A stretch of DNA of 64,000 nt from Eubacteriaceae bacterium (lineage in GTDB: Bacteria; Bacillota; Clostridia; Eubacteriales; Eubacteriaceae), in NCBI GenBank assembly GCA_030156895.1, contig JASGLP010000001.1, positions 1-64,000 on the forward strand. Reading direction: 5' to 3'. This document shows positions 1-64,000 of this stretch, one piece after another; the first letter of the stretch is position 1, and each line of letters opens with the position of its first letter. The notes under the pieces are model-generated. The model had not been told where the DNA came from and made no database searches. It saw only the letters and a list, made by a program, of their open reading frames with translations. Position numbers and translations under genes: made by a program.

Positions 1-459
1 ATCAATGCCGTATTCCTTGCATTTGGCCATAATGTCATGGAAAACGTCCAGACGGTCTTTAGCGGTTTTAGGAATGCCCTTGTCGCTGTTTAAAAGCGCC
101 ACACATTCCCATTTGGTATCGGCAATCGCTTTAAAAGCGGCGTCAATTTTATCCCCTTCCATGGAAACAGAATTAAAAAGGCCAGGCTTTTTGCAAAGCT
201 TCATTGATTCAATACAGGTATAGACATTGGGGCTGTCCACCGCGATAGGGGTGTCGACGGCATCCTGTACGATATCAATCAGCCATTTCATGGTTTCCAT
301 TTCGATATCATCATCCACTGAAGCACAGACATCAATATAGTCTGCTCCGGCTTCAGCCTGTTTGATTGCTAGGTTTCTAATAAATTCCGTATCTTTTGCG
401 GCAATGGCTTTAGCTGTTGACGGAATTGCGCCATTGATTTTTTCGCCAATAATGATCAT
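1..459 (-). CDS. Methyl-THF:corrinoid methyltransferase, N-terminal 153 residues (partial)
   Basis: Reading starts at an ATG at 459 behind a GGAGGT box and runs off the window start, so the C-terminus is missing. The protein opens with MIIIGEKINGAIPST and has the TIM-barrel pattern of the DHPS/AcsE/MtvA family, which moves a methyl group between a corrinoid protein and tetrahydrofolate. By my translation, 151 of 153 residues match the intact gene at 30141-30938, although many codons differ synonymously. It is therefore a diverged duplicate under purifying selection or gene conversion, not an assembly copy. The role is inferred from the family. Its corrinoid partner would lie outside the window. 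Confidence 0.9.
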   Translation of the reverse strand, partial: MIIIGEKINGAIPSTAKAIAAKDTEFIRNLAIKQAEAGADYIDVCASVDDDIEMETMKWLIDIVQDAVDTPIAVDSPNVYTCIESMKLCKKPGLFNSVSMEGDKIDAAFKAIADTKWECVALLNSDKGIPKTAKDRLDVFHDIMAKCKEYGID

Positions 460-970
460 AGCTACCTCCGAATTATTAAGTTTATTAATTTTTTAGTGTT
501 TTTTTAAATTTTACTGTTGTGCACAAGTATAGTGTAGCATCATTGTAAAGGAACGTCAATGATAAATTTAAACATAATCAAAATTTATGAATACAGTAAT
601 ATACTATTTATATAGCACAAATAGAGTATTATTTAAATAAGACTAAAATATAAAAGTTTTATTTGATTTTAGTGTAAGAATTTTAAAAAAGCTTAATTAA
701 TAATCTTATACGAAATTTAAGAAAATTATTAAACAGTGGATAAAAAAGTGAGTCATGCTAATAATAAGCTTGACTCACCTATAATTAATTTCAGCCATTT
801 CTGTCAAATCCTTAAGGTTATGGGGCTAATGTTTCAATCGGTTTTTATAAACCGGTTATCCGTTTGCGCATGTTCAGCTAAACTGACATTCCAGTTATAG
901 TATATTTTGATAAATTTAAGGTACTTATATTACAATCTACTACTATTGGACTAGAAGGGAAGTGATTAAT
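460..970. other. AT-rich intergenic region with one minus-strand terminator-like hairpin
   Basis: I found no convincing gene in these ~500 bases. The only clear structure is an inverted repeat, GTGAGTCA at 748-755 and TGACTCAC at 771-778. A run of six A lies at 742-747, so it would act as an intrinsic terminator for minus-strand transcripts. No minus-strand gene feeds into it, so it may protect the methyltransferase promoter from antisense reading or be a relic. Confidence 0.5.
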
Positions 971-1189
971 GTGGCTCATGTATCATTGCGGGTAACCGAT
1001 CAGGAAAAATTATGGATGGAAAGCTATGCTAAGCTAAATGGTGTTAATTTATCAGAGGCAGTTAAGGATGCATTTTTCGAAAAATTGGAAAATGAATTTG
1101 ATTTGAAAGTGGTTGCCAAATATGAAGATGATCCAGATAAAATGCTTCATTCACACGATGAAGTAAAAAAAATACTGGGAATTAACTGA
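971..1189 (+). CDS. RelB/DUF6290-type antitoxin
   Basis: A small acidic protein (72 aa from GTG 971; 75 aa if the upstream GTG at 962 is used) with a ribbon-helix-helix-like N-terminus, SLRVTDQEKLWMESYAKLNG, typical of RelB/DUF6290 antitoxins. It ends one base before the toxin gene, so the two are co-translated. I prefer 971 because family members begin just before the beta-strand motif, although the purine-rich box at 953-959 is better spaced for 962. Known role of the family: bind and neutralise the RelE-like toxin and autorepress the operon. The function here is inferred. Confidence 0.8.
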   Translation: MAHVSLRVTDQEKLWMESYAKLNGVNLSEAVKDAFFEKLENEFDLKVVAKYEDDPDKMLHSHDEVKKILGIN

Positions 1190-1190
1190 A

Positions 1191-1463
1191 ATGATAACGA
1201 TAGAATATTCACAAAACGCGATTGAATCGCTAAAAAGCTTTGATAAACAGACAAAAACTTTGATTATACATTGGATTGAAAAAAATTTCTCGAACACGCT
1301 TGATCCAAGTTGTGGTGGTAAGCCATTAGCGGGAAAAAATGCTGACTACTGGTGGTTTCGCCTCGGTCATTTTCGAATTATTGCAAAAATTAGCAATAAA
1401 ATGGTTGAGATCATCAATATTCGTATGACACAACGAGAAGAGGCCAGGGAAAACGATATTTAA
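1191..1463 (+). CDS. RelE/ParE-family toxin
   Basis: A 90-aa basic protein starting MITIEYSQNAIESLKSFDKQ, with the RelE/ParE fold pattern: an N-terminal helix pair, then beta-strands carrying GKNADYWWFRLGHFRIIAKI and a C-terminal strand with NIRMTQREE. It directly follows the antitoxin with a 1-nt gap. RelE members cleave mRNA in the ribosomal A site and ParE members poison gyrase. The sequence alone does not decide which applies, although the WWFRLGHFRIIA block is RelE-like. The pair probably stabilises this chromosomal region or acts in stress responses. Confidence 0.85.
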   Translation: MITIEYSQNAIESLKSFDKQTKTLIIHWIEKNFSNTLDPSCGGKPLAGKNADYWWFRLGHFRIIAKISNKMVEIINIRMTQREEARENDI

Positions 1464-1479
1464 AACCTTTGGAGGGGCT

Positions 1480-2067
1480 ATGAAAAACTTGTTATTGATT
1501 GATGCCTGTATTCGGGGTGAACAATCCCGGACGCGAAAAATCTGTAATGCCTTAATTAAGAATTTGTGCGATCAAGAAGTGTATCAACTAGAAACAGTTT
1601 ATCTGGAAAAAGAACAAAATCAGTTTTTGGATGCCAGTCGATTGGATTTGAGAACAAGGCTGATTGAGCAAAATGATTTTTCGGATGAAATCTTTGCTGC
1701 TGCTAAAAAATTTGCCGCTGCTGACCTGATTGTGGTTGGCGCACCCTATTGGGATTTGTCGTTTCCGGCAGTGTTAAAAAACTATTTTGAATTGGTCAGC
1801 GCATGCGGGGTGACTTTCTGCTATGGTGCTGATGGTATACCTCAAGGTTTGTGCCTTGCTGAAAAACTGTATTATGTGACAACATCTGGGGGCTTTATCG
1901 GTGATTTTGATTTTGGTTCTGATTATGTAAAGGGTCTTTGTATGCTCTATGGCATTAAAGAGGTGGAAATTGTAAAAGCAGAAGGTCTGGATATTGAAGG
2001 GCTTGATGAAGAAGCAACCATCTTGCAGACAATCAATGCGCTGAACGAAAAAGCAGAAAGGATTTAA
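1480..2067 (+). CDS. NAD(P)H-dependent flavodoxin-fold oxidoreductase (AzoR-like)
   Basis: A 195-aa protein with a flavodoxin-like N-terminus (MKNLLLIDACIRGEQSRTRK) and the FMN-contact segment VVGAPYWDLSFPAVLKNYFE, followed by the YYVTTSGGF loop typical of the AzoR/NQO-type family. These enzymes reduce quinones, azo compounds or flavins in the cytoplasm using NAD(P)H and FMN. A GGAGGGG box lies just before the ATG at 1480, 16 nt after the toxin gene, so it may be co-transcribed with the TA pair. The substrate is unknown. Confidence 0.8.
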   Translation: MKNLLLIDACIRGEQSRTRKICNALIKNLCDQEVYQLETVYLEKEQNQFLDASRLDLRTRLIEQNDFSDEIFAAAKKFAAADLIVVGAPYWDLSFPAVLKNYFELVSACGVTFCYGADGIPQGLCLAEKLYYVTTSGGFIGDFDFGSDYVKGLCMLYGIKEVEIVKAEGLDIEGLDEEATILQTINALNEKAERI

Positions 2068-2094
2068 ACGAGAGTTTAAATCCTTTCTGTTTTT
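2054..2094. terminator. Bidirectional intrinsic terminator overlapping two stop codons
   Basis: A 16-bp perfect inverted repeat, CAGAAAGGATTTAAAC / GTTTAAATCCTTTCTG, with a GAGA loop and T5 on the plus side. It lies inside the 3' ends of the oxidoreductase gene (stop 2067) and the convergent histidine kinase gene (stop 2076), so it encodes the last residues of both proteins as well as ending both transcripts. Confidence 0.9.
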
Positions 2095-3923
2095 GGGGCA
2101 ATCGGAAAGCTGAGCCGGGTCTTAAATAAATCGCCATCGACGAACAAATCAAATGTCCCGCCACAGGCATGTGTAAAACTTTCGGCGATTGACAAGCCCA
2201 ATCCTGAACCTTCCGATTCTCTGGCCTGGTCGCCGCGAGTAAAGCGCATCAGAATTTCTTCTGCCGTATAACTAATCTCCTTTGAGGAAGTGTTTTTCAT
2301 GGTAATCACGGCATCCGCTTGATTAGTGACCAGTTCGATATAAACACGAGACTGGGACATGGCATATTTAAGGATATTATCAAGCAGATTTTGAAAAATT
2401 CGATACAGGTGATTGCCGTCACTTTCGATAAAAATAGATTCTTGAGGAATATCTATTTTGAAGACTAAATCTGACATGTTAATTTCATCCTCAAGACTGG
2501 CAATGGATTGTTCAAGCAATTTTTTCAGATCTAGAGTCTCTAAGTTTAAGTTAAGATTGCCCGAGCTGCTTTTGGATAAATCAAAAAGACTGGCAACGAT
2601 GTTCTTCAGTTTGTCCGATTTATTTTCAAGAATTTCAAGATATTCTCTTGATGTGCCCACTATACTTGGATCTTTTGATAAAAGATTAATATAGGAAATA
2701 ATTGAAGTCAGTGGGGTCTTCAGATCATGGGACATATTGGTGATTAACTCGATCTTCATCCGTTCACTCTTCATTCTTTCTTCGACAGCCGCTTCATAAC
2801 TCTGGTCGATATTTTCAATGATTGCAGCATTGCCTTTAATCAACCAGTAAATCAACAGGGCTTCCAGTAAAATTGGCGCCAAAAACAGGATTGAACCAGC
2901 CATCAGAAAAATGGTAAAGAAAAAAACCATGGCGGCGCTTAATGAAATAAAAATAATCTCTCGATAACGTATCTGCTCGGTTGGTGGCGCTGATTGCATA
3001 ACCTGAATATCACCAGTCTTTTCGATGATTTTTTTTGCAAAATCAGAGGCTGTCGTGGTGCTTTTTTTGACAAAACGATAGCAGAACATACTCGTTAAAA
3101 AGGTATGGCTTTTTAATTTTCGCATCATCGAAAGCAAAAAGATGCCTGTAAAGGTTGTCCAGCTCGCAGTGTTTAAGGCCAGCAAAAACAGCAGCACATA
3201 GTTGTCGCCGCTACCGTATGAATAATTAAAGAGACTTTCCAGCAAAATCAAAAAGAAAGTGGGACCGAGAATAATAAATAGAACCGTTACTTCTGACCAG
3301 AGTGAATCAATGGCATTTAAGGAAATTTCCGCGTTTTGGGGGCTTTTACCGGTGGCAAAACAAAGAAATACAAACAGTAATAAGATCATAAATAATAAAA
3401 GCATAAACAGGTTAAACTGCCCGACCAGAAAATCATGGGACTGCTGCCAGTCTTCCACATTGGACGTAAAATATTCCGGGCTGATGGTCAGATAAAAATG
3501 GCTGTCCGGGTTAGCTAAAAGATCTGCATTGGAAAAATAATACCAGTCGGCACTATTAATAGAAGAAGACAGCAAATGAAACTCTCCATCTTCATAAATA
3601 ATGTTCACGGATTGATCATTGGGCGGAAAAGTCAGCGCCAGTTCCGGATTGCCGGATTCACTTGTCGCGGTTTTATAGTAATAAGAAACATAAGGACTAA
3701 TCGTTGGCTGATCATTTAATATCTCATCGATCATGTCGATCATCTCGCTATCAAATGAAGCAGAACTAAAATAATTATCATTTAGAAGCGCCCCAGGCTC
3801 GTCAACGCTGATCAAAACAGAATAAGAATAGTTGACCAGTACCGTTGTCAACAGAACGATTAAAACAAAAATGATAAATCTAACCGCCTTCGATGTACTA
3901 AAACTTTTCAATTTTGTAGCCAA
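2076..3923 (-). CDS. Membrane sensor histidine kinase
   Basis: A 615-aa kinase. One N-terminal membrane segment (~15-35) is followed by an extracytoplasmic domain (~40-160), about five further membrane segments (~165-365), the H-box NMSHDLKTPLTS with phospho-accepting His399, an N-box (N512/N516) and the glycine box GSGLGLSIAES (~572-582). The start is a TTG at 3923, overlapping the end of the response-regulator frame by 26 nt, which suggests translational coupling. The multi-helix membrane core suggests sensing at the envelope. The ligand is unknown. Its partner regulator carries a nonsense codon, so the pathway may be broken. Confidence 0.85.
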   Translation of the reverse strand: MATKLKSFSTSKAVRFIIFVLIVLLTTVLVNYSYSVLISVDEPGALLNDNYFSSASFDSEMIDMIDEILNDQPTISPYVSYYYKTATSESGNPELALTFPPNDQSVNIIYEDGEFHLLSSSINSADWYYFSNADLLANPDSHFYLTISPEYFTSNVEDWQQSHDFLVGQFNLFMLLLFMILLLFVFLCFATGKSPQNAEISLNAIDSLWSEVTVLFIILGPTFFLILLESLFNYSYGSGDNYVLLFLLALNTASWTTFTGIFLLSMMRKLKSHTFLTSMFCYRFVKKSTTTASDFAKKIIEKTGDIQVMQSAPPTEQIRYREIIFISLSAAMVFFFTIFLMAGSILFLAPILLEALLIYWLIKGNAAIIENIDQSYEAAVEERMKSERMKIELITNMSHDLKTPLTSIISYINLLSKDPSIVGTSREYLEILENKSDKLKNIVASLFDLSKSSSGNLNLNLETLDLKKLLEQSIASLEDEINMSDLVFKIDIPQESIFIESDGNHLYRIFQNLLDNILKYAMSQSRVYIELVTNQADAVITMKNTSSKEISYTAEEILMRFTRGDQARESEGSGLGLSIAESFTHACGGTFDLFVDGDLFKTRLSFPIAPKTERI

Positions 3924-4599
3924 TTCCCCATACCACCTTTAAATATTTTGGTTCTTTAGGATTGATTTCTATTTTCTCGCGAATTCGCCGGATGTGTACC
4001 ATGACAGTGTTTTCAACCGAATGGGCAGTTTACTGCCAGACATTTTCATAGATTTTTTCGGCCGAAAAAACCATGCCGGGATAGGTCATCAGAAAATTGA
4101 GAATATTGAATTCTGTATGTGTCAGTTTTACCAGCTCACCGTCAACATAAAAACATTTTGTATCCTGATCCAGTGTCAGACCGCCCACCTGAAGAATCCC
4201 CTGCTTATTGTTGCGCCAGGCATCACCTAACTGCATATAGCGTCTGAGCTGGCTTTTCACTCGGGCCACCAGTTCCGGAGGGTTAAAGGGTTTGGTGATA
4301 TAATCGTCGGCGCCGATAGAGAGGCCAAGGATTTTATCAGAATCTTCTGACTTTGCTGACAGTAAGATTACAGGAATATTTTTCGAGTCGCGGATTTTCA
4401 TTAAAGTTGAAAGCCCGTCCAGTTTAGGCATCATAATATCCAAAATGATCAGTTGGAATGAATTTTGTTCGATTAAGGCAATGGCTTCAAGACCATTTAA
4501 AGCTATGGACACTGCATATCCTTCAAGTTCAAGCAGTTTTTTTATGGCCATGGCGATATCGCGGTCATCGTCAACGACAAGAATAGTGACTGTTTTCAT
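3898..4599 (-). pseudogene. OmpR-type response regulator with in-frame TAA at codon 190
   Basis: The open part (4599 to 4030, 189 aa) has the receiver residues VVDDDRD, Asp54 in LDIMMPKLDG and Lys103 in YITKPFNPPEL, plus the first half of a winged-helix domain ending YENVWQ. A TAA follows. The same frame then continues without a shift as TAHSVENTVMVHIRRIREKI and ends at a TAG at 3898-3900, giving 233 codons, the normal OmpR/PhoB length. The residues after the stop include the DNA-recognition helix, so the truncated product should not bind DNA normally. A single GAA to TAA change would explain it. A sequencing error is possible. Confidence 0.85.
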
Positions 4600-4704
4600 A
4601 CTGATTCCTTCCTAAAAAGCTAACTTTATAATAGCTGTAAAATCTTTCGGGGGCCTAGAGAAATTTCTTAAGAATTTCTTACAGATTCCATTTCAACACG
4701 AAGA

Positions 4705-6255
4705 CTAATCATTAACTTGTTCCATTATCAGCCAGGACAGCAGTAAATAGAGCAGATCATCATCAGTATCAAAGTTGATAGTAAAGAGTTTTTTCATTCG
4801 TTCCAGCCGGGTTAAGAGGGAACTGCGGTGGATGTGCAGGGTTTTAGCGGTCAAAGAGGCGTTAAGTCGACACTGAAAATAAGCGGATAAGGTCTGATAG
4901 TACTCGGTATGCCTGGCAGCATCGTATTTTTGCAGAGCCAGCAGTTTGGAACTGCAGATTTGCTCTTTTTTAAAATCACCAGGGGCGCTTTTTAACATGT
5001 AATGTGTGGCAAGATCGTCAAAATAATGAATCCAGGCGGTTACAGCATGGGTTTGTCCAAAGTCAAGGGCAATTTGTGTTTGCGTGTAAGCGATTCTTAA
5101 ATCATTAATGTCCGTAAAAGTACGGCTAAAACCGGCAATTAACAGGCTTTCTCGCAAAAAGAGAGGAAGCTGCTGATAGAAGTCATTTTTACGAGTGTTT
5201 TTATACAAGTCAAGGTTGATCAGAAGCAGTAGTCGGTCTTCGAAAAACAGAGAAATACATCCCGGCCACTGTGCTTCGAACTCTGAGCCTAAAAACTCGC
5301 GGTAAATGTTTTTAGTATAGGAAGCTTTGGATGCAAGCTGGATCAGTTGTAGCTGATCACGAGGGTACCAGCCGTTTTCAAGCGCGATCTGCTGCCAGGA
5401 ATCAATTGGCTGCTTAATATTGCTTAACAGATTGACGAGGGGTTCCCGCATGCTGTTTAAAACAAATTGTCGGATATCTAAAGACTGATATTTCTCAAAA
5501 AGTTGTTGGCTGTAATGATATAAATGCTTAAGAATGCTCTTAATATAGGTCTTGATAGAATCGCTTCGATCGGTTTTCAAAATGATAATCAGGCGGCCGG
5601 CATAACCATCCTGATTAAAAAAATTCTGGCATAACATTTGGTCAGTCCCCTCCGGGGTGATGGATTCATAAAGAAAAATATCTTTTTTATCGTAAAGGAC
5701 CTGAAATTTATGGTCAGAAATAAAATCATTAACGGCATCAAGGGGCATATTATAATGTTCGTCTACTACGGTCTCATCAAAGACTAGTTCGCAGGATTTT
5801 GAAAAAGCGGCATAATGAAATTTATGATCGACCAGTAGAATCCACTCATCGAGGATCAGATCACAAGCGTCGATCTGGTCTTGAAAACTGCCGTTTTCAA
5901 AAACTGATTTCTGCAGCAGGCTATCCCAGCGGTCAAAGAGATTGAAGATCTTTTGCAGAGCATTAAAAAGCATCTGAAAGGTGATGGCATCTTCGATTAG
6001 AATAATTGTTGCGTCAATGTGCAGGAGCTCGCTTTCAGGTGTCTGCAATAAGATAAGCAGTGATCCTGACAGCAAAGGGTTATTGGCAGTAAGGCTGTGG
6101 TTATAATCAACCAGTAGCGTTAAGTTTTCGCCAGACAGATCGGGCTCAAAAAAGACCGGACGGGAATAGCTTAAATTTCGGCTGCACTTCTTTAGATAGC
6201 ACAGGGCAAACTCTTTTTCGAGCTGAAAGCAGATGATATCCTGGGGCAAATTCAT
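4705..6255 (-). CDS. PucR/CdaR-type transcriptional regulator 1
   Basis: A 516-aa protein whose C-terminus has the PucR helix-turn-helix pattern (YFQCRLNASLTAKTLHIHRS then SSLLTRLERMKKLF), with N-terminal and central regions of the PucR/GGDEF-like sensory type. It is a clear paralogue of the 499-aa protein at 27325-28824. Both are transcribed divergently from a UroD-family methyltransferase. It probably activates that gene (6461) in response to the methylated substrate. A dyad with TACA-N3-TGTA at its core, shared with the second PucR locus, lies in the divergent region. Confidence 0.85.
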   Translation of the reverse strand: MNLPQDIICFQLEKEFALCYLKKCSRNLSYSRPVFFEPDLSGENLTLLVDYNHSLTANNPLLSGSLLILLQTPESELLHIDATIILIEDAITFQMLFNALQKIFNLFDRWDSLLQKSVFENGSFQDQIDACDLILDEWILLVDHKFHYAAFSKSCELVFDETVVDEHYNMPLDAVNDFISDHKFQVLYDKKDIFLYESITPEGTDQMLCQNFFNQDGYAGRLIIILKTDRSDSIKTYIKSILKHLYHYSQQLFEKYQSLDIRQFVLNSMREPLVNLLSNIKQPIDSWQQIALENGWYPRDQLQLIQLASKASYTKNIYREFLGSEFEAQWPGCISLFFEDRLLLLINLDLYKNTRKNDFYQQLPLFLRESLLIAGFSRTFTDINDLRIAYTQTQIALDFGQTHAVTAWIHYFDDLATHYMLKSAPGDFKKEQICSSKLLALQKYDAARHTEYYQTLSAYFQCRLNASLTAKTLHIHRSSLLTRLERMKKLFTINFDTDDDLLYLLLSWLIMEQVND

Positions 6256-6340
6256 AGCAATTACCTTTCTGAATTAGCGATAAGCGGTTTTAGTTTATTT
6301 TAGAGCAGTCATTATTTAATTGCAAGGGAAAACAAAAAAA

Positions 6341-6359
6341 GTCCTACAATATGTAGGAC
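6341..6359. promoter_or_regulatory. Candidate PucR operator (perfect dyad)
   Basis: GTCCTACA-ATA-TGTAGGAC is a perfect inverted repeat with 8-bp arms and a 3-nt centre, between divergent pucR-like and methyltransferase genes. Its core TACA-N3-TGTA recurs at 28854-28864 between the second PucR/methyltransferase pair. Operator function is inferred. Confidence 0.6.
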
Positions 6360-6409
6360 GAAGAAGGAAAAAGTTCTGTTATTGTGTCGTCTATACAATT
6401 CGTAAAATT

Positions 6410-6442
6410 ATCATTATAATAAGAAAAAATCATTATAATAAG
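6410..6442 (+). repeat. Tandem direct repeat containing TATAAT-like boxes
   Basis: ATCATTATAATAAG occurs at 6410-6423 and again at 6429-6442, 19 bp apart, ending ~20 nt before the methyltransferase start at 6461. Each copy contains a -10-like ATTATAAT. It could be a pair of activator half-sites or overlapping promoters. Confidence 0.5.
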
Positions 6443-6460
6443 GATTGCGGAGGTATAATA

Positions 6461-7444
6461 ATGCTTACACCACGAGAAAATTTTTTAATGGCGGCGGTTC
6501 AACATAAAAAACCGGAATGGGTGCCCAACGAAATGAGTGATGTGATTATGGTTGGAGGATCATTTGAAACCTTTGAGAATGGTCCCTTTGGCGGTGGCTT
6601 GGACGGTTTTGGCGTGACCTGGCATGCGACAGAATCAGCTGGCGGTCAACCGGTTCCCGGGGGAAAGCCGATTCTTGAAGATGTGACAGCCTGGGAAGAC
6701 CTGGTAACTTTTCCTGATCTGGATGCTTTTGATTGGGAAGGCAGTGCGGCCATGCAGTTTGGCATGATGGGAGCAGATCGTGATCAGCGTGTTGTTGAAT
6801 ACAGCATTTGGAATGGCCAGTTTTTACGGTTAACGCATCTGATGGGTTTTGAAAATGCTCTTTGTGCGATGGTTGAGGAACCGGAAGCTTGTCAGGCACT
6901 ATTTTCGGCGATTACGGACTATAAGATCAGATTGGTAGAAAGGGTAGCCCACTATTTCAAACCGGATATTATTACCAATTTTGATGATATTGCCACAGAA
7001 AAAAGTCTCTTTATGTCTCCGAACACCTATCGGGATCTGATTAAACCAGAGCATAAACGACTAAATGAGGCAATTAAAGCCCTGGATATCATTCCTTTTA
7101 TTCATACCTGTGGCTGCTGTGAAGCAGTGATCCCCGATTATGTGGAAATTGGCACTGTGGCCTGGTCTTCCGCTCAGCCGATGAATGATATTGAAGGTAT
7201 CCTGAAAAAATATGGGACGCAAATTTCCGTAGTTGGCGGCTATGATACAAACGGCCGACCGGGTCTGGAAGCAGCTGCCCAGGAAGAGATTGATGCAGAA
7301 GTTAAACGTTGCATGGAAAGCTATGGCCCGCTTGGTTCTTTTGTTTTTATGGGGTTTAGGCTGATGACTGGTGCCGGTCCGGAAAGCATGATGGAAGGGA
7401 TTATTCCCATTAATGCAGCGGTGGAAAAGTACAAGCAGATTTAA
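6461..7444 (+). CDS. UroD/MtaA-superfamily corrinoid methyltransferase A
   Basis: A 327-aa protein beginning MLTPRENFLMAAVQHKKPEW behind GGAGG at 6449-6453. A longer upstream reading has no RBS. The fold is that of uroporphyrinogen decarboxylase relatives used as cobamide methyltransferases (MtaA/CmuA/O-demethylase type). The zinc-type motif HTCGCCEAV (His-x-Cys) near residue 215 is visible, but no clear third cysteine ligand. It stands alone, divergent from the PucR regulator, without its own corrinoid or methyl-THF partner, so it must share those encoded nearby. The substrate is unknown. Confidence 0.85.
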   Translation: MLTPRENFLMAAVQHKKPEWVPNEMSDVIMVGGSFETFENGPFGGGLDGFGVTWHATESAGGQPVPGGKPILEDVTAWEDLVTFPDLDAFDWEGSAAMQFGMMGADRDQRVVEYSIWNGQFLRLTHLMGFENALCAMVEEPEACQALFSAITDYKIRLVERVAHYFKPDIITNFDDIATEKSLFMSPNTYRDLIKPEHKRLNEAIKALDIIPFIHTCGCCEAVIPDYVEIGTVAWSSAQPMNDIEGILKKYGTQISVVGGYDTNGRPGLEAAAQEEIDAEVKRCMESYGPLGSFVFMGFRLMTGAGPESMMEGIIPINAAVEKYKQI

Positions 7445-7576
7445 TTAAATGGTGAATTTTTATCGAATTGCAAAACAGCAAAATATCGAAAATTCATTAT
7501 ATAAAAGTCAAGTCCCAAATAGTGTGTAAATTATGATGATAAAATCTGATGATCATAATGTGTGTTTAATAAATAC

Positions 7577-7604
7577 TTGACAGACTACACAGTTTTGCTA
7601 TACT
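7577..7604 (+). promoter_or_regulatory. Sigma-A-type promoter for the DUF234 ATPase
   Basis: A perfect TTGACA at 7577-7582, a 16-bp spacer, and TATACT at 7599-7604, about 70 nt upstream of the ATG at 7674. Confidence 0.75.
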
Positions 7605-7673
7605 TGATTCAAATAAACTAATTGGATAAGTACTATTTATGTAAATAGCAAATATTGGTCTTGGAGGGGAAAT

Positions 7674-9062
7674 ATGTTTGTCGGAAGAAAACGGGAGTTA
7701 ACCAAGCTTGAAGAAATGTATCATCATAATCAATTTGAATGTGCTGTTTTTTATGGTCGGCGGCGAGTGGGAAAAACAACCCTGATTGATCATTTCTGTC
7801 AGAAGAAAAAAGCTATCTTTTTTACTGCGGTAGAGGCAACAGCTAAAGACAATCTGGCGGCGATGTCCCGGGCAATTTTAAGTGTGACCTCGCCAGGCCT
7901 ATCGCTTCCTGCTTTTGCATCCTATGAAGATCTTTTTGTATATCTGGATGGTGTGTGTAAAAAGGAGCGATTAATTCTGGTTATTGACGAGTTTCCTTAT
8001 CTGGCTGAAAGTTATCCGGCTATTTCATCGATGTTGCAGGCTCATATTGATCATGTCTGGAAAAACAGCCCGCTGTTTCTGATTATTTGCGGATCATCGA
8101 TGAGTTTTATGGAACATCAGGTGTTAGGATACAAAAGCCCTCTTTACGGCAGACGGACAGCTCAGTTTAAAGTTCATCCATTCACATTTTTCGAAGCAAC
8201 TGAAATGCTTAGTGCTTTTAATCACGAAGATCAGGCCGTGCTCTATGGTGTGACAGGTGGTATTCCGGAATATCTTTCGCGGATTGATGCGCAAAAGAAT
8301 CGTGATAATAATCTGATTGATTTATTTTTTGATGAAAGTGGCCGTCTCTTTGAAGAACCGGTTTACCTACTAAAGCAGGAACTGCGGGAACCGGCATCGT
8401 ATCACTCAGTCATTTCTGCGATCGCTTCTGGTGCTAGTCGATTAAATGAAATCGCGACAAAAACAGGATTGGAATCGAGTGGATGCAGCAGTCTGCTTTC
8501 TTCGCTGATTGAACTGGGAATTGTTCGAAAAGAGATACCAGTGACTGAAGTTCGCAGTAAAAAAACGCTTTATCGTCTTGAAGACAGTATGTTTAGCTTT
8601 TGGTATCGTTTTGTTCGGCCTAATATCAGCGGAATCAGCCGGGGGATCGGGCCAGCGCTGTTTGAAAACCAGGTCAAACCACAAATTAATCATTTTATGG
8701 GTTATGTCTTTGAAGAAATGTGCAAGCAATACTTGTTTCTGCCAGAGGTTTACCAGAATGCTCCCTTTGCCTACAGTCAGATAGGTCGATGGTGGGGCAA
8801 TAATCCTGTAGAAAAATGTCAGGAAGAAATTGATCTGATGGCTTTTCATGGGGATCAGGCCTTGTTTTGCGAATGTAAGTGGCAGAATGAGCTGGTAAAA
8901 ATGGATGTGGTGACGGCTCTAAAACGCCGGGGTGAAATTTTTAATTATCTCAATAAATACTATATCATTTTTTCCCGCAGCGGCTTTTCCGAAAATGTTT
9001 TAAGGGAATGCCAGGAGGAAAATATTCAACTGATCGATTTTAAAACAATGATGAAACAATAG
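7674..9062 (+). CDS. AAA-type ATPase with C-terminal DUF234 domain
   Basis: A 462-aa protein beginning MFVGRKRELTKLEEMY. It has a Walker A motif GRRRVGKTTL (28-37), a Walker B-like segment LILVIDEFPYL (~102-112), a winged-helix region in the middle, and a C-terminal DUF234 block with EIDLMAF and ALFCECKWQ, a PD-(D/E)xK-like arrangement. The family is abundant in archaea and anaerobic bacteria and its function is poorly defined; STAND-like regulatory or nuclease roles have been suggested. It is monocistronic, with a strong promoter and a good GGAGGGG box. No neighbour suggests a partner. Confidence 0.85.
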   Translation: MFVGRKRELTKLEEMYHHNQFECAVFYGRRRVGKTTLIDHFCQKKKAIFFTAVEATAKDNLAAMSRAILSVTSPGLSLPAFASYEDLFVYLDGVCKKERLILVIDEFPYLAESYPAISSMLQAHIDHVWKNSPLFLIICGSSMSFMEHQVLGYKSPLYGRRTAQFKVHPFTFFEATEMLSAFNHEDQAVLYGVTGGIPEYLSRIDAQKNRDNNLIDLFFDESGRLFEEPVYLLKQELREPASYHSVISAIASGASRLNEIATKTGLESSGCSSLLSSLIELGIVRKEIPVTEVRSKKTLYRLEDSMFSFWYRFVRPNISGISRGIGPALFENQVKPQINHFMGYVFEEMCKQYLFLPEVYQNAPFAYSQIGRWWGNNPVEKCQEEIDLMAFHGDQALFCECKWQNELVKMDVVTALKRRGEIFNYLNKYYIIFSRSGFSENVLRECQEENIQLIDFKTMMKQ

Positions 9063-9103
9063 CCACTTATTTATTTCTGGCAGAAAAAAGCTTGTTTAAG
9101 AAG

Positions 9104-9140
9104 AAAAACTGTAGCTGCCTTTAAGGTGAGTACAGTTTTT
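9104..9140 (+). terminator. Terminator-like hairpin after the ATPase
   Basis: AAAAACTGTA at 9104-9113 pairs with TACAGTTTTT at 9131-9140, and the 3' arm itself supplies the T run. The rest of 9063-9372 shows no gene. Confidence 0.6.
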
Positions 9141-9372
9141 GTGTTCTGTAACCGGGTTTATTTTCGCTCTGAAAGGTCTGATTCTTCAGATCTTTTTTTT
9201 TGCAGATGATTATTTTACCGTTTTACTAAAATGACAGGTTGATATTTTACCATTACATAAAATTGTGATCAAACCATAACATAAAAAAAGTATTTTTGTC
9301 ATAAAATCATGCTGTTTGCTCCATATCAGCAACGTTTTCATTCGTATATAATATAGATATTACAAAAATGGG

Positions 9373-9627
9373 GTGGCCTTTTCCGATAAAATTGCTGAGT
9401 CGCTGTCTGCACTTTTAACGACCACTTTGCCTGAGCTTAATGCAACACTGGATGCTCTGGTCGCAGCCGGTCTGCGTTCTCAGGTCAAGGTTTTGGTTGG
9501 TGGGGCGCCTGTCACCAGTGAATATGCTGGACGAATCAAGGCCGATGCTTACGCTACCGATTTGTTTGGTGCCAACGAGGCAGTGAGTGATCTGGTCAAC
9601 AATCGAATCGGCCTCTATGGGGTGTGA
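9373..9627 (+). pseudogene. Corrinoid-protein fragment (C-terminal B12-domain remnant)
   Basis: The 84 residues match only the last third of a MtaC-type corrinoid protein: LSALLTTTLPELNATLDALV, then VKVLVGGAPVTSEYAGRIKADAY. The N-terminal four-helix cap and the D-x-H-x-x-G cobalamin-ligand motif present in the four intact paralogues are absent. No in-frame sequence upstream supplies them. The first ~12 residues do not fit the family, suggesting a deletion endpoint. It may still be translated from the GTG at 9373 but cannot bind a corrinoid in the usual way. Confidence 0.8.
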
Positions 9628-9633
9628 AAAAGT

Positions 9634-10056
9634 TCAACCTTTGACTAAAAGCAGTCCACCCAGGCAGAGTGAAATTCCCAAAAGCTGTTTAATCGAAATC
9701 TGTTCATGATATAGAAAGACACCTATAATGATTAGTAGGATAGCAACAGTGATATTGGCAATTAATGAACTGCTGCTAATTTTGAAACCACTGCGATATA
9801 GAAAAAGATAACCCAGTTCAATGCCGACTATGGCAAGTCCCAGCAGGTAACTGACTGGATTAAGGTTGGAAAAATCCTCGCTGAATTTGGGGCCGTTGAA
9901 AAAATAAAGGGTAAAGGTTGTCAGCATGGCGATGCCATAAGCAACGCCCATACTCAAATAGGCGTTTGCATTGGCTGGCGTGATTTTTACCAGGTTATGA
10001 TACAAGACATTAGCCAGGATGATAATAAACATGGGCAGATATAGTTGTAATTCCAT
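9634..10056 (-). CDS. EamA/SMR-like small membrane transporter (half-size)
   Basis: A 140-aa very hydrophobic protein with about four or five transmembrane helices (LPMFIIILANVLYHNLV at the start, ISIKQLLGISLCLGGLLLVK at the end). The C-terminal pattern is that of one EamA/DMT repeat or a small multidrug resistance-type protein, so it probably functions as a dimer. It lies 2 nt from the upstream acetyltransferase gene, on the same strand, so the two form an operon. The substrate is unknown. Confidence 0.7.
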   Translation of the reverse strand: MELQLYLPMFIIILANVLYHNLVKITPANANAYLSMGVAYGIAMLTTFTLYFFNGPKFSEDFSNLNPVSYLLGLAIVGIELGYLFLYRSGFKISSSSLIANITVAILLIIIGVFLYHEQISIKQLLGISLCLGGLLLVKG

Positions 10057-10058
10057 GA

Positions 10059-10487
10059 TTAGATCCCTTCTGCTGACAGTACTTTTTCCATCCGAATATG
10101 GGGACAGCCTTCATCCAGATAAATACTGCCAAGTGCTTTATAGCCGCATTTTTTGTAGAAAGGTCGGGCTGTAATCTGGGCTGACAGAATAACTTTCTGG
10201 CCACCCTCTTGAGTGATTTCCTGCTCGGCTTTTTCAAGCATTATTTTGCCCAAGTGTTTGCCTCGGTAGGCAGATCTAACGGCCAGTCGTCCCAGGATAA
10301 AAACACCTTCAGAATCACCAGTGTAGTAACGACAGACGGCAACTGGTAGAGGGCCTTCATAATAGATTAAGTGACATGCGCGAGAATCAATCGTGTCAAA
10401 TTCTTCTTCAAAACCCTGCTCCTGCACAAAGACTTCCTCGCGGATCGCTATTGCATCGGGATGCAGTTTGTGATACTTTTTAATCAT
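10059..10487 (-). CDS. GNAT-family N-acetyltransferase
   Basis: A 142-aa protein starting at ATG 10487 behind a perfect GGAGG (10496-10500). The longer upstream frame lacks a signal. The acetyl-CoA loop is visible as LGRLAVRSAYRGKHLGKIML and the C-terminus as ARPFYKKCGYKALG. It resembles ElaA/YjcF-type acetyltransferases (AIREEVFVQEQGF near the N-terminus). The acceptor is unknown. It is co-directional with, and 2 nt from, the small transporter gene. Confidence 0.85.
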   Translation of the reverse strand: MIKKYHKLHPDAIAIREEVFVQEQGFEEEFDTIDSRACHLIYYEGPLPVAVCRYYTGDSEGVFILGRLAVRSAYRGKHLGKIMLEKAEQEITQEGGQKVILSAQITARPFYKKCGYKALGSIYLDEGCPHIRMEKVLSAEGI

Positions 10488-10649
10488 TTTTATTTCCTCC
10501 AAAAAATAAAGCACCCGTAATTGAACCTTATAGTGTATTGCTACACCGTACCTGCGGCTCAATTAGGGATGCCTTTTTGCTTTCACCCGGTGATGAAAAC
10601 AAGCACTCTTATTTTTATGCATTATAGCATGTGATATTTTTATTGTCAA

Positions 10650-11720
10650 TTAATGCAGCAGCGAAATATCAGGAAGCTCGCCCTGTTTTGCATAAAATCC
10701 CATCCCGAATTTAAAATGTTCATCAAGCAAATCACCTACATAGTCAAAACCAATGGTGATAGGAAAGACCACAAAAGATCCACCGGGGGCTAAATCATTA
10801 ACAACCCGCTGATACTCGGATTTAATCTGGGCTGATGTAACACCGGGGACTTCAAGCACGCCCTGGTTATCGAAGCCACCACAAAAAGTCAGGCGATCAC
10901 CCAATTTTTGTTTTAATGCTACCAGATTTTTATTGCTGCCGCCCTGAAGGGTATCGATGGCATCTACACCAATTTCAGCTAAATCCTCGAGAATCGGTTC
11001 GATATAGCCACAGCTGTGGTGCTGGTATAAAACACCGGCTTCATGACAAGCATCAACCATTCTTTTGAGGTGTGGTTTGATTAACTGACGCCAGGTGTCT
11101 GGAGACATAAACATCCGATCCTTCGAACCATAGTCGTCATGGGCATTGATCACATCTACTTTATAGTATTGGGCAATTTTTTTAAAATAGGCAATTTTCC
11201 AGTCAGCGATGGCTTTAAAATATTCGTAGCATTCCTCAGGATCGGTAACCAGGGCCATTAAGGCGTTTTCAAAGCCCATCAGGGCGTGAAGCCGCTCGAA
11301 GGGGCCATTAATAACCATGCAAAGCACCAGTTTATCTTCATCATAAGCACTTTTTCCATCGGCCATGGGGACAATTCCGGCACCGGCAACCAGGGCCATA
11401 AAATCGGTGTGGACATCAAGATCAGCCTGCTTTTCCCAGTCGATGGCTTCCAGATCAGGGAATTTTACGTGATCCCGCCAATCGGCAATATCGTCAAATA
11501 AAATTTTTCCTGTTGTTGGCATTGGCGCCCTGGCATCAGCCACATAAGTCCATTCCACCCCGAAATCGTCAAGTCCAACCTGATTACCACAATAGCGTTC
11601 CATGGTGGGATTTGCCTGAATCATGCTAATATCGGTGAAAAGGGTGGGGATATAGGCCGGGACACCATGTTTGTAAGCGATTAACGCATTTTCTCTGGGT
11701 GTTAATTGTCGTTCTTCCAT
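10650..11720 (-). CDS. UroD/MtaA-superfamily corrinoid methyltransferase B
   Basis: A 356-aa protein starting MEERQLTPRENALIAYKHGV behind an AGGAGG-type box. It contains the zinc-type motif QHHSCGYIEPILEDL (His-x-Cys) and a later cysteine in TFCGGFDNQG, matching the His-x-Cys-x(n)-Cys pattern of MtaA-like enzymes. It likely transfers a methyl group between a substrate and a corrinoid protein. The LysR gene at 11802 lies upstream on the same strand. No corrinoid or methyl-THF gene is adjacent. The substrate is unknown. Confidence 0.85.
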   Translation of the reverse strand: MEERQLTPRENALIAYKHGVPAYIPTLFTDISMIQANPTMERYCGNQVGLDDFGVEWTYVADARAPMPTTGKILFDDIADWRDHVKFPDLEAIDWEKQADLDVHTDFMALVAGAGIVPMADGKSAYDEDKLVLCMVINGPFERLHALMGFENALMALVTDPEECYEYFKAIADWKIAYFKKIAQYYKVDVINAHDDYGSKDRMFMSPDTWRQLIKPHLKRMVDACHEAGVLYQHHSCGYIEPILEDLAEIGVDAIDTLQGGSNKNLVALKQKLGDRLTFCGGFDNQGVLEVPGVTSAQIKSEYQRVVNDLAPGGSFVVFPITIGFDYVGDLLDEHFKFGMGFYAKQGELPDISLLH

Positions 11721-11801
11721 TAATACAACCTCCTGATAAATTATATTAGGTAGATTGTATGACGATAAAAAGGTTTTGTAAAATGCTCTTTTTTTACGCG
11801 A

Positions 11802-12689
11802 TCATGCTTTTTGAGCATAATAGTCTTTAAGTAAAGTCAGAGCAAAATTATGATTGTCGTTACTATAGGCCAGCTCAATATTGTTGACTTCGCGCATATC
11901 TTTAAAGGGAAAAAGTTTGACAGCTTCAGATCGTCGTAAGTCCATATCCACATTTAAAACAGCGCATCTAAGTCCAGATTCAACCCACAAGACAACATCG
12001 GCCATGGAATCTAGAAAGTGCAGCTTGGGATAAAAACTGGCGTATTTTTGAAAAGAATCGATAATTAGATCAACACCGCTGGGACACTCCCTTTTTTTAA
12101 CGATGGCCAGGGGAATATCGCGAAAGTCGGAAAAAGTGAGGGTTTCCTTTTGGGCTAGGGGATGCTTGATGGGGACGACAAAGGCCGGGCAGGATTGTTT
12201 CAGAAATAATCTCGATAAATCCGGCATTTCACTTAGATGAAAGGCGAAGGTGATGGAGGCATCCAGTTTATTTTGATTAAGCTTATCAAGCAAGGCGAAA
12301 AAACTTTCTCTTTTGAGAATAATTTCGATATTGGGATGGTTGGTTTCAAAATAGCTGATCAGGTCGGGAATTAAAGAGCTGACATCAAGGCCATCGAGAA
12401 TACCAATGTTTAATGTTCCATCAATGCACTGGCTGGCCAGCGAGGCTTTTTCTACCGCCGTATCGTAATCAGTGATAATTTTTGAAAACTCTTGAAATAA
12501 AACGGTGCCGGCTGGAGTTAGCGTCAGCCCTTTGTTGCTTCTGATAAACAAAAGAACATTGAGTTCGGATTCGATTTTAATCAGTTGGCGCCCCAGGGTG
12601 GGTTGCGTAATAAAGAGGTTTTGAGCAGCTTTTGTCAGATTAAGACACTTTGCAGTTTCCAGAAAATAGCGGATCTGAGAAATGTTCAT
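11802..12689 (-). CDS. LysR-family transcriptional regulator 1
   Basis: A 295-aa protein with the LysR N-terminal winged helix (MNISQIRYFLETAKCLNLTK, AAQNLFITQPTLGRQLIKIE) and a substrate-binding-protein-like effector domain. It lies between a TetR gene and methyltransferase B on the same strand, spaced 81 nt from the latter. The likely job is ligand-dependent control of methyltransferase B, by inference from position. The ligand is unknown. Confidence 0.9.
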   Translation of the reverse strand: MNISQIRYFLETAKCLNLTKAAQNLFITQPTLGRQLIKIESELNVLLFIRSNKGLTLTPAGTVLFQEFSKIITDYDTAVEKASLASQCIDGTLNIGILDGLDVSSLIPDLISYFETNHPNIEIILKRESFFALLDKLNQNKLDASITFAFHLSEMPDLSRLFLKQSCPAFVVPIKHPLAQKETLTFSDFRDIPLAIVKKRECPSGVDLIIDSFQKYASFYPKLHFLDSMADVVLWVESGLRCAVLNVDMDLRRSEAVKLFPFKDMREVNNIELAYSNDNHNFALTLLKDYYAQKA

Positions 12690-12712
12690 GGTTAGCTCCC
12701 TTCGTAATTCAG

Positions 12713-13402
12713 TTAAGTGTTTATAATTTTTTTTGAGTCATCAAATTCAATCCATTCTGTTGTCCAATAGGTGTTGACTGACCGATAATCATATTCTTTA
12801 GCGATTTTTAATATGGTTTTCTCCTCATTTTGAAAGTCCTCCCGGTTTAGATAAAAGAGGCGATAAAACAAGCGGATATGCTGATTTCTCAGAAAATCCT
12901 GAGAGAAAGTCAGTTCTTCTTTGGAAACTCGAACATTGATATTCATAATTGCTTCAAAAAGGGTGTAAACAGTATAGTGTAGTTCCTTTTTAGTGAATTT
13001 TTCATGTGAGTAGCTATCGACAATCTGCTGACAGAAAGGCGTCAGGTTTCTGACAAAAATGCCGCCAATAACATCTTCTTTTAGGGCTTCTTCATATAGG
13101 TCTGAAAAGCGTTTATTGTAGGAAAGGGTATATTGAAAAATAATGATGCCTGATAGCATGGCTTCGACCGGATGATCTAGACCGGGAATGATGCTATTGA
13201 GGGGGAAATACATACTGTCTAAAAAATCATCGAACAAAGACACCAGGATTTCTCGTTTATTTTTAAAATAATTAAAGAGATTGACGTTGGTCATATTAAC
13301 TTCAGCAGCAATGGCGCGAATTGACGTGTTGTTAAAGCCGCGCTGGTAAAAGTTTTTTCGGGCTGAATTTAAAATGAGCGATCGGTTGGGATTGTTTTTC
13401 AT
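12713..13402 (-). CDS. TetR-family transcriptional regulator
   Basis: A 229-aa protein with the TetR helix-turn-helix (GFNNTSIRAIAAEVNMTNVN, then LFNYFKNKREIL) at residues ~20-60 and an all-helical ligand domain. It is divergent from methyltransferase C (13651). The shared promoter region contains two copies of an ATTAGC-N2-GCTAAT dyad, one between the -35 and -10 boxes, the expected placement for a repressor. It probably derepresses the 13651-16671 operon when its ligand (substrate or product) is present. Confidence 0.9.
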   Translation of the reverse strand: MKNNPNRSLILNSARKNFYQRGFNNTSIRAIAAEVNMTNVNLFNYFKNKREILVSLFDDFLDSMYFPLNSIIPGLDHPVEAMLSGIIIFQYTLSYNKRFSDLYEEALKEDVIGGIFVRNLTPFCQQIVDSYSHEKFTKKELHYTVYTLFEAIMNINVRVSKEELTFSQDFLRNQHIRLFYRLFYLNREDFQNEEKTILKIAKEYDYRSVNTYWTTEWIEFDDSKKIINT

Positions 13403-13482
13403 GGTCGTTCCTCCAAATGGGCTTTTACTGCTTAATATTATAACGATTAAAGAAAGAAATGTCCAAAGATAAAGCCAATTAA

Positions 13483-13532
13483 ATTAGCACGCTAATAAAA
13501 GTATTGACAAAATATTAGCGTGGTAATATAAT
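13483..13532 (+). promoter_or_regulatory. Strong promoter with duplicated TetR-type operator
   Basis: TTGACA (13504-13509), 17-bp spacer, TATAAT (13527-13532). A perfect 14-bp palindrome ATTAGCACGCTAAT lies at 13483-13496, and a one-mismatch copy ATTAGCGTGGTAAT fills the spacer at 13513-13526. Dyad centres are 30 bp apart, about three helical turns. A separate palindrome, GGTGCGCACC, lies at 13572-13581 in the leader. Confidence 0.85.
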
Positions 13533-13650
13533 GACGTCAACTACAAAGGTATTTTATTTAAGAAACGAATTGGTGCGCACCGGAAATTCTTAAATTTAAT
13601 TTCTGTAGTTGAGTCGGCTGAGTAATGAAAAATAAAGGATGGAGAAAATG

Positions 13651-14799
13651 ATGGACAATTTATATCAGCAACGGTTAAACCGTTTTTTGACAACTGCAGC
13701 GCATCAGGAACCAGATTGTGTTCCCTTCCTGCATGTCGCAGAAACATGGAATCTTAGTTATGCCGGGGTTAAAGCGATCGATGTTGAAAACGATAAACAT
13801 AAGGAATTTGAAGCTTTTGCCAAACCTTATGAAGTCTTTGATTTTGACGGCATATCCATGCCCTGTTTATCGCGGGATGTCAATATGTATGGCGCACTGG
13901 GAGGTGGCGCCTACTTTTATTCCAGTGACGGCGTAACCATTCAGCATCAGGAATATGTTTTTATGAAAGATGATGAATATCCAAAACTGATTGAAAACCC
14001 GATAAAATTTGCCATAAATGAAATTTTCCCACGAAAATTTCCGGAATTAAATAAACCCTATCCGGCAAATAAGGAAGCCTTGAAAAAAGCTCTGAATTTT
14101 TACAATAGCTATATCCAAAAGATGGTTAAAGCTGGAGAATTTCATGCTTCAAAACAGATGCCATGCCTAATGGGTGGGATTGGCCAGGCTCCTTTTGATA
14201 TTATTATGGACTATTTTCGTGGTTTTAAAGGAATCATGACGGATATGAGAAGACACAAGCAGGAAGTTAAAGAGGCCTGTGAGGCCCTGGTTCCGATTAT
14301 TATGGCCAGTATTCTTCAGGGCAGAGAAAAACTTGATGCTTATCCCTATGTTTTCTTCCCCCTGCATGCCCCCACGTTTTTAAATGCTAAACAGTTTGAA
14401 ACCCTTTATTGGCCAACCTTTAGGGAAATACTTTATCAGGTTAAGGAGTTGGGTGGTAAGGCAATGATTGCACTGGAAGGCGACTGGTCGCATTTGTATA
14501 CATTTGTAAACGATTTTCCGGAGGAATTTGCAACGGTCTTTATTGAAAAAGACGATATCATAAAAGCAAAAAAAGAAATTGGGGACCGGGTAACTTTGGC
14601 TGGTGGAATTGAACTGGGCATGCTGAGGAGCTCTTCGAAAGAGGTTTGCGTTGATCATACTAAAAAGATTATTGATCACTGTGCGCCGGGCGGCGGATTT
14701 ATTTTTACAACAGATAAGTCGTTGCTGGCACCAGGAGATGTAAAGATCGAGAATTATCTGGCCGTTAATCAGGCGGTTCATAAATACGGGAAGTATTAA
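13651..14799 (+). CDS. UroD-superfamily methyltransferase C (no His-x-Cys motif)
   Basis: A 382-aa protein. ATG 13651 is 6 nt from GGAG and beats the in-frame ATGs at 13639 and 13648. It has the overall UroD-like fold pattern, but where relatives carry the His-x-Cys zinc motif it reads MIALEGDWSHLYTF. It groups by eye with the protein at 20524, suggesting the methyltransferase I type of O-demethylase/methylamine-like systems with different metal ligands. It heads an operon with two tiny ORFs, a corrinoid protein and a methyl-THF methyltransferase, i.e. a complete methyl-transfer set. The substrate is unknown. Confidence 0.85.
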   Translation: MDNLYQQRLNRFLTTAAHQEPDCVPFLHVAETWNLSYAGVKAIDVENDKHKEFEAFAKPYEVFDFDGISMPCLSRDVNMYGALGGGAYFYSSDGVTIQHQEYVFMKDDEYPKLIENPIKFAINEIFPRKFPELNKPYPANKEALKKALNFYNSYIQKMVKAGEFHASKQMPCLMGGIGQAPFDIIMDYFRGFKGIMTDMRRHKQEVKEACEALVPIIMASILQGREKLDAYPYVFFPLHAPTFLNAKQFETLYWPTFREILYQVKELGGKAMIALEGDWSHLYTFVNDFPEEFATVFIEKDDIIKAKKEIGDRVTLAGGIELGMLRSSSKEVCVDHTKKIIDHCAPGGGFIFTTDKSLLAPGDVKIENYLAVNQAVHKYGKY

Positions 14800-14811
14800 G
14801 GAGGTCCGACA

Positions 14812-14943
14812 ATGGATGAAAACAAAGAAAGATCAATTGAAGAGTTGTTTGAAGAATTAAAAGATGAACTGGTTTTCTTACCGGAGATTGATGCCGTTAG
14901 AGCGGGGTATTTGTTCGGATTTAAATACACATTAATTCAATAG
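14812..14943 (+). CDS. Small acidic protein (43 aa), unknown function
   Basis: A short frame with an excellent AAGGAGGT box 5-6 nt before its ATG, starting 12 nt after the methyltransferase C stop. The product begins MDENKERSIEELFEELKDEL and ends GYLFGFKYTLIQ: an acidic helical first half and an aromatic second half. I do not recognise it. Position and ribosome binding site argue that it is translated as part of the methyl-transfer operon, perhaps as a small partner of the methyltransferase or of the next membrane peptide. Confidence 0.55.
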   Translation: MDENKERSIEELFEELKDELVFLPEIDAVRAGYLFGFKYTLIQ

Positions 14944-14993
14944 AAAAAGTAAAAAATCACTATTCTAGAATAAATAATGGAGGAATTGTAGAA

Positions 14994-15191
14994 ATGAAAG
15001 AAAGTATAAAAAATGGTATAATTGGCAGTTTGATTGGTCTGGTTATGAGTTTTGTGATCAACTATTTTTTGCTGCCATTACCGGAAACAGTTTTTGCAAA
15101 TGCTTTGGGGAATGGTATTAGTGGTTTGATTAGTGGATTTATGGGTGGATTTATGGGCTTGCTATTCTATCTGAAAAAAGTGCAAGGTTAA
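14994..15191 (+). CDS. Small two-helix membrane protein (65 aa), unknown function
   Basis: Starts behind TGGAGGAATTG. The product has two glycine-rich hydrophobic segments (GIIGSLIGLVMSFVINYFLL, and ISGLISGFMGGFMGLLFYL) separated by a short linker, and a basic C-terminus KKVQG. The G-x3-G spacing suggests tight helix packing or oligomerisation. It lies between methyltransferase C and its corrinoid protein, so it may help substrate entry or membrane attachment. No family recognised. Confidence 0.7.
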   Translation: MKESIKNGIIGSLIGLVMSFVINYFLLPLPETVFANALGNGISGLISGFMGGFMGLLFYLKKVQG

Positions 15192-15226
15192 AAATTGGAA
15201 TTTATCATTAAGAAACGAGGAGAAAA

Positions 15227-15856
15227 ATGCTTGATTTAAAATTATTAACTGAAAAACTGGGAGAACTGGAAGAAGACGATGTGCTGGATATGCTAAAAGA
15301 ATTTGTGGCAACCAATCCATCGGAAGCAGAGGCTTTGGAAGCTGTAGCTGCCTGTCAGGCTGGAATGGCAACCGTCGGAGAATTATTTGAAAACGGCGAT
15401 TATTTTGTTGGCGATCTGATTTTTGCCGGGGAACTTTTAACCGAAGCCATTAATGTTTTAAAACCGGCTCTAGGTGGTAGCGGTTCAGCTAATACAGGAA
15501 CCATTTTACTGGGAACAGTGCATGGCGACCTGCATGATATTGGCAAGAATATCTTTAAAAGCATGTCAGAAGCAGCTGGCTTTAAAGTCGTCGACATTGG
15601 TATTGATGTAGAGGTGGATACCTTTGTAGAAAAAGCTAAAGAAGTCAATCCGCAAATTATTGGTATGAGCGGGGTACTGACCCTGGCTATCGATTCGATG
15701 AAAGATACTGTGGACGCTTTAAAAGCGGCGGGCGTTTCTGCTAAAATCATTATCGGCGGCAATCCGGTTACTAAAGAAGCCAGCGAATTTGTGGGATCAG
15801 ATGCCTTTACCACCAATGCGGCTGAAGGTGTTAAAATCTGCCAGGCCTGGGTGTAG
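15227..15856 (+). CDS. Corrinoid protein (MtaC/MtvC-type) 1
   Basis: A 209-aa protein: an N-terminal helical cap (~1-85) followed by a Rossmann-type cobalamin domain with GDLHDIGKNIF (Asp101-x-His103-x-x-Gly106, the lower-ligand motif), then SGVLTLAIDSM and the IIIGGNPVT loop. It accepts a methyl group from the substrate methyltransferase and hands it to the methyl-THF methyltransferase encoded 8 nt downstream. Starts at ATG 15227 after a GAGGAG box. Confidence 0.95.
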   Translation: MLDLKLLTEKLGELEEDDVLDMLKEFVATNPSEAEALEAVAACQAGMATVGELFENGDYFVGDLIFAGELLTEAINVLKPALGGSGSANTGTILLGTVHGDLHDIGKNIFKSMSEAAGFKVVDIGIDVEVDTFVEKAKEVNPQIIGMSGVLTLAIDSMKDTVDALKAAGVSAKIIIGGNPVTKEASEFVGSDAFTTNAAEGVKICQAWV

Positions 15857-15864
15857 GTGGTTTA

Positions 15865-16671
15865 ATGATTATAATTGGAGAAAAAATCAACGGCACCATC
15901 CCAGTGGTCAAAGAAGCGATTGAAAAACGGGATGCGGATTTTATCGCTGATCGGGCAGTTAAGCAGGCTGAGGCAGGTGCCCATTTTATTGATGTCTGTG
16001 CCAGTACCGCCCCGGAAGCAGAAGTAGAAACCCTAAAATGGCTGATCGAAGTGGTACAGGATGCCACTGATACGCCACTGTGTATTGATAGTCCTAATCC
16101 CCGAGCCATTGAAGCGGTTTTTAAATATGCCAATAAGCCGGGGCTTTTAAATTCCATCTCGGAAGAAGGGGATAAATGCGAGGTACTCCTGCCGCTGATG
16201 CAGGGGAATAACTGGGAGGTAGTCGGTCTGACTTGTGATAATAAGGGGGTTCCGGATAACCTGGTAACAAAACTTAATATTACTCGCAGCATGGTGGAAA
16301 AGGCGGATAAGCTGGGGATCACCCCGGACCGTATTCATATCGATCCCTGCGTAATGGCGCTGTCAACACAAAATGCGGCCATGCTAGATTTTGCCGCCGA
16401 AATCCGGGCCATCAAAACAATGTATCCAACCATTCACGTGACTGGTGCTATTAGTAATATTTCCTTTGGATTACCGGTCAGAGCCCTCTTAAATAAAACC
16501 GCCATGGCTTTTGCTATCGAAGCGGGTATGGATTCAGCGGTGATGGACCCCATGAACCGGGCCATGATGGAAACCATTCTGGCGACCTATGCTTTGTTGG
16601 GTCAGGATAGGCATTGCCGCAAATACAGCAAAGCTTATCGAGCGGGTACAATTGGACCAGTTGCCAAATAA
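15865..16671 (+). CDS. Methyl-THF:corrinoid methyltransferase (MtvA/AcsE-type) 1
   Basis: A 268-aa TIM-barrel protein of the DHPS-like family (MIIIGEKINGTIPVVKEA; DVCAS; CIDSPNP; GAISNISFGLP near the end). It is expected to transfer the methyl group from the corrinoid protein to tetrahydrofolate, giving methyl-THF for the Wood-Ljungdahl pathway. It is the last gene of the TetR-controlled operon and is followed by a strong terminator. It is clearly diverged from the near-identical pair at 1-459 and 30141. Confidence 0.93.
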   Translation: MIIIGEKINGTIPVVKEAIEKRDADFIADRAVKQAEAGAHFIDVCASTAPEAEVETLKWLIEVVQDATDTPLCIDSPNPRAIEAVFKYANKPGLLNSISEEGDKCEVLLPLMQGNNWEVVGLTCDNKGVPDNLVTKLNITRSMVEKADKLGITPDRIHIDPCVMALSTQNAAMLDFAAEIRAIKTMYPTIHVTGAISNISFGLPVRALLNKTAMAFAIEAGMDSAVMDPMNRAMMETILATYALLGQDRHCRKYSKAYRAGTIGPVAK

Positions 16672-16750
16672 AAAAGGTGAATTGCTGATAACAAAATAAT
16701 TGAACAGATACAAAGCAGAAGTTGCCCTAGTAGAAGTTCACATTAATTTT

Positions 16751-16793
16751 AGAGGTATCTGATAAAAATTATCAGGCACCTCTTTTGTTTTTT
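16751..16793 (+). terminator. Intrinsic terminator of the methyltransferase C operon
   Basis: Stem AGAGGT-TCTGATAA pairs with TTATCAGG-ACCTCT with one internal mismatch and an AAA loop, followed by TTTTG and T6. The remainder of 16794-17071 holds no recognisable gene. Confidence 0.85.
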
Positions 16794-17071
16794 AAATAAT
16801 TAAATTGTGTACTGTTTTGATTCTTCATCAATTGCGATAAGATTAGACTTTTCATAAAGGTTATGGTCCTGTAACTGTTTCTTATAGTTCCAACACTTAA
16901 TTAAAAGCATTAGCATAGTTTATCAGGGTATCATTCTAGCACATAATTGTACTTATGTGGATGTACTAAATTAAGCAAAGTATAGCGATGAAAATTCGAC
17001 AGAAAACTTGCTTTTAAATAAAAAAGTTGTTAAAGTATTCAACATATAAAAAGAATTTGAAGGTGAAAAAG

Positions 17072-18232
17072 ATGGTTAACGTAATTGTTCTTGGTTTGGT
17101 CAGTTTCTTTACTGATTTGTCCAGCGAGATGGTTTATCCGCTGATTCCACTATACCTGACCTCGGTTTTGGGGGCGACCCCAGTTATTGTTGGGATCATC
17201 GAAGGGATTGCGGAAAGTTTAGCCAGTCTGCTTAAAGTTTATAGTGGCTATATCAGTGATCGATCGCAGAAAAAAAAGACTATTGCTTTTGCTGGATACG
17301 CAACCGGTCTGGTTTATAAGCTGGCATTAATACTGGCTGGTTCGTGGACCGGGGTTTTATTTGCCAGAGTGATTGACCGCTTTGGGAAAGGCATTCGAAC
17401 GGCGCCAAGGGATGTTATGGTAGCGGAATGCGCCAATGAAAAAAATCGCGGATTAACCTTTGGGATTCATAAAATGCTGGATATGGCTGGGTCAGCTCTG
17501 GGTATTTTACTGGCCTATATTTTATTGAGATATTATGGTGATTCTTCATATTTGACTGTTTTTTATGTATCAATTATCCCGATGTTATGCGCTTTGGCCA
17601 TGTTTGCTTTCATCAGGCAAAAGAAAGAGGTTATAATTTCCGGACAGCGTGAGCCTTTCTGGAAAAATATTCGCGGCCTGAATAATCAGTTGAAACTATA
17701 TTTGATTGTCGCATTTTTGTTCACATTGGGAAATTCATCAAACGCATTTTTACTGTTAAAGGCGACGGCGACAGGGATCTCAAACCAAAATGTACTGCTA
17801 TTGTATTTTATTTATAATGGTGTTGCTTCTATCTTTGCGATTCCATTTGGTCGACTATCAGATAAAATTGGCCGAAAACATCTTTTGGTTTTAGGATATT
17901 CAGTTTTTACTATGACTTACCTTATTTTTGCCTTTTCCAGTAATTCGCTGATGATCGTTTTAGGATTTGTTATTTACGGCTTGTATACCGCCCTGATCAG
18001 TGGGGCAGAAAAAGCTTTTATTGCAGAAATTGCGCCGCAAACGCTAAAAGGTACAATGCTGGGACTTCATGCAACTCTGGTCGGGATTTCCTTACTGCCG
18101 GCTAGTATATTCGCCGGTTTGTTGTGGAAAAATGTCGGCAGTTTTGCGCCCTTCTTGTTCGGAGCGATTTTATCACTGGCGGCGACGATTGTATTGCAGG
18201 TTGGGATGGTCAATAAGAGAGATGAAAAGTAG
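17072..18232 (+). CDS. Major facilitator superfamily transporter
   Basis: A 386-aa protein starting at ATG 17072 behind GAAGGTG. The upstream frame lacks a signal. It has about twelve hydrophobic segments and the MFS loop motifs YISDRSQKKK and FGRLSDKIGRKHLL after helices 2 and 8. Its place between two methyl-transfer operons suggests it imports a methylated substrate or exports the demethylated product, but this is inference. A decayed copy of its C-terminal region is detectable at 34407-34510. Confidence 0.88.
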   Translation: MVNVIVLGLVSFFTDLSSEMVYPLIPLYLTSVLGATPVIVGIIEGIAESLASLLKVYSGYISDRSQKKKTIAFAGYATGLVYKLALILAGSWTGVLFARVIDRFGKGIRTAPRDVMVAECANEKNRGLTFGIHKMLDMAGSALGILLAYILLRYYGDSSYLTVFYVSIIPMLCALAMFAFIRQKKEVIISGQREPFWKNIRGLNNQLKLYLIVAFLFTLGNSSNAFLLLKATATGISNQNVLLLYFIYNGVASIFAIPFGRLSDKIGRKHLLVLGYSVFTMTYLIFAFSSNSLMIVLGFVIYGLYTALISGAEKAFIAEIAPQTLKGTMLGLHATLVGISLLPASIFAGLLWKNVGSFAPFLFGAILSLAATIVLQVGMVNKRDEK

Positions 18233-18337
18233 ATATTGAGTAAATTCAGGAAGACACCTTCTACATCATCAGTTGCAAGAGTTACTATGGAGACAGATAG
18301 ACGGCAGGGATAAAAATATTTTATATAAAAAAGAAAC

Positions 18338-18381
18338 CGGGTGGTGGCTAGTCAGTTGTGATTAGTTGCACCCTGTTTTTT
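18338..18381 (+). terminator. Intrinsic terminator after the MFS gene
   Basis: GGGTG pairs with CACCC, and an inner stem GGCTAGTCA/TGATTAGTT closes a GTTG loop, followed by TG and T7. Confidence 0.8.
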
Positions 18382-18434
18382 TATATAAATAAAAGGATAA
18401 TTCGTAAAAATGCGAAAAAAATAAATAAAAGCTA

Positions 18435-18487
18435 TTGACAAAACGCTTACAAAAGACTATGATCTATCCATACATACTTGTACGTAT
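18435..18487 (+). promoter_or_regulatory. Promoter of the cobW-like operon with a downstream dyad
   Basis: TTGACA (18435-18440), 17-bp spacer, TATGAT (18458-18463). Just downstream, ATACATACTTGTACGTAT (18470-18487) is an imperfect dyad in the likely +1 region and could be a repressor site. The GTAAGGAGGTGAGT box precedes the ATG at 18507. Confidence 0.7.
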
Positions 18488-18506
18488 AGGTTGTAAGGAG
18501 GTGAGT

Positions 18507-19106
18507 ATGATAGAACTCAAACTAGTATTGTTTACCGGTTTTCTGGGTTCCGGAAAAACATCCCTGCTGCTTGCGGGAGCCAAATATCTGTCAGAAAGAG
18601 GGATTAAGTCGGCGATTATCGTCAATGAAGTTGGCGAGATTGGGATTGATAATCTGCAGATGAAAAAATTTGGTTATCAGGTCTGGGAATTGTTTGGCGG
18701 TTGTATCTGCTGTACTCTGGCGGCCAGTTTGGAAGAAACCATCGCATCGTTGAAAGATAATTATGAAGTTGAGATTATTCTGATGGAACCTTCCGGAGCT
18801 GCTGATCCTGGTGCTTTGTACGATCCGTTAAAAAAGAATGGATTTACGAAAAACAAGCTAAAAAATCTTTTTATTTTGGATCCGACCCGGATCGAAATGT
18901 TTGAAGCAGTTCTGGAGCCCTATCTGGCCGCGGCCATTCCTTTGGCTGATGAGGTCGTCATCAATAAGATTGATGTAGCGACAGAGACAGAAATAGAAAT
19001 GGCAGAAGCAGTGATTAAAAATTATAAACCTGAGCTTGCCGGTCTGAAGATCAATGTGAATGAGATAAAAATGGATCAGCTGCAGGAATTGCTAAAATTC
19101 AAGTGA
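18507..19106 (+). CDS. CobW/P47K-family GTPase (metal or cofactor chaperone)
   Basis: A 199-aa protein starting at ATG 18507. P-loop GFLGSGKT (11-18), a conserved NEVGEIGID segment, the metal-binding CxCC motif (Cys66/68/69 in GGCICCTL), EPSGAADP and NKID. CobW-family proteins use GTP to deliver a metal to client proteins. This one is short and lacks the usual C-terminal CobW_C domain. The following gene has a His/Cys-rich tail that may replace it. Set among corrinoid and zinc methyltransferase genes, it may load zinc or cobalt, or help corrinoid handling; this is inference. Confidence 0.88.
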   Translation: MIELKLVLFTGFLGSGKTSLLLAGAKYLSERGIKSAIIVNEVGEIGIDNLQMKKFGYQVWELFGGCICCTLAASLEETIASLKDNYEVEIILMEPSGAADPGALYDPLKKNGFTKNKLKNLFILDPTRIEMFEAVLEPYLAAAIPLADEVVINKIDVATETEIEMAEAVIKNYKPELAGLKINVNEIKMDQLQELLKFK

Positions 19107-19119
19107 AAGGGAGCCGGAA

Positions 19120-19584
19120 ATGTATCAGGATATATTTGAAGCACTGGCGGTACAAACCAGATTAAGTGCTCGAGAACAAACTGCAAGTGTCAAATGGCAG
19201 GAAATCGGCTGCTTTTTTATGAAAAATTATCTGGAGCAGCTGGGAAAAATAAAAGAAGCAGTCATTGGTCATATCAAAGCAATCATTGAGCTGGAAGATA
19301 ATAATTTTATAAAATTCAGCAGTGTGAGTGTGAATCAAAAGGTTAATGCTATGATTAGTGGGCAGCCCGACAGCTGTCGAGAAGTAGATCTGACCTTTAA
19401 TGCGATTGTTGCAAAGGTGACTGAGCCTGATAATTTAAAGTGTTTTCATCTGGCGCTGGAACGAACGTGCAGCGTTTATGAGTTAGTAACCGACTATCGG
19501 GAAAAGGGTAGCTCTGAAGGCCATGGACACAATCATGATGAGACATGTCCAGGATGTCATGAGGGCCATCATCATGAGGATTGA
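19120..19584 (+). CDS. Hypothetical protein with His/Cys-rich metal-binding tail
   Basis: A 154-aa protein starting 13 nt after the CobW-like gene. The first ~125 residues are soluble, mixed alpha/beta, with no family I can name. The tail GSSEGHGHNHDETCPGCHEG followed by HHHED is a typical metal-storage or metal-donor sequence with a CPGC pair. The tight spacing suggests it works with the CobW-like GTPase, possibly as its detached C-terminal domain plus metal reservoir. Confidence 0.75.
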   Translation: MYQDIFEALAVQTRLSAREQTASVKWQEIGCFFMKNYLEQLGKIKEAVIGHIKAIIELEDNNFIKFSSVSVNQKVNAMISGQPDSCREVDLTFNAIVAKVTEPDNLKCFHLALERTCSVYELVTDYREKGSSEGHGHNHDETCPGCHEGHHHED

Positions 19585-19904
19585 AAGACCGAAACTAAGA
19601 GGTCTGAAAGATTAAAGGTAATTATCGATTCAGTTCGACTTACAGTGATTCGTGAAAAGTAATTGATTTGCGGGTCGATTAGCTAAGGATTTGGAGGTAG
19701 ACTATGCTAAAAACATAAAAGAGATCTCTGGTATTGTTTGTACAGGCGTTGCGGGCCATGATGTACAAAACGGATTAGGGAGATCTCATCAAAATTTTAT
19801 CACAGTTTTCTAAAAATGATAAGAAAAATTTTAATAAGCTGATTTTTTGATAATTCAGGTGATGATCCTCCTAAAAGATTCAATAAAAAATGGAGGAATA
19901 AGAA
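19585..19904 (+). other. 320-nt leader region with nested inverted repeats
   Basis: No convincing gene. A GGAGGT box precedes a four-codon ORF (ATG at 19703). Then the palindrome GAGATCTC occurs at 19721-19728 and 19780-19787, enclosing a second stem GTTTGTACA (19736-19744) / TGTACAAAAC (19762-19771). The enclosed sequence also reads as ~30 open codons without a start. It could be a structured leader for the corrinoid operon at 19905 or a gene remnant. Confidence 0.45.
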
Positions 19905-20522
19905 ATGGTCAAACTGGGTGAAATGCTGGCGAATCTGGAAATGGATGAGCTGATGGAAGCAGTACAGAAGGAATTGGATCAGGGAACCGATCCAGTTGAG
20001 ATTCTAAAAGACTGCGAAGCTGGAATGGTAGCAGTTGGCGAAAAATTTAGTGCCGGCGACTATTTTGTATCGGATTTGATGATGTCCGGGGAGATGTTCA
20101 AAGAAGTTGGTGAAATGCTGGAACCTCATCTTGCCGGCAAGACTGGAGAATCTCTGGGCAAGGTTGTGCTGGGAACAGTTGAAGGCGATATTCATGATAT
20201 CGGTAAAGATTTAGTTTATATCATGTTGAAATCCGGCGGTTTTGATGTCATTGATGTGGGTGTTGATGCCAAACCGGAAGCTTTTGTCGATGCCCTAAAG
20301 GAATCCGGCGCACCTGTTCTGGCGCTGTCCTGTCTTTTGACCACCTGCTATGATTCCATCCTCAATACCGTTAAAGCGGTGGAAGCAGCCGGACTGCGTG
20401 ATCAGGTAAAAATCATAATTGGCGGCGGCCCGACAGATGAATCAGTGGTTACTTATACGGGTGCCGATGCAGTTGGGGATGATGCTCAGTCGGCCGTAAG
20501 AATCTGTAAGGAGATGATGTGA
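19905..20522 (+). CDS. Corrinoid protein (MtaC/MtvC-type) 2
   Basis: A 205-aa protein: helical cap followed by a cobalamin domain with GDIHDIGKDL (Asp95-x-His97-x-x-Gly100), LSCLLTTCYDSI and the IIIGGGPTDESV loop. It starts behind TGGAGGAATAAGAA. It ends 1 nt before the start of methyltransferase D, so it carries methyl groups for that enzyme and for the methyl-THF methyltransferase at 21663. Confidence 0.95.
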   Translation: MVKLGEMLANLEMDELMEAVQKELDQGTDPVEILKDCEAGMVAVGEKFSAGDYFVSDLMMSGEMFKEVGEMLEPHLAGKTGESLGKVVLGTVEGDIHDIGKDLVYIMLKSGGFDVIDVGVDAKPEAFVDALKESGAPVLALSCLLTTCYDSILNTVKAVEAAGLRDQVKIIIGGGPTDESVVTYTGADAVGDDAQSAVRICKEMM

Positions 20523-20523
20523 A

Positions 20524-21651
20524 ATGGCTAATCAATTGTACCAGGATAGAGCTCAGAAAATAAAGGATACGATTAATTTTGAAAATAAAAGTGTAACTAC
20601 CTGCTATATGGGTCAGGCTGCACCTGCAGCCCATATGGGCGTTAAGATGAAGGATTTTGCGATGAATCCGGTTATAAACGTGAAAACGACTTTAGACTAT
20701 ATAAAAGAAATCGATGCAATCACTTCAGTTGACTGTTTGAATATGTCTGTTAATGGAATGCGATCAGATCATGGTTTACCGATGGCCTGGCTTTCGAAAA
20801 TAAAAATGCCAGGTCGTGAATTGCCGGATGATTCGTTGTGGCAGGTAGAGGAAACAGGTGTACTGAATCAGGAAGATTATGACATTATTATCGAACAGGG
20901 CTATGATGTAGTCTTTAATCGGGTACTTCCACAATTGTTGGATCTTAATGAGCTTCAGGAAAGCGTAGATTACCAACAGCAAAATGGTCAGAAAAATGCC
21001 CAGTTATTTGTAGATGCTAATCTACCGGCAGTAAACAGTGGTTTTGCCAGTCCGCCCTTTGAAGTTCTTTGTGGTGGTCGCTCAATGTCAAAATTTTTTA
21101 TGGATTGTTATAAGATCCCCGACAAGATAGAAAAAGCCATCGAGGTGATGTTGCCTGGATCTGTACAGGGGATGCTTGGCAGTGTTAATACTAATATCGG
21201 GAATGGTTCCTGGGTCGGCGGTTGGCGTGGGGCCAGTGCCTTGGTGTCACCCAAAATTTGGAATCGTTTGGTTTGGCCGGGAATGAAAGCCTTAGCGCAG
21301 GCACTAATTGACAATGACCATATAGCAACTTTCCATCTGGATCAGAATTGGGATCGCGACATTGAACGTTTTTTGGAAATGCCAGCGCAAAAATCAATTA
21401 TCAATACTGATGGGATGACAGATTTGCGAAAAGCCAGAAAAATTTTAGGTGAGCATACCGCGATAATGGGTGATGTTCCGGCTCCACTGTTGGCTACAGG
21501 GACAACGCAGGAGGTTAAAGATTATGTCAATTGTCTTATTGATGACATCGGACCAAAAGGCCTGTTTATAGCTCCGGGCTGTGATGCTCCAGCTAATTCC
21601 AAATTTGAAAACATGGTAGCAATGTTCGAAGCAGCAAATAACTGGAAATAG
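20524..21651 (+). CDS. UroD-superfamily methyltransferase D (no His-x-Cys motif)
   Basis: A 375-aa UroD-like protein starting MANQLYQDRAQKIKDTINFE. In the region where MtaA-like enzymes have His-x-Cys it reads IATFHLDQNWDRDIERFLEM, like methyltransferase C and unlike A, B and E. This points to the methyltransferase I subgroup with Asp/Glu/His-type metal ligands, by analogy with O-demethylases, or to a metal-free enzyme. It is embedded in a corrinoid protein-methyltransferase-methyl-THF methyltransferase trio. The substrate is probably a methoxylated compound or other methyl donor, but the sequence does not tell. Confidence 0.85.
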   Translation: MANQLYQDRAQKIKDTINFENKSVTTCYMGQAAPAAHMGVKMKDFAMNPVINVKTTLDYIKEIDAITSVDCLNMSVNGMRSDHGLPMAWLSKIKMPGRELPDDSLWQVEETGVLNQEDYDIIIEQGYDVVFNRVLPQLLDLNELQESVDYQQQNGQKNAQLFVDANLPAVNSGFASPPFEVLCGGRSMSKFFMDCYKIPDKIEKAIEVMLPGSVQGMLGSVNTNIGNGSWVGGWRGASALVSPKIWNRLVWPGMKALAQALIDNDHIATFHLDQNWDRDIERFLEMPAQKSIINTDGMTDLRKARKILGEHTAIMGDVPAPLLATGTTQEVKDYVNCLIDDIGPKGLFIAPGCDAPANSKFENMVAMFEAANNWK

Positions 21652-21662
21652 GTAGGACTAAA

Positions 21663-22466
21663 ATGATATTTATCGGAGAAAAAATTAACGGCACTCGCAA
21701 AGCTGTTCAGGAAGCAATTATTAACCGGGATGCCGAATTGATTAAAAAAACGGCTCTGGATCAGGCCAATGCCGGGGCTGATTATCTGGATGTCAATGCC
21801 GGAACCGATCCTTCCCGGGAAAAAGACGATATGCTCTGGTTGCTTGAGGTGATTCAGGACGCGACGGATGTGCCCATTTGTATAGACAGTTCAACGCCGG
21901 AAGTGATTGAAGCGGCCATTCATGCAGTTAAAAGGACACCAATGATCAATTCCATTAATGGTGATCCGTTTCGTTTAGATAGCTTCATTCCTTTGATCAA
22001 AGAACAAAACTGCAAAGTCATTGCCCTGGCTTTGGATGAATCTCAGTCTGGAATGCCCAAAAGTGTCACTGAGCGGATGGCAATTCTTGAAAAAATCTTT
22101 GCTGCTACCCGGGCAGCCGGAATCGACGACGATGACGTTTTTGTAGATCCCCTGATCATGGCAGTAGCAACGGACCAGAAAGCGGGGCAGGTGGCTTTTG
22201 AATCAATCAAGACCATTCGCCTAATTTACCCACAAGCCCATATCACCGGCGGCCTGAGTAACATTTCTTTTGGTCTGCCCAATCGAGCGTTGGTTAACAG
22301 AACCTTTCTGACTTTAGCTGTGGAAGCGGGAATGGATTCGGCGGTGGTCAATCCGGACAATGTTGCCTTGATTGAATCACTCAAAGCGACGGAATTGCTT
22401 TTGGGCAGAGATCGTTTCTGTCGTAAGTATACAACAGCGGCAAAGGATAATTTCAGTAAAAAATAA
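21663..22466 (+). CDS. Methyl-THF:corrinoid methyltransferase (MtvA/AcsE-type) 2
   Basis: A 267-aa protein of the DHPS-like TIM-barrel family (MIFIGEKINGTRKAVQEA; DVNAGTDPS; CIDSSTPEV; GGLSNISFGLP). It has DVNAGTDP where the other copies have DVCAS, so it is closer to AcsE/MetH-type proteins in the pterin site. It transfers the methyl group of the corrinoid protein at 19905 to tetrahydrofolate. It ends the trio and is followed by a terminator-like hairpin. Confidence 0.93.
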   Translation: MIFIGEKINGTRKAVQEAIINRDAELIKKTALDQANAGADYLDVNAGTDPSREKDDMLWLLEVIQDATDVPICIDSSTPEVIEAAIHAVKRTPMINSINGDPFRLDSFIPLIKEQNCKVIALALDESQSGMPKSVTERMAILEKIFAATRAAGIDDDDVFVDPLIMAVATDQKAGQVAFESIKTIRLIYPQAHITGGLSNISFGLPNRALVNRTFLTLAVEAGMDSAVVNPDNVALIESLKATELLLGRDRFCRKYTTAAKDNFSKK

Positions 22467-22471
22467 ACATA

Positions 22472-22515
22472 GTTGACCCGATTTTTGTTTTCAGAAAAAG
22501 GGTCAGCTTTCTTTT
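22472..22515 (+). terminator. Terminator-like hairpin after the second methyl-transfer trio
   Basis: GTTGACCC pairs with GGGTCAGC across a ~20-nt AT-rich loop, followed by TTTCTTTT. Confidence 0.6.
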
Positions 22516-22650
22516 GCTACATGGAAATATTGATGACCGATCGTCATAAAACGGTTTATTAGAGTTTATGATTGCTCATAATAGCAAGCGGTTAAAATAA
22601 ATTTGACAACCAGAATTATTACATTGGATAAGAATACAAAGGAGTTTGTC

Positions 22651-23175
22651 ATGAAAGGTTACTTTGAAAATAAAAATTTCACAGAGATAGCAGAATTAGC
22701 TGATCTTAGTCAGATCAAGATTACTAAAGAAGTTCGGGATCGTTGTGCTGATAATTATTGTGGTTTTTATGGCAAAAACTATATGTGTCCGCCAAATGTT
22801 GGTGATCTTGATCATTATCGGCAACTGATCAGATCTTATCAGAAAGGTCTGGTCTTTTCAAAAGCCTATCCGATCAAAAATCGCTATGATTATCAGACTA
22901 TGGTTGAAGCGGGGCTGGCTTTTCGGGAAGAAATTCAGCAATTGAATCGCCAAGCTAAAGCCGATCAGAAGAACTGTCTATTTTTCTCGGCTGGTACTTG
23001 TGGTATTTGTGAAACTTGTGCCATCTTGACAGATGAGGTTTGCCGCTTTCCGGAAGATGCCATTCCCTCGCTGGAAGCGGCTGGGATTGATGTGGTGCAA
23101 CTGGCTCGTGATCTGGAAATGAAATATAATAACGGTGCTGATAAAGTGACTTATTTTGGTCTGGTTCTCTATTAA
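22651..23175 (+). CDS. DUF2284 cysteine-rich metal-binding protein
   Basis: A 174-aa protein from ATG 22651 (AAAGGAG box; the upstream ATG at 22603 lacks one). It contains about nine cysteines in the DUF2284 arrangement: DRCADNYCGFYGKNYMCPPN, then CLFFSAGTCGICETC. This suggests a Fe-S or zinc centre. DUF2284 genes often accompany corrinoid methyltransferases in acetogens and methanogens, and some are discussed as reductive-activation or ligand-sensing proteins. Here it precedes a corrinoid protein by 58 nt. Confidence 0.8.
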   Translation: MKGYFENKNFTEIAELADLSQIKITKEVRDRCADNYCGFYGKNYMCPPNVGDLDHYRQLIRSYQKGLVFSKAYPIKNRYDYQTMVEAGLAFREEIQQLNRQAKADQKNCLFFSAGTCGICETCAILTDEVCRFPEDAIPSLEAAGIDVVQLARDLEMKYNNGADKVTYFGLVLY

Positions 23176-23233
23176 CGAAGGCTGATTCATTGTGCTATAA
23201 TGGAACCATAAGGTAAGTGATTGAGGGGGAGAT

Positions 23234-23887
23234 ATGAAGGATACACTGATTGAACTGATTGCTGACTTGAAACTGGAAGAAGCTGAAGCCCTGGCCGATG
23301 ACTTGATTAAAGAGGGGATAAAAACCCGAGATCTTTATGAGCAGGTGATGACAGGATTGGCAGAAATTGGAAAAAAATATGAAGATGGTGAATGCTTTAT
23401 TGCTGATTTAATTGTCTCGGGGATGATTGCCAAAAATATTTTTGCTGCTGCAAATCTTGATCAGGCCGAAAAAGTGGGCGTAAGTCACTTGGGGAAAGTG
23501 CTCTTCGGGACGATTTATGATGATATTCATGATATCGGTAAAGACCTGATGATTGATGCGCTAAGAAATAAAGAAATTGAAGTTGTAGATCTGGGAGTGG
23601 ATGTCAAGGTTGAAACCTTTATTGACGCAGTCAAAAGAGAAAACCCTGATATTATTGCAGTCAGCTGTGTCATGACCAATTCGATTCCTTACCTGCAGGA
23701 ACTGGGCAAGACGCTTAAAAAGGAAAAGCTGCTTGCTGATCGCCGTCTGATTTTGGGTGGCGCAGTTGTGACTCAGGATTATGTAAGGATTCCCGAAATT
23801 GATTTTATGACTAACAATTTTTATGAGGGTATTCGCTATATTGATGGGTACCTGAAGCAGAAAAGAGAGCAGGAAGCGAATGAGTGA
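23234..23887 (+). CDS. Corrinoid protein (MtaC/MtvC-type) 3
   Basis: A 217-aa protein with the cap-plus-cobalamin architecture: DDIHDIGKDLM (Asp97-x-His99-x-x-Gly102), VSCVMTNSIPYLQ and the LILGGAVVTQDY loop. It differs from its paralogues in loop sequences (TNSIP instead of LLTTT) and has no substrate methyltransferase in its operon. It sits between a DUF2284 gene and a GntR gene that overlaps its end by 8 nt. It could be a methyl carrier for an unlinked enzyme or a corrinoid-dependent sensor for the regulator. Confidence 0.9.
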   Translation: MKDTLIELIADLKLEEAEALADDLIKEGIKTRDLYEQVMTGLAEIGKKYEDGECFIADLIVSGMIAKNIFAAANLDQAEKVGVSHLGKVLFGTIYDDIHDIGKDLMIDALRNKEIEVVDLGVDVKVETFIDAVKRENPDIIAVSCVMTNSIPYLQELGKTLKKEKLLADRRLILGGAVVTQDYVRIPEIDFMTNNFYEGIRYIDGYLKQKREQEANE

Positions 23888-24605
23888 TGTTTTATATTTA
23901 GCCATCGTAGCCAGCCTCAAAGAAAAAATTCTTAAAAGTCAGCTAAAACCAGGTGACATGCTTAATTCTGAAGCTGCCTTGATGCAGGAATACTCAGCAA
24001 GTCGGATGACCATCAGAAAGAGTCTGTCGCTACTCTCCAATGAGGGTTATATTTATTCGGTTCCGGGCAAGGGCAATTTTGTTTGTAAACCGGAAGTAGA
24101 TATTTTTCAGTTTAAGTTTAATAAGTATGATGGCCTTAATATTCAGATTGATCAGGTCAAACTATTATCAGTAAAAGTAATTTTTCCTGACAAACAGATT
24201 GATCGGATTCTAAATCTTGAGCAAAACCAGAAGGTTGTGGAAGTAAAACGGCTGCTCTTTTGTGATGATAAAGTCATTGCCATGGAAATCATTTATCTAC
24301 CCTATGTCCACCATCAGCCAGTCATTGAAGATATGCTGAAATTTGCTAACTATCTAAAGCCGCTGGAAGAAAAATTGGCATTTGTCCTGGATAAAAGCCT
24401 AAGTATCACGGCTAACACGCCATCGGAAGAGGTCGGCAAAATGCTCGGTTTGTCGGACTGCGAACCAGTGTTTGAAATCGCCGAACTGATTCGCGATGAA
24501 GCGGCAGATAAGATTATCCAGTATGCCTGGTTTTATGTCAGTACCCGATACCTTACTCTGAAAGCAGAAACACCTAAAGATAGTGAGGATAAACGGATTT
24601 TTTAA
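23880..24605 (+). CDS. GntR/HutC-family transcriptional regulator (UTRA domain)
   Basis: A 241-aa protein: an N-terminal winged helix (LKPGDMLNSEAALMQEYSAS, RMTIRKSLSLLSNEGYIYSV) and a C-terminal UTRA effector domain. It overlaps the corrinoid-protein gene by 8 nt, so the two are translationally coupled, which is unusual and suggests joint function or dosage matching. It probably controls this or a neighbouring methyl-transfer operon. The effector is unknown. Confidence 0.88.
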   Translation: MSDVLYLAIVASLKEKILKSQLKPGDMLNSEAALMQEYSASRMTIRKSLSLLSNEGYIYSVPGKGNFVCKPEVDIFQFKFNKYDGLNIQIDQVKLLSVKVIFPDKQIDRILNLEQNQKVVEVKRLLFCDDKVIAMEIIYLPYVHHQPVIEDMLKFANYLKPLEEKLAFVLDKSLSITANTPSEEVGKMLGLSDCEPVFEIAELIRDEAADKIIQYAWFYVSTRYLTLKAETPKDSEDKRIF

Positions 24606-24697
24606 AAATATCTGATGTATCGCTGACAAAAAGATAATGTCGAATTTTGTTTTTGCTACTTGGTAATATGAACTGCTAGTTTTCATTTATGGCTGGA

Positions 24698-25585
24698 TTA
24701 TACTGGGTAGCATAAATTTTTTTTTGAAATTGAGACAAAGCCATTTATTTCTTTAAGGGTATTTTTTTTGTGCCATGCAATACCGTATGAAATTGAATCT
24801 TCAATTGACATAGGAATAATTGCAAGGTCAGGGTCCGCCGGGCATACAAAATCTGGCATAACGGCAATACCCAGGTTTCCTTTAATCATAGTATGGGTAA
24901 TTAATGGATGATCAGAAAAAAAGATTGGAGCCCTAGGACAATAAAATTGAATATTTTTTTGAACTCTGGCCATCTCAGTTGGACATTTTTGGGGGTCAAG
25001 TAGAATAAGTGAAGCTTCATTCAAATCAGTTAATTCAATACTGCATTTTTTTGCCAAAGGATGATCATTAAGCATAACGCAGACAAATTTACTGACAAAT
25101 AATTCGCTAAAACTAATTTCTGAAAGATCTTCAACGCTTTCTTTTACAGCAAAAATCAGATCAAAATCATGACTACTAAAGAGATTTATTTTCTCTCTGA
25201 AATCTGCAATTTTTAGATAGATATGAACATGAGGGTATTTATCATTGAATATTTTGAGGATTTCAGGTAGCTGCTTAACCTCGATGTTTCCTTCGTAACC
25301 GATCGATAAGTTAGATTCATAAATGTGAGAAAAATGCTTAGCTTTGACGATAGCAATGTTTGTTCTTGTAAGAATTTCTTTCATATCATTATAAAAAGAT
25401 AAACCAGCAGGTGTTAGTTGGACTTTTCTTTTCGTTCGAATAAGAAGTTTTATGTCAAGTTCGTCTTCGAGGGTGTTGATTTGGTGAGTGACGGTGGGTT
25501 GGGTAATAAAAAGATTCTCAGCTGTTCTTGAAAAATTTAGAGTCTCTGCCAAATTAACAAAGCATTCAATTTGTTTTATATGCAT
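24698..25585 (-). CDS. LysR-family transcriptional regulator 2
   Basis: A 295-aa LysR protein (MHIKQIECFVNLAETLNFSR, TAENLFITQPTVTHQINTLE) with a standard effector domain. It is divergent from the NmrA-like gene at 25755. The ~170-bp shared region is the likely operator, so it probably controls the 25755-27179 pair. It is related to, but clearly distinct from, the LysR at 11802. Confidence 0.9.
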   Translation of the reverse strand: MHIKQIECFVNLAETLNFSRTAENLFITQPTVTHQINTLEDELDIKLLIRTKRKVQLTPAGLSFYNDMKEILTRTNIAIVKAKHFSHIYESNLSIGYEGNIEVKQLPEILKIFNDKYPHVHIYLKIADFREKINLFSSHDFDLIFAVKESVEDLSEISFSELFVSKFVCVMLNDHPLAKKCSIELTDLNEASLILLDPQKCPTEMARVQKNIQFYCPRAPIFFSDHPLITHTMIKGNLGIAVMPDFVCPADPDLAIIPMSIEDSISYGIAWHKKNTLKEINGFVSISKKNLCYPV

Positions 25586-25754
25586 TTTTGATTCCTCCAG
25601 ACTAATAGAAGTCTTTTATAAATGATAACATATTTCGATTTCCTTTCCAATTTCAAAGATGTTATCTTATTAACAACAAAGTCGTTATGAGATTGTGATG
25701 ATTTTTCAAATTATTTATGAGGAAAAGTAACGGCAATAATAATTGGAGGTAAAA

Positions 25755-26720
25755 ATGCGTTATATTGTAACTGGAGCAGATGGTCAATTAGGTGGACGGG
25801 TGGCAAGTAATATGTTGAAAGAAGTCTCAGGTGATCAATTGATCTTCACCTGCCCAGATTTGAATCGGTTACGGCCGGAACGTTTAAAAATTTGGGAGGA
25901 AGCGGGAGTAACAATCCGAGAAGCAAACTATGATAATAAAGAATTGATGATTGAAGCTTTTAAAGGGGGAGATCGCATTTATTTTGTATCAGGTGTTGTT
26001 ATTGGTCCGGAACGTGTTCAGCAACATAAAAATGTGATTGATGCAGCAATGGTAGCAGGTGTGAAACACATCACGTACACATCATTTTTTGGTGCTGATA
26101 GACCTGAGTACAAGCAATATGTGTTACCTGATCATACAGTAACTGAAGAATATTTGAGGCAGGCAGGTGTTGACTACAACATTATGAGAAATAACCTCTA
26201 TTTAGAAAACTATCTTTTAAACTCTGTTATGATGGCTAATCTGGATAATAATCGTTGGGTAACAACTGCAGGTGATGGTAAGGCGACTTTCATTGCAAAA
26301 GATGATAGTGGTAGAGTTGCAACCGCTTTGCTGTTGGGAAAAGGAGAAAATAATAAAGATTACGACGTGACGGGACAGTTGATCAGTGAACATGAAATTT
26401 GTGATATGATTAATGAAATTTCTGGCATGAATTACGAATATATTACCATGAATGAAGAAGAGTATTATGACTATCTGGATTCAATTTATATACCGCGGAC
26501 TTCACATGGCAATTACTCAAAATCGCCAGTTCCATGGTGTGCAAATGATATGGTCACAAATGAATCTGAAATTCGTGACGGTTTGATGTCGATCGAAACA
26601 GATACGGTTGAAACACTAACAGGAAGAAAACCAATTGACCCCAAAGATCTATTAGAAAAATATAGTTTTGTCTGGAAAGAAAATATCACATCCTATTGGA
26701 AACTGGGAAAAGTACAATAA
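25755..26720 (+). CDS. NmrA-like NAD(P)-binding protein (atypical SDR)
   Basis: A 321-aa protein from ATG 25755 behind TTGGAGGT. The dinucleotide motif TGADGQLGGRVA and the segments VAGVKHITYTSFFGA and RNNLYLENYLL are characteristic of NmrA/QOR2-type proteins, which bind NAD(P) and act as redox sensors or quinone/aldehyde reductases. The gene starts a two-gene operon with a small membrane protein and is divergent from LysR 2. It is not obviously part of methyl transfer. Confidence 0.88.
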   Translation: MRYIVTGADGQLGGRVASNMLKEVSGDQLIFTCPDLNRLRPERLKIWEEAGVTIREANYDNKELMIEAFKGGDRIYFVSGVVIGPERVQQHKNVIDAAMVAGVKHITYTSFFGADRPEYKQYVLPDHTVTEEYLRQAGVDYNIMRNNLYLENYLLNSVMMANLDNNRWVTTAGDGKATFIAKDDSGRVATALLLGKGENNKDYDVTGQLISEHEICDMINEISGMNYEYITMNEEEYYDYLDSIYIPRTSHGNYSKSPVPWCANDMVTNESEIRDGLMSIETDTVETLTGRKPIDPKDLLEKYSFVWKENITSYWKLGKVQ

Positions 26721-26735
26721 AATGGAAGGTGAAAA

Positions 26736-27179
26736 ATGATTGATCAAAAATTCACTGGGCTCGTTGCAGGTTTCTTTTTTTCGTTGATTATTTCAATGTT
26801 CTTGTCAATCATTATGATTTATGTCAATACTGGTGATTTGCAATTAATGCCAATAATCGTCACCTTTTTCGAATCTTTCATAATTAGTTATGTGGTATCG
26901 ATGATTATTCCTGTAAGTAAAATTGGAGCAAATTTTGCAAAGTATTTTGGGGCAGAAGAAAATACGCTTAAAAGTAATCTGTTGTCAAACTTGCCAACTA
27001 CAGCGATTCTAGTTCTGATTTTATCAGTTACTTTAACAGCGCTAAATATTGGTTTCAACGAAAACTTTATAGTGGCATGGGCCAGTAGTATCCCGATTTC
27101 AGGGATTGCAGTTTATATTGTTTTTGTTGCCATCACTCCATTCATCGGTAAACTGACATTGGCATGCATTAAAAAATAA
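26736..27179 (+). CDS. Four-helix membrane protein (DUF2798-like)
   Basis: A 147-aa protein 15 nt after the NmrA-like gene. It has four hydrophobic segments arranged as two similar halves (FTGLVAGFFFSLIISMFLSI / FESFIISYVVSMIIPVSKIG, then LPTTAILVLILSVTLTALNI / GIAVYIVFVAITPFIGKL), the DUF2798 duplicated-hairpin pattern. The function of the family is unknown. Co-expression with the NmrA-like oxidoreductase is likely, ending at a good terminator. Confidence 0.7.
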   Translation: MIDQKFTGLVAGFFFSLIISMFLSIIMIYVNTGDLQLMPIIVTFFESFIISYVVSMIIPVSKIGANFAKYFGAEENTLKSNLLSNLPTTAILVLILSVTLTALNIGFNENFIVAWASSIPISGIAVYIVFVAITPFIGKLTLACIKK

Positions 27180-27185
27180 TCAATC

Positions 27186-27233
27186 AAACGAAAAGTCAGG
27201 TAAAATACATTTATCTGATTTTTCGTTTTTTTT
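27186..27233 (+). terminator. Intrinsic terminator after the NmrA operon
   Basis: AAACGAAAA-TCAG-TAAA pairs with TTTA-CTGA-TTTTCGTTT and runs into T8. The A-rich 5' arm also makes it usable from the other strand. Confidence 0.8.
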
Positions 27234-27324
27234 GAAAGGAATTAAATTGAAATGCTTATTGCGTTAAGAATATTAAAGGAAAATAATAACCATTTCATAC
27301 AATGATTTTGATGAGAGAGAAGGT

Positions 27325-28824
27325 TTATTGTTTATCAATTTCATAAAATTCATAACTAAGCATTAGGTAGAGACATACTTTCCAGTCGTCTAAATCTACA
27401 TGGGTCAATTTTGAAATTTGCTCCATTCGACTTAAAAAAGAGCTGCGGGCAATAAAAAGGGCTTTTGCTGAGGCAGTGGCATTAAATTGATTCTTAATAT
27501 ACACAAATAAAGTCTCATAAAGACTCGTATTGTTTTTTTTGTCATATTCTCTCAGTTTTAACAGTATGGGGCTACAGATTTGTTCCGGTGAAAAATCTCC
27601 TTTGGCAGACTCCAGAAGAAAATCATAGGTATAGTGATCAAAACGGTAAATCCAGGAACTGGGATCTCTTTTCTTACCTGCTTCAAAGGCAATTTTAGTT
27701 TGTTGGAAAGCTTTAAAAATGTTGGGCATTGTGAAAAACCGCCGGCTAATGGAAGCAGTCAGCATGCTGTCGCGAATCAGCGAAGAAAGTTCCCTAAAAA
27801 AATCAACAGTTTCATATTGTTTAAAGACAGTCATGTTAATAAGAAGAAGTGTAGCACCTTTTTTCTGTATACAACAAATACCCCGCCATTTTTTTTCAAT
27901 TTGAGTTCCGACATAATTGGCGTACAGATATGATCCTTCTTTTATATTTGTCAAAAATTGAATTAAATAATATTCATCTTCCTCATGATAATGATTCTGT
28001 TTTAAAGTTGTTAAGAGTAAATGAGAATCGACAGTAATATCATCAATGTAATTAGAAAAAATTTTTTTTAAAAGTTGAATACTGCCAGTATTACGGTCAA
28101 AAGATCCGCTAAGGGCATACAGTTCTTCCAGATGTTTTGCAAGATAATTCAGAACATGTGTGTAGAAACGATTTTTGTCTTCATTGTCTGAAAAAAAAGT
28201 GCCTAAACGTCCAATATAGGAATCGTTGAAAAAAATGTTTTTATGTAGGCAATGATCAATAATATTATACTGAAAGACTTCTCTAATTGAATCTAAAGCA
28301 CTAAATCCTGGTTGGACAAACATTTTTTGAGCCTGATCCAAATCAAGATCAGGAAAGTCAGGTAGAAGCTTTTTAGTAAAGCTGACGAAGTGAAATTGCG
28401 GATTAGCCAGAAAGACACCCTGATCAACGATTAGTTCTAAATCCTGAAAAACTTTGTCGAAAGTGGAAAAGTTGTTAATATTTTCAAGCATTATCACTTC
28501 CCATTGATTAAACTTTAGAAAAATCTGCATAATCAAATTGAAAACATGTGTCATTGAGATATCGTCATTAATAATGATCAGGTTGTTTGATGAATTGAGG
28601 ATGTTTTCAGTAAAATTCTGATGGCATACAAAAATCACATCTTCATATTTATGTACAATTTGTAGTGTGTTAGAGTTGTCAACGACTACAATGTGACCTG
28701 AAAATAATAGGTTTTTTTCATAAAACAAAGGCAGGCCGATTTCAATATCTTGCGAAAAAAAGCTGTATTCACAGGAAATATGCTTGCTTAATTCATATTT
28801 AATGATAGAACCATATAAAAGCAT
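27325..28824 (-). CDS. PucR/CdaR-type transcriptional regulator 2
   Basis: A 499-aa paralogue of the protein at 4705-6255, with the same C-terminal PucR helix-turn-helix (FNATASAKALFIARSSFLSR, MEQISKLTHVDLDDW) and the same order of sensory segments. It is divergent from methyltransferase E (28971), repeating the arrangement of the first PucR locus. It starts at ATG 28824 behind AGGAGG. It likely activates the 28971-31674 operon in response to its methylated substrate. Confidence 0.85.
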   Translation of the reverse strand: MLLYGSIIKYELSKHISCEYSFFSQDIEIGLPLFYEKNLLFSGHIVVVDNSNTLQIVHKYEDVIFVCHQNFTENILNSSNNLIIINDDISMTHVFNLIMQIFLKFNQWEVIMLENINNFSTFDKVFQDLELIVDQGVFLANPQFHFVSFTKKLLPDFPDLDLDQAQKMFVQPGFSALDSIREVFQYNIIDHCLHKNIFFNDSYIGRLGTFFSDNEDKNRFYTHVLNYLAKHLEELYALSGSFDRNTGSIQLLKKIFSNYIDDITVDSHLLLTTLKQNHYHEEDEYYLIQFLTNIKEGSYLYANYVGTQIEKKWRGICCIQKKGATLLLINMTVFKQYETVDFFRELSSLIRDSMLTASISRRFFTMPNIFKAFQQTKIAFEAGKKRDPSSWIYRFDHYTYDFLLESAKGDFSPEQICSPILLKLREYDKKNNTSLYETLFVYIKNQFNATASAKALFIARSSFLSRMEQISKLTHVDLDDWKVCLYLMLSYEFYEIDKQ

Positions 28825-28851
28825 CGGATGTTCCTCCTAATATAATAATTC

Positions 28852-28866
28852 AATACAAATTGTATT
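28852..28866. promoter_or_regulatory. Candidate PucR operator 2
   Basis: AATACAAATTGTATT is a 15-bp dyad with core TACA-AAT-TGTA in the divergent pucR/methyltransferase region. The same TACA-N3-TGTA core lies in the dyad at 6341-6359 in the paralogous region. Confidence 0.55.
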
Positions 28867-28970
28867 ATTTTCCATGTGAAATTTCAATAGTTATGACGGT
28901 TTTCTTTGAATTTTTTTTGTAATATTATATAAACAAATAAAAAAAAAAAATTTCTAAAGGAGAATTTGTG

Positions 28971-30119
28971 ATGAAAAGAGAACCATTCGATCCTGTAAAA
29001 GAAAGAGAAGTTATTGGGATGTATCCATCAGTTGATAGTGTTGAATTAGCAGGGATGATTGGAATACCGCCATTTCCGCGAATGTATCGACCAATTGAAA
29101 GACGGGAAAATTTCAAAATGCTGTTTAGGGGGGAAAGGCCTTATTGGATACCAGTCTGTGGTTGGTTTGGCGCGGATACAAACATGTTTCGACCTCGTCA
29201 GCAAGCGGATAATTACGCTAATCATCAAGCCTTTGATGGTGGGGAACGAATTGATTACAGAAAACTAGGAAATGTGTTGGTGGGTTGGTTTGATATTGAA
29301 TTACAGTGGGAAGAAAAGGTTTGTGGAGCCACAGCAAAACCTGGTGTTACAAAAATACCTGATATTAATTATTGGGAAGATTATGTATCGATGCCTGATT
29401 TAGATCAAATGGACTGGAAAGCTATTGAAAATGATAATACAGAATATTTGGCAGGAGATAGAATAATTCAGTTAGGGATTCAGTTGGGATTCTGGGAGCG
29501 GCTGATGAACTTGATGGGGGTAGCAGAAGCTGCAGTTGCTCTGGTTGATGAAGATCAACAGGATGGAGTACACAGATTCTTTGACCAATTAGCAGATGTT
29601 TATGTTGACTATATTCGTAGAATGAAAAAAATCATTAACGTAGAAAGTGTTTTCTTTCATGATGATTGGGGTACCAGTACCGGTCCATTTTTCTCACTGG
29701 ATACCTGTCGGGAAATGATCGTTCCTTATATGAAACGGGTAACAGATTGTTGTCATGAACTGGGAATTATTTTTGAACACCACTGTTGTGGAAAGGCGGA
29801 AAAGTTAATACCAGCAATGATCGAAGAAGGGGATGATTACTGGTATCCTCAACCTTCACTAAATAATGTTGATGCGATGATTGAAACGTATAAAGAGCAA
29901 CCTATCACTTTTGCAGTTGCCAGCCCAGTTATGACAAGTGATATGTCGGATGATACAATCAGAAAGATGGCGCAGGCCTGGTTTGAAAAATATAAAGACA
30001 AAGGAATTCTTTTGACAATGAATATTGATGCCATTGCTGAGAACGATCCAAGTAAATATCCTCTTTTTGAAGATACTATCTATGAGCTGAGCCGGATAGC
30101 ATATCAGGACGCAGAATAA
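28971..30119 (+). CDS. UroD/MtaA-superfamily corrinoid methyltransferase E
   Basis: A 382-aa protein from ATG 28971, 9-10 nt after AAAGGAG. It contains the metal motif FEHHCCGKAEKLIPAMI (His-x-Cys) and the UroD-like pattern of methyltransferases A and B. It is longer at the N-terminus than A by about 50 residues. It heads a complete trio with a methyl-THF methyltransferase (30141) and a corrinoid protein (31042), regulated by PucR 2. The substrate is unknown. Confidence 0.87.
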   Translation: MKREPFDPVKEREVIGMYPSVDSVELAGMIGIPPFPRMYRPIERRENFKMLFRGERPYWIPVCGWFGADTNMFRPRQQADNYANHQAFDGGERIDYRKLGNVLVGWFDIELQWEEKVCGATAKPGVTKIPDINYWEDYVSMPDLDQMDWKAIENDNTEYLAGDRIIQLGIQLGFWERLMNLMGVAEAAVALVDEDQQDGVHRFFDQLADVYVDYIRRMKKIINVESVFFHDDWGTSTGPFFSLDTCREMIVPYMKRVTDCCHELGIIFEHHCCGKAEKLIPAMIEEGDDYWYPQPSLNNVDAMIETYKEQPITFAVASPVMTSDMSDDTIRKMAQAWFEKYKDKGILLTMNIDAIAENDPSKYPLFEDTIYELSRIAYQDAE

Positions 30120-30140
30120 TCAAACGATAAGGAGAAAAGC

Positions 30141-30938
30141 ATGATTATTATCGGAGAAAAAATTAACGGAGCAATTCCTTCAACCGCCAAGGCTATTGCT
30201 GCAAAGGATGCAGATTTCATTAGAAACCTGGCAATTAAACAGGCTGAAGCCGGAGCAGACTACATTGATGTTTGTGCTTCAGTGGATGATGATATCGAAA
30301 TGGAAACCATGAAATGGCTGATTGATATTGTACAGGATGCAGTGGATACCCCTATTGCTGTTGACAGCCCCAACGTTTATACCTGTATCGAATCGATGAA
30401 GCTTTGTAAAAAGCCGGGCCTTTTCAATTCTGTTTCCATGGAAGGGGATAAAATTGATGCCGCTTTTAAAGCGATTGCTGATACCAAATGGGAATGTGTG
30501 GCTCTGTTAAACAGTGATAAAGGGATTCCTAAAACGGCCAAAGACCGTCTGGATGTTTTCCACGATATTATGGCAAAATGTAAAGAATACGGTATTGATC
30601 CTTCCAGAATGCACATTGATCCATTAATTGAAATGCTGTGTACTTCAGAAGACGGTATCAACATGGTTACTGAAGTGATCCGCGAAATCAAAGAAGCATA
30701 CCCAACTATTCATGTAACCGGTGCGGTATCCAACATTTCCTTCAACCTGCCGGCACGAAGAATTGCAAACCAGGCTTTTGCCGTTCTGGCCATGAACGCT
30801 GGCATGGACTCTTTCATCCTGGATCCTTTAAACAAGGACATGATGGGAATGCTTTTTGCCACTGAAGCCATGATGGGGGAGGACGAATACTGTATGGAAT
30901 ATATCGGTGCCTTCCGCGAAGGGATTTTTGTAAAATAA
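30141..30938 (+). CDS. Methyl-THF:corrinoid methyltransferase (MtvA/AcsE-type) 3
   Basis: A 265-aa DHPS-like TIM-barrel methyltransferase (MIIIGEKINGAIPSTAKAIA; DVCASVDDD; AVDSPNVYT; GAVSNISFNLP). It is virtually identical in its first 153 residues to the gene cut off at the window start, differing at two adjacent positions (AD versus TE). It moves the methyl group from the corrinoid protein encoded at 31042 to tetrahydrofolate. The gap to that gene contains a small hairpin, CATTATC/GATAATG. Confidence 0.94.
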   Translation: MIIIGEKINGAIPSTAKAIAAKDADFIRNLAIKQAEAGADYIDVCASVDDDIEMETMKWLIDIVQDAVDTPIAVDSPNVYTCIESMKLCKKPGLFNSVSMEGDKIDAAFKAIADTKWECVALLNSDKGIPKTAKDRLDVFHDIMAKCKEYGIDPSRMHIDPLIEMLCTSEDGINMVTEVIREIKEAYPTIHVTGAVSNISFNLPARRIANQAFAVLAMNAGMDSFILDPLNKDMMGMLFATEAMMGEDEYCMEYIGAFREGIFVK

Positions 30939-31041
30939 ATTTTAAAAAGCCAATTTTTAGTACTTAGAATAAAAAAACTTACATTATCAGTTAAGATAAT
31001 GCTTTGCACACACAAAAAAATGAAAATTTAAGGAGAAAATA

Positions 31042-31674
31042 ATGTCACAAATTGCAGAAGTAAAAACAATGGTTGAAACCGGAAAATCAAAAAAAGTAGG
31101 CGCAGCTGTACAGGCCGCTTTGGATGCAGGGATTGCTGCTCAGACAATTCTTGATGGCATGATCGAATCTATGGGCGTTGTCGGCGAAAAATTCTCAACC
31201 GGCGAAATCTTTGTCCCGGAAATGCTGATCGCTGCTAAGGCTATGTCTAAAGGCGTTGAAGTGTTAAAACCGGTTATGGCAGGTGAGAACTCAACTTCTT
31301 TGGGAACCTGTATTATGGGAACGGTTGCTGGAGACTTGCATGATATTGGTAAAAATCTGGTTGTTATGATGCTTGAATCTTCAGGGTTTGATATGGTCGA
31401 TTTGGGTGTTGACGTACCAGCTGATAAATTTGTAGAAGCTGTTAAAGAGAATGAAAATGTCGTATTAGTTGCCTGCTCTGGTCTTCTGACAACTACTATG
31501 CCAGCGCTAAAAGAAGCAGTACAAACAGTTAAAGCTGCTTATCCAAACCTGCCGGTTATTGTTGGGGGCGCACCTGTAACACCAGAATATGCCGCTGAAA
31601 TTGGAGCTGACGGATATGCTCCTGATGCTGGTTCTTCTGCTTCGAAAGCAAAAGAACTGATTAATAAAGCTTAA
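31042..31674 (+). CDS. Corrinoid protein (MtaC/MtvC-type) 4
   Basis: A 210-aa protein: an alanine-rich helical cap and a cobalamin domain with GDLHDIGKNLV (Asp98-x-His100-x-x-Gly103), CSGLLTTTMPAL and VIVGGAPVTPEYAAEIGADG. The last block is the closest relative here of the fragment at 9373. It is the final gene of the PucR-2 controlled trio and the methyl carrier between methyltransferase E and the enzyme at 30141. Confidence 0.95.
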   Translation: MSQIAEVKTMVETGKSKKVGAAVQAALDAGIAAQTILDGMIESMGVVGEKFSTGEIFVPEMLIAAKAMSKGVEVLKPVMAGENSTSLGTCIMGTVAGDLHDIGKNLVVMMLESSGFDMVDLGVDVPADKFVEAVKENENVVLVACSGLLTTTMPALKEAVQTVKAAYPNLPVIVGGAPVTPEYAAEIGADGYAPDAGSSASKAKELINKA

Positions 31675-31721
31675 TTTTAGAAAGGGGCGATGTGGTTTTA
31701 AACACGGTTGAATAAAAAATC

Positions 31722-31750
31722 TTGACAAAGCCATGTAATTCATCTAAACT
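31722..31750 (+). promoter_or_regulatory. Promoter of the riboswitch-CDF transcript
   Basis: TTGACA (31722-31727), 17-bp spacer, TAAACT (31745-31750). It is placed ~20 nt before the structured leader, as expected for a riboswitch transcript. Confidence 0.7.
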
Positions 31751-31769
31751 ATATTCATTTGAAGTGTAA

Positions 31770-31867
31770 ATCTGACAGACAAATCAAAAATGATTTGCTG
31801 GGCCGTTTTGGCAACAGGTGAAAGTAATGCATCTGTGGGACAGCGATTGTCCTGCGGATGTTTTTTT
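31770..31867 (+). ncRNA. Probable NiCo (czcD-type) riboswitch with terminator
   Basis: The leader contains the hairpins AAATCA/TGATTT (31781-31796) and GCC/GGC (31802-31812). The segment CATCTGT (31830-31836) can pair either with ACAGGTG (31814-31820) or, as the start of a 13-bp terminator stem, with bases 31848-31860 followed by T7. That is a textbook exclusive switch. The stretches GACAGAC, GGTGAAAGTAATGC and GTGGGACAGCG, and the CDF-type metal exporter gene downstream, fit the Ni2+/Co2+ riboswitch class as I remember it. Class assignment is from memory, not a covariance search. Confidence 0.65.
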
Positions 31868-31881
31868 ATTAAGAAAAAGAA

Positions 31882-32542
31882 ATGAAGAACTTGATGGGAA
31901 AGATGGACAGAAAATCCCGGGTTGCATTATTGTCGGTTGGCTCTAATTCGGCCCTGGTCATTTTAAAGATTGTGGCCGGGATTTTAAGCGGTTCGATCAG
32001 TATCATATCGGTAGCGGTCATGGTTTTTTTTCGGGATCGTTAATTTCTTTGTCTCGCAAAAATTACTCAAAGTCTCGGTGGAAGAAGATTCGCAGGCACT
32101 GGCAGCCGATGCCCTGCATTTAAAAACCGATGTCTATACTTCTTTGGGATTTGGTGTACTGCTGGTAAAAATAACCGGGTTTTATATTTTGGATCCGATT
32201 GTTGCTATTATGGTGGCGCTCTTGATAATCAAAGAAGCATGGCATTTAACGACAGGTGCTTTTAATTTCCTGATTGATGTAAAATTGTCGGATGAAGAAG
32301 AGGCTCAGGTGATTGAAGTTATTGAAGCTCATCGGGAGTCTTTTATCGAATGCCATAAATTAAAAACCAGAAAAGCCGGTAATAGCAAACATATTGATTT
32401 TCATATTACTGTTCCGGAGGAGATGTCCGTTGGGGAAGCCCATTGCATTATTGGAATGATTAAAAAGGATATGAATGAAATAGTGCAGAATACCAGAATC
32501 AGTATTCATATTGAGCCCAATAGCGACGTGATGGTGGGTTAG
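31882..32542 (+). pseudogene. Cation diffusion facilitator (CzcD-like) with internal deletion and frameshift
   Basis: The frame from ATG 31882 encodes a normal CDF N-terminus (MDRKSRVALLSVGSNSALVI, then LSGSISIIS) but stops at 32040-32042. The second frame picks up at about 32033 with GIVNFFVSQKLLKVSVEEDS and continues through ALAADALHLKTDVYTSLGFG to the cytoplasmic C-terminal domain and the stop at 32542. The expected ~70-80 residues between them (second to fourth helices and the first metal-site motif) are missing. The exporter should be inactive, although its promoter and riboswitch are intact. The C-terminal part alone could be made from internal starts. Confidence 0.85.
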
Positions 32543-32614
32543 ACAAATGCGAAAATGAAGATAGTTTGGAAGATTTTGCAAACTGTAAAAGAAAAAAAGT
32601 GGCTTTTAGGAATT

Positions 32615-32664
32615 AAAAAGAGGATCAGTGTATTCAGTTAGATGGAAAACCTGATCCTCTTTTT
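32615..32664. terminator. Bidirectional terminator between the CDF remnant and cysK
   Basis: AAAAAGAGGATCAG (32615-32628) pairs with CTGATCCTCTTTTT (32651-32664), with A and T runs on both sides. It serves both convergent transcripts. Confidence 0.88.
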
Positions 32665-32717
32665 ATTTGGGAAAGTTCGTCATTTTTCACAACGTTTTTC
32701 TGAAAAAGGACTTAGAT

Positions 32718-33623
32718 TTATAATTTAAATAAATCGGTACTCAGATATTTTTCGCCGCGATCCGGGAAGATTACCACAATCAGGCCAGAGTCAATTTTTT
32801 TCGCCACTTCGGCAGCTGCAAACATGGCTGCACCGCTGCTCATGCCGACAAAAATCCCTTCCTGTTTGACAATCTGACGGGCATACTCAAAGGCAACTTC
32901 CGATTCGATCATAATGTGCTCATCAATAAATTCAGGTTGATATAAAGCCGGAACAATGGCTTCTTCCATATTTTTCAGTCCCTGAATATAATGGCCCAAT
33001 TCTGGATAGGCTTCAATGATTTTAACATCAGGGTTATGATGGCGAAGCCCCATGCCAATTCCCATTATGGTACCTGAGGTGCCTAAGGAGGAAACAAGGT
33101 GGGTCACTTTTCCTTGCGTTTGTTCCCATATTTCTTCGGCGGTTGTTGTATAATGGGCCAACTTATTATATTTGTTGCTGAACTGATCAGGATTAAAGTA
33201 GCGGTCAGGGAACTGGGCAGTCAGTTCTCGTACTTTTCTGATCGCACCATCGGTGCCTTCATCAGGTGAGGTTAGAGTAACGGTGGCACCAAAGGCTTGA
33301 ATCATTTTGCGGCGTTCAATCGAGACAGCTTCACTCATGACGATTTCAACCTGGTAGCCTTTGACTGCTCCAATCATTGCCAGACCGATGCCGGTATTAC
33401 CACTGGTTGGCTCGATTATAATTTTGTCTTTGGTTAAAGTTCCTTCGGCTTCGGCCTGTTCAATCATTTTCAGGGCAATCCGGTCTTTGATACTGCCGGT
33501 CGGATTAAAGCCTTCGACCTTGGCCAGAATCTCCACATTTGGGTTGGGATTTAAATGATTTATGCGGACCAGGGGGGTCTGGCCGATAGTTTCCAAAATA
33601 TTGTCATAAACTAATTTCTGCAA
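32718..33623 (-). CDS. cysK: Cysteine synthase (O-acetylserine sulfhydrylase)
   Basis: A 301-aa PLP enzyme of the CysK/CysM fold: substrate loop ETIGQTPLVRINHL, PLP lysine Lys46 in PTGSIKDRIALKM, PTSGNTGIGLAMIG, the glycine-rich phosphate loop SSLGTSGTIMGIGMG and the C-terminal GMSSGAAMFAA. It makes cysteine from O-acetylserine and sulfide. It is monocistronic. A TATAAT box (minus strand, complementary to 33662-33667) lies ~40 nt before the ATG at 33623. No serine acetyltransferase gene is nearby. Confidence 0.94.
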   Translation of the reverse strand: MQKLVYDNILETIGQTPLVRINHLNPNPNVEILAKVEGFNPTGSIKDRIALKMIEQAEAEGTLTKDKIIIEPTSGNTGIGLAMIGAVKGYQVEIVMSEAVSIERRKMIQAFGATVTLTSPDEGTDGAIRKVRELTAQFPDRYFNPDQFSNKYNKLAHYTTTAEEIWEQTQGKVTHLVSSLGTSGTIMGIGMGLRHHNPDVKIIEAYPELGHYIQGLKNMEEAIVPALYQPEFIDEHIMIESEVAFEYARQIVKQEGIFVGMSSGAAMFAAAEVAKKIDSGLIVVIFPDRGEKYLSTDLFKL

Positions 33624-34705
33624 TTGTTTCGTCCTCTCTGCTTTTGTTATGGTGTGCTTCCATTATAGTACAAAATCAGAGTAAAAAACAGCGATTTTAG
33701 AATTTGCTCAAATTGAAATATTTTTATTTGCAAATTTAATGTTCAGTTTCAAACGGTATTATGAGTAATACCTTGAAGCATCGGAAGCCATTTTATCATA
33801 CTAGCTGGCAGGAACCTTGAAAAGAGTGTTACGACGACAGGAATGGTAGTCTTTATCCAAGAGGATGAATAAGGTTTTGGGGATTCAAGAAGTTTTTTAA
33901 ATGTACTGATTCATAATAGTTGCTTCTTAAATTACAGGCTAAAGAACGCAGCGTTTCACAGCAAATGTTTGAACGCTATGATCAGGATACACTAAAGATA
34001 TCAAAGCAGTCGCTGGTGAATATGACGAAGAGCAATGGTAATTACGGAATAAAAGCATCAGTCAGTCAGACCAGGGCAAAAGTCTTGGTAATGTTTGAAA
34101 AAATGAAATCGGAATGATGAAAGATTCCGCAAAGTTGCTTTATGAAAGGATTATTGGCACTGTTGAGATTTATTGATATCATATTAGAGTATATTTTAAT
34201 AAAAAGCGATGTAAATACAGCGAAAATTTTAGATTTGTAAAAGTATGATTTACACAGTAAATATTATTGAAAATCTTACGATTAAGAAATTAAAAATTAT
34301 AAGTTGAACGATCTTACAAGAAAAACTTGAGGTCTAAATCACGAGATATATGAAATATGTTAACTCAAATATTTTTGGCTGCTTAAAATTTAATTTCAAT
34401 ACTGCCAGTTTGTATACCGTTTTGATCAGTGGGCGGAAAGAGTTTTTATATCAGAAATTGCCCTGCAGAAAGTAAAAGAAAAATGCTGGGATTTCAGGTT
34501 GCAATGATTGTCAATACAAAGGAAAAGAAGTGAAAATGGAATCAAGTTGAAAATGAGCATTCGATTCTCTTTCAAGTCAACGTTTATAGTGTGTAAAATA
34601 GATGTATAAGATGACGGTGTACAAGTTTAGTTAAAATAAATGAGATGAATGTACAGAAAATTATTTAAGTGAAGACTTAAAATATGCGTATACAAGGAGG
34701 ATGAT
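33624..34705. other. Gene-poor kilobase of decayed sequence
   Basis: This AT-rich stretch contains no gene I trust. A 65-codon open frame at 33920-34117 (MLLKLQAKERSVSQQMFERY...) has a TTG-type start, no good RBS and no recognised family; it may be a remnant. At 34407-34510 there is a clear relic of an MFS transporter gene. Together they suggest a degraded accessory segment between cysK and the carrier gene. Confidence 0.55.
34407..34510 (+). pseudogene. Relic of an MFS transporter gene (C-terminal part)
   Basis: The translation reads SLYTVLISG in one frame and then, after a frame change, AERVFISEIALQKVKEK. These line up with GLYTALISGAEKAFIAEIAP and QTLKG in the intact MFS protein at 17072-18232. 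Nucleotide similarity to bases ~17980-18070 is evident (for example TTGTATACCG and TGATCAGTGGG). Stops and frameshifts follow, so this is a fossil of a duplicated transporter gene. Confidence 0.75.
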
Positions 34706-35986
34706 ATGAATGAAGCTACTTATTTTTTTCTTTCACTAGCGATTTTTATTGGCGTCTATGTTCTAATAATTATGGATAGGCTGGATCGAACCCTAGTTGC
34801 CTTAGCGGGCGGTTTGCTGATGATTTTTTTACAAATCATCAACCAGGAGGAAGCCATCCATGCAGTAGATTTTGATACCATTACCTTATTAATCGGTATG
34901 ATGATGATTGTTATGGTTATGCGACTTACAGGGATTTTTGAGTATCTAGCGATCAAAATGCTAAAAATTTCAAAAGCTGATCCCCAAAGACTGATTATTC
35001 TGCTTTCTTTAATAACTGGTATTTTGTCAGGGCTCCTTGATAATGTCACAACAATCATGCTGATAATACCGATAACACTTAGTGTTGCCAAGGATCTGAA
35101 ACTAGATCCCATTCCGTTTATAATCGCGGAAATATTTTCTTCTAACATTGGAGGTACAGCAACATTAATCGGAGATCCCCCCAACATTATGATTGGCAGT
35201 GAAGTGCAGCTTTCATTCAATGATTTTTTGTTGAATAATGCGGTAATTGCTTTGCCAATTCTGATTGTTACCTCAATTCTGTTTTCTCTTCTCTATAAAA
35301 GGATTTTGGTTGCTGATGAATCGGTCAAACAAAAACTACTGGAAGTCGATGAAAATGAAGCGATTCATGATCCAGTTTTACTCAGAAAAAGTCTTGTTAT
35401 TTTTTGCCTTGTCATATTGGGCTTTATATTTAACGCTTATATCCATGTTGAATCGGCAACCATTGCATTAAGCGGTGCGGTGGCGCTAATTTTTTTATCA
35501 GGAATATCGTCAGAGGAAATCTTAGTTGAAGTTGAGTGGAAAACCATTTTCTTTTTTATCGGACTGTTTATGTTAGTTGGGGGAATTGAAGCAACGGGTG
35601 TCATTGAAATGCTAGCTGAAAAAGTGATTCAATTGACTGGGGGGAATCTTTTTAGCACATCCGTATCAATTCTGTGGGTTTCGGCGTTTGCTTCTGCCTT
35701 TATTGATAATATCCCCTTTGTTGCAACGATGATCCCAATGATTACGGATATGGGAATTATTTCAGGTATGGATGTTTACCCTCTATGGTGGGCCTTGTCA
35801 CTTGGTGCGTGTTTAGGGGGGAATGGGACTGTCATTGGTGCTAGTGCCAATGTAGTGGCGATCGGATTGGCTGAAGGTCAGGGATACAAAATCACCTTTA
35901 AAAACTATTTTCGGGTTGCCTTTCCTTTTATGTTGATGACTGTATTTGTTGCCATGATTTATTTGATTTTACGTTTTCTTGTATAA
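34706..35986 (+). CDS. ArsB/NhaD/CitMHS-superfamily membrane carrier
   Basis: A 426-aa protein with ~11-12 membrane segments and the ion-transporter superfamily signatures: LLDNVTTIMLIIPITLSVA in the first half, SNIGGTATLIGDPPNIMIGS, and in the second half AFIDNIPFVATMIPM and CLGGNGTVIGASANVVAIG. The family includes arsenite permeases, Na+/H+ antiporters and carboxylate carriers. The exact substrate is undecided. It starts behind AAGGAGGATGAT and is monocistronic, ending in a terminator that overlaps its stop. Confidence 0.88.
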   Translation: MNEATYFFLSLAIFIGVYVLIIMDRLDRTLVALAGGLLMIFLQIINQEEAIHAVDFDTITLLIGMMMIVMVMRLTGIFEYLAIKMLKISKADPQRLIILLSLITGILSGLLDNVTTIMLIIPITLSVAKDLKLDPIPFIIAEIFSSNIGGTATLIGDPPNIMIGSEVQLSFNDFLLNNAVIALPILIVTSILFSLLYKRILVADESVKQKLLEVDENEAIHDPVLLRKSLVIFCLVILGFIFNAYIHVESATIALSGAVALIFLSGISSEEILVEVEWKTIFFFIGLFMLVGGIEATGVIEMLAEKVIQLTGGNLFSTSVSILWVSAFASAFIDNIPFVATMIPMITDMGIISGMDVYPLWWALSLGACLGGNGTVIGASANVVAIGLAEGQGYKITFKNYFRVAFPFMLMTVFVAMIYLILRFLV

Positions 35987-36026
35987 AAAGAACCGTTTCT
36001 TTAGGGTTTAATAAAACAGTTCTTTT
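35986..36026 (+). terminator. Intrinsic terminator after the ArsB/NhaD-type gene
   Basis: AAAAGAAC (35986-35993) pairs with GTTCTTTT (36019-36026), starting at the last base of the stop codon. A second small AGCC/GGCT hairpin followed by T8 lies at 36109-36134. The rest of the gap up to 36255 is featureless. Confidence 0.75.
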
Positions 36027-36255
36027 AGAGGATAATTAATTTTTGCAAATAAGCTTTCTTCATCTGAAGAAATGTCAGTGTCTTATCGAGCGCTTTTACT
36101 GTCTACATAGCCTTTTTTATAGGCTTCTTTTTTTGATACATACGTTAATCCGCCTATTTTAGCAGATCCGAAGAAATCAAAGGGAAAAGTGTAATAAATT
36201 CTTTATGGTAAGATTCACCAATATTCAAGAACTGGGAATGCTAAAATCATAAAAC

Positions 36256-36284
36256 TTGTCAATCACCAGATAATATGATAGTAT
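36256..36284 (+). promoter_or_regulatory. Promoter of the yjdM-like gene
   Basis: TTGTCA (36256-36261), 17-bp spacer, TAGTAT (36279-36284), 40 nt before the ATG at 36324. Confidence 0.65.
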
Positions 36285-36323
36285 GGTAAACTCGAGTAAT
36301 AAAATGAGAATGGAGAATAATTA

Positions 36324-36656
36324 ATGAATCAATTGCCAAATTGCCCTAAATGTAATTCAGAATATACCTATGAAGATGGGGTAATGCTAATTTGTCCTGA
36401 ATGTGCCTATGAATGGACGGCAGAAACAGTTGTTGAAGAAAAAGCAAAGGTTGTAGATGCCAATGGAAATATCTTAAATGACGGCGACACCGTTATTCTG
36501 ATCAAAGATCTGAAAGTAAAAGGCAGTTCGCAGGATCTTAAAAAAGGAACTAAAGTTAAAAATATTCGTCTGGTTGATGGCGATCATAATATTGACTGTA
36601 AGATTGATGGCTTTGGGGCCATGTCTTTGAAATCGGAGTTTGTTAAAAAAGCCTGA
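36324..36656 (+). CDS. yjdM: PhnA/YjdM-family zinc-ribbon protein
   Basis: A 110-aa protein: an N-terminal zinc ribbon ([20 protein letters not shown] plus CAYEW; Cys-x2-Cys...Cys-x2-Cys) and a C-terminal beta-barrel domain with [20 protein letters not shown] and [20 protein letters not shown]. This is the full YjdM/PhnA domain order and length. Despite the historical name it is not phosphonoacetate hydrolase, and its cellular role is unclear. It is monocistronic, with its own promoter and a following terminator. Confidence 0.93.
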
Positions 36657-36796
36657 GTGACACCATTAAATTTTTTTACTAAAACAAGACATACTAAACT
36701 TTTAAAATAATATGGTTTTTATGATCGCTAGGCTCATATTATTTGGATAAATAAAGAATAAATCAGGAAACAGATAATAACTGATAGTGTAGATTG

Positions 36797-36836
36797 AAAA
36801 AAGATCCCGAAAACATTTTCGTTTTCGGGATCTTTT
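36797..36836. terminator. Bidirectional terminator
   Basis: AAAGATCCCGAAAAC pairs perfectly with GTTTTCGGGATCTTT around a 6-nt loop, with A and T runs outside. It separates yjdM from the convergent Arc/SPFH operon. Confidence 0.92.
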
Positions 36837-37036
36837 TAGATATCCAGTTCGGGTGGTATGTCCAGTTCATCAGACACATACTTGCCATTTTTTTTGCGCT
36901 GGCGGACACATTCTGTCAGCAGGTATTCGATCTGTCCGTTAACTGAACGAAAATCATCTTCAGCCCAGGCGGCAATGGCATCATAAAGCTTGGGTGACAG
37001 TCTTAAAGGAACCTGTTTCTTTTTGCTTTCGGCCAT
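36836..37036 (-). CDS. Arc-like ribbon-helix-helix protein
   Basis: A 66-aa protein with the RHH pattern [20 protein letters not shown] followed by [20 protein letters not shown], like Arc-family proteins. It is encoded 2 nt after the SPFH gene. SPFH-Arc pairs are recurrent in Firmicutes, so a regulatory or scaffold role connected with the membrane protein is likely rather than an antitoxin role. Its last codons overlap the terminator. Confidence 0.8.
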
Positions 37037-37038
37037 GA

Positions 37039-38025
37039 CTAATAGAGACTTCCGGAATTGACGATGGGCTGGGCATCATGATTGCCGCATAAAACAACCA
37101 ATAGGTTTGAAACCATCGCTGCTTTTCGCTCTTCGTCAAGTTCCACAATTTCTTTTTCATTAAGGCGATCCAGAGCCATTTCCACCATACCGACAGCGCC
37201 ATCAACAATCAGTTTACGGGCATCAACAATGGCGGCGGCCTGTTGTCTTTGCAACATGGCAGCGGCAATCTCAGTTGCGTAGGCCAGATAAGTGATTCGG
37301 GCTTCAATGATTTTGATTCCGGCATCATCGACCCGGGACTGAATTTCTTCTTTGATTCGGTTGGCAACCGCTTCACTGGAACCGCGCAGACTGCCCTCAT
37401 CAGCCAGACCATCGCCGGTTGTGTCCACATCTTCAGTCATATCGTAAGGATAAAGACGGACGATGTTTCTAAGGGCGCTGTCGCATTGCAGGGACAGATA
37501 TTCCATATAATTGTCGACATTAAAGACAGCTTTGGCCGTGTTCTGAATTCGCCAGGTGACAGCTATGCCGATTTCGATGGGATTACCAAGACAGTCGTTG
37601 ATTTTCTGACGATTATTGTTTAAGGTCATAATTTTTAATGACAATTTTTTAGAAGTAAGGTCAATCTCCAGAGCTTCAAGATCTTTTTTCCCTTTGATAT
37701 CGCCACTTTGTTTAAGGTGTGTCTTGGCTGCCGGATTGACGGCAACACTAAAAGGATTGACAAAATAAAAACCTGGTTCGCTAATGGTACCGGTATATTT
37801 ACCAAACAGAGTTAAAACCAGCGCCTCCTGAGGCTTTACAACTTTAAGGCCCGGCCACAGCAACCAGGTGGTGCAAAGCAGAAAAATACATATCAGGTTG
37901 ATAATCACAGTGCCATCATTAGCAATATTGATGATTAAGCCGATCGTCGCTATAAAATAAATGAGAATTGAAGCCAGTAGAACCAGCATGCCGATTTTTC
38001 GGTTGTTTAAAAATTTTTCTTCCAT
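37039..38025 (-). CDS. SPFH/Band 7 domain membrane protein
   Basis: A 328-aa protein: two N-terminal hydrophobic helices (~12-60), then the Band 7 domain starting [20 protein letters not shown] and containing [17 protein letters not shown] and [20 protein letters not shown], and a C-terminal helical segment with [20 protein letters not shown]. Members form large ring assemblies on the membrane (flotillin/stomatin type). It is the first gene of a two-gene operon with the Arc-like protein. The client is unknown. Confidence 0.92.
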
Positions 38026-38194
38026 TTTCTTCCCTCTTTCATTATGATATCAAAATAATATCACATTAATTTCTTGTATGCAAGTATAATTATTTTTTTG
38101 TTTTAATGTGTAAAATGTTACTCGCGGTTGATTCTCTAACTGGATTCCGGGTAGAATTTTAGTATCTACTAAATTTATTGAAAGGGATGAGCAA

Positions 38195-40369
38195 ATGAAA
38201 GATCATCATGAAAATCATAATCAGTCCCATATGCATGAAGGACATGAGCATCATAGAGAAACAGAAAGTCATGAACAAAATGATGGAATAAAAGGCCACG
38301 AACACCATATGGAAACAGAAAACCACCAACATCATGATATGATGAAAAATCGCAGTCATCATAGCGAGTCAGGCGGACATGAAGGTCACGGAGTGATGGG
38401 AAACCACGACCATCACGATCATGGGGATCACCACCTCATGATGGCGATGGATTTCAGAAAGCGTTTTTATATTTCTTTTGTCATTATGATCCCGGTTCTT
38501 TTTCTGTCCCCGATGATTCAGACCTTTATGGGAGTGAGTTGGCGGTTTAGCGGTGATCAGTATATTGTTGCCGCCCTGGCTACCCTATTATACTTTTATG
38601 GCGGCAAGCCGTTTTTAAAAGGTTCAGTTGATGAAATCAGGAAAAAGTCGCCGGCGATGATGACCCTGGTAACCATGTCAATTACGGTGTCTTATGTTTA
38701 CAGCCTGCTGACTGTTTTTTTTATTGAAGGCAATGATTTTTTCTGGGAGTTGGCAACTCTAATTGTAATTATGCTCTTTGGGCATTGGATTGAAATGAAA
38801 TCGGTCATTGGCGCTTCCAGGGCTCTTGATGAACTGGCTAAACTGATGCCGGAAACCGCTCACCTGATTTTAGCTGCTGATGAGCTTAAAGAAATTAAGG
38901 TCAAGGAACTTAAAAAAGGCGACCGGGTCTTGGTCAAACCGGGTGAAAAAATCCCGGTTGATGGAAAAGTTTATGAAGGCATTTCCTTTGTTAATGAATC
39001 AATGCTGACCGGTGAATCAGTGCCCGTTGAGAAGAAGGCTGACGATGAAGTGGTCGGTGGCGCTATTAATACCGATGGGATTCTTAAACTGCAGGTACAA
39101 AAAACGGGCGATCAAATGTTTTTGTCGCAGATGATTGAACTGGTTAAAGATGCACAAAAAAATAAATCGAAAACCGAACGCTTGGCTGATCAGGCGGCAA
39201 AATGGCTTTTTTATATTGCCACTGTTACCGGTATAGTAACCTTCACGGTATGGATGCTGGCAAGCGGCGATCTTAATTTTTCGATTACCCGGGCGGTGAC
39301 AGTGATCGTTATCTCCTGTCCTCATGCTTTGGGTTTGGCCATTCCACTGGTAACAGCGGTTACGACCTCGATTGCGGCCCAGCATGGTCTGCTGATCAGA
39401 AATCGGGCGGCCTTTGAAAATGCCCGTAACCTGACTTCGGTGGTTTTTGATAAGACCGGGACTTTAACAGAAGGTGCTTTTGAAGTAACCGATCTAATCA
39501 GTGAACAGGTATCAGAAGACGAACTATTGGCAATGGCAGCTGCCCTTGAAATAAATTCCGAACATCCGATTGCCCAGGGGATTGTTACAGAAGCAAAGAA
39601 TAGGGCGTTGGAACTTGAGTCGGCTCTCAATTATCAGAATCTAACCGGCCAGGGATTAAAAGCGGAGATTGGACAAAAGGAAGTGAAAATTGTCAGTCCC
39701 GGATTTTTATTAAAAGAATCAATTGCTTTTGATCAGGAAAAATTCCAGGCACTGGCAGATGAAGGGAAAACCGTTATTTTTATTCTGCTTGAAAACAAAC
39801 TTGTTGGTATGATCGCCTTATCCGATAAAATTAAAAATGAATCAGCAATGGCGATTAGTGGTTTACAATTGATGGGCATCGAAACCGTGCTTTTAACCGG
39901 TGATAACCAGGCGGTTGCCAGTCGTGTTGGTCAGACATTAAAAATAGATCAGGTGATTGCCGAAGTTTTACCGCAAGACAAGGTTAATCAGATTAGTAAG
40001 CTCATCAATCAGGGTAAACATGTGGCGATGACTGGTGATGGTGTGAATGATGCCCCGGCTCTGGCTAAAGCCGATTTGGGGATTGCCATTGGCGCCGGAA
40101 CCGATGTGGCGATCGAAGCTGCTGATGTCATTCTGGTCAAAAGTAATCCCGGTGATGTAGTTTCGCTGATTGGACTATCGAAAAAAACTTATCGCAAAAT
40201 GATTCAGAATCTGGTCTGGGCAACAGCCTATAACCTGATTACTCTGCCGCTTGCTGCCGGCGTTTTGTACAATCAGGGGATTCTCGTCAGCCCGGCCATT
40301 GGTGCTCTGCTGATGTCTTTAAGTACAGTGATTGTTGCTATTAATGCCCGACTGATAAAATTTGAGTAA
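38195..40369 (+). CDS. copB: Copper-type P1B ATPase (CopB-like) with His-rich N-terminus
   Basis: A 724-aa ATPase. The first ~85 residues are extremely His/Met-rich (repeats such as [14 protein letters not shown]) and stand in for an HMA domain. The metal-passage motif is CPH (Cys375-Pro-His377 in [13 protein letters not shown]), typical of CopB. Other motifs are TGES in [13 protein letters not shown], the phosphorylated Asp419 in DKTGTLTEG, and [10 protein letters not shown]. It probably exports Cu+/Cu2+ (or Ag+). Two small envelope proteins and a two-component system follow in the same direction. Confidence 0.93.
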
Positions 40370-40441
40370 ACTGTTTTTAATCATATTTGTGCCATATTTT
40401 GGGAGTATATTAACGATAGAAACCAAAAAGAAAGGGTGAAT

Positions 40442-40843
40442 ATGATGAAAAAAGTATTAATGATTTTAGCAGTTTTGTTACTGGTAACAGTTCCGGTTGG
40501 CGTTTTTGCAGCTAACTCAGATTCGGAGGTTGCCGAAAATTTCCGTGGATTCTGCGGCTTTGGATTAGGCACTGATAATTTGACAGAGCAGCAACAGGCA
40601 GATGTTAATGATTCTTTTAATCAGATGATTGAATTGCGAAAAGCAAGTATCAGCACCTTTGTTGCCGATGGTCTGATGACCCAGGAAGAGGCAGATGCAG
40701 CACTGGCCAGACTGGATGAAATGGTTGAACACCATGAAGACGATTCTTATGGCATGATGGGCGGTTATGGCCGTGGCGGTATGATGGGTGGCTTTGGTCG
40801 CGGTGGAATGATGGACGACTATTTCGATGGTGATGAAGATTAA
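40442..40843 (+). CDS. Secreted DUF2680-like protein with Met/Gly/His-rich tail
   Basis: About 133 aa (ATG 40442; the GTG at 40436 is too close to AAAGGG). It has a clear signal peptide (MMKKVLMILAVLLLVTVPVG followed by VFAAN), a helical domain with LTEQQQADVNDSFNQMIELR and DGLMTQEEADAALARLDEMV, and a C-terminal tail with repeated GRGGMMGG motifs plus acidic residues. The methionine- and histidine-rich tail next to CopB suggests extracytoplasmic copper binding; this is inferred. Confidence 0.8.
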   Translation: MMKKVLMILAVLLLVTVPVGVFAANSDSEVAENFRGFCGFGLGTDNLTEQQQADVNDSFNQMIELRKASISTFVADGLMTQEEADAALARLDEMVEHHEDDSYGMMGGYGRGGMMGGFGRGGMMDDYFDGDED

Positions 40844-40860
40844 GTAGAAAGGAGCGCATG

Positions 40861-41046
40861 ATGATGTTTTTGATCTGGTTGCTGATTATCATTGTGATTC
40901 TTTATTTCGCTTTTAAAAATAAAGGGGTCTGGAATAAAGAGGATCAAAAAAATGATGAATCGCTGGATTTACTCAAACAAAAGTATATTAATGGCGAGAT
41001 TGATGAAGACAAATATAAAAAAATGCTTGAGGTTTTAAGAAGCTAA
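40861..41046 (+). CDS. SHOCT-domain small membrane protein
   Basis: A 61-aa protein (ATG 40861 is 6 nt from GGAG; 40858 is also possible). One N-terminal transmembrane helix (FLIWLLIIIVILYFAF) precedes a C-terminal SHOCT motif, LDLLKQKYINGEIDEDKYKK, the short helical hairpin found at protein ends as an oligomerisation or tether element. Its position in the copper operon suggests a membrane-anchored accessory of the exporter or sensor. Confidence 0.85.
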   Translation: MMFLIWLLIIIVILYFAFKNKGVWNKEDQKNDESLDLLKQKYINGEIDEDKYKKMLEVLRS

Positions 41047-41130
41047 GGTAAAATAGGCTTAGTTATGAAGATGATGGAAAAATTGATGAAGGCAAATAAT
41101 GCAAATGGAGATCGATTTATTACCCGATAA

Positions 41131-41166
41131 TCCCCCACCTGGATCAAAATACGTCCAGGTGGGGGA
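41131..41166. repeat. Perfect 13-bp GC-rich inverted repeat without T-tract
   Basis: TCCCCCACCTGGA (41131-41143) and TCCAGGTGGGGGA (41154-41166) enclose a 10-nt loop between the SHOCT gene and the response regulator. No T run follows on either strand. In mRNA it would be a very stable hairpin ~40 nt before the regulator start, so it may stabilise or separate segments of a polycistronic copper transcript. Confidence 0.75.
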
Positions 41167-41206
41167 TGCGCGTTTGAATAAAAATCTGGAGAAATGAGGT
41201 GGAAGG

Positions 41207-41890
41207 ATGAAATATCAGATTCTTCTTGTGGAAGACCAGCAGGAGATTCGCGACATTGTTGAAAAATATCTGCATAATGAAGGTTATGATGTGCTGGTAG
41301 CCAAAGATGGCTTTGAAGCATTGAATCTGTTTAATAAGCATACTGTCCATCTTGTTCTCCTGGATGTGATGATGCCAGGTATTGATGGCTTTGAAGTGCT
41401 GACGGAAATCCGCAAGGTTTCGGAAATCCCGATCATCATGCTGACGGCTAAACAGGAGGAGATCGATCGGATTAAGGGCTTTAAATTTGGTGCTGATGAT
41501 TATGTTGTCAAGCCTTTTAGTGCCCGAGAACTGATGCTGAGGATTAAACGCCTGTTAAAAAGAATCTATCACGAGCTTGACGAACTTGTTCTGACCTGTG
41601 AAGATTTGAGTCTTTATACCGGTTCGATGAAGCTTTACCGTAGTGAAGAAGAAATTGAGATCACGTCAGCTGAGTACAGCTTATTGCTGGTACTCTTTAA
41701 TAATCAGGGGCAGGTACTTTCCCGGGAACAGCTGATCGAGCTGGCTTACGGCAGTGCTTATGAAGGCTATGACCGCAATATCGACAGCTATATCAAAAGA
41801 ATTCGCCAGAAAATCGAGTTAAACCCCCGAGATCCGCAGATTCTGCGAACCAAATACGGTGCTGGTTATATTTTTGGTGGTGTAAAATGA
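41207..41890 (+). CDS. OmpR/PhoB-family response regulator (copper operon)
   Basis: A 227-aa regulator: receiver domain with acidic pocket LVEDQQE, Asp53 in LLDVMMPGIDG and Lys in YVVKPFSARELM; then a complete winged-helix domain ending YDRNIDSYIKRIRQKIELNP and TKYGAGYIFGG. It overlaps the kinase gene by 4 nt (ATGA). It probably controls the upstream copB operon in response to envelope metal stress, inferred from context. Confidence 0.92.
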   Translation: MKYQILLVEDQQEIRDIVEKYLHNEGYDVLVAKDGFEALNLFNKHTVHLVLLDVMMPGIDGFEVLTEIRKVSEIPIIMLTAKQEEIDRIKGFKFGADDYVVKPFSARELMLRIKRLLKRIYHELDELVLTCEDLSLYTGSMKLYRSEEEIEITSAEYSLLLVLFNNQGQVLSREQLIELAYGSAYEGYDRNIDSYIKRIRQKIELNPRDPQILRTKYGAGYIFGGVK

Positions 41891-43260
41891 TGAGTATCAG
41901 AAGACAGTGGATGACGGTGCTTGTTTTGGCGGTGGTTTTATCAGTCGCCATCAATTCGATCGTGTTCGGAATTTTAATTAATCAGACCTTTATTGATTAT
42001 TCAACTGAAAATTATGACAATCATATTTCGCAGCTGGAAGAATTTTCAAAAAAAGTTTTACTGGAAAACGCCTATTCGGATCAGCAGATTAATATGCAGC
42101 TGGAATCGCATTTGAGTGATCCTATCAAAGAGATTAAATTGTATGACCAGAGTGGTAATTTGCTGGGTCAGGTTGGTAATACGACTGAGCCTATGATGAG
42201 CGGAATGATGGGGCGGATGACCGAAACGCAATCTGAAGAAGTCGATACGCGAGAAATTATGGCGGATGGTGAAATGTTAGGAGAACTGATCGTTACCCGT
42301 TACAGTTCCATCAGTGATTCGCTGGAAGCCAAAAAATTTATGCTCTCGCTTGCCGGCAGCGGTCTGATCTCATTTGGAATTGTTTTAACTCTGATATTTA
42401 TTATTGGCCTTTTTATCAGTCGAAGAACCAGCAAAGATTTAAGGCTGACAGCCCAGCAGGCGATTGCGATCGATCTGGGAAATTTTAGTGAGATCCCTAA
42501 ATCTCGCGTCAAGGAAATTCGGACGATCCAGCTTAGTCTGGAGACTTTGAATGCCCGGCTCAAAATGAAACAGACCAGCCGCAAGAAACTGGTTGATGAG
42601 CTGATTCATCAGACCAGAACACCCCTGACAATTTTAAAAACGCATATTGAAGGCTTTGAGGATGGGATCATTGAATTTAATCCAGAAGAAGTAAAAGTCT
42701 GTGAGACGCAAATTGAAAACATAACTTCAATTATCAGCAATATGAGCAGCATGATTGATGCTCAGAAGGAATTGGATCCCGTAGTTTTTGAAGAGGTGGA
42801 ATTAAGTCAGCTGATTAAGCAGATCGCCAGTGGTTTGAAAATGCAGTTTGAGAAAAAGAAAATTGATCTCAAACTTTTAAATCAGCAGAAGATGATGATC
42901 AAAACAGACCGCTATAAACTGAGTCAGGCGATTTACAATCTGTTGACCAATGCCTATAAATTTACCGGCACCGGGGGGAGTGTCACGATCAATTATTATA
43001 ATCAAAATGACATGCTGATGATTATGGTAGAAGATTCCGGTACAGGTATTGATGATGAAGAAAAATCAAAAATATTTGACGTTTATTTCCGTGGCAGAAA
43101 TAGCCAGGAGACCGCTGGTGATGGGATCGGACTCTATGTAGTCAAAGAAAATCTGGAAAAAATAGGCGGAACCATTAAAGTTGAATCTGTAGCGGGAGAG
43201 GGCAGTAAGTTTATAATTGCGTTGCCAGTTATATCTTTAACGGAAAGCGCCGATAGTTAG
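41887..43260 (+). CDS. Sensor histidine kinase (copper operon)
   Basis: A 457-aa kinase: TM1 (~12-35), an extracytoplasmic domain (~36-155) containing Met/His-bearing stretches such as PMMSGMMGRM that could bind copper, TM2 (~160-180), a HAMP-like linker, the H-box ELIHQTRTPLTIL (His241), an N-box and the glycine boxes EDSGTGIDDEEKSK and GDGIGLYVVKENL. It is translationally coupled to the regulator. The methionine-rich sensor loop fits Cu/Ag sensing. Confidence 0.92.
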   Translation: MMSIRRQWMTVLVLAVVLSVAINSIVFGILINQTFIDYSTENYDNHISQLEEFSKKVLLENAYSDQQINMQLESHLSDPIKEIKLYDQSGNLLGQVGNTTEPMMSGMMGRMTETQSEEVDTREIMADGEMLGELIVTRYSSISDSLEAKKFMLSLAGSGLISFGIVLTLIFIIGLFISRRTSKDLRLTAQQAIAIDLGNFSEIPKSRVKEIRTIQLSLETLNARLKMKQTSRKKLVDELIHQTRTPLTILKTHIEGFEDGIIEFNPEEVKVCETQIENITSIISNMSSMIDAQKELDPVVFEEVELSQLIKQIASGLKMQFEKKKIDLKLLNQQKMMIKTDRYKLSQAIYNLLTNAYKFTGTGGSVTINYYNQNDMLMIMVEDSGTGIDDEEKSKIFDVYFRGRNSQETAGDGIGLYVVKENLEKIGGTIKVESVAGEGSKFIIALPVISLTESADS

Positions 43261-43418
43261 AAAATCCAGATTGGACACTGTTTGCCCCCAGTCGGCTACC
43301 GAAAGTCAGGTATTTGCTCACGCTAGGCGATTGGGTTGTACTTGTTAACTTTAAACGGATTTTGTCTTTGATTTCATGCATGCTATTTTACCTGCTTTCG
43401 ATCTGCAGAGGAAATATT

Positions 43419-43754
43419 CTAGGGTTGGTGGTATTCCAAGACCAATACTTCATCCCCCATTTTTGATCTGGTGGCTTGAACCATCCGCGCAAGATGGGGG
43501 CATTTATATGTGCCAGATTTATTTTTAAGTAGTGGTGATATAAATACGATCGCATCAGCTCCGCCTTCAACCAGATTATCGGCGTAGGCTAATACTTTTA
43601 AACCGGGACAGCCGCCGCAGTTTTTAAGTCCGGAGAGACTGATTTCCGCAGCGGTTACATTATCTCTGCCATTCTCTTTAAAAACTGCCATTAAAGTGTC
43701 GACGGATGGAATCATATCACTCGATTTCATACATCGAATAAATCCTATTTTCAT
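43419..43754 (-). CDS. CGGC-domain cysteine-rich protein
   Basis: A 111-aa protein with the signature LKNCGGCPGLKVLAYADNLV and further conserved cysteines at MKIGFIRCMKSSD and YKCPHLARM. CGGC-domain proteins are small, probably metal- or Fe-S-binding, of unknown function and common in anaerobes. It is monocistronic and stands after the convergent kinase gene. No partner is apparent. Confidence 0.85.
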   Translation of the reverse strand: MKIGFIRCMKSSDMIPSVDTLMAVFKENGRDNVTAAEISLSGLKNCGGCPGLKVLAYADNLVEGGADAIVFISPLLKNKSGTYKCPHLARMVQATRSKMGDEVLVLEYHQP

Positions 43755-43819
43755 TTTACCTCGTAAAAATATTTATAATATACTATGTTAATACAAAATC
43801 TGTTGTTTATCAATTGAAC

Positions 43820-44146
43820 TCAGAAAAAAACACTAATCAAAACCATATAAAGAAAAGTTCCCCCAGCAATCGAGAGTAGCATATTACGTTTGTAAACATG
43901 TAAAATGACCACAAAAGCCGCTGCAATCAACTCAGGAATGCCGTGGTTGCCAGCTAAAAGATTAATATCCTTCAGACAGTAAATAACCAGAAGACCAAGG
44001 GCGGCAGAAGGAAGGACTTTTCCCAGCGATTGAATAAAGACAGGGGTGGCTTTATTAGCCGGAAACAGAATAAAGGGCAAAAAACGGGTAGTCATGGTGC
44101 CTAAAACAACCATGATTATGGTGATAATCTGTTGGGTAGCAGTCAT
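43820..44146 (-). CDS. azlD: AzlD-family branched-chain amino acid export subunit
   Basis: A 108-aa protein with four hydrophobic helices ([40 protein letters not shown]) typical of AzlD. The gene overlaps azlC by 4 nt. Together they form the two-component exporter for branched-chain amino acids or analogues such as azaleucine. It is the second gene of the operon, read away from the XRE-cupin regulator. Confidence 0.92.
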
Positions 44147-44844
44147 TCTTTTAGACCTTCTTTCTGATGGGATAGGGGAATTAAAACAAGCAGGATGGCT
44201 ATCATTGCCGGAATGACAAAGCGATTGGAGCCGAAGAATAGCAGGGAAATCAGAGTCAGTCCCATACCAATTAGAGCGCTCTGATGATCATCCTCTTTAA
44301 GCCATTGTTCTAGAAAAATTACAATCAGCAGGGCAGTCATTACAAAGTCAAGTCCTTGAGGATAAAAAGGCAGCATGGACCCGAAAAGGGCACCGATGGT
44401 GGCGCCCGTTACCCAGTAAAGATGGTTTAAAAGGGTGATGAAAAAATAAAAGTCGCCGGCAGATACATCCGGAGGGACAGGAGTGCTGACGTTAATAGAA
44501 AAGGATTCATCACACATGCCAAAGATCAGATAGGGGCTGACCTTTCCGGCGGCCTGGTATTTATCCAGCATAGAAAGACCGTAAAAAAGATGACGGGCAT
44601 TGACCATCAGGGTCAGGAGAAAGGCACCGATGGGGTTAAAACCGGATAATAGCAGGTTGGCGGTGACAAATTCCATCGATCCGGCAAAGATAAAGAGACT
44701 CATCAAAATCGGAAAGATAGGCGAGAAGCCCAGAGAAGTCATATAAATGCCATAAGCGATGCCCAGAAATAAAAAGCCGGTCAGGATGGGCAAGGTATAG
44801 GGAAAAGCAGCCTTAAAGGCGCTTTTTTGCTTAACGTTGAACAT
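44143..44844 (-). CDS. azlC: AzlC-family branched-chain amino acid exporter subunit
   Basis: A 233-aa protein from ATG 44844 behind TGGAGGT. It has the AzlC pattern: [20 protein letters not shown], then [31 protein letters not shown] and [14 protein letters not shown]. It acts with AzlD at the membrane. It is divergent from the XRE-cupin gene across a region with two GTACTA-type dyads, so that regulator probably controls it. Confidence 0.93.
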
Positions 44845-44874
44845 GTAATTGACCTCCAATCAAAATGATGGTAT

Positions 44875-44931
44875 ATTGTACTAAAAGTACGCAATAAAAG
44901 AATTTAATATATTGTACTACTAGTATTATAT
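44875..44931. promoter_or_regulatory. Two-site operator between azlC and the XRE-cupin gene
   Basis: ATTGTACTAAAAGTACGCAAT (44875-44895) and ATTGTACTACTAGTATTATAT (44911-44931) share ATTGTACTA and a GTACT-N3-AGTAC/T dyad, with starts 36 bp apart. The placement suggests cooperative autoregulation and control of azlCD by the divergent regulator. Confidence 0.65.
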
Positions 44932-44951
44932 ATTGTCAAGCGGAGGAATGC

Positions 44952-45506
44952 GTGGATATTAACGATGTTGTCGGAAAAAATATAAAAAAAATTCGGGAAA
45001 GCAAAAAGCTGACGCTGGATGGGGCAGCACAGGAGACCGGTGTCTCGAGATCGATGCTGGCACAGATTGAAAAGGGAGATGTCAATCCTACTATTTCGGT
45101 TTTATGGAAAATTGCCAACGGTTATAAAACATCTTTTTCGTCTTTGTTAAAGCCTGAGGTAGAGGCGACTATGTTTATTCCCTGCGATGAGATAAACCCC
45201 CTGATTGAGGATGACGGGCGATTTATTAATTATCCGGTTTTTTTGTTTGAGGAAAAAAAGCTGTTTGAGACTTATCGAGTGGTGATGAAAAAAGGCGGCA
45301 GCCAGACCTCTTTAGCGCATTTGCAGGGAACAGAAGAATATGTGACCTGCTTTGAAGGTTTGATCGAGGTGGTTGTTGATGGTAAAAGTTTTGTCTTAAA
45401 ACGTGGCGACTCGATCAAATTTAGAGCCGATGTAGCACATTCTTACCGTAATATTGGTGAAGAAACCGCTGCGCTTAGTATGGTTATCTATTATGTTGAA
45501 AACTAG
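44952..45506 (+). CDS. XRE-family regulator with cupin domain
   Basis: A 184-aa protein starting with GTG 44952 after CGGAGGAATGC. Residues ~8-62 form a Cro/CI-type helix-turn-helix (IRESKKLTLDGAAQETGVSR, SMLAQIEKGDVNPTISVLWK); residues ~110-180 are a cupin_2 domain (GTEEYVTCFEGLIEVVVDGK, FRADVAHSYRNIGEE). This class commonly controls divergent amino-acid or amine transport genes, here azlCD. The ligand is unknown. Confidence 0.93.
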   Translation: MDINDVVGKNIKKIRESKKLTLDGAAQETGVSRSMLAQIEKGDVNPTISVLWKIANGYKTSFSSLLKPEVEATMFIPCDEINPLIEDDGRFINYPVFLFEEKKLFETYRVVMKKGGSQTSLAHLQGTEEYVTCFEGLIEVVVDGKSFVLKRGDSIKFRADVAHSYRNIGEETAALSMVIYYVEN

Positions 45507-45558
45507 TTATATAATTAAGGTTATTTGAAACATTTTTTTAAAAGTATTTTGTGGCTAT

Positions 45559-45596
45559 AAAAGACCTCTGGCAAACAGTTGCCAGAGGTCTTTTTC
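45559..45596. terminator. Bidirectional terminator
   Basis: AAAGACCTCTGGCAA pairs with TTGCCAGAGGTCTTT around a short ACAG-type loop. A and T runs on both sides serve the XRE gene and the convergent PII gene. Confidence 0.92.
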
Positions 45597-45935
45597 TTAC
45601 AGAGCGATGTCGCCGCTCTCGCCGGTGCGGATGCGGATGCATTCGTCGACGGGTTTGATAAAAATCTTGCCATCGCCCATTTCGCCAGTGCGAACCACAT
45701 CAATAATAAGTGAGCAGATGTCTTCAACCTGGTCGTCAGCAACGACGATTTTTATTTCAATTTTAGGCATCATGTTAATCATCACTGTTGTTCCCCGATT
45801 ATGGGCAATCCAGCCATGCTGATTGCCACAACCCAGAACCTGGCGGACGTTCATGCCATTTACATTGGCAGCGTGGAAAGCTTCTTTTAGAGGTTCCAGC
45901 TTTTCCGGTCGGATAATTGCTTCAATTTGTTTCAT
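45597..45935 (-). CDS. PII nitrogen-regulatory protein (GlnB/GlnK type)
   Basis: A 112-aa PII protein: MKQIEAIIRPEKLEPLKEAF, a T-loop region RQVLGCGNQHGWIAHNRGTT without the uridylylated tyrosine of enteric GlnB, and the C-terminal GDGKIFIKPVDECIRIRTGE signature. It lies 12 nt after the amt gene in the same operon, the usual pairing in which PII blocks the ammonium channel when nitrogen is ample. The atypical T-loop (HGWIAHNRG) resembles NifI/clostridial variants. Confidence 0.92.
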   Translation of the reverse strand: MKQIEAIIRPEKLEPLKEAFHAANVNGMNVRQVLGCGNQHGWIAHNRGTTVMINMMPKIEIKIVVADDQVEDICSLIIDVVRTGEMGDGKIFIKPVDECIRIRTGESGDIAL

Positions 45936-45947
45936 GGTTACCTTCCT

Positions 45948-46793
45948 TTACTGGTCAATCCCTGAAAATGCCGCATATGCCTGTTCGCTGTGTTCACCGA
46001 TATCCAGACCAACATCTTCGGATTCAGTGTCGACGCGAATTTCCATCGTTTTCTTTAACACAAACATAATCACTGACGTTACAACAACTGCATAAACGAT
46101 GGTGATAATGATCGCCAAAAGCTGGGCGGTCAAGAGTTTCGTGTCACCAAAAAAGAGACCGTCCCACTGAGCCAATGGGTTGATAGCGGTCTGGGCAAAA
46201 AGGTCAGTGGCAATGCCGTCCCAGATACCGCTTATACCGTGGCAACCAAAGGCGACCAGACCAGAGACCCCAGAGCTGGTATGGATAACGTTTCCACCGG
46301 CAAAATCGACAGCGCCGAGGTTCAAATTCAGACCACTTTCACCCCAGACCATGTGTGCCAGCGGAAAATAGACTAGTGTCAGCCAGGTCGCGACAAAGAT
46401 AAACATGGCTTTAAAGCGCATTCGACCAGATAAAGCACCGACCAGGATGGCAGGTGTGATGATACAGAACATCAGCTGAAAAATCGCAAACATGGCACCC
46501 GGGATACCTTGAGCATAGTCGCCTGCTTCGGTGGCATTGATTCCCTTAAAAAGGGCATGGGAAAAATCACCAATGAAGCCAAGGTCTCCGGCATCGGGGG
46601 CGAAAGCCACAGAAAAGCCGAATAAAAACCAGAGAATGGTGGCCAGTCCGCAACAGAAAACCACCGACATTAATGTGTTAATGACATTTTTTCGCCATAC
46701 CATACCGCCGTAGAAAAGGGCAAGGCCGGGCGTCATAAAGAATACAAGCATGGCACAGATCATCATAAAGGCCATATCACCAGAATTGAGCAT
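45948..46793 (-). CDS. amt: Amt ammonium transporter with in-frame loss of a central block
   Basis: A 281-aa protein from ATG 46793 (AGGAGGTAACA box). The N-terminal half is a normal Amt (FFMTPGLALFYGGMV; MFAIFQLMFCIITPAILVGA; GAVDFAGGNVIHTSSGVSGL), but GLV is joined directly to AFGCHGISGIWDGIATDLF, which in typical ~400-aa Amt proteins lies about 120 residues later. The frame is open across the junction (~46250-46262). Both pore histidines (VIH and GCHG) are kept while about four helices between them are absent, an even number that would keep the C-terminus cytoplasmic. It may be non-conducting. Confidence 0.88.
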   Translation of the reverse strand: MLNSGDMAFMMICAMLVFFMTPGLALFYGGMVWRKNVINTLMSVVFCCGLATILWFLFGFSVAFAPDAGDLGFIGDFSHALFKGINATEAGDYAQGIPGAMFAIFQLMFCIITPAILVGALSGRMRFKAMFIFVATWLTLVYFPLAHMVWGESGLNLNLGAVDFAGGNVIHTSSGVSGLVAFGCHGISGIWDGIATDLFAQTAINPLAQWDGLFFGDTKLLTAQLLAIIITIVYAVVVTSVIMFVLKKTMEIRVDTESEDVGLDIGEHSEQAYAAFSGIDQ

Positions 46794-46929
46794 TGTTACC
46801 TCCTGAAATACCGTAATGATATATTTCAGATCACTATAAGTGTGATTGAGTGTCAACCTTTTTAAAACTGACAGTATTCAGCCGCTACTCTTAACCCCAT
46901 TGTTAAGTTGGTTTTTATTTTACCCGCAT

Positions 46930-47056
46930 AAAAAAGACGATAACAGTAACAGCTATCGTCAAGAACCAATCCAAAAATGGACAGTTCGTGATGATAGCAG
47001 TGATTGTTATCGCCTTTGATAAAGTATTAAAATAACGGAACCGCCTGTGGGCGGTT
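46930..47056 (-). promoter_or_regulatory. Candidate attenuator leader of the amt-PII operon
   Basis: On the minus strand a hairpin with arms GACGATA/TATCGTC (46936-46960) runs into T6 (46930-46935), an intrinsic terminator ~137 nt before amt. Just upstream, bases 46990-47014 are complementary to this hairpin at roughly 20 of 25 positions, so a competing antiterminator-like pairing is possible. A further hairpin, AACCGCC/GGCGGTT (47039-47056), precedes it. The rest of the gap to 47230 shows nothing else. Confidence 0.55.
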
Positions 47057-47230
47057 AAAAACCCTTCGCTAAATGTGCAAGGTTGAAAGTTTATTATTAA
47101 GAAACAATTATATCAGCATAAGCTGAAAGCGTCAATAAAAAAGTGGTGAAATTTGTCAGAGTTAAGCAATTTTCTTCTTGTTAGCGGAAGATTTAAAACA
47201 AATCCAATTTTCAGGAAAGGGAAATGAAAA

Positions 47231-47596
47231 TTACTTGCTGGCTTGCATCACACAGCTTGAATTTTCATCAACCGTAATGGTATCAGCCATATACTCTTTG
47301 CCCCACTCGCACATGGCATCAAGAATGGGATAAAGGCTCTGGCCAAACTCTGTCAGAGCATATTCGGTTTTAGGTGGAACAACCGGATAAACGGTGCGTG
47401 TAATCAGACCGTCTCGCTCCAGTTCCCGCAGTTGCTGGGTTAACATTTTGGGGGTGGCCTGGCCGACGATTTTTTGCAGCTCATTAAAGCGCAGGACTTT
47501 ACCAACCAGATTCCAGAGTATTTTCGTTTTATATTTACCACCAATCAGACTAATGGTGGCATCAATGGGGCAACAGAAATGTTTTTTAGGTTCCAT
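47231..47596 (-). CDS. HxlR-family transcriptional regulator
   Basis: A 121-aa winged-helix protein with the HxlR signature CPIDATISLIGGKYKTKILW, then LRFNELQKIVGQATPKMLTQ and LRELERDGLITRTVYP. Family members often sense thiols or aldehydes and control redox genes. It is divergent from a flavin reductase and a nitroreductase, which are its likely targets. Copy 1 of the structured repeat lies in the shared intergenic region. Confidence 0.93.
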   Translation of the reverse strand: MEPKKHFCCPIDATISLIGGKYKTKILWNLVGKVLRFNELQKIVGQATPKMLTQQLRELERDGLITRTVYPVVPPKTEYALTEFGQSLYPILDAMCEWGKEYMADTITVDENSSCVMQASK

Positions 47597-47638
47597 GGGA
47601 TTCTCCTTAGATTAAGTTCAATATCTTAAAAGTTTATT

Positions 47639-47769
47639 GCACCGACAATTGGCTTTTAAGCTGTCTGCCTCGGGGCGAACAGTTGCTGGGAAATGGATTT
47701 AATTAGCACTTTCAAATTGGGCAACTGTACGAATCCGCGTGCAGACAGCGAAATCCAATTGGTCGGTGC
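47639..47769 (+). repeat. Structured intergenic repeat, copy 1
   Basis: A 131-bp element bounded by GCACCGACAATTGG and CCAATTGGTCGGTGC. Inside are helix P2 (GTCTGC/GCAGAC) and P3 (ACAGTTGC/GCAACTGT), with conserved loop sequence CTCGGGGCGA and ACGAATCCGC. P2 differs from copies 2-4 but stays paired. This copy sits between divergent promoters and has no flanking terminator duplication. Confidence 0.9.
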
Positions 47770-47912
47770 CGCGCTTATTTTCAAAAAGATGATACTTACT
47801 ATCATTTTGGGTAGTAAGTGATAAAAAAGTGCATTCTTGTATTTAAGAAAATTATTGGTAAAATGATATCATAAGAAAAAAAGAAATTCAAGCTAAAACA
47901 AAGGAGGGTAAT

Positions 47913-48422
47913 ATGAGTAAATTTAAAAATATTAGTCCGGATCAATTTGATTTCAGTCCCTTTCGGCTGATCGGCAAGGAATGGATGCTGATTACGGCCG
48001 AAAGTCAAGGCAAGGTCAACAGCATGACCGCATCCTGGGGCGGATTGGGTGTAATGTGGGGCAAAAATGTAGCCTATGTAGTCATCCGAAAGAGCCGTTT
48101 TACAAAAGAACTGGTTGACGCGGCAGAGGGCTTTTCGTTGACCTTTTTCGATCATCAGAAATATCAGAAAATGTTAGGCTATATGGGCAGTGTTTCCGGC
48201 CGCGATGAAGACAAAGTTGAAACATCCGGATTAACGGTAGAACATCAAAACGGCGTCCCATATTTTGCCGAGGCCAAGACGGTATTGCTTTGTAAAAAAC
48301 TTTGCCGACAATATATTTCGCCGGAAAGTTTTATTGATGATTCGATTGATGGACAGTGGTATGGCGACTCGGATTATCATGATCTGTATATTGTTGAAGT
48401 AGAAGAAATTCTACAGGCTTAA
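47913..48422 (+). CDS. Flavin reductase-like FMN-binding protein
   Basis: A 169-aa split-barrel protein: SPFRLIGKEWMLITAESQGK, SMTASWGGLGVMWGKNVAYV and VIRKSRFTKELVDAAEGFSL match the flavin reductase-like domain that binds FMN. It probably reduces flavin or handles electron transfer to an unidentified acceptor. It starts behind AAGGAGGG and precedes a nitroreductase gene. HxlR lies upstream on the other strand. Confidence 0.88.
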   Translation: MSKFKNISPDQFDFSPFRLIGKEWMLITAESQGKVNSMTASWGGLGVMWGKNVAYVVIRKSRFTKELVDAAEGFSLTFFDHQKYQKMLGYMGSVSGRDEDKVETSGLTVEHQNGVPYFAEAKTVLLCKKLCRQYISPESFIDDSIDGQWYGDSDYHDLYIVEVEEILQA

Positions 48423-48487
48423 TCAATTAGGACGGCAAGCAATGTCGTGAAAAATGAGTTAGAAACTCAATATTATGGAGGAAAAAA

Positions 48488-48982
48488 ATGAACGCAATTT
48501 TTAATCGAACCAGTGTCAGAAAGTATCAGAACAAAGAAGTGGAAGCAGAAAAAATCGAGCTGCTGTTAAAAGCGGCAATGGCGGCACCGTCAGCCGGTAA
48601 TCAGCAGCCTTGGGAATTCTACGTGGTGAAAGACAAAGAAACCTTAAAAGCCCTGGCTGATGCCAGCCCATACGGCGGCTGTATTGCTGGTGCGCCAATG
48701 GCTATTGTACCAGTTTACAGAACTGAACTTATGATGCCGGAGTTTGCTCATATTGATATGAGCGCGGCGACCCAGAATATTCTGCTGGAAGTGGTTGAAC
48801 AGGGCCTGGGGGCGGTCTGGATTGGCATCGCCCCACTAAAAGATCGCATGGACAAAGTCGCTGAAATTTTATCAGTACCGGACAGTCTGGTGCCCTATGC
48901 AGTGATTCCAATTGGCTATCCGGTAGCTCAAGCTAACCCCCATGATCGATATGACGAAAGCCGGGTTCACTACGAAAAATAG
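48488..48982 (+). CDS. Nitroreductase-family FMN oxidoreductase
   Basis: A 164-aa protein, short for the family, with FNRTSVRKYQNKEVEAEKIE (FMN contact Arg), AAMAAPSAGNQQPWEFYVVK and GLGAVWIGIAPLKDRMDKVA. Such enzymes use NAD(P)H and FMN to reduce nitro, quinone or other acceptors. It is 65 nt after the flavin reductase gene, probably in the same transcript, which ends at the terminator downstream of repeat copy 2. Confidence 0.92.
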   Translation: MNAIFNRTSVRKYQNKEVEAEKIELLLKAAMAAPSAGNQQPWEFYVVKDKETLKALADASPYGGCIAGAPMAIVPVYRTELMMPEFAHIDMSAATQNILLEVVEQGLGAVWIGIAPLKDRMDKVAEILSVPDSLVPYAVIPIGYPVAQANPHDRYDESRVHYEK

Positions 48983-48998
48983 ATAAAGACTTAGAAAA

Positions 48999-49226
48999 GC
49001 GCCTGTAAATCGGGGGTCAGACTGAAGACAAAGTTAATATTGAATACCTGAGCACCGACAATTGGCTTTTCAGTTGTCCGCCTCGGGGCGAACAGTTGCT
49101 GGAAATCATCTATAATTAGCGATTTCAAATTGGGCAACTGTACGAATCCGCGCGCGGACTACGAAATCCAATTGGTCGGTGCGGGTTTGTCTACACACTA
49201 GCGCCTGTAAATCAGGCGTTTTTTTG
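48999..49226 (+). terminator. Duplicated terminator hairpin flanking repeat copy 2
   Basis: GCGCCTGTAAATC occurs at 48999-49011 and again at 49201-49213, 202 bp apart. The downstream copy completes a GCGCCTG/CAGGCG terminator with T7 (49201-49226), while the upstream copy continues GGGGGTCAG and has lost its T run. Repeat copy 2 lies between them. Confidence 0.75.
49052..49182 (+). repeat. Structured intergenic repeat, copy 2
   Basis: 131 bp with the same outer stem as copy 1, P2 as GTCCGC/GCGGAC, invariant P3 ACAGTTGC/GCAACTGT and an apical stem GAAATC/GATTTC. An extra outer pairing, AGACAAA (from 49026) with TTTGTCT (to 49192), extends the fold in this copy. Confidence 0.92.
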
Positions 49227-49274
49227 TTGAAAAATTTAAAATCGGGTATATATCTCGCAAAAGGGGGGAGCGCA

Positions 49275-50189
49275 ATGATCAAAGTAAATCATGCCACATT
49301 AACTTATCGTTCGGGCAAAGGGGTTTTCGATCTGGATTTTAAAATTGGTCAGGGGCAAGTCATGGGCTACTTAGGACCCAATGGCGCCGGAAAAACAACC
49401 ACCATCCGTCAGCTGACCGGTTTTATGAAATCTGATAGTGGCTCTTGTTCGATTAATGGCCTGGACTGTTTTCACAAGGCACCGGCCATCAATCAGATGA
49501 TGGGTTACATTCCGGGTGAGATTGCCTTTCTGGAGGGGATGCAGGGGGAGGAATATCTTAAATATATTCGTCAGGTCAGGGGACTCAGAAACGACCATCT
49601 GCAGAAAAAACTAATTGATATGTTTGAGTTTTCACCCAAAGGCAGTATTCGCAAGTTTTCCAAGGGGATGAAACAGAAGCTGGGAATCGTTGCAGCCTTT
49701 ATGCATGATCCTGATGTCTTGCTTCTTGATGAACCCACCAGTGGCCTGGATCCTCTGATGCAAAATCGTTTTATTGACCTGATTCTGGAAGAAAAGAAAC
49801 GGGGCAAAACCATTCTTTTATCCAGTCATATGTTTGAAGAGGTGGAGCGAACTTGCGACCGGGTGATTATCATTAAAGATGGCCGAATTGTCGCCAAGTC
49901 GGATATCAAGAGCTTAAAAAGCGCCCAGCGAAAGGTCTACCGCCTGAAAGTCAAAAATCCTCTGGTAGCGATGCAGAGTCTGCAGGCGCATGGCTTTGAG
50001 GTCAAACATCTGGAACAGGTGATTGATGTGACGATCCCGGGGGATCAGATTGGGGCTTTTGTCGCTGTTTTACCACAGCTTGAAGTAACTGACCTGGATG
50101 TCAAATCATTAAGCTTAGAAGAAATTTTTTTGCATTTTTACCAAAAGGAGGATGATGATGAAAAAGCCATTGAGTCTGACCCTGTTTAA
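49275..50189 (+). CDS. ABC transporter ATP-binding protein
   Basis: A 304-aa ATPase from ATG 49275 behind GGGGGGAGCGCA. Walker A GPNGAGKTTT, Q-loop region, signature RKFSKGMKQKLGIV, Walker B VLLLDEPTSGLDP and the switch His in LLSSHMFEE are all present. The ~80-residue C-terminal extension is that of drug/peptide or Na+ exporters of the CcmA/NatA type. It overlaps the permease gene by ~32 nt, so they act together. Confidence 0.94.
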   Translation: MIKVNHATLTYRSGKGVFDLDFKIGQGQVMGYLGPNGAGKTTTIRQLTGFMKSDSGSCSINGLDCFHKAPAINQMMGYIPGEIAFLEGMQGEEYLKYIRQVRGLRNDHLQKKLIDMFEFSPKGSIRKFSKGMKQKLGIVAAFMHDPDVLLLDEPTSGLDPLMQNRFIDLILEEKKRGKTILLSSHMFEEVERTCDRVIIIKDGRIVAKSDIKSLKSAQRKVYRLKVKNPLVAMQSLQAHGFEVKHLEQVIDVTIPGDQIGAFVAVLPQLEVTDLDVKSLSLEEIFLHFYQKEDDDEKAIESDPV

Positions 50190-50967
50190 ATTGACTCTCA
50201 AGAAAAACTGGAAGCTGTTTGTGATTTTTTTTGGCGTCCTGACCATGTATTCGTCGGTTATGATTTCCATGTATGATCCAGAAAATATGCAGGCCATTAC
50301 GGCTATGACGGAGATGTTTCCGCCAAAACTGATGGAAGCCATGAACTTTTCATCCGGTTTTTCTGATCTTACCGGTTATTTGGCCAGCTGGCTCTACGGA
50401 CTTTTAATGATTGGCTTTCCCCTTGTTTACAGTATCATTCTGGGCAACGGGCTGGTGGCCAGAGAGGTGGATTCAGGTTCGATCGTCTGTCTTTTAACCA
50501 CGCCGGACTCCCGGGTCACCATTATTTTAACCAAAGCTTTGTATGCGGTTTTATCAATGGTTGTCCTGATGGCCAGTATTTGTATTTTGAATATGGTCAT
50601 CAGTCAGGCCGTTTTTCCGGAATATTTTGATTCGGATGCTTTTCTTCAGCTCAATGTGACAGTGGGCTTGGCCAATATTCTGGCGCTTTCAATTTCCTTC
50701 TTCTGCTCTAGTCTCTTTAACACCACAAGATACTCCCTGGCTTTTGGTGCGGGAATCCCAGTTATGTTCATTCTTTTTAACATGCTGGGTGGAGCGTCAG
50801 ACCAGGCTGAGATTTTAAAAAAGATATCAATATACGGCTGGTATGATCCTCTGGAGATTGTTAGTGGTGCCGAAACAGCTCAGATTAATCTGATTTACAT
50901 CGGTCTGATTGCTGCTTTGTTGATTGCGTCAGTGCTGATTTTTAAGAATAAGAGGCTGCCGGTTTGA
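50158..50967 (+). CDS. ABC-2-type permease
   Basis: About 269 aa from ATG 50158, 7 nt after AAGGAG (the ATGs at 50152 and 50155 are also in frame). Six hydrophobic segments and an N-terminal cytoplasmic helix (LTLFKLTLKKNWKLFVIFFG) match ABC-2 exporters; VAREVDSGSIVCLLTTP is the conserved loop. It pairs with the ATPase encoded upstream. The substrate is unknown, possibly a lipid, antibiotic or peptide. Confidence 0.9.
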   Translation: MKKPLSLTLFKLTLKKNWKLFVIFFGVLTMYSSVMISMYDPENMQAITAMTEMFPPKLMEAMNFSSGFSDLTGYLASWLYGLLMIGFPLVYSIILGNGLVAREVDSGSIVCLLTTPDSRVTIILTKALYAVLSMVVLMASICILNMVISQAVFPEYFDSDAFLQLNVTVGLANILALSISFFCSSLFNTTRYSLAFGAGIPVMFILFNMLGGASDQAEILKKISIYGWYDPLEIVSGAETAQINLIYIGLIAALLIASVLIFKNKRLPV

Positions 50968-51003
50968 GCAAAATTGTGAATTGTTCATGTGCAAAATATT
51001 AAA

Positions 51004-51037
51004 AAAGCTGTTACGACACAAAAATCGTAGCAGCTTT
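51004..51037. terminator. Bidirectional terminator
   Basis: AAAGCTGTTACGA pairs with TCGTAGCAGCTTT around an A-rich loop, between the ABC permease gene and the convergent hydrogenase-maturation operon. Confidence 0.85.
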
Positions 51038-51043
51038 AATATA

Positions 51044-52366
51044 TTATTTGCTTTCATTCTCCAGTGCATTTCTGACCGCCTCTGGCTGACCATCATTTTC
51101 TTCAATAATCCGGCTGACCTTGTCGTAACCCAGGCTTTGGGTGTAGCCGGTGGCAAAAGCATAAGACCGGTTCAGCCATTTAAGACACTGGTCACGGTCG
51201 GCCTCAATCAGATCGATGCATTTTTCGCGAAAAATACTAACAGATCGCGTCAGCAGTGACAGGCTTTGCAGCAAAGAATCGGCAATCAGTGGCAGAAAGG
51301 CATTTAGCTCAAATTCGCCGTGAGCGGCAGCCAAAGTGATGGCTGTATCGTTGGCGATGGCCTTCATGGCAACCTGCATAACCATCTCGGGAATGACCGG
51401 ATTAACCTTACCCGGCATAATAGTGCTGCCGGTCTGCAGGGCTGATAGCTTAATCTCACCGAATCCGCCATAAGGGCCGGAATTCATCAGTCGCAGGTCA
51501 TTGGCGATTTTCATCAGATTGACTGCCAGGGCCTTTAAAAGGCCGGAAACCTCAACAAAGACATCATTATTTTGGGTGATATCCATGGGATATTCAGCTG
51601 CAGCCAGGCCGATGCCGGTTATTTCACGCAATTCTTCGATTACGCCAAAGCGGTATTTGCGTTCAGCATTGTTGGCAAGGCCAACCGCTGTGCCGCCAAG
51701 ATTAACCTGTCGCAGCCGTTCTTCAACCTTGTAGAGGCGCCAACGATCGCGGGCGATGGCCTGGGCAAAAGCCCCGAACTCTGAACCTAAAGTGATGGGC
51801 ACGGCATCCATCAGCTCAGTCCGCCCCAGTTTTTTGATGTCGTCAAAGGCATTTTCTTTTTTTTGCAGGGATTCCTGCAGTTTTGCGCAAGCCTCACTCA
51901 GATCACGCAGCTTTTCAATGGCGGCAATGCGCAGAGCCGTTGGATAAACATCATTTGTAGACTGGCCGCGGTTGACATCATCAAGCGGATGGATAATTTC
52001 ATAAGCACCACAGGGCTTGCCAAGGTTTTTAAGTGCCAGATTGGCTAGCACCTCATTGACATTCATATTGGTTGATGTACCGGCACCACCCTGGAGGGCA
52101 TCAGTTAGAAAGGCATCACTAACCTGATTGGCCAGAACCTGATTACAAGCTTTTTCAATCGCCTGATAGATTTCGGATCTGTCTGTGTCAAGCTTTACAA
52201 AGGTACGAGCCGCTGCTTTTTTAACCTTAATGATGGCACAAATCAGTTGCCAGTCGGTTTTTTTGTAATCAAGGTCAAAGTTTTCCTGAGCCCGCAGACT
52301 CTGCAGGCCATAAAGGGCGTCTTCCGGCAGGAGACGCTCCCCTAGCTTGTCTTTTTCGGTGCGCAT
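51044..52366 (-). CDS. aspA: Aspartate ammonia-lyase/fumarase-superfamily enzyme in the hyd operon
   Basis: A 440-aa protein of the aspartase/fumarase C superfamily: LQGGAGTSTNMNVNEVLANL, HPLDDVNRGQSTNDVYPTAL and the signature loop GSTIMPGKVNPVIPEMVMQV. It would release ammonia from aspartate (giving fumarate), although substrate choice is not certain from sequence. It is the last gene of the operon with hydE-hydG-hydF, 2 nt from hydF. AspA-like genes recur beside hydrogenase maturases, suggesting it supplies ammonia for the bridging amine of the H-cluster; this is inference. Confidence 0.88.
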   Translation of the reverse strand: MRTEKDKLGERLLPEDALYGLQSLRAQENFDLDYKKTDWQLICAIIKVKKAAARTFVKLDTDRSEIYQAIEKACNQVLANQVSDAFLTDALQGGAGTSTNMNVNEVLANLALKNLGKPCGAYEIIHPLDDVNRGQSTNDVYPTALRIAAIEKLRDLSEACAKLQESLQKKENAFDDIKKLGRTELMDAVPITLGSEFGAFAQAIARDRWRLYKVEERLRQVNLGGTAVGLANNAERKYRFGVIEELREITGIGLAAAEYPMDITQNNDVFVEVSGLLKALAVNLMKIANDLRLMNSGPYGGFGEIKLSALQTGSTIMPGKVNPVIPEMVMQVAMKAIANDTAITLAAAHGEFELNAFLPLIADSLLQSLSLLTRSVSIFREKCIDLIEADRDQCLKWLNRSYAFATGYTQSLGYDKVSRIIEENDGQPEAVRNALENESK

Positions 52367-52368
52367 GA

Positions 52369-53574
52369 TTAATCCTCCATTTCGGCCAGTATATGTGGAA
52401 AGGCTTCCAGGCTGCGTTTTAAGATGCCCTGCATATAAGCGATAATGGTGCCGTAGTTGGTGATGGGTACCTTTTGATCAAGGGCGCACTTGGTGCGGTA
52501 TCGGACTTCTCGTTCATTTAACATACAGCCGCCACAGTGAACAACCAGTTTATATTCGGTCAGATCATCGGGGTATTCAACGCCTGATTTAAAGACAAAC
52601 TGCAGGTCTTTGCCGGTATAGTTTTTAATCCAGCGGGGCAGTTTTACGGTGCCGATATCGTCGCACTGGCGATGGTGGGTGCAGCCCTCGGCAATCAGCA
52701 CTTTGTCACCGTCAACCAGTTTATCCAGTGTCGCTGCGCCTTTCACCGCCGCAGCCAGCAAGCCTTTGTAGCGGGCAAAAAGGATGGAAAAGGAGGTTAA
52801 GAGAATATCTTTGGGCGTATCGGCTGAAACTTTGGCAAATACCTGGCTGTCAGTAATTACAAGCTTGGGCTTGCGGCCCAGGTCTTCAAGCGTTTGTTTC
52901 AGTTCAAATTCCTTGACCATAATAGCTGTTGCATCTGCTTCTAAAATATCTCGAATCGTCTGCTGCTGGGGTAGAATCAGGCGGCCTTTGGGGGCGGCTT
53001 TATCGATGGGGATAACCAGAACGACGAAGTCCGAAGGGGCCAGCAGGTCGGCCACGATTTTAAGTTTCGGTTCTTCGCTGGCGGCCAGGCTGGCGATCTT
53101 TTCTTTTAAAGCTTCGATATTAGTTTTTTCAGTCGCACTGACCCAGATTTCATTTGCCCCTGTCGCGACTGGTTGGCTTAGCAGGTCGGATTTGTTATAA
53201 ACAATCAGATGGGCAATCTCTTTTTCTTGAAAGAGGTGAATCAGCTGCTGATCTTCATCAGTCAGGCCGCGCACTGAATCGACGATCAACACAGCAACAT
53301 CGGTTTTATTCAGCACTTGTCTGGTTTTTTTAACCCGAAGTTGACCCAGGGCACCCTCATCGTCGATTCCTGGGGTATCGATGATCATCACCGGACCCAG
53401 AGGTAAAAGCTCCATGGCTTTATAGACCGGATCGGTGGTGGTGCCTTTCACATCAGAAACAACTGCCAGATCCTGTCCGGTCACAGCGTTGACAACGCTT
53501 GATTTTCCGGCATTTCTTTTGCCAAAAAAGGCAATATGTACGCGATCGGCTGATGGTGTATCATTCAGTCCCAT
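52369..53574 (-). CDS. hydF: [FeFe]-hydrogenase maturation GTPase HydF
   Basis: A 401-aa protein. G domain: P-loop GKRNAGKSS (18-26), GTTTDPV switch, DTPGIDDEG, NKSD. C-terminal Fe-S domain: CTHHRQCDD and VVHCGGCMLN supply the C-x-H ... H-C-x2-C cluster ligands. HydF is the scaffold on which the diiron precursor of the H-cluster is assembled before transfer to the hydrogenase. Full length for the family. Confidence 0.97.
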   Translation of the reverse strand: MGLNDTPSADRVHIAFFGKRNAGKSSVVNAVTGQDLAVVSDVKGTTTDPVYKAMELLPLGPVMIIDTPGIDDEGALGQLRVKKTRQVLNKTDVAVLIVDSVRGLTDEDQQLIHLFQEKEIAHLIVYNKSDLLSQPVATGANEIWVSATEKTNIEALKEKIASLAASEEPKLKIVADLLAPSDFVVLVIPIDKAAPKGRLILPQQQTIRDILEADATAIMVKEFELKQTLEDLGRKPKLVITDSQVFAKVSADTPKDILLTSFSILFARYKGLLAAAVKGAATLDKLVDGDKVLIAEGCTHHRQCDDIGTVKLPRWIKNYTGKDLQFVFKSGVEYPDDLTEYKLVVHCGGCMLNEREVRYRTKCALDQKVPITNYGTIIAYMQGILKRSLEAFPHILAEMED

Positions 53575-53594
53575 TGTGCTTACTCACTTTCTAA

Positions 53595-55013
53595 TTAAAA
53601 TCTGAAGTCCCGGCTGCCATTTTCGATATTTGCCAGGTTATCCAGGGCGATCTGTCGGACTTTGTCCTTGGGGATATTGCCGATTTCGGCTTTAATTAAG
53701 GACTCGCCAACACTTTTAGTATCTGGACTGGCGTAATCTTCAAGATATTCTTTCAAGGTCATCAGAGCGTTGGGATGACAACAGTTTTGAATCTGGCCGC
53801 TTTTGCAGAGGCTCATAAAACGGTCACCGGTTCGGCCCTCGCGGTAGCAGGCGGTACAGAAGCTGGGGATATAGTCGTTCTCCATCAGCCATTTAACAAT
53901 TTCGTTAAGGGTTCTTTTATCGCTGACATCAAACTGTTCCGAGCTTTCGTCTTCCGGTTCCGGTTCGCAGTAACCGCCAACACTTGTTCGCGATCCACCG
54001 CTGATCTGGGAGACACCATAATGGATGACTCTTTCCCGACATTCCTTGCTTTCGCGGGTGGAAATAATCATTCCAGTATAAGGTACGGCAAGGCGGATAC
54101 AGGCAACCAGTTTAGCGAAAGTATCGTCATCAATCCCATTATCAAAGACATCTGGATCAATGTCATCGGCGCGCTTGATGCGGGGGACGCTGATGGTATG
54201 TGGTCCCACACCAAAGGCAGCTTCCAGATGCTCAGCGTGCATTAAAAGGCCAGCGAACTCGTAACGGTATAGCTCCAGTCCAAACAGCACACCCAAGCCC
54301 ACATCGTCGATACCGCCCTCCATGGCGCGATCCATGGCTTCGGTATGGTAGGCATAATCATGTTTAGGGCCGGTGGGATGCAGTTTTTCGTAACTTTCCT
54401 TGTGGTAGGTTTCCTGGAAAAGGATGTAGGTGCCAATGCCGGCATCTTTGAGCTTGCGATAATTTTCCACAGTGGTGGCCGCAATATTGACGTTGACGCG
54501 ACGGATGGCACCATTTTTATGTTTAATCGAGTAAATGGTATCAATACATTCCAGGATATATTCAATGGGATTGTTAATGGGGTCTTCGCCGGCTTCCAGA
54601 GCCAGCCGCTTGTGTCCCATATCCTGGAGCGCGATGACTTCCCGTTTAATTTCTTCCTGGGTCAGTTTTTTTCGGGCAATGTGTTTGTTTTTGGCATGAT
54701 AGGGGCAGTAAACACAGCCATTGATGCAGTAATTGGATAAGTAGAGGGGGGCAAAAAGAACAATTCGGTTACCGTAGAAATCTTTTTTAATCTGTTCGGC
54801 CAGGGCAAAAATTTCCTGATTTTTGTCTTCCAGTGTACAATCAAGCAGGATAGCTGCTTCGCGGTGGCTAAGGCCTTTTCGAAGTCTGGCTTTAGCTAAA
54901 ATTTCGTCGATTAGCTTAGCATTGTTTTTATTGGCTTCAGCGTATTCCAGGCTTTCTAGAATCTCGCTGTGATCAATAAATTCGTCGGATTTCAGTGATT
55001 TTGGATTATACAT
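53595..55013 (-). CDS. hydG: [FeFe]-hydrogenase maturase HydG (radical SAM tyrosine lyase)
   Basis: A 472-aa radical SAM enzyme with the cluster motif CINGCVYC (Cys96/100/103) and a C-terminal FCTACYREGRTGDRFMSLCK region that binds the auxiliary cluster. HydG splits tyrosine to give CO and cyanide and builds the Fe(CO)2(CN) synthon for the H-cluster. It is related to ThiH, but the C-terminal CxxC...C extension and the hydE/hydF neighbours identify it. Full length. Confidence 0.97.
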   Translation of the reverse strand: MYNPKSLKSDEFIDHSEILESLEYAEANKNNAKLIDEILAKARLRKGLSHREAAILLDCTLEDKNQEIFALAEQIKKDFYGNRIVLFAPLYLSNYCINGCVYCPYHAKNKHIARKKLTQEEIKREVIALQDMGHKRLALEAGEDPINNPIEYILECIDTIYSIKHKNGAIRRVNVNIAATTVENYRKLKDAGIGTYILFQETYHKESYEKLHPTGPKHDYAYHTEAMDRAMEGGIDDVGLGVLFGLELYRYEFAGLLMHAEHLEAAFGVGPHTISVPRIKRADDIDPDVFDNGIDDDTFAKLVACIRLAVPYTGMIISTRESKECRERVIHYGVSQISGGSRTSVGGYCEPEPEDESSEQFDVSDKRTLNEIVKWLMENDYIPSFCTACYREGRTGDRFMSLCKSGQIQNCCHPNALMTLKEYLEDYASPDTKSVGESLIKAEIGNIPKDKVRQIALDNLANIENGSRDFRF

Positions 55014-55067
55014 TTTGTTGGTCCTTTCTTTGGGGTCAGATTAATCTTTCCCGTCAGTTAAATTTTA

Positions 55068-56111
55068 TTATTTTAGTTTTTTGTAATCGCCGCGGTCAAC
55101 GACTAGATGGCAACCAGTCGTTTCGATGCGTTTTTCAAGACAGACGCGACACTCTGCCGCTTCGTCGCCAGTGCAGATTTTGTTGTCGTAGAGGAGATAC
55201 TTGCTCCTGACATCCGTTGGTGAAAGGTTAGGCATGACCACGTTTGCACCAGCTAGAATTCCCTTTTCCCGGCCAGTTGGATCAATGGTTCCCAGAGCTG
55301 TTGTTGCCGGCAGTAAGACGCTCGGCAGCATCAGCCGAATGATTGCCAGCAGGATGAGGGTCTGCACAAGGCTTCCGGCTGGTTCATTGGCAAAGGGAGT
55401 GGCGTGGTGGGGAATAAAGGGGCCGATCCCAACCATCTCAGGATCAAATTCCTTGAGAAAGAGTAAATCATCGATCAGGTTGTCTCTGGTCTGGAAGGGT
55501 GATCCAACCATCAGACCGCAGCCCACCTGATAACCGATTGCTTTAAGATCTTGCAGGCAGCGCCGGCGGTTTTGGATGGTCAGATCGGCGGGGTGGAGCT
55601 TCTGGTAATGATCCTGATTAATGGTTTCATGCCTCAGCAAATAACGGTCGGCACCGGCATCATAAAAAGCCTGATAGCTTTGCCGACTCATCTCGCCGAT
55701 GGAAAGTGTGACGGCACAATCTGGGTGGTTTTTTTTAATGGCTCCAATCAGATCGATGATTTTATCATCAGAATAGTAGGGATCCTCGCCGCCCTGCAGA
55801 ACAAAGGTGCGAAAACCCAGGTCATAGCCTTTAGCACAGCAGCTAAGAATCTGGTCTTGCCTTAAGCGATAACGCTCGGCCTGGCGGTTTGATAAGCGGA
55901 GACCGCAATAATAACAGTCGTTTTTGCAAAAGCTGCTAAACTCAATCAGCCCGCGCATAAAAACCTGATGACCGTAAACATTATTGCGCACTGCTTGTGC
56001 TCGCTCAAACAGATAAGCGCTTGTATCGGCGTTTAAGCCGTCGAGTAATAGTGCAAATTCTTCGCGGCTTAGTCTTTGTTCTTTTTCCAGTTTATCGATG
56101 AGTTTTTTCAT
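55068..56111 (-). CDS. hydE: [FeFe]-hydrogenase maturase HydE (radical SAM)
   Basis: A 347-aa radical SAM protein with CKNDCYYC (Cys62/66/69) in SFCKNDCYYCGLRLSN and the BioB-like barrel (LQGGEDPYYSDD; GLMVGSPFQT). HydE processes the HydG product toward the dinuclear precursor of the H-cluster. The C-terminal CTGDEAAECRVC cysteines could hold the optional second cluster. It is the second gene of the operon. The hydrogenase structural genes are not in this window. Confidence 0.96.
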   Translation of the reverse strand: MKKLIDKLEKEQRLSREEFALLLDGLNADTSAYLFERAQAVRNNVYGHQVFMRGLIEFSSFCKNDCYYCGLRLSNRQAERYRLRQDQILSCCAKGYDLGFRTFVLQGGEDPYYSDDKIIDLIGAIKKNHPDCAVTLSIGEMSRQSYQAFYDAGADRYLLRHETINQDHYQKLHPADLTIQNRRRCLQDLKAIGYQVGCGLMVGSPFQTRDNLIDDLLFLKEFDPEMVGIGPFIPHHATPFANEPAGSLVQTLILLAIIRLMLPSVLLPATTALGTIDPTGREKGILAGANVVMPNLSPTDVRSKYLLYDNKICTGDEAAECRVCLEKRIETTGCHLVVDRGDYKKLK

Positions 56112-56184
56112 GGTTGTAGTCTTTCATAATAATTTTAGTTTGCCAGTTTGAAAGGATATAACAGGCTTTGGTCAGACAGGGATC

Positions 56185-56448
56185 TCATTCGCTTATCGAC
56201 GAGACAACATGAGAATAGGCTGTTTTGGCACTGACATCTTTTAATTTCCCGATTTTACCGGCTAATGCGCTGATAACATCCTGGGGTGCATCGATAGCGA
56301 TGCTGATGATGTTGATCTTCCTTTCCCGGTAAGGAATCCCCATCCGGCCGATGATATATGGGCCATAGTCGTGCAGGACTGCGTTGAGTTTTTCAACAGC
56401 AGCTGGGTCTTCAATAATAATACCGATTACGGCGACGCGCGTTTCCAT
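56185..56448 (-). CDS. TM1266-family iron-only hydrogenase system regulator
   Basis: An 87-aa protein from ATG 56448 behind AGGAGGATTATT. The upstream extension lies across a terminator hairpin. The sequence METRVAVIGIIIEDPAAVEK, LHDYGPYIIGRMGIPYRERK and ISIAIDAPQDVISALAGKIG matches the small ferredoxin-like (ACT/NikR-C-like) family encoded with hydEFG in anaerobes, with a presumed regulatory role. It is the first gene of the maturation operon. Confidence 0.9.
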   Translation of the reverse strand: METRVAVIGIIIEDPAAVEKLNAVLHDYGPYIIGRMGIPYRERKINIISIAIDAPQDVISALAGKIGKLKDVSAKTAYSHVVSSISE

Positions 56449-56474
56449 AATAATCCTCCTTTTAAAATTTAGAC

Positions 56475-56497
56475 AAAAAAAGCACCTCGAAAGGCGC
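56475..56497 (-). terminator. Terminator (possible attenuator) just before the hyd maturation operon
   Basis: On the minus strand GCGCCT-TTCG-AGGTGC is followed directly by T7 (56475-56481). It lies only ~26 nt upstream of the first start codon of the operon, on the coding strand, so it can only act as a leader attenuator or as the terminator of an unseen short upstream RNA. Confidence 0.75.
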
Positions 56498-56956
56498 AAA
56501 AATCCGCAAAATTGCATGGACTCATTTGTCTTTCACTCAGAAAAATCTTTGTGTCAGTATGAATTCCTGTTATTGATTTGATCGGCGGAAGCTTCCAGCG
56601 ATGTAATCGATAAAAATATAGCACAGATTTTTGTAAAAGGCAAGAGCTTTAAGGTGGATATTTTTGCATGGCGATTTGAAGGGCTTAAATTGCACTTTTT
56701 TAGATCACTTGCAATCAGTAAGAAGACTTGGGATTTTAAAAAGGCCAGACGCTTGGCTACAGAGGATAGAAAAGAAAAGATTAAGAAATAGTTAAAAATT
56801 GGTGTCAAATAGAAAATTTTGTCAAGTGAAGGTAATAATTCATCGTTTACATAGTCAAAATTGTATAAAGTTAACGATTTTTTAATAAAGTTAAGCTTTT
56901 ATGCGTGATTAATCTATGGTATACTCTAAAAAACTTTTTGAAAGGGAGTGCCAGTT
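56498..56956. other. Intergenic region upstream of the hyd operon
   Basis: There is no gene I trust. An 84-codon minus frame (56554-56808) lacks an RBS and family. Minus-strand TTGACA-like boxes near 56810-56830 could start the hyd leader RNA. The palindrome GCAAAATTGC at 56506-56515 lies next to the attenuator hairpin. The plus promoter of the next small gene lies at the right end. Confidence 0.4.
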
Positions 56957-57130
56957 ATGGATAGAATTAATATCATCACCAGCAGCGATGCCCGAGAATT
57001 TGCCCGTTTAATCAGTGAGGCCTGTGAAAAAGGTGGTCGCCTGGTGGGAGGGATAAAATCAGTACCCAAAAGTCAGGAAGATCAGTATGATTATGTAACC
57101 TTTGTCAGCTATGATCAGACATTGGTTTAA
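56957..57130 (+). CDS. Small protein (57 aa), DUF1737-like, unknown function
   Basis: Starts at ATG 56957, 9 nt after AAAGGGAG (the GTG at 56948 is too close). The sequence MDRINIITSSDAREFARLIS, then GGRLVGGIKSVPKSQEDQYD and YVTFVSYDQTLV, has the alpha-helix/beta-hairpin layout of short DUF1737-like proteins. The assignment is tentative. It is monocistronic, with a terminator at 57165-57204. Confidence 0.65.
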   Translation: MDRINIITSSDAREFARLISEACEKGGRLVGGIKSVPKSQEDQYDYVTFVSYDQTLV

Positions 57131-57164
57131 GGTCGGGGTAAAAGAAAGCTTAATAATTGAAGTT

Positions 57165-57204
57165 AAAAGTGGGTCTGCTATTGTGAAATCAGACTCGCTT
57201 TTTT
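57165..57204 (+). terminator. Intrinsic terminator after the DUF1737-like gene
   Basis: AAAAGTGGGTCTG pairs with CAGACTCGCTTTTTT with one wobble or mismatch, ending in T6. Confidence 0.8.
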
Positions 57205-57391
57205 GTGCAAAAGAATCATTTTAAGGTCTACAGTTTACTGAAAGCGGAGCAAGGCGTTTTTTTATTAGTGATCCTTTTGAAAATGATTAAAACAGCTGAT
57301 AGGATGGCAACAATTTATTGCAATTTCTACTAATAATTTTTCATGGAATATGTTAAAATGCTATTAATTTCAGATGCGAAGGGGGGATATT

Positions 57392-58300
57392 ATGAATCGT
57401 TTGGATCTGGAAGTTATCAAACCGTTAGTTGGCGAAAATGTTAAGGGAGAAGTCTTTGACAAGATGGATTACCATGTCAGTGATAAATTTGGCGTTTTTG
57501 TGCCTGAATCCGGCTGCTGTTTTGAACAGGCTCGGGAAAACCATGCTCACCCAGCTTTTTCATTTATAGTTTTTTCAGACCCGGAAGAATCTTTTTTTGA
57601 AGAAACAATTGATCTGCCCAGCAATCATTACTTAGGGGCGCTGATCGGCCCGAATGTTCCGCATAAGGAACTCGTCGAAGATGATTTTACTAAAGGTCTG
57701 GTGGTCTTTATTGAGCAGGAATTATTTGCAAACTGTTATCACTCCATTGCCAAACGGCAGTTTTCGGTCTACCACGGCTTTGAACTCTTTCCAATTCATG
57801 AAAACGTCGTCACTGAAATCAGTCGCTTTATGGAGGAACAGACCAAGTGTGTCCCTCCAAGGATGAAAGAATTGCTGGGAGAATCGATTACCCTGCAACT
57901 GATTCGCTCATACGAAAAAGAGGATGTTTTTCCTAAACCGGTCATTACTGTTTTTGACGTAGACGGAATACTTGATTATATGCAACAGAATTTAGGAAAG
58001 CCGATCTATATGCATGAGCTGGCTGAAAAAGCTGGGGTGTCAAAAGATCATTTTAATCGCTGGTTTAAACGTCAGACCGGAAAAACCCCGCTGGACTGCT
58101 TGATTCAAATTCGGCTTAAGGAGGCAAAACGACTTTTAACTGAGACTGGGACATCGATCACAGAAATTGCCAGAACTTGCGGATTTGGTAACATCGGTCA
58201 TTTTTCCGCCGCTTTCAAAGGGCATTTTAAAATGACACCCACCGCCTTTCGCAGAAAGCATTATCGCGAAAACCTCAATGATCTATCACTAAACGGCTGA
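57392..58300 (+). CDS. AraC-family transcriptional regulator
   Basis: A 302-aa protein from ATG 57392 behind AAGGGGGG. It has an N-terminal AraC/cupin-like sensory domain (~1-190) and two C-terminal helix-turn-helix motifs (LGKPIYMHELAEKAGVSKDH, NRWFKRQTGKTPLDCL; and GTSITEIARTCGFGNIGHFS). Its stop codon lies inside the hairpin CGGCTGACTTGTTCAGCC that is duplicated around repeat copy 3. The target is unknown. Confidence 0.93.
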   Translation: MNRLDLEVIKPLVGENVKGEVFDKMDYHVSDKFGVFVPESGCCFEQARENHAHPAFSFIVFSDPEESFFEETIDLPSNHYLGALIGPNVPHKELVEDDFTKGLVVFIEQELFANCYHSIAKRQFSVYHGFELFPIHENVVTEISRFMEEQTKCVPPRMKELLGESITLQLIRSYEKEDVFPKPVITVFDVDGILDYMQQNLGKPIYMHELAEKAGVSKDHFNRWFKRQTGKTPLDCLIQIRLKEAKRLLTETGTSITEIARTCGFGNIGHFSAAFKGHFKMTPTAFRRKHYRENLNDLSLNG

Positions 58301-58344
58301 CTTGTTCAGCCCCAAACTGAAGACAAAGTATTTTTAAGCACTTG

Positions 58345-58475
58345 AGCACCGACAATTGGCTTTTCAGTTGTCCGCCTCGGGGCGAACAGTTGCTGGAAAT
58401 CGCTTATAACTAGTGATTTCAAATTGGGCAACTGTACGAATCCGCGCGCGGACTACGAAATCCAATTGGTCGGTG
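58345..58475 (+). repeat. Structured intergenic repeat, copy 3
   Basis: 131 bp, nearly identical to copy 2: outer stem GCACCGACAATTGG/CCAATTGGTCGGTGC, P2 GTCCGC/GCGGAC, P3 ACAGTTGC/GCAACTGT, apical GAAATC/GATTTC with a changed loop. It lies between two exact copies of an 18-bp hairpin (58294-58311 and 58495-58512). Confidence 0.92.
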
Positions 58476-58494
58476 CGGGGTTTATCTAGAGACT

Positions 58495-58520
58495 GCGGCT
58501 GACTTGTTCAGCCTTTTTTT
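58495..58520 (+). terminator. Terminator, downstream copy of a duplicated hairpin
   Basis: CGGCTGACTTGTTCAGCC (58495-58512) followed by T7. The identical 18 bases occur at 58294-58311, where they overlap the AraC stop codon and are followed by CCAA instead of T7. Spacing is 201 bp. Confidence 0.85.
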
Positions 58521-58572
58521 GATTGAGAAAAAGAGAAAAGGGTAGTAAATGCATAAAAGAGGAGGAGATGTC

Positions 58573-58851
58573 ATGGAACGCATACACAGTGCACATAATA
58601 AGTTCTATATCGGAGCCTTTGAGGAAGATCCGGTGGCCTTTGTCACCTATCATCAAGAAGGCGAAAAGTTATTGGTAATCGAACATGTTTATGTTTCCCG
58701 GGAACTTAGGGAGCAGGGGATTGGTAAACTCCTGGTGCAGAAAATGGTGGAATATGCCCGCGAAAATGCTAAAAAGCTTAACAGTACCTGCTCCTATGCC
58801 GGTGCAGTGCTATCCCGGGAACTGGAGTATCAGGATGTCTATTCAGAATAG
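58573..58851 (+). CDS. Small GNAT-family N-acetyltransferase
   Basis: A 92-aa protein from ATG 58573 behind GAGGAGG. The short GNAT form (YjdJ/GCN5-like) has EEDPVAFVTYHQEGEKLLVI, HVYVSRELREQGIGKLLVQK (acetyl-CoA loop) and a terminal CSYAGAVLSRELEYQDVYSE. These single-domain proteins may acetylate small amines or proteins. It is monocistronic, ending in a good terminator. Confidence 0.88.
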   Translation: MERIHSAHNKFYIGAFEEDPVAFVTYHQEGEKLLVIEHVYVSRELREQGIGKLLVQKMVEYARENAKKLNSTCSYAGAVLSRELEYQDVYSE

Positions 58852-58865
58852 GGAATTAAATTGTA

Positions 58866-58920
58866 GAAAAAACAGGCTCTCGTCATGCAAGTGACTTTTG
58901 CATGGGAGTGCCTGTTTTTT
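58866..58920. terminator. Bidirectional terminator between GNAT and EcsC genes
   Basis: AAAAAACAGGC pairs with GCCTGTTTTTT. An inner stem ATGCAA/TTGCAT sits within the loop. Confidence 0.87.
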
Positions 58921-58930
58921 GTCTGCGACT

Positions 58931-59731
58931 TTATTCCTGTAGTTTCTTCTCAAGGTAACGCTTCTGATACTTGAGCTCGGCATAGACACTGATTTTGTTA
59001 AGAATGAAAGGATTTGCCAGGCCGCCAATGATCCCGACGATGGGCAGTCCCTGAATAAATTTAGTGGTTAAGAGGATGGTGGAAAGCAACGCTGATGTGT
59101 CTTCCATATAATCGGTCAGATCAAGAGCAACGGCGTCGTAGGCATCGATTTGCTGACCGAGTTTGATGATCTTTTTATCATATTCTGCCTGCCTGGCTCC
59201 TTTGGTCATGGCACCACTTATCAACAGCAGCATATAAGATTTTTCAGAGTCAGACTTATCATGATAGCCGAAATGACCGGCAATTTCCGATAGTGTCCGG
59301 AGAATCATGGCAATGAAAATGGGGATATCGGGAATACCAATGCCCAGAAGTCCCAGGGCACCACCTTCAAGAGCTGAAAGAGACTGATTAAGCAGGGCTC
59401 CCTGACCAGCCGAGCGTTTCATTTTCCGAAAGTGCCTTTGGCTGGTGTGATTTTCAACCGCTTCATTGTTTTGCTTGTGCTGCGCTTTTATTTTATTGTC
59501 GTTGATTGTTTTTTCAATATAGGGCAGCCCTTTATCAAAGACCAGGGTGAAGCTTTTTAAAAAAGCGGTTTTTAGACTTGCCTCTAATTTAGGCGGGATT
59601 TTTTCTTCGACTTTTTCAAGCAGTGGATCGATGTTCTCTTGCAATAGTCGGTTTTCCTGACGACTCTTTATCCGATCTTCCCGTTTTTCAATCTTTCTTA
59701 TTTCCCTGATTATTTTTTTATTATTTTTCAT
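58931..59731 (-). CDS. EcsC-family protein
   Basis: About 266 aa if started at ATG 59731. An upstream ATG at 59794 is in frame but has no better signal. The N-terminus is highly charged and coiled (KKIIREIRKIEKREDRIKSR). The middle carries the EcsC pattern GALLNQSLSALEGGALGLLG followed by GIPDIPIFIAMILRTLSEIA with hydrophobic glycine-rich helices, and a second hydrophobic stretch QGLPIVGIIGGLANPFILNK. EcsC proteins are membrane-associated and of unclear function. Confidence 0.88.
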   Translation of the reverse strand: MKNNKKIIREIRKIEKREDRIKSRQENRLLQENIDPLLEKVEEKIPPKLEASLKTAFLKSFTLVFDKGLPYIEKTINDNKIKAQHKQNNEAVENHTSQRHFRKMKRSAGQGALLNQSLSALEGGALGLLGIGIPDIPIFIAMILRTLSEIAGHFGYHDKSDSEKSYMLLLISGAMTKGARQAEYDKKIIKLGQQIDAYDAVALDLTDYMEDTSALLSTILLTTKFIQGLPIVGIIGGLANPFILNKISVYAELKYQKRYLEKKLQE

Positions 59732-59930
59732 CTTGCGTCCATTTCTTTTGAACAAAGTATAATCTAAAAGTTTTAAATTTTTGTTAAAGCACAAGAAGGA
59801 AAAAATATTTCTTTACATACCTCGAAATATTAGGTATTATTACATAGAAGAACAAGGTAAATAATGAACAGAAAAGCAAATTATCGGTGCTCAGGTGTGA
59901 TGCGAATGAGAAGAAATAAAGGAGGAAATG

Positions 59931-60290
59931 ATGAATATTTCGAAAGATTTGATGGCGGCTTCGGCCATTCCTTTGATTTTGGCAATCCTAAAAAAAGAGG
60001 ATTCCTATGGCTATCAGATGATTAAAGAGGTCAAAGTTTTGTCGGCAAATGATCTCCAATGGTCAGAAGGCATGCTTTATCCGGTTCTGCACCGGCTTGA
60101 GGAAAAAGAGTTAATCGAATCCTACTGGCAGACTCAAACCGGTAAACGAAAACGCAAGTATTATCGGATTACTCAAAATGGTCTGGCTGAACTGGAAGCC
60201 CAGAAAAAACAGTGGCAAGTGATTCAGCAAGCGCTTAACAAGACGGATGGCTGGTCGATTTTAACGGAGGTGAAGGCATGTTTGATTTAG
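59931..60290 (+). CDS. PadR-family transcriptional regulator
   Basis: A 119-aa winged-helix protein from ATG 59931 behind GGAGGAAATG. The pattern ILKKEDSYGYQMIKEVKVLS, EGMLYPVLHRLEEKELIESY and RKRKYYRITQNGLAELEAQK is PadR. Its end overlaps the next gene by 13 nt. Such pairs typically sense membrane-active compounds and control the partner membrane protein, here the 447-aa product. Confidence 0.93.
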   Translation: MNISKDLMAASAIPLILAILKKEDSYGYQMIKEVKVLSANDLQWSEGMLYPVLHRLEEKELIESYWQTQTGKRKRKYYRITQNGLAELEAQKKQWQVIQQALNKTDGWSILTEVKACLI

Positions 60291-61621
60291 AAAAACAGAT
60301 TGCTGAATGGCGGGATTTTTTGCAAAAAAAAGGAAAAGTATCTGATTCTCATTTGTTGGAGATGGAATCTCATTTGCGCGATGAAATAGAAGATCTACAA
60401 ACCGCCGACTTATCAGAAGAAGAAGCCTTTCTGATTGCGGTTAAACGTTTTGGTAATCTCCATGAGATATCCCGGGAATATCAGAAAGTGAACACCGATC
60501 AGCTCTGGAAGCAATTGCTTGTAAGTCCGGATGACGCACTGACACGAGATGATAATAAAAAACTAATTGGTCTGGTGGTGCTTTTCTCAGTCATGGCCGG
60601 CACCTTAATGAAGCTGCCGGAGTGGTTGGGGATTGCAGCAGATGACTTGTTCTTCCTGAAAAATTTCAGCTTTTTTATCCTGCCTTTTGTCGGTTTGTTT
60701 TTCCTGCTGAAAAACCGAATTGTCAATAATAAAATATGGGGCTTGCTGGGAATTTATGTGGTGCTGATTTTTCCTGTCAATCTCTATCCTTTTATTGAAC
60801 CAAAGGATACGGCATTTTTGATGGCCTTGCATCTGCCGCTTTTTTTCTGGCTGATTACTGGCGTTTTCTATATGGGTCAGGAATGGAAAAGCAGTCGGGA
60901 GCGGATGAATTTTGTCCGTTTTACCGGCGAAGCCTTTATTTACGGAACCTTGATAAGCTGCGGCCTGGCAGTTTTATCGGTGTTTATTATAGCGATTTTT
61001 CAGGCCATTGATCTTGATGCCGGATTTTTCGTGGAGAATTTTCTGATCTATTATGGCATGAGTGGGGCGGTGATGGTCACCGTTTATTTAGTTGAAACCA
61101 AGAAAAGTATGGTCGAAAATTTTGCCCCGGTGCTGGCAAAGATCTTTTCACCTTTTTTTCTGCTTGCGATTATCGTTTTCTTGTTTACGATGCTTATCAC
61201 TGGCAGGAGTCCTTTTATGGATCGAAATTATCTGATTGCTGTCGATTTTATGTTAATGATGGTTCTGGCTTTGGTGCTTTACGTGATTTCGGCCAGAGAT
61301 CAGGCAGCGCCGGCAAATTTCTTTGATTATTTGAATCTGGCCTTGATTTTAACCGCCCTTTTGATTGATGGCATTGCCCTGTCAGCCATCGTTTTTCGTC
61401 TCAGCGCCTATGGAATCACACCCAACAAAATGGCGGCCTTAGGCGAAAATGTTGCCATGCTTTTTAATTTATTGGGGCTGGCTTATTATTATTTGCGCTT
61501 TATGCTGAAAAAGGCTTCTTTTTCACAATTAGTTAAATTTCAAACCGGATATTTTAATTATTATTTTATCTGGTTTGGATTTGTCGCTTTGGTTTTTCCG
61601 ATTCTGTTCCAATTCAAATAA
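60278..61621 (+). CDS. Membrane protein with permease-prefix (DUF1700-like) domain
   Basis: A 447-aa protein. Residues ~1-75 form a soluble helical permease-prefix domain (LEKQIAEWRDFLQKKGKVSD; EEEAFLIAVKRFGNLHEISR); the rest has about ten hydrophobic helices (LIGLVVLFSVMAGTL; GLFFLLKNRI; SQLVKFQTGYFNYYFIWFGF). The family is commonly encoded after PadR regulators. The function is not established; a stress-responsive membrane protein is likely. Confidence 0.8.
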   Translation: MFDLEKQIAEWRDFLQKKGKVSDSHLLEMESHLRDEIEDLQTADLSEEEAFLIAVKRFGNLHEISREYQKVNTDQLWKQLLVSPDDALTRDDNKKLIGLVVLFSVMAGTLMKLPEWLGIAADDLFFLKNFSFFILPFVGLFFLLKNRIVNNKIWGLLGIYVVLIFPVNLYPFIEPKDTAFLMALHLPLFFWLITGVFYMGQEWKSSRERMNFVRFTGEAFIYGTLISCGLAVLSVFIIAIFQAIDLDAGFFVENFLIYYGMSGAVMVTVYLVETKKSMVENFAPVLAKIFSPFFLLAIIVFLFTMLITGRSPFMDRNYLIAVDFMLMMVLALVLYVISARDQAAPANFFDYLNLALILTALLIDGIALSAIVFRLSAYGITPNKMAALGENVAMLFNLLGLAYYYLRFMLKKASFSQLVKFQTGYFNYYFIWFGFVALVFPILFQFK

Positions 61622-61893
61622 AAAAGTGATAGGAAAAGTAAGTCGTGTGAGAATAAGGATCCATAGCTTAATCATTTAGTTTGTTTGGTAATGAAATGGG
61701 AAAATATATGATAAGATCTTTTTTAAATTCAGAAAGAATATTTTTGTCATGGTGGATGATTCTGCAAACGCTTTAAAGAAAAGCTTTCTTGACAACTTTC
61801 TGATAAATTGATTATGATTGTAAAGATTGACAAGCAAAAGTTAGTCCTGATTACAATTAATCAGGTGGTGTCATATTAAGTTAGGAGAAAATA
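61622..61893 (+). other. Promoter-containing intergenic region before malic enzyme
   Basis: 272 nt without a gene. Possible -35 elements (TTGACA-like, near 61789 and 61828) lie in the last ~110 nt. No terminator hairpin was recognised after the membrane-protein gene. Confidence 0.4.
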
Positions 61894-63072
61894 ATGGGAA
61901 TTCAGGAAGAAGCCTTACAAAAGCATGAAGAATGGCGGGGAAAATTAAGCATTGACAGCAAGGTGCCAGTGGAAAATGAAAAAGATCTGTCCCTGGCTTA
62001 TACACCGGGGGTGGCAGAACCCTGTCGGATGATTGAAAAAAATAAGACCGATGTTTATAAGTATACGGGAAAAGGCAACACTGTAGCCATTGTGACGGAC
62101 GGATCAGCGGTTTTAGGACTGGGTGATATTGGTCCGGAGGCCGGCCTGCCTGTAATGGAAGGAAAAGCGGTGCTCTTTAAGGAATTTGGTGGGGTGGATG
62201 CTTTCCCCATTTGCGTGGATTCCAAAGATGTAGATGATATTGTAAGAACCGTTTCGCTGATAGCGCCAGGATTTGGCGGCATTAACCTTGAAGACATCGC
62301 CTCTCCACGTTGTGCTGAAATCGAACGAAAATTAAAAGAGACCCTTGATATTCCGGTTTTTCATGATGATCAGCATGGCACGGCAGTGGTAGTCATTGCC
62401 GCCCTTTTAAATGCCTTGAAAGTGGTAAAAAAACAATGGAATCAGGTAACGGTTGCCATGAGTGGGGCTGGCGCAGCGGGTTCGGCAATTGCCCGGATGC
62501 TGCTTTCCATGGGCGTAAAAGATATTATCGTCTGCAGCAGCAAGGGGATTTTGTCGGCAGACGAAAGTTATGGCAACTGGGTTCACCAGGAAATTGCCCA
62601 GATGACCAATCAAAACCGGCTTAAAGGGAGCTTGGCTGATGCCATGAAGGGAGCGGATGTTTTTATCGGCGTTTCAGCACCGGGGATTGTGACCGCCGAT
62701 ATGGTTGCATCGATGGCTGCGGATGCCATTGTCCTGCCCATGGCCAATCCCGACCCGGAGATCGATCCGGCTTTAGCGCAAGCAGCCGGTGCTCGGCTTG
62801 TTGGCACTGGACGGTCTGATTATCCTAACCAGATCAATAATGTGCTGGCTTTTCCGGGGATTTTCAGAGGCGCCCTGGATGCCCGGGCATCCGATATCAA
62901 CGAAGCCATGAAAATTGCTGCGGCCAAAGCCATTGCTGGTTTAATTAAAGAAGAGGAACTAAAAGAAGACTATATTATTGTGCCGGCGTTCGATCAACGG
63001 GTTGGAAAAGCCGTAGCGGCTGCTGTTTATCAGGCGGCCATTGATTCTGGCCTTTCACACTTGAGTCAATAA
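61894..63072 (+). CDS. NAD(P)-dependent malic enzyme
   Basis: A 392-aa protein of the short bacterial malic enzyme class: LSLAYTPGVAEPCRMIEKNK, DGSAVLGLGDIGPEAGLPVM, VLFKEFGGVDAFPICVD, the Rossmann loop AMSGAGAAGSAIARMLLSMG and MANPDPEIDP. It converts malate to pyruvate and CO2 with NAD(P)+. It starts behind AGGAGAAAATA. Repeat copy 4 lies just after its stop. An Lrp regulator is convergent downstream. Confidence 0.95.
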   Translation: MGIQEEALQKHEEWRGKLSIDSKVPVENEKDLSLAYTPGVAEPCRMIEKNKTDVYKYTGKGNTVAIVTDGSAVLGLGDIGPEAGLPVMEGKAVLFKEFGGVDAFPICVDSKDVDDIVRTVSLIAPGFGGINLEDIASPRCAEIERKLKETLDIPVFHDDQHGTAVVVIAALLNALKVVKKQWNQVTVAMSGAGAAGSAIARMLLSMGVKDIIVCSSKGILSADESYGNWVHQEIAQMTNQNRLKGSLADAMKGADVFIGVSAPGIVTADMVASMAADAIVLPMANPDPEIDPALAQAAGARLVGTGRSDYPNQINNVLAFPGIFRGALDARASDINEAMKIAAAKAIAGLIKEEELKEDYIIVPAFDQRVGKAVAAAVYQAAIDSGLSHLSQ

Positions 63073-63126
63073 AAAGCGACTAGCGGTCGCATTTAAACTG
63101 ATAACTAAGTTGTTAAGATTACCTGA

Positions 63127-63255
63127 GCACCGACAATTGGCTTTTCAGTTGGCTGCATCGGGGCGAACAGTTGCGCCAAAACCTTTATTATTAACATTTA
63201 AAATTGGGCAACTGTACGAAACCGCAGCAGCCTACGAAATCCAATTGGTCGGTGC
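63127..63255 (+). repeat. Structured intergenic repeat, copy 4 (most diverged)
   Basis: 129 bp with the same 14-15 nt outer arms and invariant P3 (ACAGTTGC/GCAACTGT). P2 reads GGCTGC/GCAGCC, again fully paired although changed on both strands relative to copies 1-3. The apical part has lost the GAAATC/GATTTC stem. Flanks start with AAGCGA at 63074 and 63275 (201 bp apart), and the right-hand one is followed by a T5 run. Confidence 0.9.
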
Positions 63256-63295
63256 GGGGTTTATCGATACACTAAAGCGATCGTCAGCTGCCTTT

Positions 63296-63763
63296 TTATG
63301 ACGTTTTGTCTTCAACTGCCAGTCCGATTCCCCGGTGTTCAACAGACGTGGAAAAGACAATTAGGGTTTTGGTCTGGCCAAACTGTTGGAGATCACCGAT
63401 AAAGGCATCCAGTTCGTGGGTACTAGGAAAACGGACCTCCAGGAGCATGGAATAGTCCCCAGTTACGCAATTACACTCAATGACATTGGGACATTGTTCA
63501 ATATAAGGATAAAAGTCTTTCTTTTGAATCGGTTCGACTTTCAGATTGACAAAAGCTTTAATATGGAAACCCATTTTGATGGGATCAATAACGGCCTGGT
63601 ATTTTTTAATATACTGGGCCTTTTCCAGTTGTTCAATACGGGCAGATACGGCTGGCGATGACAGATAAACCTGAGCCGCCAGTTCTTTGATAGAAATTCG
63701 GGCATCATTTTGTAGAATATTGAGAATTTTTAAGTCGATGGAATCAAGTTCCTTGTTTTTCAT
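63296..63763 (-). CDS. Lrp/AsnC-family transcriptional regulator
   Basis: A 155-aa protein: N-terminal helix-turn-helix (LDSIDLKILNILQNDARISI, KELAAQVYLSSPAVSARIEQ) and a C-terminal RAM/AsnC ligand domain (VNLKVEPIQKKDFYPYIEQC; CNCVTGDYSMLLEVRFPSTH). It is likely to respond to an amino acid. It is convergent with malic enzyme, separated by repeat copy 4. Its own promoter lies at 63764-63860. The target is unknown. Confidence 0.94.
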   Translation of the reverse strand: MKNKELDSIDLKILNILQNDARISIKELAAQVYLSSPAVSARIEQLEKAQYIKKYQAVIDPIKMGFHIKAFVNLKVEPIQKKDFYPYIEQCPNVIECNCVTGDYSMLLEVRFPSTHELDAFIGDLQQFGQTKTLIVFSTSVEHRGIGLAVEDKTS

Positions 63764-64000
63764 AGGCCCCCCTGAGCTTGAAATTGGGCCTGATTTATTC
63801 CAGAGTGGAAGAAAGCAGACGATAAATTTTAGTCATTATAACATAAAATAATTAAGTAAAAAAGAAAAACAACTGTAATATTAAAGTAATTTTGCCTAAA
63901 AAGTTAATGTATTTAAGCCGTTCTTCAATGTGGTGAAAAACGGCCTTTAAAAGACCAGTCATCTTCGAGATGGTGGTCAGTGCTTGGGGTAAGACATAAA
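63764..64000. other. Terminal intergenic sequence
   Basis: AT-rich, with no gene or clear hairpin recognised up to the window end. It contains the presumed minus-strand promoter of the Lrp gene. Confidence 0.4.

Follow-up and report, generated by a model that had tools for sequence, protein, structure and literature searches.

A metal riboswitch of the NiCo type precedes a dead exporter gene in the 64-kb stretch of DNA analysed here (the window), which is the start of a 177-kb contig of G000, a draft genome of 2.998 Mb in 101 contigs (85% complete) and the one assembly of its species in the analysis. Very probably the locus is the outcome of ordinary decay: a vertically inherited unit of NiCo riboswitch and CDF gene, hereafter CDF-1, the protein part of which is dead in this species, its loss being tolerated through redundancy. 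Redundancy and decay together explain the locus better than retention of metal does. Within this account we infer redundancy as the cause, the order of the lesions, the identity of the metal and the activity of the riboswitch. The features are listed in Table 1.

Table 1. Features of the NiCo/CDF-1 locus in the window and two further NiCo units of G000
Feature	Position	Strand	Remarks
Corrinoid-protein gene	31042-31674		5' neighbour of the riboswitch/CDF-1 locus
Sigma-70-type promoter	31722-31750	+	TTGACA-17 nt-TAAACT; 10/12 matches
Divergent NiCo-type aptamer	31762-31845	+	P1 CUG/CAG, P2 hairpin, P3 and P4; covariance, held-out genus model, fold
Intrinsic terminator and U-tract	31829-31868	+	Overlaps 3' strand of P4; folding
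Terminator-to-ATG leader without Shine-Dalgarno	31869-31881	+	TTAAGAAAAAG; G003 (other short-leader copy) TTGAGGAGG
CDF-1 pseudogene, 5' part, 53 codons	31882-32043	+	N-terminus and TM1, deletion junction, frameshift, stop TAA
Deletion junction IIS/VAVM	32010-32011	+	76 codons (228 bp) gone; ends uncertain by a few bases
T8 run, +1 frameshift site	32024-32031	+	Comparison with congeneric copies
CDF-1 pseudogene, 3' part, other frame	32033-32542	+	End of TM4, TM5, TM6, C-terminal dimerisation domain
Cysteine-synthase-like gene	32718-33623	opposite	3' neighbour of the CDF-1 pseudogene
NiCo riboswitch, 69 bits	C12:1425		42 nt before open 842-residue P-type ATPase frame; G000
NiCo riboswitch, 72 bits	C64:20656		Before open 296-residue CDF (CDF-2); G000

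NiCo riboswitches of the Rfam family RF02683 control CDF and P-type ATPase efflux genes, and the gathering score of the Rfam model is 37 bits. The covariance score at 31762-31845 was 29.6 bits (E=2.8e-4 over 1.2 kb and E=1.7e-4 over the genome); as this is below the gathering score, the default Rfam scan of the window gave no match above cut-off. We further applied a genus covariance model of 24 relatives from which the window sequence was left out, and the window aptamer was the single place it found in the 64 kb (E=1.8e-7). The metal riboswitch before a broken CDF gene that the first-pass annotation had proposed was hence confirmed; its start had been given as 31770, but the aptamer begins upstream of that, at 31762. 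When folded alone, the aptamer has a minimum free energy structure with a four-way junction of P1 (3 bp), P2, P3 and P4, with a weak z of -1.55. At the aligned positions, matched by reading the sequence, the window has the guanines that would be the counterparts of the metal ligands, namely the GGG of GGGCC and the GG of GGGAC; the identity of these ligands in NiCo riboswitches is taken from PMC7689651.

As read from its letters, the window aptamer is of the NiCo type, divergent and kept in outline. It is like RF02683 in its P1-P4 junction, its GGGCC/GGCA/GGGAC core, the overlapping terminator and the location before a CDF gene. Unlike RF02683 it scores below the curated threshold, has no 5' ACAGUACAA and controls a pseudogene. 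The spacer nucleotide of GA-N-CAG, which nearly all of the 24 aligned relatives have, is missing from the window, where the sequence reads CUGA-CAGAC, and CAGGC is replaced by CAGAC, with an A.C position in P2. Promoter, aptamer-like folds and terminator were rightly described as preserved in the first reading, but the word intact was too strong, because two highly conserved junction positions differ. With its low score and these two changes the window riboswitch may already be inactive. Among full-length aptamers it scored lowest with the genus model (30 vs 44-96, most of the others being training sequences). In a stricter held-out model, built also without G003, G007 and others, the window and G003 both scored 27.6, and the gene of G003 is undamaged. 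The low score is therefore no evidence of aptamer decay, and a decaying aptamer was rejected on this ground.

The terminator at 31829-31861 with its T7 had a z of -5.74, and none of 200 shuffles was as good. The whole leader folds as the terminator form, and the aptamer alone as P1-P4. The terminator and P4/P1 have CATCTGTGGGAC in common, and the strand CATCTGTGGGACA pairs either in P4/P1 or in the terminator; since the 3' strand of P4 is reused by the terminator, the two structures are mutually exclusive. The same overlap is known from czcD riboswitches, which escape termination once metal is bound (PMC7689651, PMC7917058). From this known mechanism along with the overlap in the window leader, we infer a switch of the following kind. 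Where relatives have kept the gene undamaged, transcription at low metal would most likely stop at the terminator of the leader, while metal at the four-way junction would hold P4, block the terminator and let the exporter mRNA be made. Any read-through mRNA in G000 would be useless, having no Shine-Dalgarno, a frame of 53 codons to the stop and no TM2-TM3.

Judged by its sequence, the CDF-1 gene of the window is a pseudogene and not a shortened functional gene, because it carries lesions of several kinds: loss of the Shine-Dalgarno, the 76-codon deletion, the frameshift and a two-codon deletion in TM5. No single sequencing error therefore accounts for it. A loss of ~70-80 codons with a change of frame had been estimated at first; the count is exactly 76 against each of the eight congeneric copies, and the T8 run adds a +1 shift. 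The codons absent after 32010 begin with the E of SEAIHSSMD, end at the residue that precedes IAVM, and hold TM2-TM3, the first HxxxD metal motif and DHPYGHGK. The frame is continuous across the junction; it breaks at the T8 run and leads to the TAA at 32041-32043. TM5 is two codons short, with its HLKTD motif kept.

The loss of the Shine-Dalgarno at the CDF-1 start had been missed in the first-pass annotation. There the 16S tail pairs with no more than -2.5 kcal/mol, whereas the values of seven relatives range from -8.2 to -12.0 kcal/mol; the median is -9.8 kcal/mol for control genes of the window and -3.2 kcal/mol for random positions, and 63% of the random positions are as good as the CDF-1 start or better. 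Loss of a long 5' leader was considered as an additional lesion and rejected: the leader of G003 is also short, and therefore only the Shine-Dalgarno counts as a leader lesion. The GTG at 32078, where the C-terminal piece would start, has no Shine-Dalgarno above chance either (-0.9 kcal/mol), and the suggestion that the C-terminal part could be expressed finds no support at either start.

The open 3' half had been taken for the soluble domain only, and instead comprises TM5-TM6 and the C-terminal domain. It matches PF01545 with 37.0 bits (profile positions 118-190 of 198) and PF16916 with 65.8 bits (1-77 of 78); a Pfam search of the 5' part alone gave no match. Like CDF exporters (PF01545 and PF16916), the pseudogene has the HxxxD of TM5, TM6 and the C-terminal ZT_dimer domain. 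Unlike them it has no TM2-TM3 with the first HxxxD, so that the full set of six TM helices, which would carry both halves (HxxxD/DxxxD) of the transport site, is lacking, and with its frame split the product could not form a complete metal site. The label czcD-like is not supported: among NCBIfam models, those of MntE and FieF come nearest, but every score is far under the cut-off, and the ligand of NiCo/czcD riboswitches is itself disputed, with Ni/Co set against Fe/Mn (PMC7689651).

An artefact of assembly or sequencing, with a whole gene in the organism and errors behind the missing 228 bp and the shifted frame, would fit the draft state of G000, and the window has a second internal deletion that keeps the frame and lies at a short repeat (133 codons in an amtB-like ORF). 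We nevertheless hold this to be very unlikely. About 27 of 28 genes are without internal gap or frameshift when compared with the syntenic stretch of the complete genome of the sister species G012, and six other runs of eight A/T are in frame, each within an ORF of the window that agrees with G012 and shows no shift. The missing segment is absent from the rest of the assembly, where only paralogues of 36-39% identity were found, and lesions of several types, including the substitution-type loss of the Shine-Dalgarno, would all have to be errors.

Two other genes of the window are also damaged. The amtB-like ammonium transporter (45948-46856, - strand) keeps its frame but is shorter than its orthologue of 444 residues in G012, the deletion being joined at the short repeat in SGVSGLVA/FGCHG. 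A two-component response regulator (4030-4599, - strand) has an in-frame TAA after 189 codons, and the remaining DNA-binding domain (~40 residues) continues in the same frame past the stop. Either G000 is losing genes or, less likely, the assembly process has introduced short-repeat deletions.

CDF-1 genes without the lesions of the window were found in 8 of 18 congeners, with 58-60% identity in the shared part, and the copy of G009 runs off its contig. A NiCo match lies upstream of seven of the eight undamaged genes (27.1-41.2 bits), four of them below the 37-bit cut-off (27.1-35.5) and three above (38-41), and the CDF-1 leaders of most congeners have a TTGACA and an A/T-rich -10 upstream, as in the window. 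The CDF-1 protein of the window is sister to all congeneric CDF-1, with moderate support (88/96 for the others, 82/83 for all nine), and G000 and G012 together take the same sister position in the RpoB tree; vertical descent is the simplest reading of the two trees. The CDF-1 neighbourhoods in the genus are of several kinds, each common to close relatives only and none like 31042-33623 of the window, and no conserved CDF-1 synteny with the window was found in any congener.

The loss had been proposed to be recent, and relative to the divergence the death of CDF-1 looks fairly recent to us as well. Pairwise dN/dS in the 3' part was 0.11-0.18 where computable, with dS near saturation, compared with 0.03-0.13 among the congeners, and 19 of the 21 columns invariant in all relatives are kept. 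These values point to constraint for most of the branch and therefore to a late death. That the locus is still useful, either as a metal-controlled short RNA or through a re-initiated TM5-TM6-CTD fragment modulating other CDFs, is hardly credible even though the leader features are there and the C-terminal frame is open and conserved: the GTG has no usable Shine-Dalgarno, the fragment would start within TM4/TM5 without half of the metal site, and a low dN/dS is expected of any recently dead gene.

The first-pass annotation suggested a need to retain cobalt or nickel as a possible reason for the loss of the exporter, which is not supported. Two NiCo switches that score higher stand elsewhere in G000, each before an exporter-type gene that is intact (Table 1), and efflux capacity is therefore not lost. 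Within the genus, G000 and its sister G012 alone have full-length relatives of CDF-2 (86% identity between the two; 34% for the next best), preceded by a NiCo riboswitch in both. In the complete genome of G012 neither a CDF-1 gene nor a remnant at the matching flanks was found. An adaptive loss, with CDF-1 inactivated since an organism rich in corrinoids profits from keeping its cobalt or nickel, or some other metal, would agree with the abundance of corrinoid methyltransferase genes in the window and has a precedent in Bordetella pertussis, where a broken manganese exporter behind a riboswitch is beneficial (PMC8546581). We find it very improbable here, as the two NiCo-controlled efflux-type genes are intact, CDF-1 is kept by eight congeners of equal closeness and the sister species carries CDF-2 in place of CDF-1. 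Under ordinary decay the loss would be tolerated because CDF-2 and the P-type ATPase, both NiCo-controlled, remain in the lineage. Neither CDF is present in nine other congeners, and the NiCo-ATPase type is present in nearly all. Several of the 14 congeners that are at least 90% complete have neither CDF-1 nor CDF-2; CDF-1 is therefore dispensable even without CDF-2, and redundancy is thus not the sole possible reason for the loss.

Across the genus a high-scoring NiCo riboswitch stands before a P-type ATPase in nearly all genomes (L043-L056, L060-L063 and L067), and the N-terminus of this ATPase resembles the P2 (calcium-pump) rather than the heavy-metal P1B type. NiCo riboswitches with a longer P2 (L062:1501-1613 and L055:1501-1611) were seen in G003 before an ABC transporter, i.e. 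an ATP-binding protein and an FtsX-like permease, and in G004 before unclear frames, in neither case a CDF or P-type ATPase.

That a riboswitch can stand before a metal exporter in decay is already published, and the window is a further case. In B. pertussis the manganese (yybP-ykoY) riboswitch precedes BP3410, a decayed manganese exporter in which a reversible tandem duplication of 30 bp has abolished function (PMC8546581). Both loci retain a metal riboswitch before a non-functional exporter of the type it should control. They differ in riboswitch class and transporter family, and in the window 228 bp are deleted, the frame is shifted and the ribosome-binding site is gone, so that reversion of CDF-1 is implausible.

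Outside the genus the association of NiCo and CDF-1 was seen in MAGs of Peptococcaceae (41 bits), Desulfotomaculum (25.5 bits, weak) and Gracilibacteria (54.7 bits). In the Gracilibacteria MAG (L004) the riboswitch at 1206-1313 lies before a CDF-1 relative at 1732-2214 that is 54% identical; its in-frame TGA codons fit the Gracilibacteria code with TGA as Gly, and the pair therefore seems transferred and not contamination. Conceivably, if rather doubtfully, the CDF-1 leaders form a distinct and divergent NiCo subclass (no 5' ACAGUACAA, P1 AAG/CUU, UGCUGGGCC junction) that accompanies CDF-1 throughout the genus and in the Peptococcaceae and Gracilibacteria MAGs and is tuned to another metal (Mn/Fe), the sensor still working here. 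The MntE/FieF-like CDF-1 protein hints at such a tuning to Mn or Fe.

If anything here is new, it would lie in this wider set of low-scoring CDF-1 leaders alone. Low-scoring yet consistent, the leaders indicate that the Rfam NiCo cut-off misses real members, and they may help to ask which metal NiCo-type RNAs sense. The locus itself is a snapshot of a riboswitch outliving its gene for a while, with undamaged copies of the gene in relatives and a likely replacement in the lineage, and it advises caution: the rest of the regulon should be searched before the loss of an exporter is read as an adaptation.

Follow-up and report, generated by a model that had tools for sequence, protein, structure and literature searches.

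The repeat that occurs four times in the window, the whole 64-kb stretch of DNA analysed here, is very probably a MITE that an IS1182-type DDE transposase moves in trans into terminator stem-loops, duplicating them. Among the observations behind this reading are that most target sites are terminator-like stem-loops and that some copies in other species have an element end in common with IS1182-family insertion sequences.

Four copies of the repeat in the window

Covariance-model matches place all four copies on the + strand, within 1-2 nt of the positions given by the first-pass annotation, and the features it described are there: the outer arms have one bulge, the inner helix does not vary, the loops read TCGGGGCGA and ACGAA, and the middle helix exists as GTCTGC/GCAGAC, GTCCGC/GCGGAC or GGCTGC/GCAGCC. 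The 130-nt unit that it delimited was too short, however; the true repeat is about 184 bp, made up of the 130-nt hairpin and terminal inverted repeats. These repeats are easily made out in copies 2 and 3 and worn in copy 4, and a search allowing up to 5 edits recognised none on copy 1. Each window copy folds with a z-score of -6.5 to -8.0, and 0 of 200 dinucleotide shuffles folded as well.

about 47637-47769, + strand: copy 1 hairpin core (R1 model, 145.2 bits)
48999-49017, no strand: copy 2 target duplication, left, GCGCCTGTAAATCGGGGGT
49018-49200, + strand: copy 2 whole element (model match and ends)
49018-49034, + strand: copy 2 5' terminal repeat
about 49050-49182, + strand: copy 2 core (model match)
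49185-49200, + strand: copy 2 3' terminal repeat
49201-49218, no strand: copy 2 target duplication, right, GCGCCTGTAAATCAGGCG, then seven T; terminator-like
58294-58311, no strand: copy 3 target stem-loop, left, CGGCTGACTTGTTCAGCC
58313-58495, + strand: copy 3 whole element (model match and ends)
58313-58329, + strand: copy 3 5' terminal repeat
about 58344-58476, + strand: copy 3 core (model match)
58480-58495, + strand: copy 3 3' terminal repeat
58496-58513, no strand: copy 3 target stem-loop, right, CGGCTGACTTGTTCAGCC, then seven T
63076-63090, no strand: copy 4 left stem-loop, GCGACTAGCGGTCGC, read from the sequence
63094-63274, + strand: copy 4 whole element, terminal repeats worn (model match and ends)
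63094-63110, + strand: copy 4 5' terminal repeat (5 edits)
about 63125-63255, + strand: copy 4 core (model match)
63259-63274, + strand: copy 4 3' terminal repeat (4 edits)
63275-63292, no strand: right of copy 4, AAGCGATCGTCAGCTGCC, then five T; only partial likeness to the left stem-loop GCGACTAGCGGTCGC

The window copies sit between long ORFs. Copy 1 lies in a spacer upstream of a minus-strand ORF, not at a terminator, and the orthologous spacer lacks it in three relatives (G012, G001 and G005). The spacer that corresponds to copy 2 in G014 holds a different terminator, so the comparison gives no clean empty site.

That all copies point the same way, as the first-pass annotation remarked, holds inside the window but not genome-wide, where copies occur on both strands. 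Nor is the family limited to 16 kb: at least 84 places are listed for the repeat in its own genome, window copy 4 not among them, and the DNA fetched from that genome contains 88 distinct cores. Many more copies with further covariation came to light, an outcome that the annotation had named as support. The family is present in 19 of 19 Acetobacterium genomes searched and in two genomes of a neighbouring genus, its subfamilies having been amplified to differing extents in different species. The own-genome element is non-coding, with imperfect terminal inverted repeats (CAGACTGAAGACAAAG versus CAGTGTGTAGACAAAC), and crude ORF calls put the copies outside the window beside genes. One alignment (A2) comprises 45 chosen copies; A3, A4 and A5 contain antisense matches, left out of all counts.

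Copies from other genomes that are identical in their first 90 nt were merged, which gave 80 distinct copies, some species possibly being represented by two records. A 5' end was recognised in 33 of these and a 3' end in 37, and both ends plus flanks were available in 25; most have no ends that match the search patterns.

Target stem-loops are duplicated at the flanks

After 26 of the 88 own-genome cores, with an end or flank missing, had been left out, 62 complete copies could be scored for flank duplication; window copy 4 is outside this set. In 56 of the 62 the left flank matches the right one better than 99% of shuffled pairings do, with a mean score of 16.1 compared to 5.1 for the shuffles, and the other six do not rise above the control. 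Elsewhere in the family, 19 of the 25 copies with both ends exceed the control and six do not. The duplication has a median length of 21 bp (range 10-33) and directly abuts the element on the left in 50 and on the right in 43 of the 56 copies.

Most of the duplicated sequences look like intrinsic terminators. Of the 56 copies, 19 have only a right-hand T-run, 16 only a left-hand A-run and 14 the two together (49 in all). On the right, 44 of 62 flanks have a stem-loop that begins no more than 3 nt from the element, and on the left 41 of 62 do, compared to 3.1% of 1153 control windows scored by the right-flank rule. By a crude rule that resolved both neighbours for 51 of the 62 copies, the flanking ORFs are convergent in 19 cases, co-directional in 31 and divergent in one.

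Could these flanks have arisen with no mobility at all, through local recombination that duplicated terminators or hairpins, or through chance likeness? Recombination between palindromic flanks is possible in principle. However, the 56 matching flank pairs differ in sequence from locus to locus with the same element in between, the site of copy 1 is empty in three relatives, and amplification differs between species; we consider this explanation almost certainly wrong. The first-pass annotation had considered a hairpin-recognised mobile element, and mobility is borne out by the ends, the target duplications and the empty site, but the hairpin that is recognised appears to belong to the target terminator and not to the element itself.

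Element ends link the family to IS1182 insertion sequences

Thirteen of the 80 copies from other genomes carry the IS1182-family end CAGACTGTCAAAAAAG with at most one edit, which none of 200 scrambles reproduced. Ends of this kind bound insertion sequences of 1474-1488 bp at three loci (L098, L100 and L101). Only the one at L101 has an unbroken transposase frame, of 474 aa, whose product scores 362.5 bits against the IS1182 transposase model NF033551 (cut-off 270) and also matches PF13751, PF05598 and PF01609; at L098 and L100 the frames open at the transposase match are 206 and 142 aa long. A duplicated palindrome flanks L100 and L101, and the palindromes flanking L098 are alike only in part.

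The first 7 bp of the own-genome element ends are common to the three insertion sequences, with only looser likeness in the remainder. At a further locus (L124 of genome G009), a 73-aa PF13751 fragment lies near an end, CAGACTGTAGACAAAGT, that differs by one base from the own-genome terminal repeat. Searches of the own draft genome, which is 85% complete, with the PF13751 profile and the L101 protein found no IS1182 transposase. From the ends we infer that an IS1182-type transposase moves the element. The statement that the repeat belongs to no known family stands for Rfam but not for the ends, which tie the family to IS1182.

The annotation's remark that the window holds no transposase agrees with whole-genome searches with PF13751, PF01797 and the L101 protein; the five PF01797 matches in the own genome are all away from the window contig (C50). 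A repeat of the REP/BIME type, mobilised by a RAYT (Y1) transposase via single-stranded DNA, would account for the high copy number and the hairpin form, and the own genome has five Y1 matches, two of them about 300 aa long. Yet the Y1 loci (L031-L035, with about 1.5 kb on each side) contain no copy of the element, and the two long Y1 genes are surrounded by a different repeat, TTGGTGgCAGGCACC. Nor would Y1 elements be expected to have terminal inverted repeats and duplications of 21 bp. We rejected this origin as highly improbable on the basis of the Y1 loci.

A model for insertion at terminators

The element has what defines a MITE: it is short, non-coding and present in high copy number, with terminal inverted repeats, a target duplication and, in some copies from other genomes, an end common to an autonomous element. 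We propose that it is non-autonomous and that its imperfect terminal inverted repeats are akin to the ends of an IS1182-family insertion sequence found in the same genus. A DDE transposase of that family would insert it in trans into palindromes, with a preference for the stem-loops of intrinsic terminators. Its ends would be joined to the outer feet of the target stem-loop, and gap repair would then copy the whole stem-loop onto both sides of the element. Because the whole stem-loop would be copied, the duplication should follow the hairpin and vary in length and sequence by locus.

After insertion the T-run would stay with one copy of the hairpin and any A-run with the other. Since each is kept, termination should persist from either side and the insertion would be nearly harmless.

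Conservation of the core

The fold of the central hairpin is conserved, perhaps as that of an RNA made from one strand, and in related species the core often belongs to a larger four-armed structure. The first-pass annotation's proposal of selection on the fold is supported by an alignment (A6) of 54 chosen sequences, 12 from the own genome and 42 from others, from which copies only some 100 nt long and those bearing inserts were left out. Paired cells make up 97.6% of the core fold, and both bases vary in 17 of the 34 pairs; shuffles average 6.6 such pairs, with 0 of 500 as high, and a slid pairing gives 2-7.

Related species also carry four-armed forms of the core. In 15 aligned sequences of this form (six of 21 long forms, whose apical part contains modules X and Z, were left out), 14 of 64 pairs show both-sided changes. 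The 130-nt version in the own genome may be the four-armed structure without two of its arms, and any order in which the two forms arose is something we infer rather than observe. Relatives that have four arms but different outer stems, the B-like elements, contain arm 1 in both orientations.

The Rfam check proposed in the annotation matched no known family. At gathering threshold there was no match in the window, none over the core at five diverse loci, where weak matches (E 1.8-5.8) touch the core at L083, and none over the four-armed or tandem forms at five loci that have them. HEARO, omega-RNA and other IS200/605-linked RNAs were set aside as candidates, with no Rfam match and no copies near Y1 matches. 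A permissive Rfam threshold gave scattered weak matches, none of them over the core at gathering score, and a cobalamin riboswitch that exceeds its threshold is located next to a B-like element.

As an addition to the MITE reading, it is possible, though we would not call it probable, that the mobile element carries the core as a functional structured RNA, one that would be transcribed, fold into the conserved hairpin or a four-way junction and act in the host or on behalf of the element itself. Both the covariation over 54 sequences and that of the four-armed form point this way, as do changes private to single copies. In the 57 own-genome copies counted (the five of 62 with lengths outside 176-187 were left out), the core has 25 private changes in 99 sites and the ends have 38 in 50 (p = 2e-5), while the apical part has 19 in 34; gene conversion between copies could likewise lower the number in the core. 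Among own copies, identity is 93-100% at 15 of the 17 unpaired positions that the core has outside its apical part. When only one side of a core pair changes, the result is more often G.T than A.C (21 versus 7, p = 0.0125), compared to 39 versus 35 in the ends (core versus ends, p = 0.046), which points to the sense strand, but this excess shrinks to 12 versus 5 when each pair is counted once. Against a functional RNA also stand the lack of an Rfam match and the lack of bias relative to neighboring genes (15 copies co-directional, 16 opposed) or to the terminator (19 with the T-run side only, 16 with the A-run side only).

The same lack of bias relative to transcription is consistent with a fold that acts at the DNA level in transposition, for example as an extruded hairpin or cruciform, and not as RNA. 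We regard this as plausible but short of probable. The whole element, ends included, folds as one long hairpin, most of its targets are stem-loops as well, and the two orientations of arm 1 in the B-like elements fit this idea. However, if selection acted only at transposition, the core would not be expected to be depleted of private changes, and the insertion sequences at L098, L100 and L101 have no match to the core model.

A more specific proposal, which we consider rather unlikely, is that the core is an undescribed multi-armed Acetobacterium RNA with an outer stem, up to three arms and conserved internal loops, under selection in individual copies, that spreads with IS1182-type ends into terminators and has further carriers in the B-like elements. 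Because such ends would place the putative RNA in terminators, it would be transcribed in many mRNA 3' ends with termination unharmed.

Comparison with known systems

In the sections of the IS1272 report that we consulted, this IS1182-family element recognises the inverted-repeat structure of its target and not a particular sequence, and new insertions are reported to replace the target stem-loop with no duplication, which is only drawn as an alternative pathway (2017; PMC5678879). Our element resembles IS1182 and IS1272 in its palindromic target and terminal inverted repeats, and the transposase of its presumed partner is an IS1182 equivalog. Unlike IS1272 as described in those sections, it duplicates the whole stem-loop in most copies and has no gene. 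The excerpts of two other papers (PMC3281130, PMC6053426) contain nothing on hairpin targets of IS1182.

The passages on prokaryotic MITEs that we compared describe Correia, ERIC, RUP and QMITE as having transcripts that fold, and report element-in-element inserts for BOX, RUP and SPRITE (PMC10969869). As in the first four, our element is short, non-coding and intergenic, with terminal inverted repeats, a strong fold and many copies. In the same passages QMITE2 has direct repeats of 7-9 bp, compared to a duplicated stem-loop in the Acetobacterium element, and a duplicated terminator target, conserved internal loops and four-armed forms are absent (PMC10969869). Among the titles and abstract openings listed, with few subscription papers, a literature search found no description of this repeat, no paper on Acetobacterium MITEs and none on terminator targeting.

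A terminator or palindrome also serves as landing site for group IIC introns and IS110-type elements. Unlike this element, they are not known to combine terminal repeats of the DDE type with a long duplication of the target.

Taken together, these many natural insertions fit structure-directed DDE transposition with duplication of the target stem-loop, the route drawn for IS1272 as an alternative. They suggest a way in which dozens of copies could build up in a compact genome, with the element inserting into terminators and having one on either side afterwards. Whether a covarying fold inside a MITE serves transposition or acts as RNA also becomes testable.

The repeat family and its extent

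We read the repeat as a MITE family of the IS1182 type, in which insertion duplicates a stem-loop and the fold is conserved and partly multi-armed. The first-pass annotation had described four structured copies in the window, and their presence, alignment and fold were all borne out when the sequence was re-examined. A covariance model built on 45 copies finds the repeat at no fewer than 84 places in its own genome, in 19/19 genomes of the same genus and in two genomes of one neighboring genus. It gave no match in the remaining 19 family genomes examined nor, with stricter search filters, in 24 genomes from other families of the order. The core pattern occurs in 40 stretches of named records, 36 labeled Acetobacterium (A. 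fimetarium, wieringae, woodii, bakii, dehalogenans, tundrae and sp.) and four labeled only Firmicutes or Bacillota. Equal matches shared with named records, for example at loci L068 and L198, suggest that the source genome probably belongs to Acetobacterium.

Conservation continues past the hairpin on either side in an alignment of 33 copies with flanks, and the element, about 184 bp long, extends from CAGACTGAAGACAAAGT to GTTTGTCTACACACTG and is bounded by imperfect terminal inverted repeats. Size variants include shorter forms (85, 86 and 102 bp) and longer ones. The 85-86 bp copies at L052 and L054 keep both ends and the flanking repeats and lack most of the hairpin, lost near GGGG stretches in a way that resembles slippage deletion. 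A small additional hairpin with the pattern ACC(C)TAGGGG(G)CAGACCC lies inside element copies at L047, L061, L168, L188, L196 and L208, with a near-identical insertion point in the middle helix in copies from several genomes; L065 has a similar piece in the opposite orientation.

Target sites and a presumed IS1182 partner

Copy 1 is absent from the equivalent spacer in three relatives. Directly beyond the element ends, the left and right flanks of a copy share one sequence, and each locus has its own: copy 3 has GGCTGACTTGTTCAGCC, for example, and another copy has GCCCATGAAATTCATGGGC. The flank match exceeds the 99th percentile of shuffled pairings in 56 of the 62 complete own-genome copies, where the duplication abuts the element in 50/56 (left) and 43/56 (right). 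A strong stem-loop begins within 3 nt of the element in 44/62 right flanks and 41/62 left flanks, compared with 3.1% of 1153 control windows scored in the same way as right flanks. Terminator-like marks (a T-run, an A-run or both) are found at 49/56 duplicated sites. On crude ORF calls, element copies sit 3′ of at least one gene: 50 of the 51 with both sides resolved do not lie between divergent genes.

PF13751 (IS1182-family) genes are present in 15/19 genus genomes, and none was found in the own genome. The ends CAGACTGTCAAAGAAC and CAGACTGTCAAAAAAG are present at three insertion-sequence loci. The transposase frame is unbroken at L101 alone, and NCBIfam identifies its product as an IS1182 transposase. 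In other species CAGACTGTCAAAAAAG doubles as the left end of the repeat (13/80 copies match with no more than one edit, and scrambled versions give 0). A duplicated palindrome flanks two of the three insertion sequences; at L098, the remaining one, the palindromes on the two sides are alike only in part.

L099, L112 and L113, about 2.1 kb with a frame of 584 aa, form a separate group in the IS1182 family. The inverted repeats of L112 reach past those of L099, and L112 is perhaps an inverted-repeat-replacing insertion of the IS1272 kind. A separate REP-like system is formed by two genes at L157 (G000:C46:21500-30228) and the eight copies of a 30-nt repeat with TTGGTGgCAGGCACC that surround them:

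878-1771, minus strand, RAYT-like Y1 transposase gene, about 300 aa
7649-8551, minus strand, RAYT-like Y1 transposase gene, about 300 aa

The core fold

For covariation, 54 core sequences were aligned without structure, and 34 pairs were then predicted from the alignment. Paired cells make up 97.6%, and 17/34 pairs have both-sided changes (shuffle mean 6.6; 0/500 shuffles as high), compared with 2-7 pairs in slid structures. Among 57 own copies, private changes number 25 over the 99 core sites, 38 over the 50 end sites and 19 over the 34 apical sites; they are thus rarer in the core than in the ends (p = 2e-5), and the apical part is intermediate. One-sided changes to G.T versus A.C number 21 to 7 in the core and 39 to 35 in the ends, a lean of the core that is suggestive only, because counted per pair it is just 12 to 5. 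We looked for an orientation bias of the copies and saw none, which argues against a plain 3′-UTR role for the core. The core model has no match in the three insertion sequences with element-like ends. We therefore give an RNA role and a DNA role equal weight.

Long hairpins of another kind lie at L067 (291-382 and 612-714), where Rfam gave sub-threshold matches to plant and animal microRNAs.

Multi-armed forms

The X module, a two-hairpin unit of about 85 nt (GGCAACGAGCCAA...TTGGCGACTGCC, then hairpin Z), is present in 16/19 genus genomes. Its loci, and the members of a second, B-like hairpin family, are:

L206-L235, and L133, L147, L153 and L232 of the own genome: X module
L211, L213, L214, L220, L221, L222, L224, L227, L230 and L235: B-like family

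Among 31 classified sites, X lies in the element at 16, in the B-like family at nine, in tandem arrays at three and elsewhere at three, one of which, L224, looks B-like. Many of the tandem arrays have a spacing of 85-91 bp. An element carrying X is predicted to fold into a four-way junction, with both-sided changes in 14/64 predicted pairs over 15 sequences, a count without a shuffle control. X occupies more than one position within the element, so the two forms may have arisen by insertion into the element or, equally, by loss from an ancestor with four arms.

The B-like family is four-armed. It shares the order of its arms and the motif GGCGAACAG/CTGTNCG with the element and has an outer stem of its own; arm 1 is inverted in some members. 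Five members have folding energies of -97 to -106 kcal/mol per 300 nt. At L211, a cobalamin riboswitch (RF00174, 87.7 bits, gathering 31.5) lies at 1727-1906, a little 3′ of the B-like element.

A model for insertion

IS1272 is reported to select stem-loops as targets (PMC5678879). As set out there, the whole stem-loop would be duplicated if joining took place at its 5′ feet. The Acetobacterium repeat matches this duplicating route, whereas new IS1272 insertions are reported to have replaced the stem-loop and made no duplication (PMC5678879). On insertion, a target of A-run, hairpin and T-run would become A-run, hairpin, element, hairpin and T-run. With a hairpin on both sides of the inserted element, a terminator should therefore be retained in each direction.
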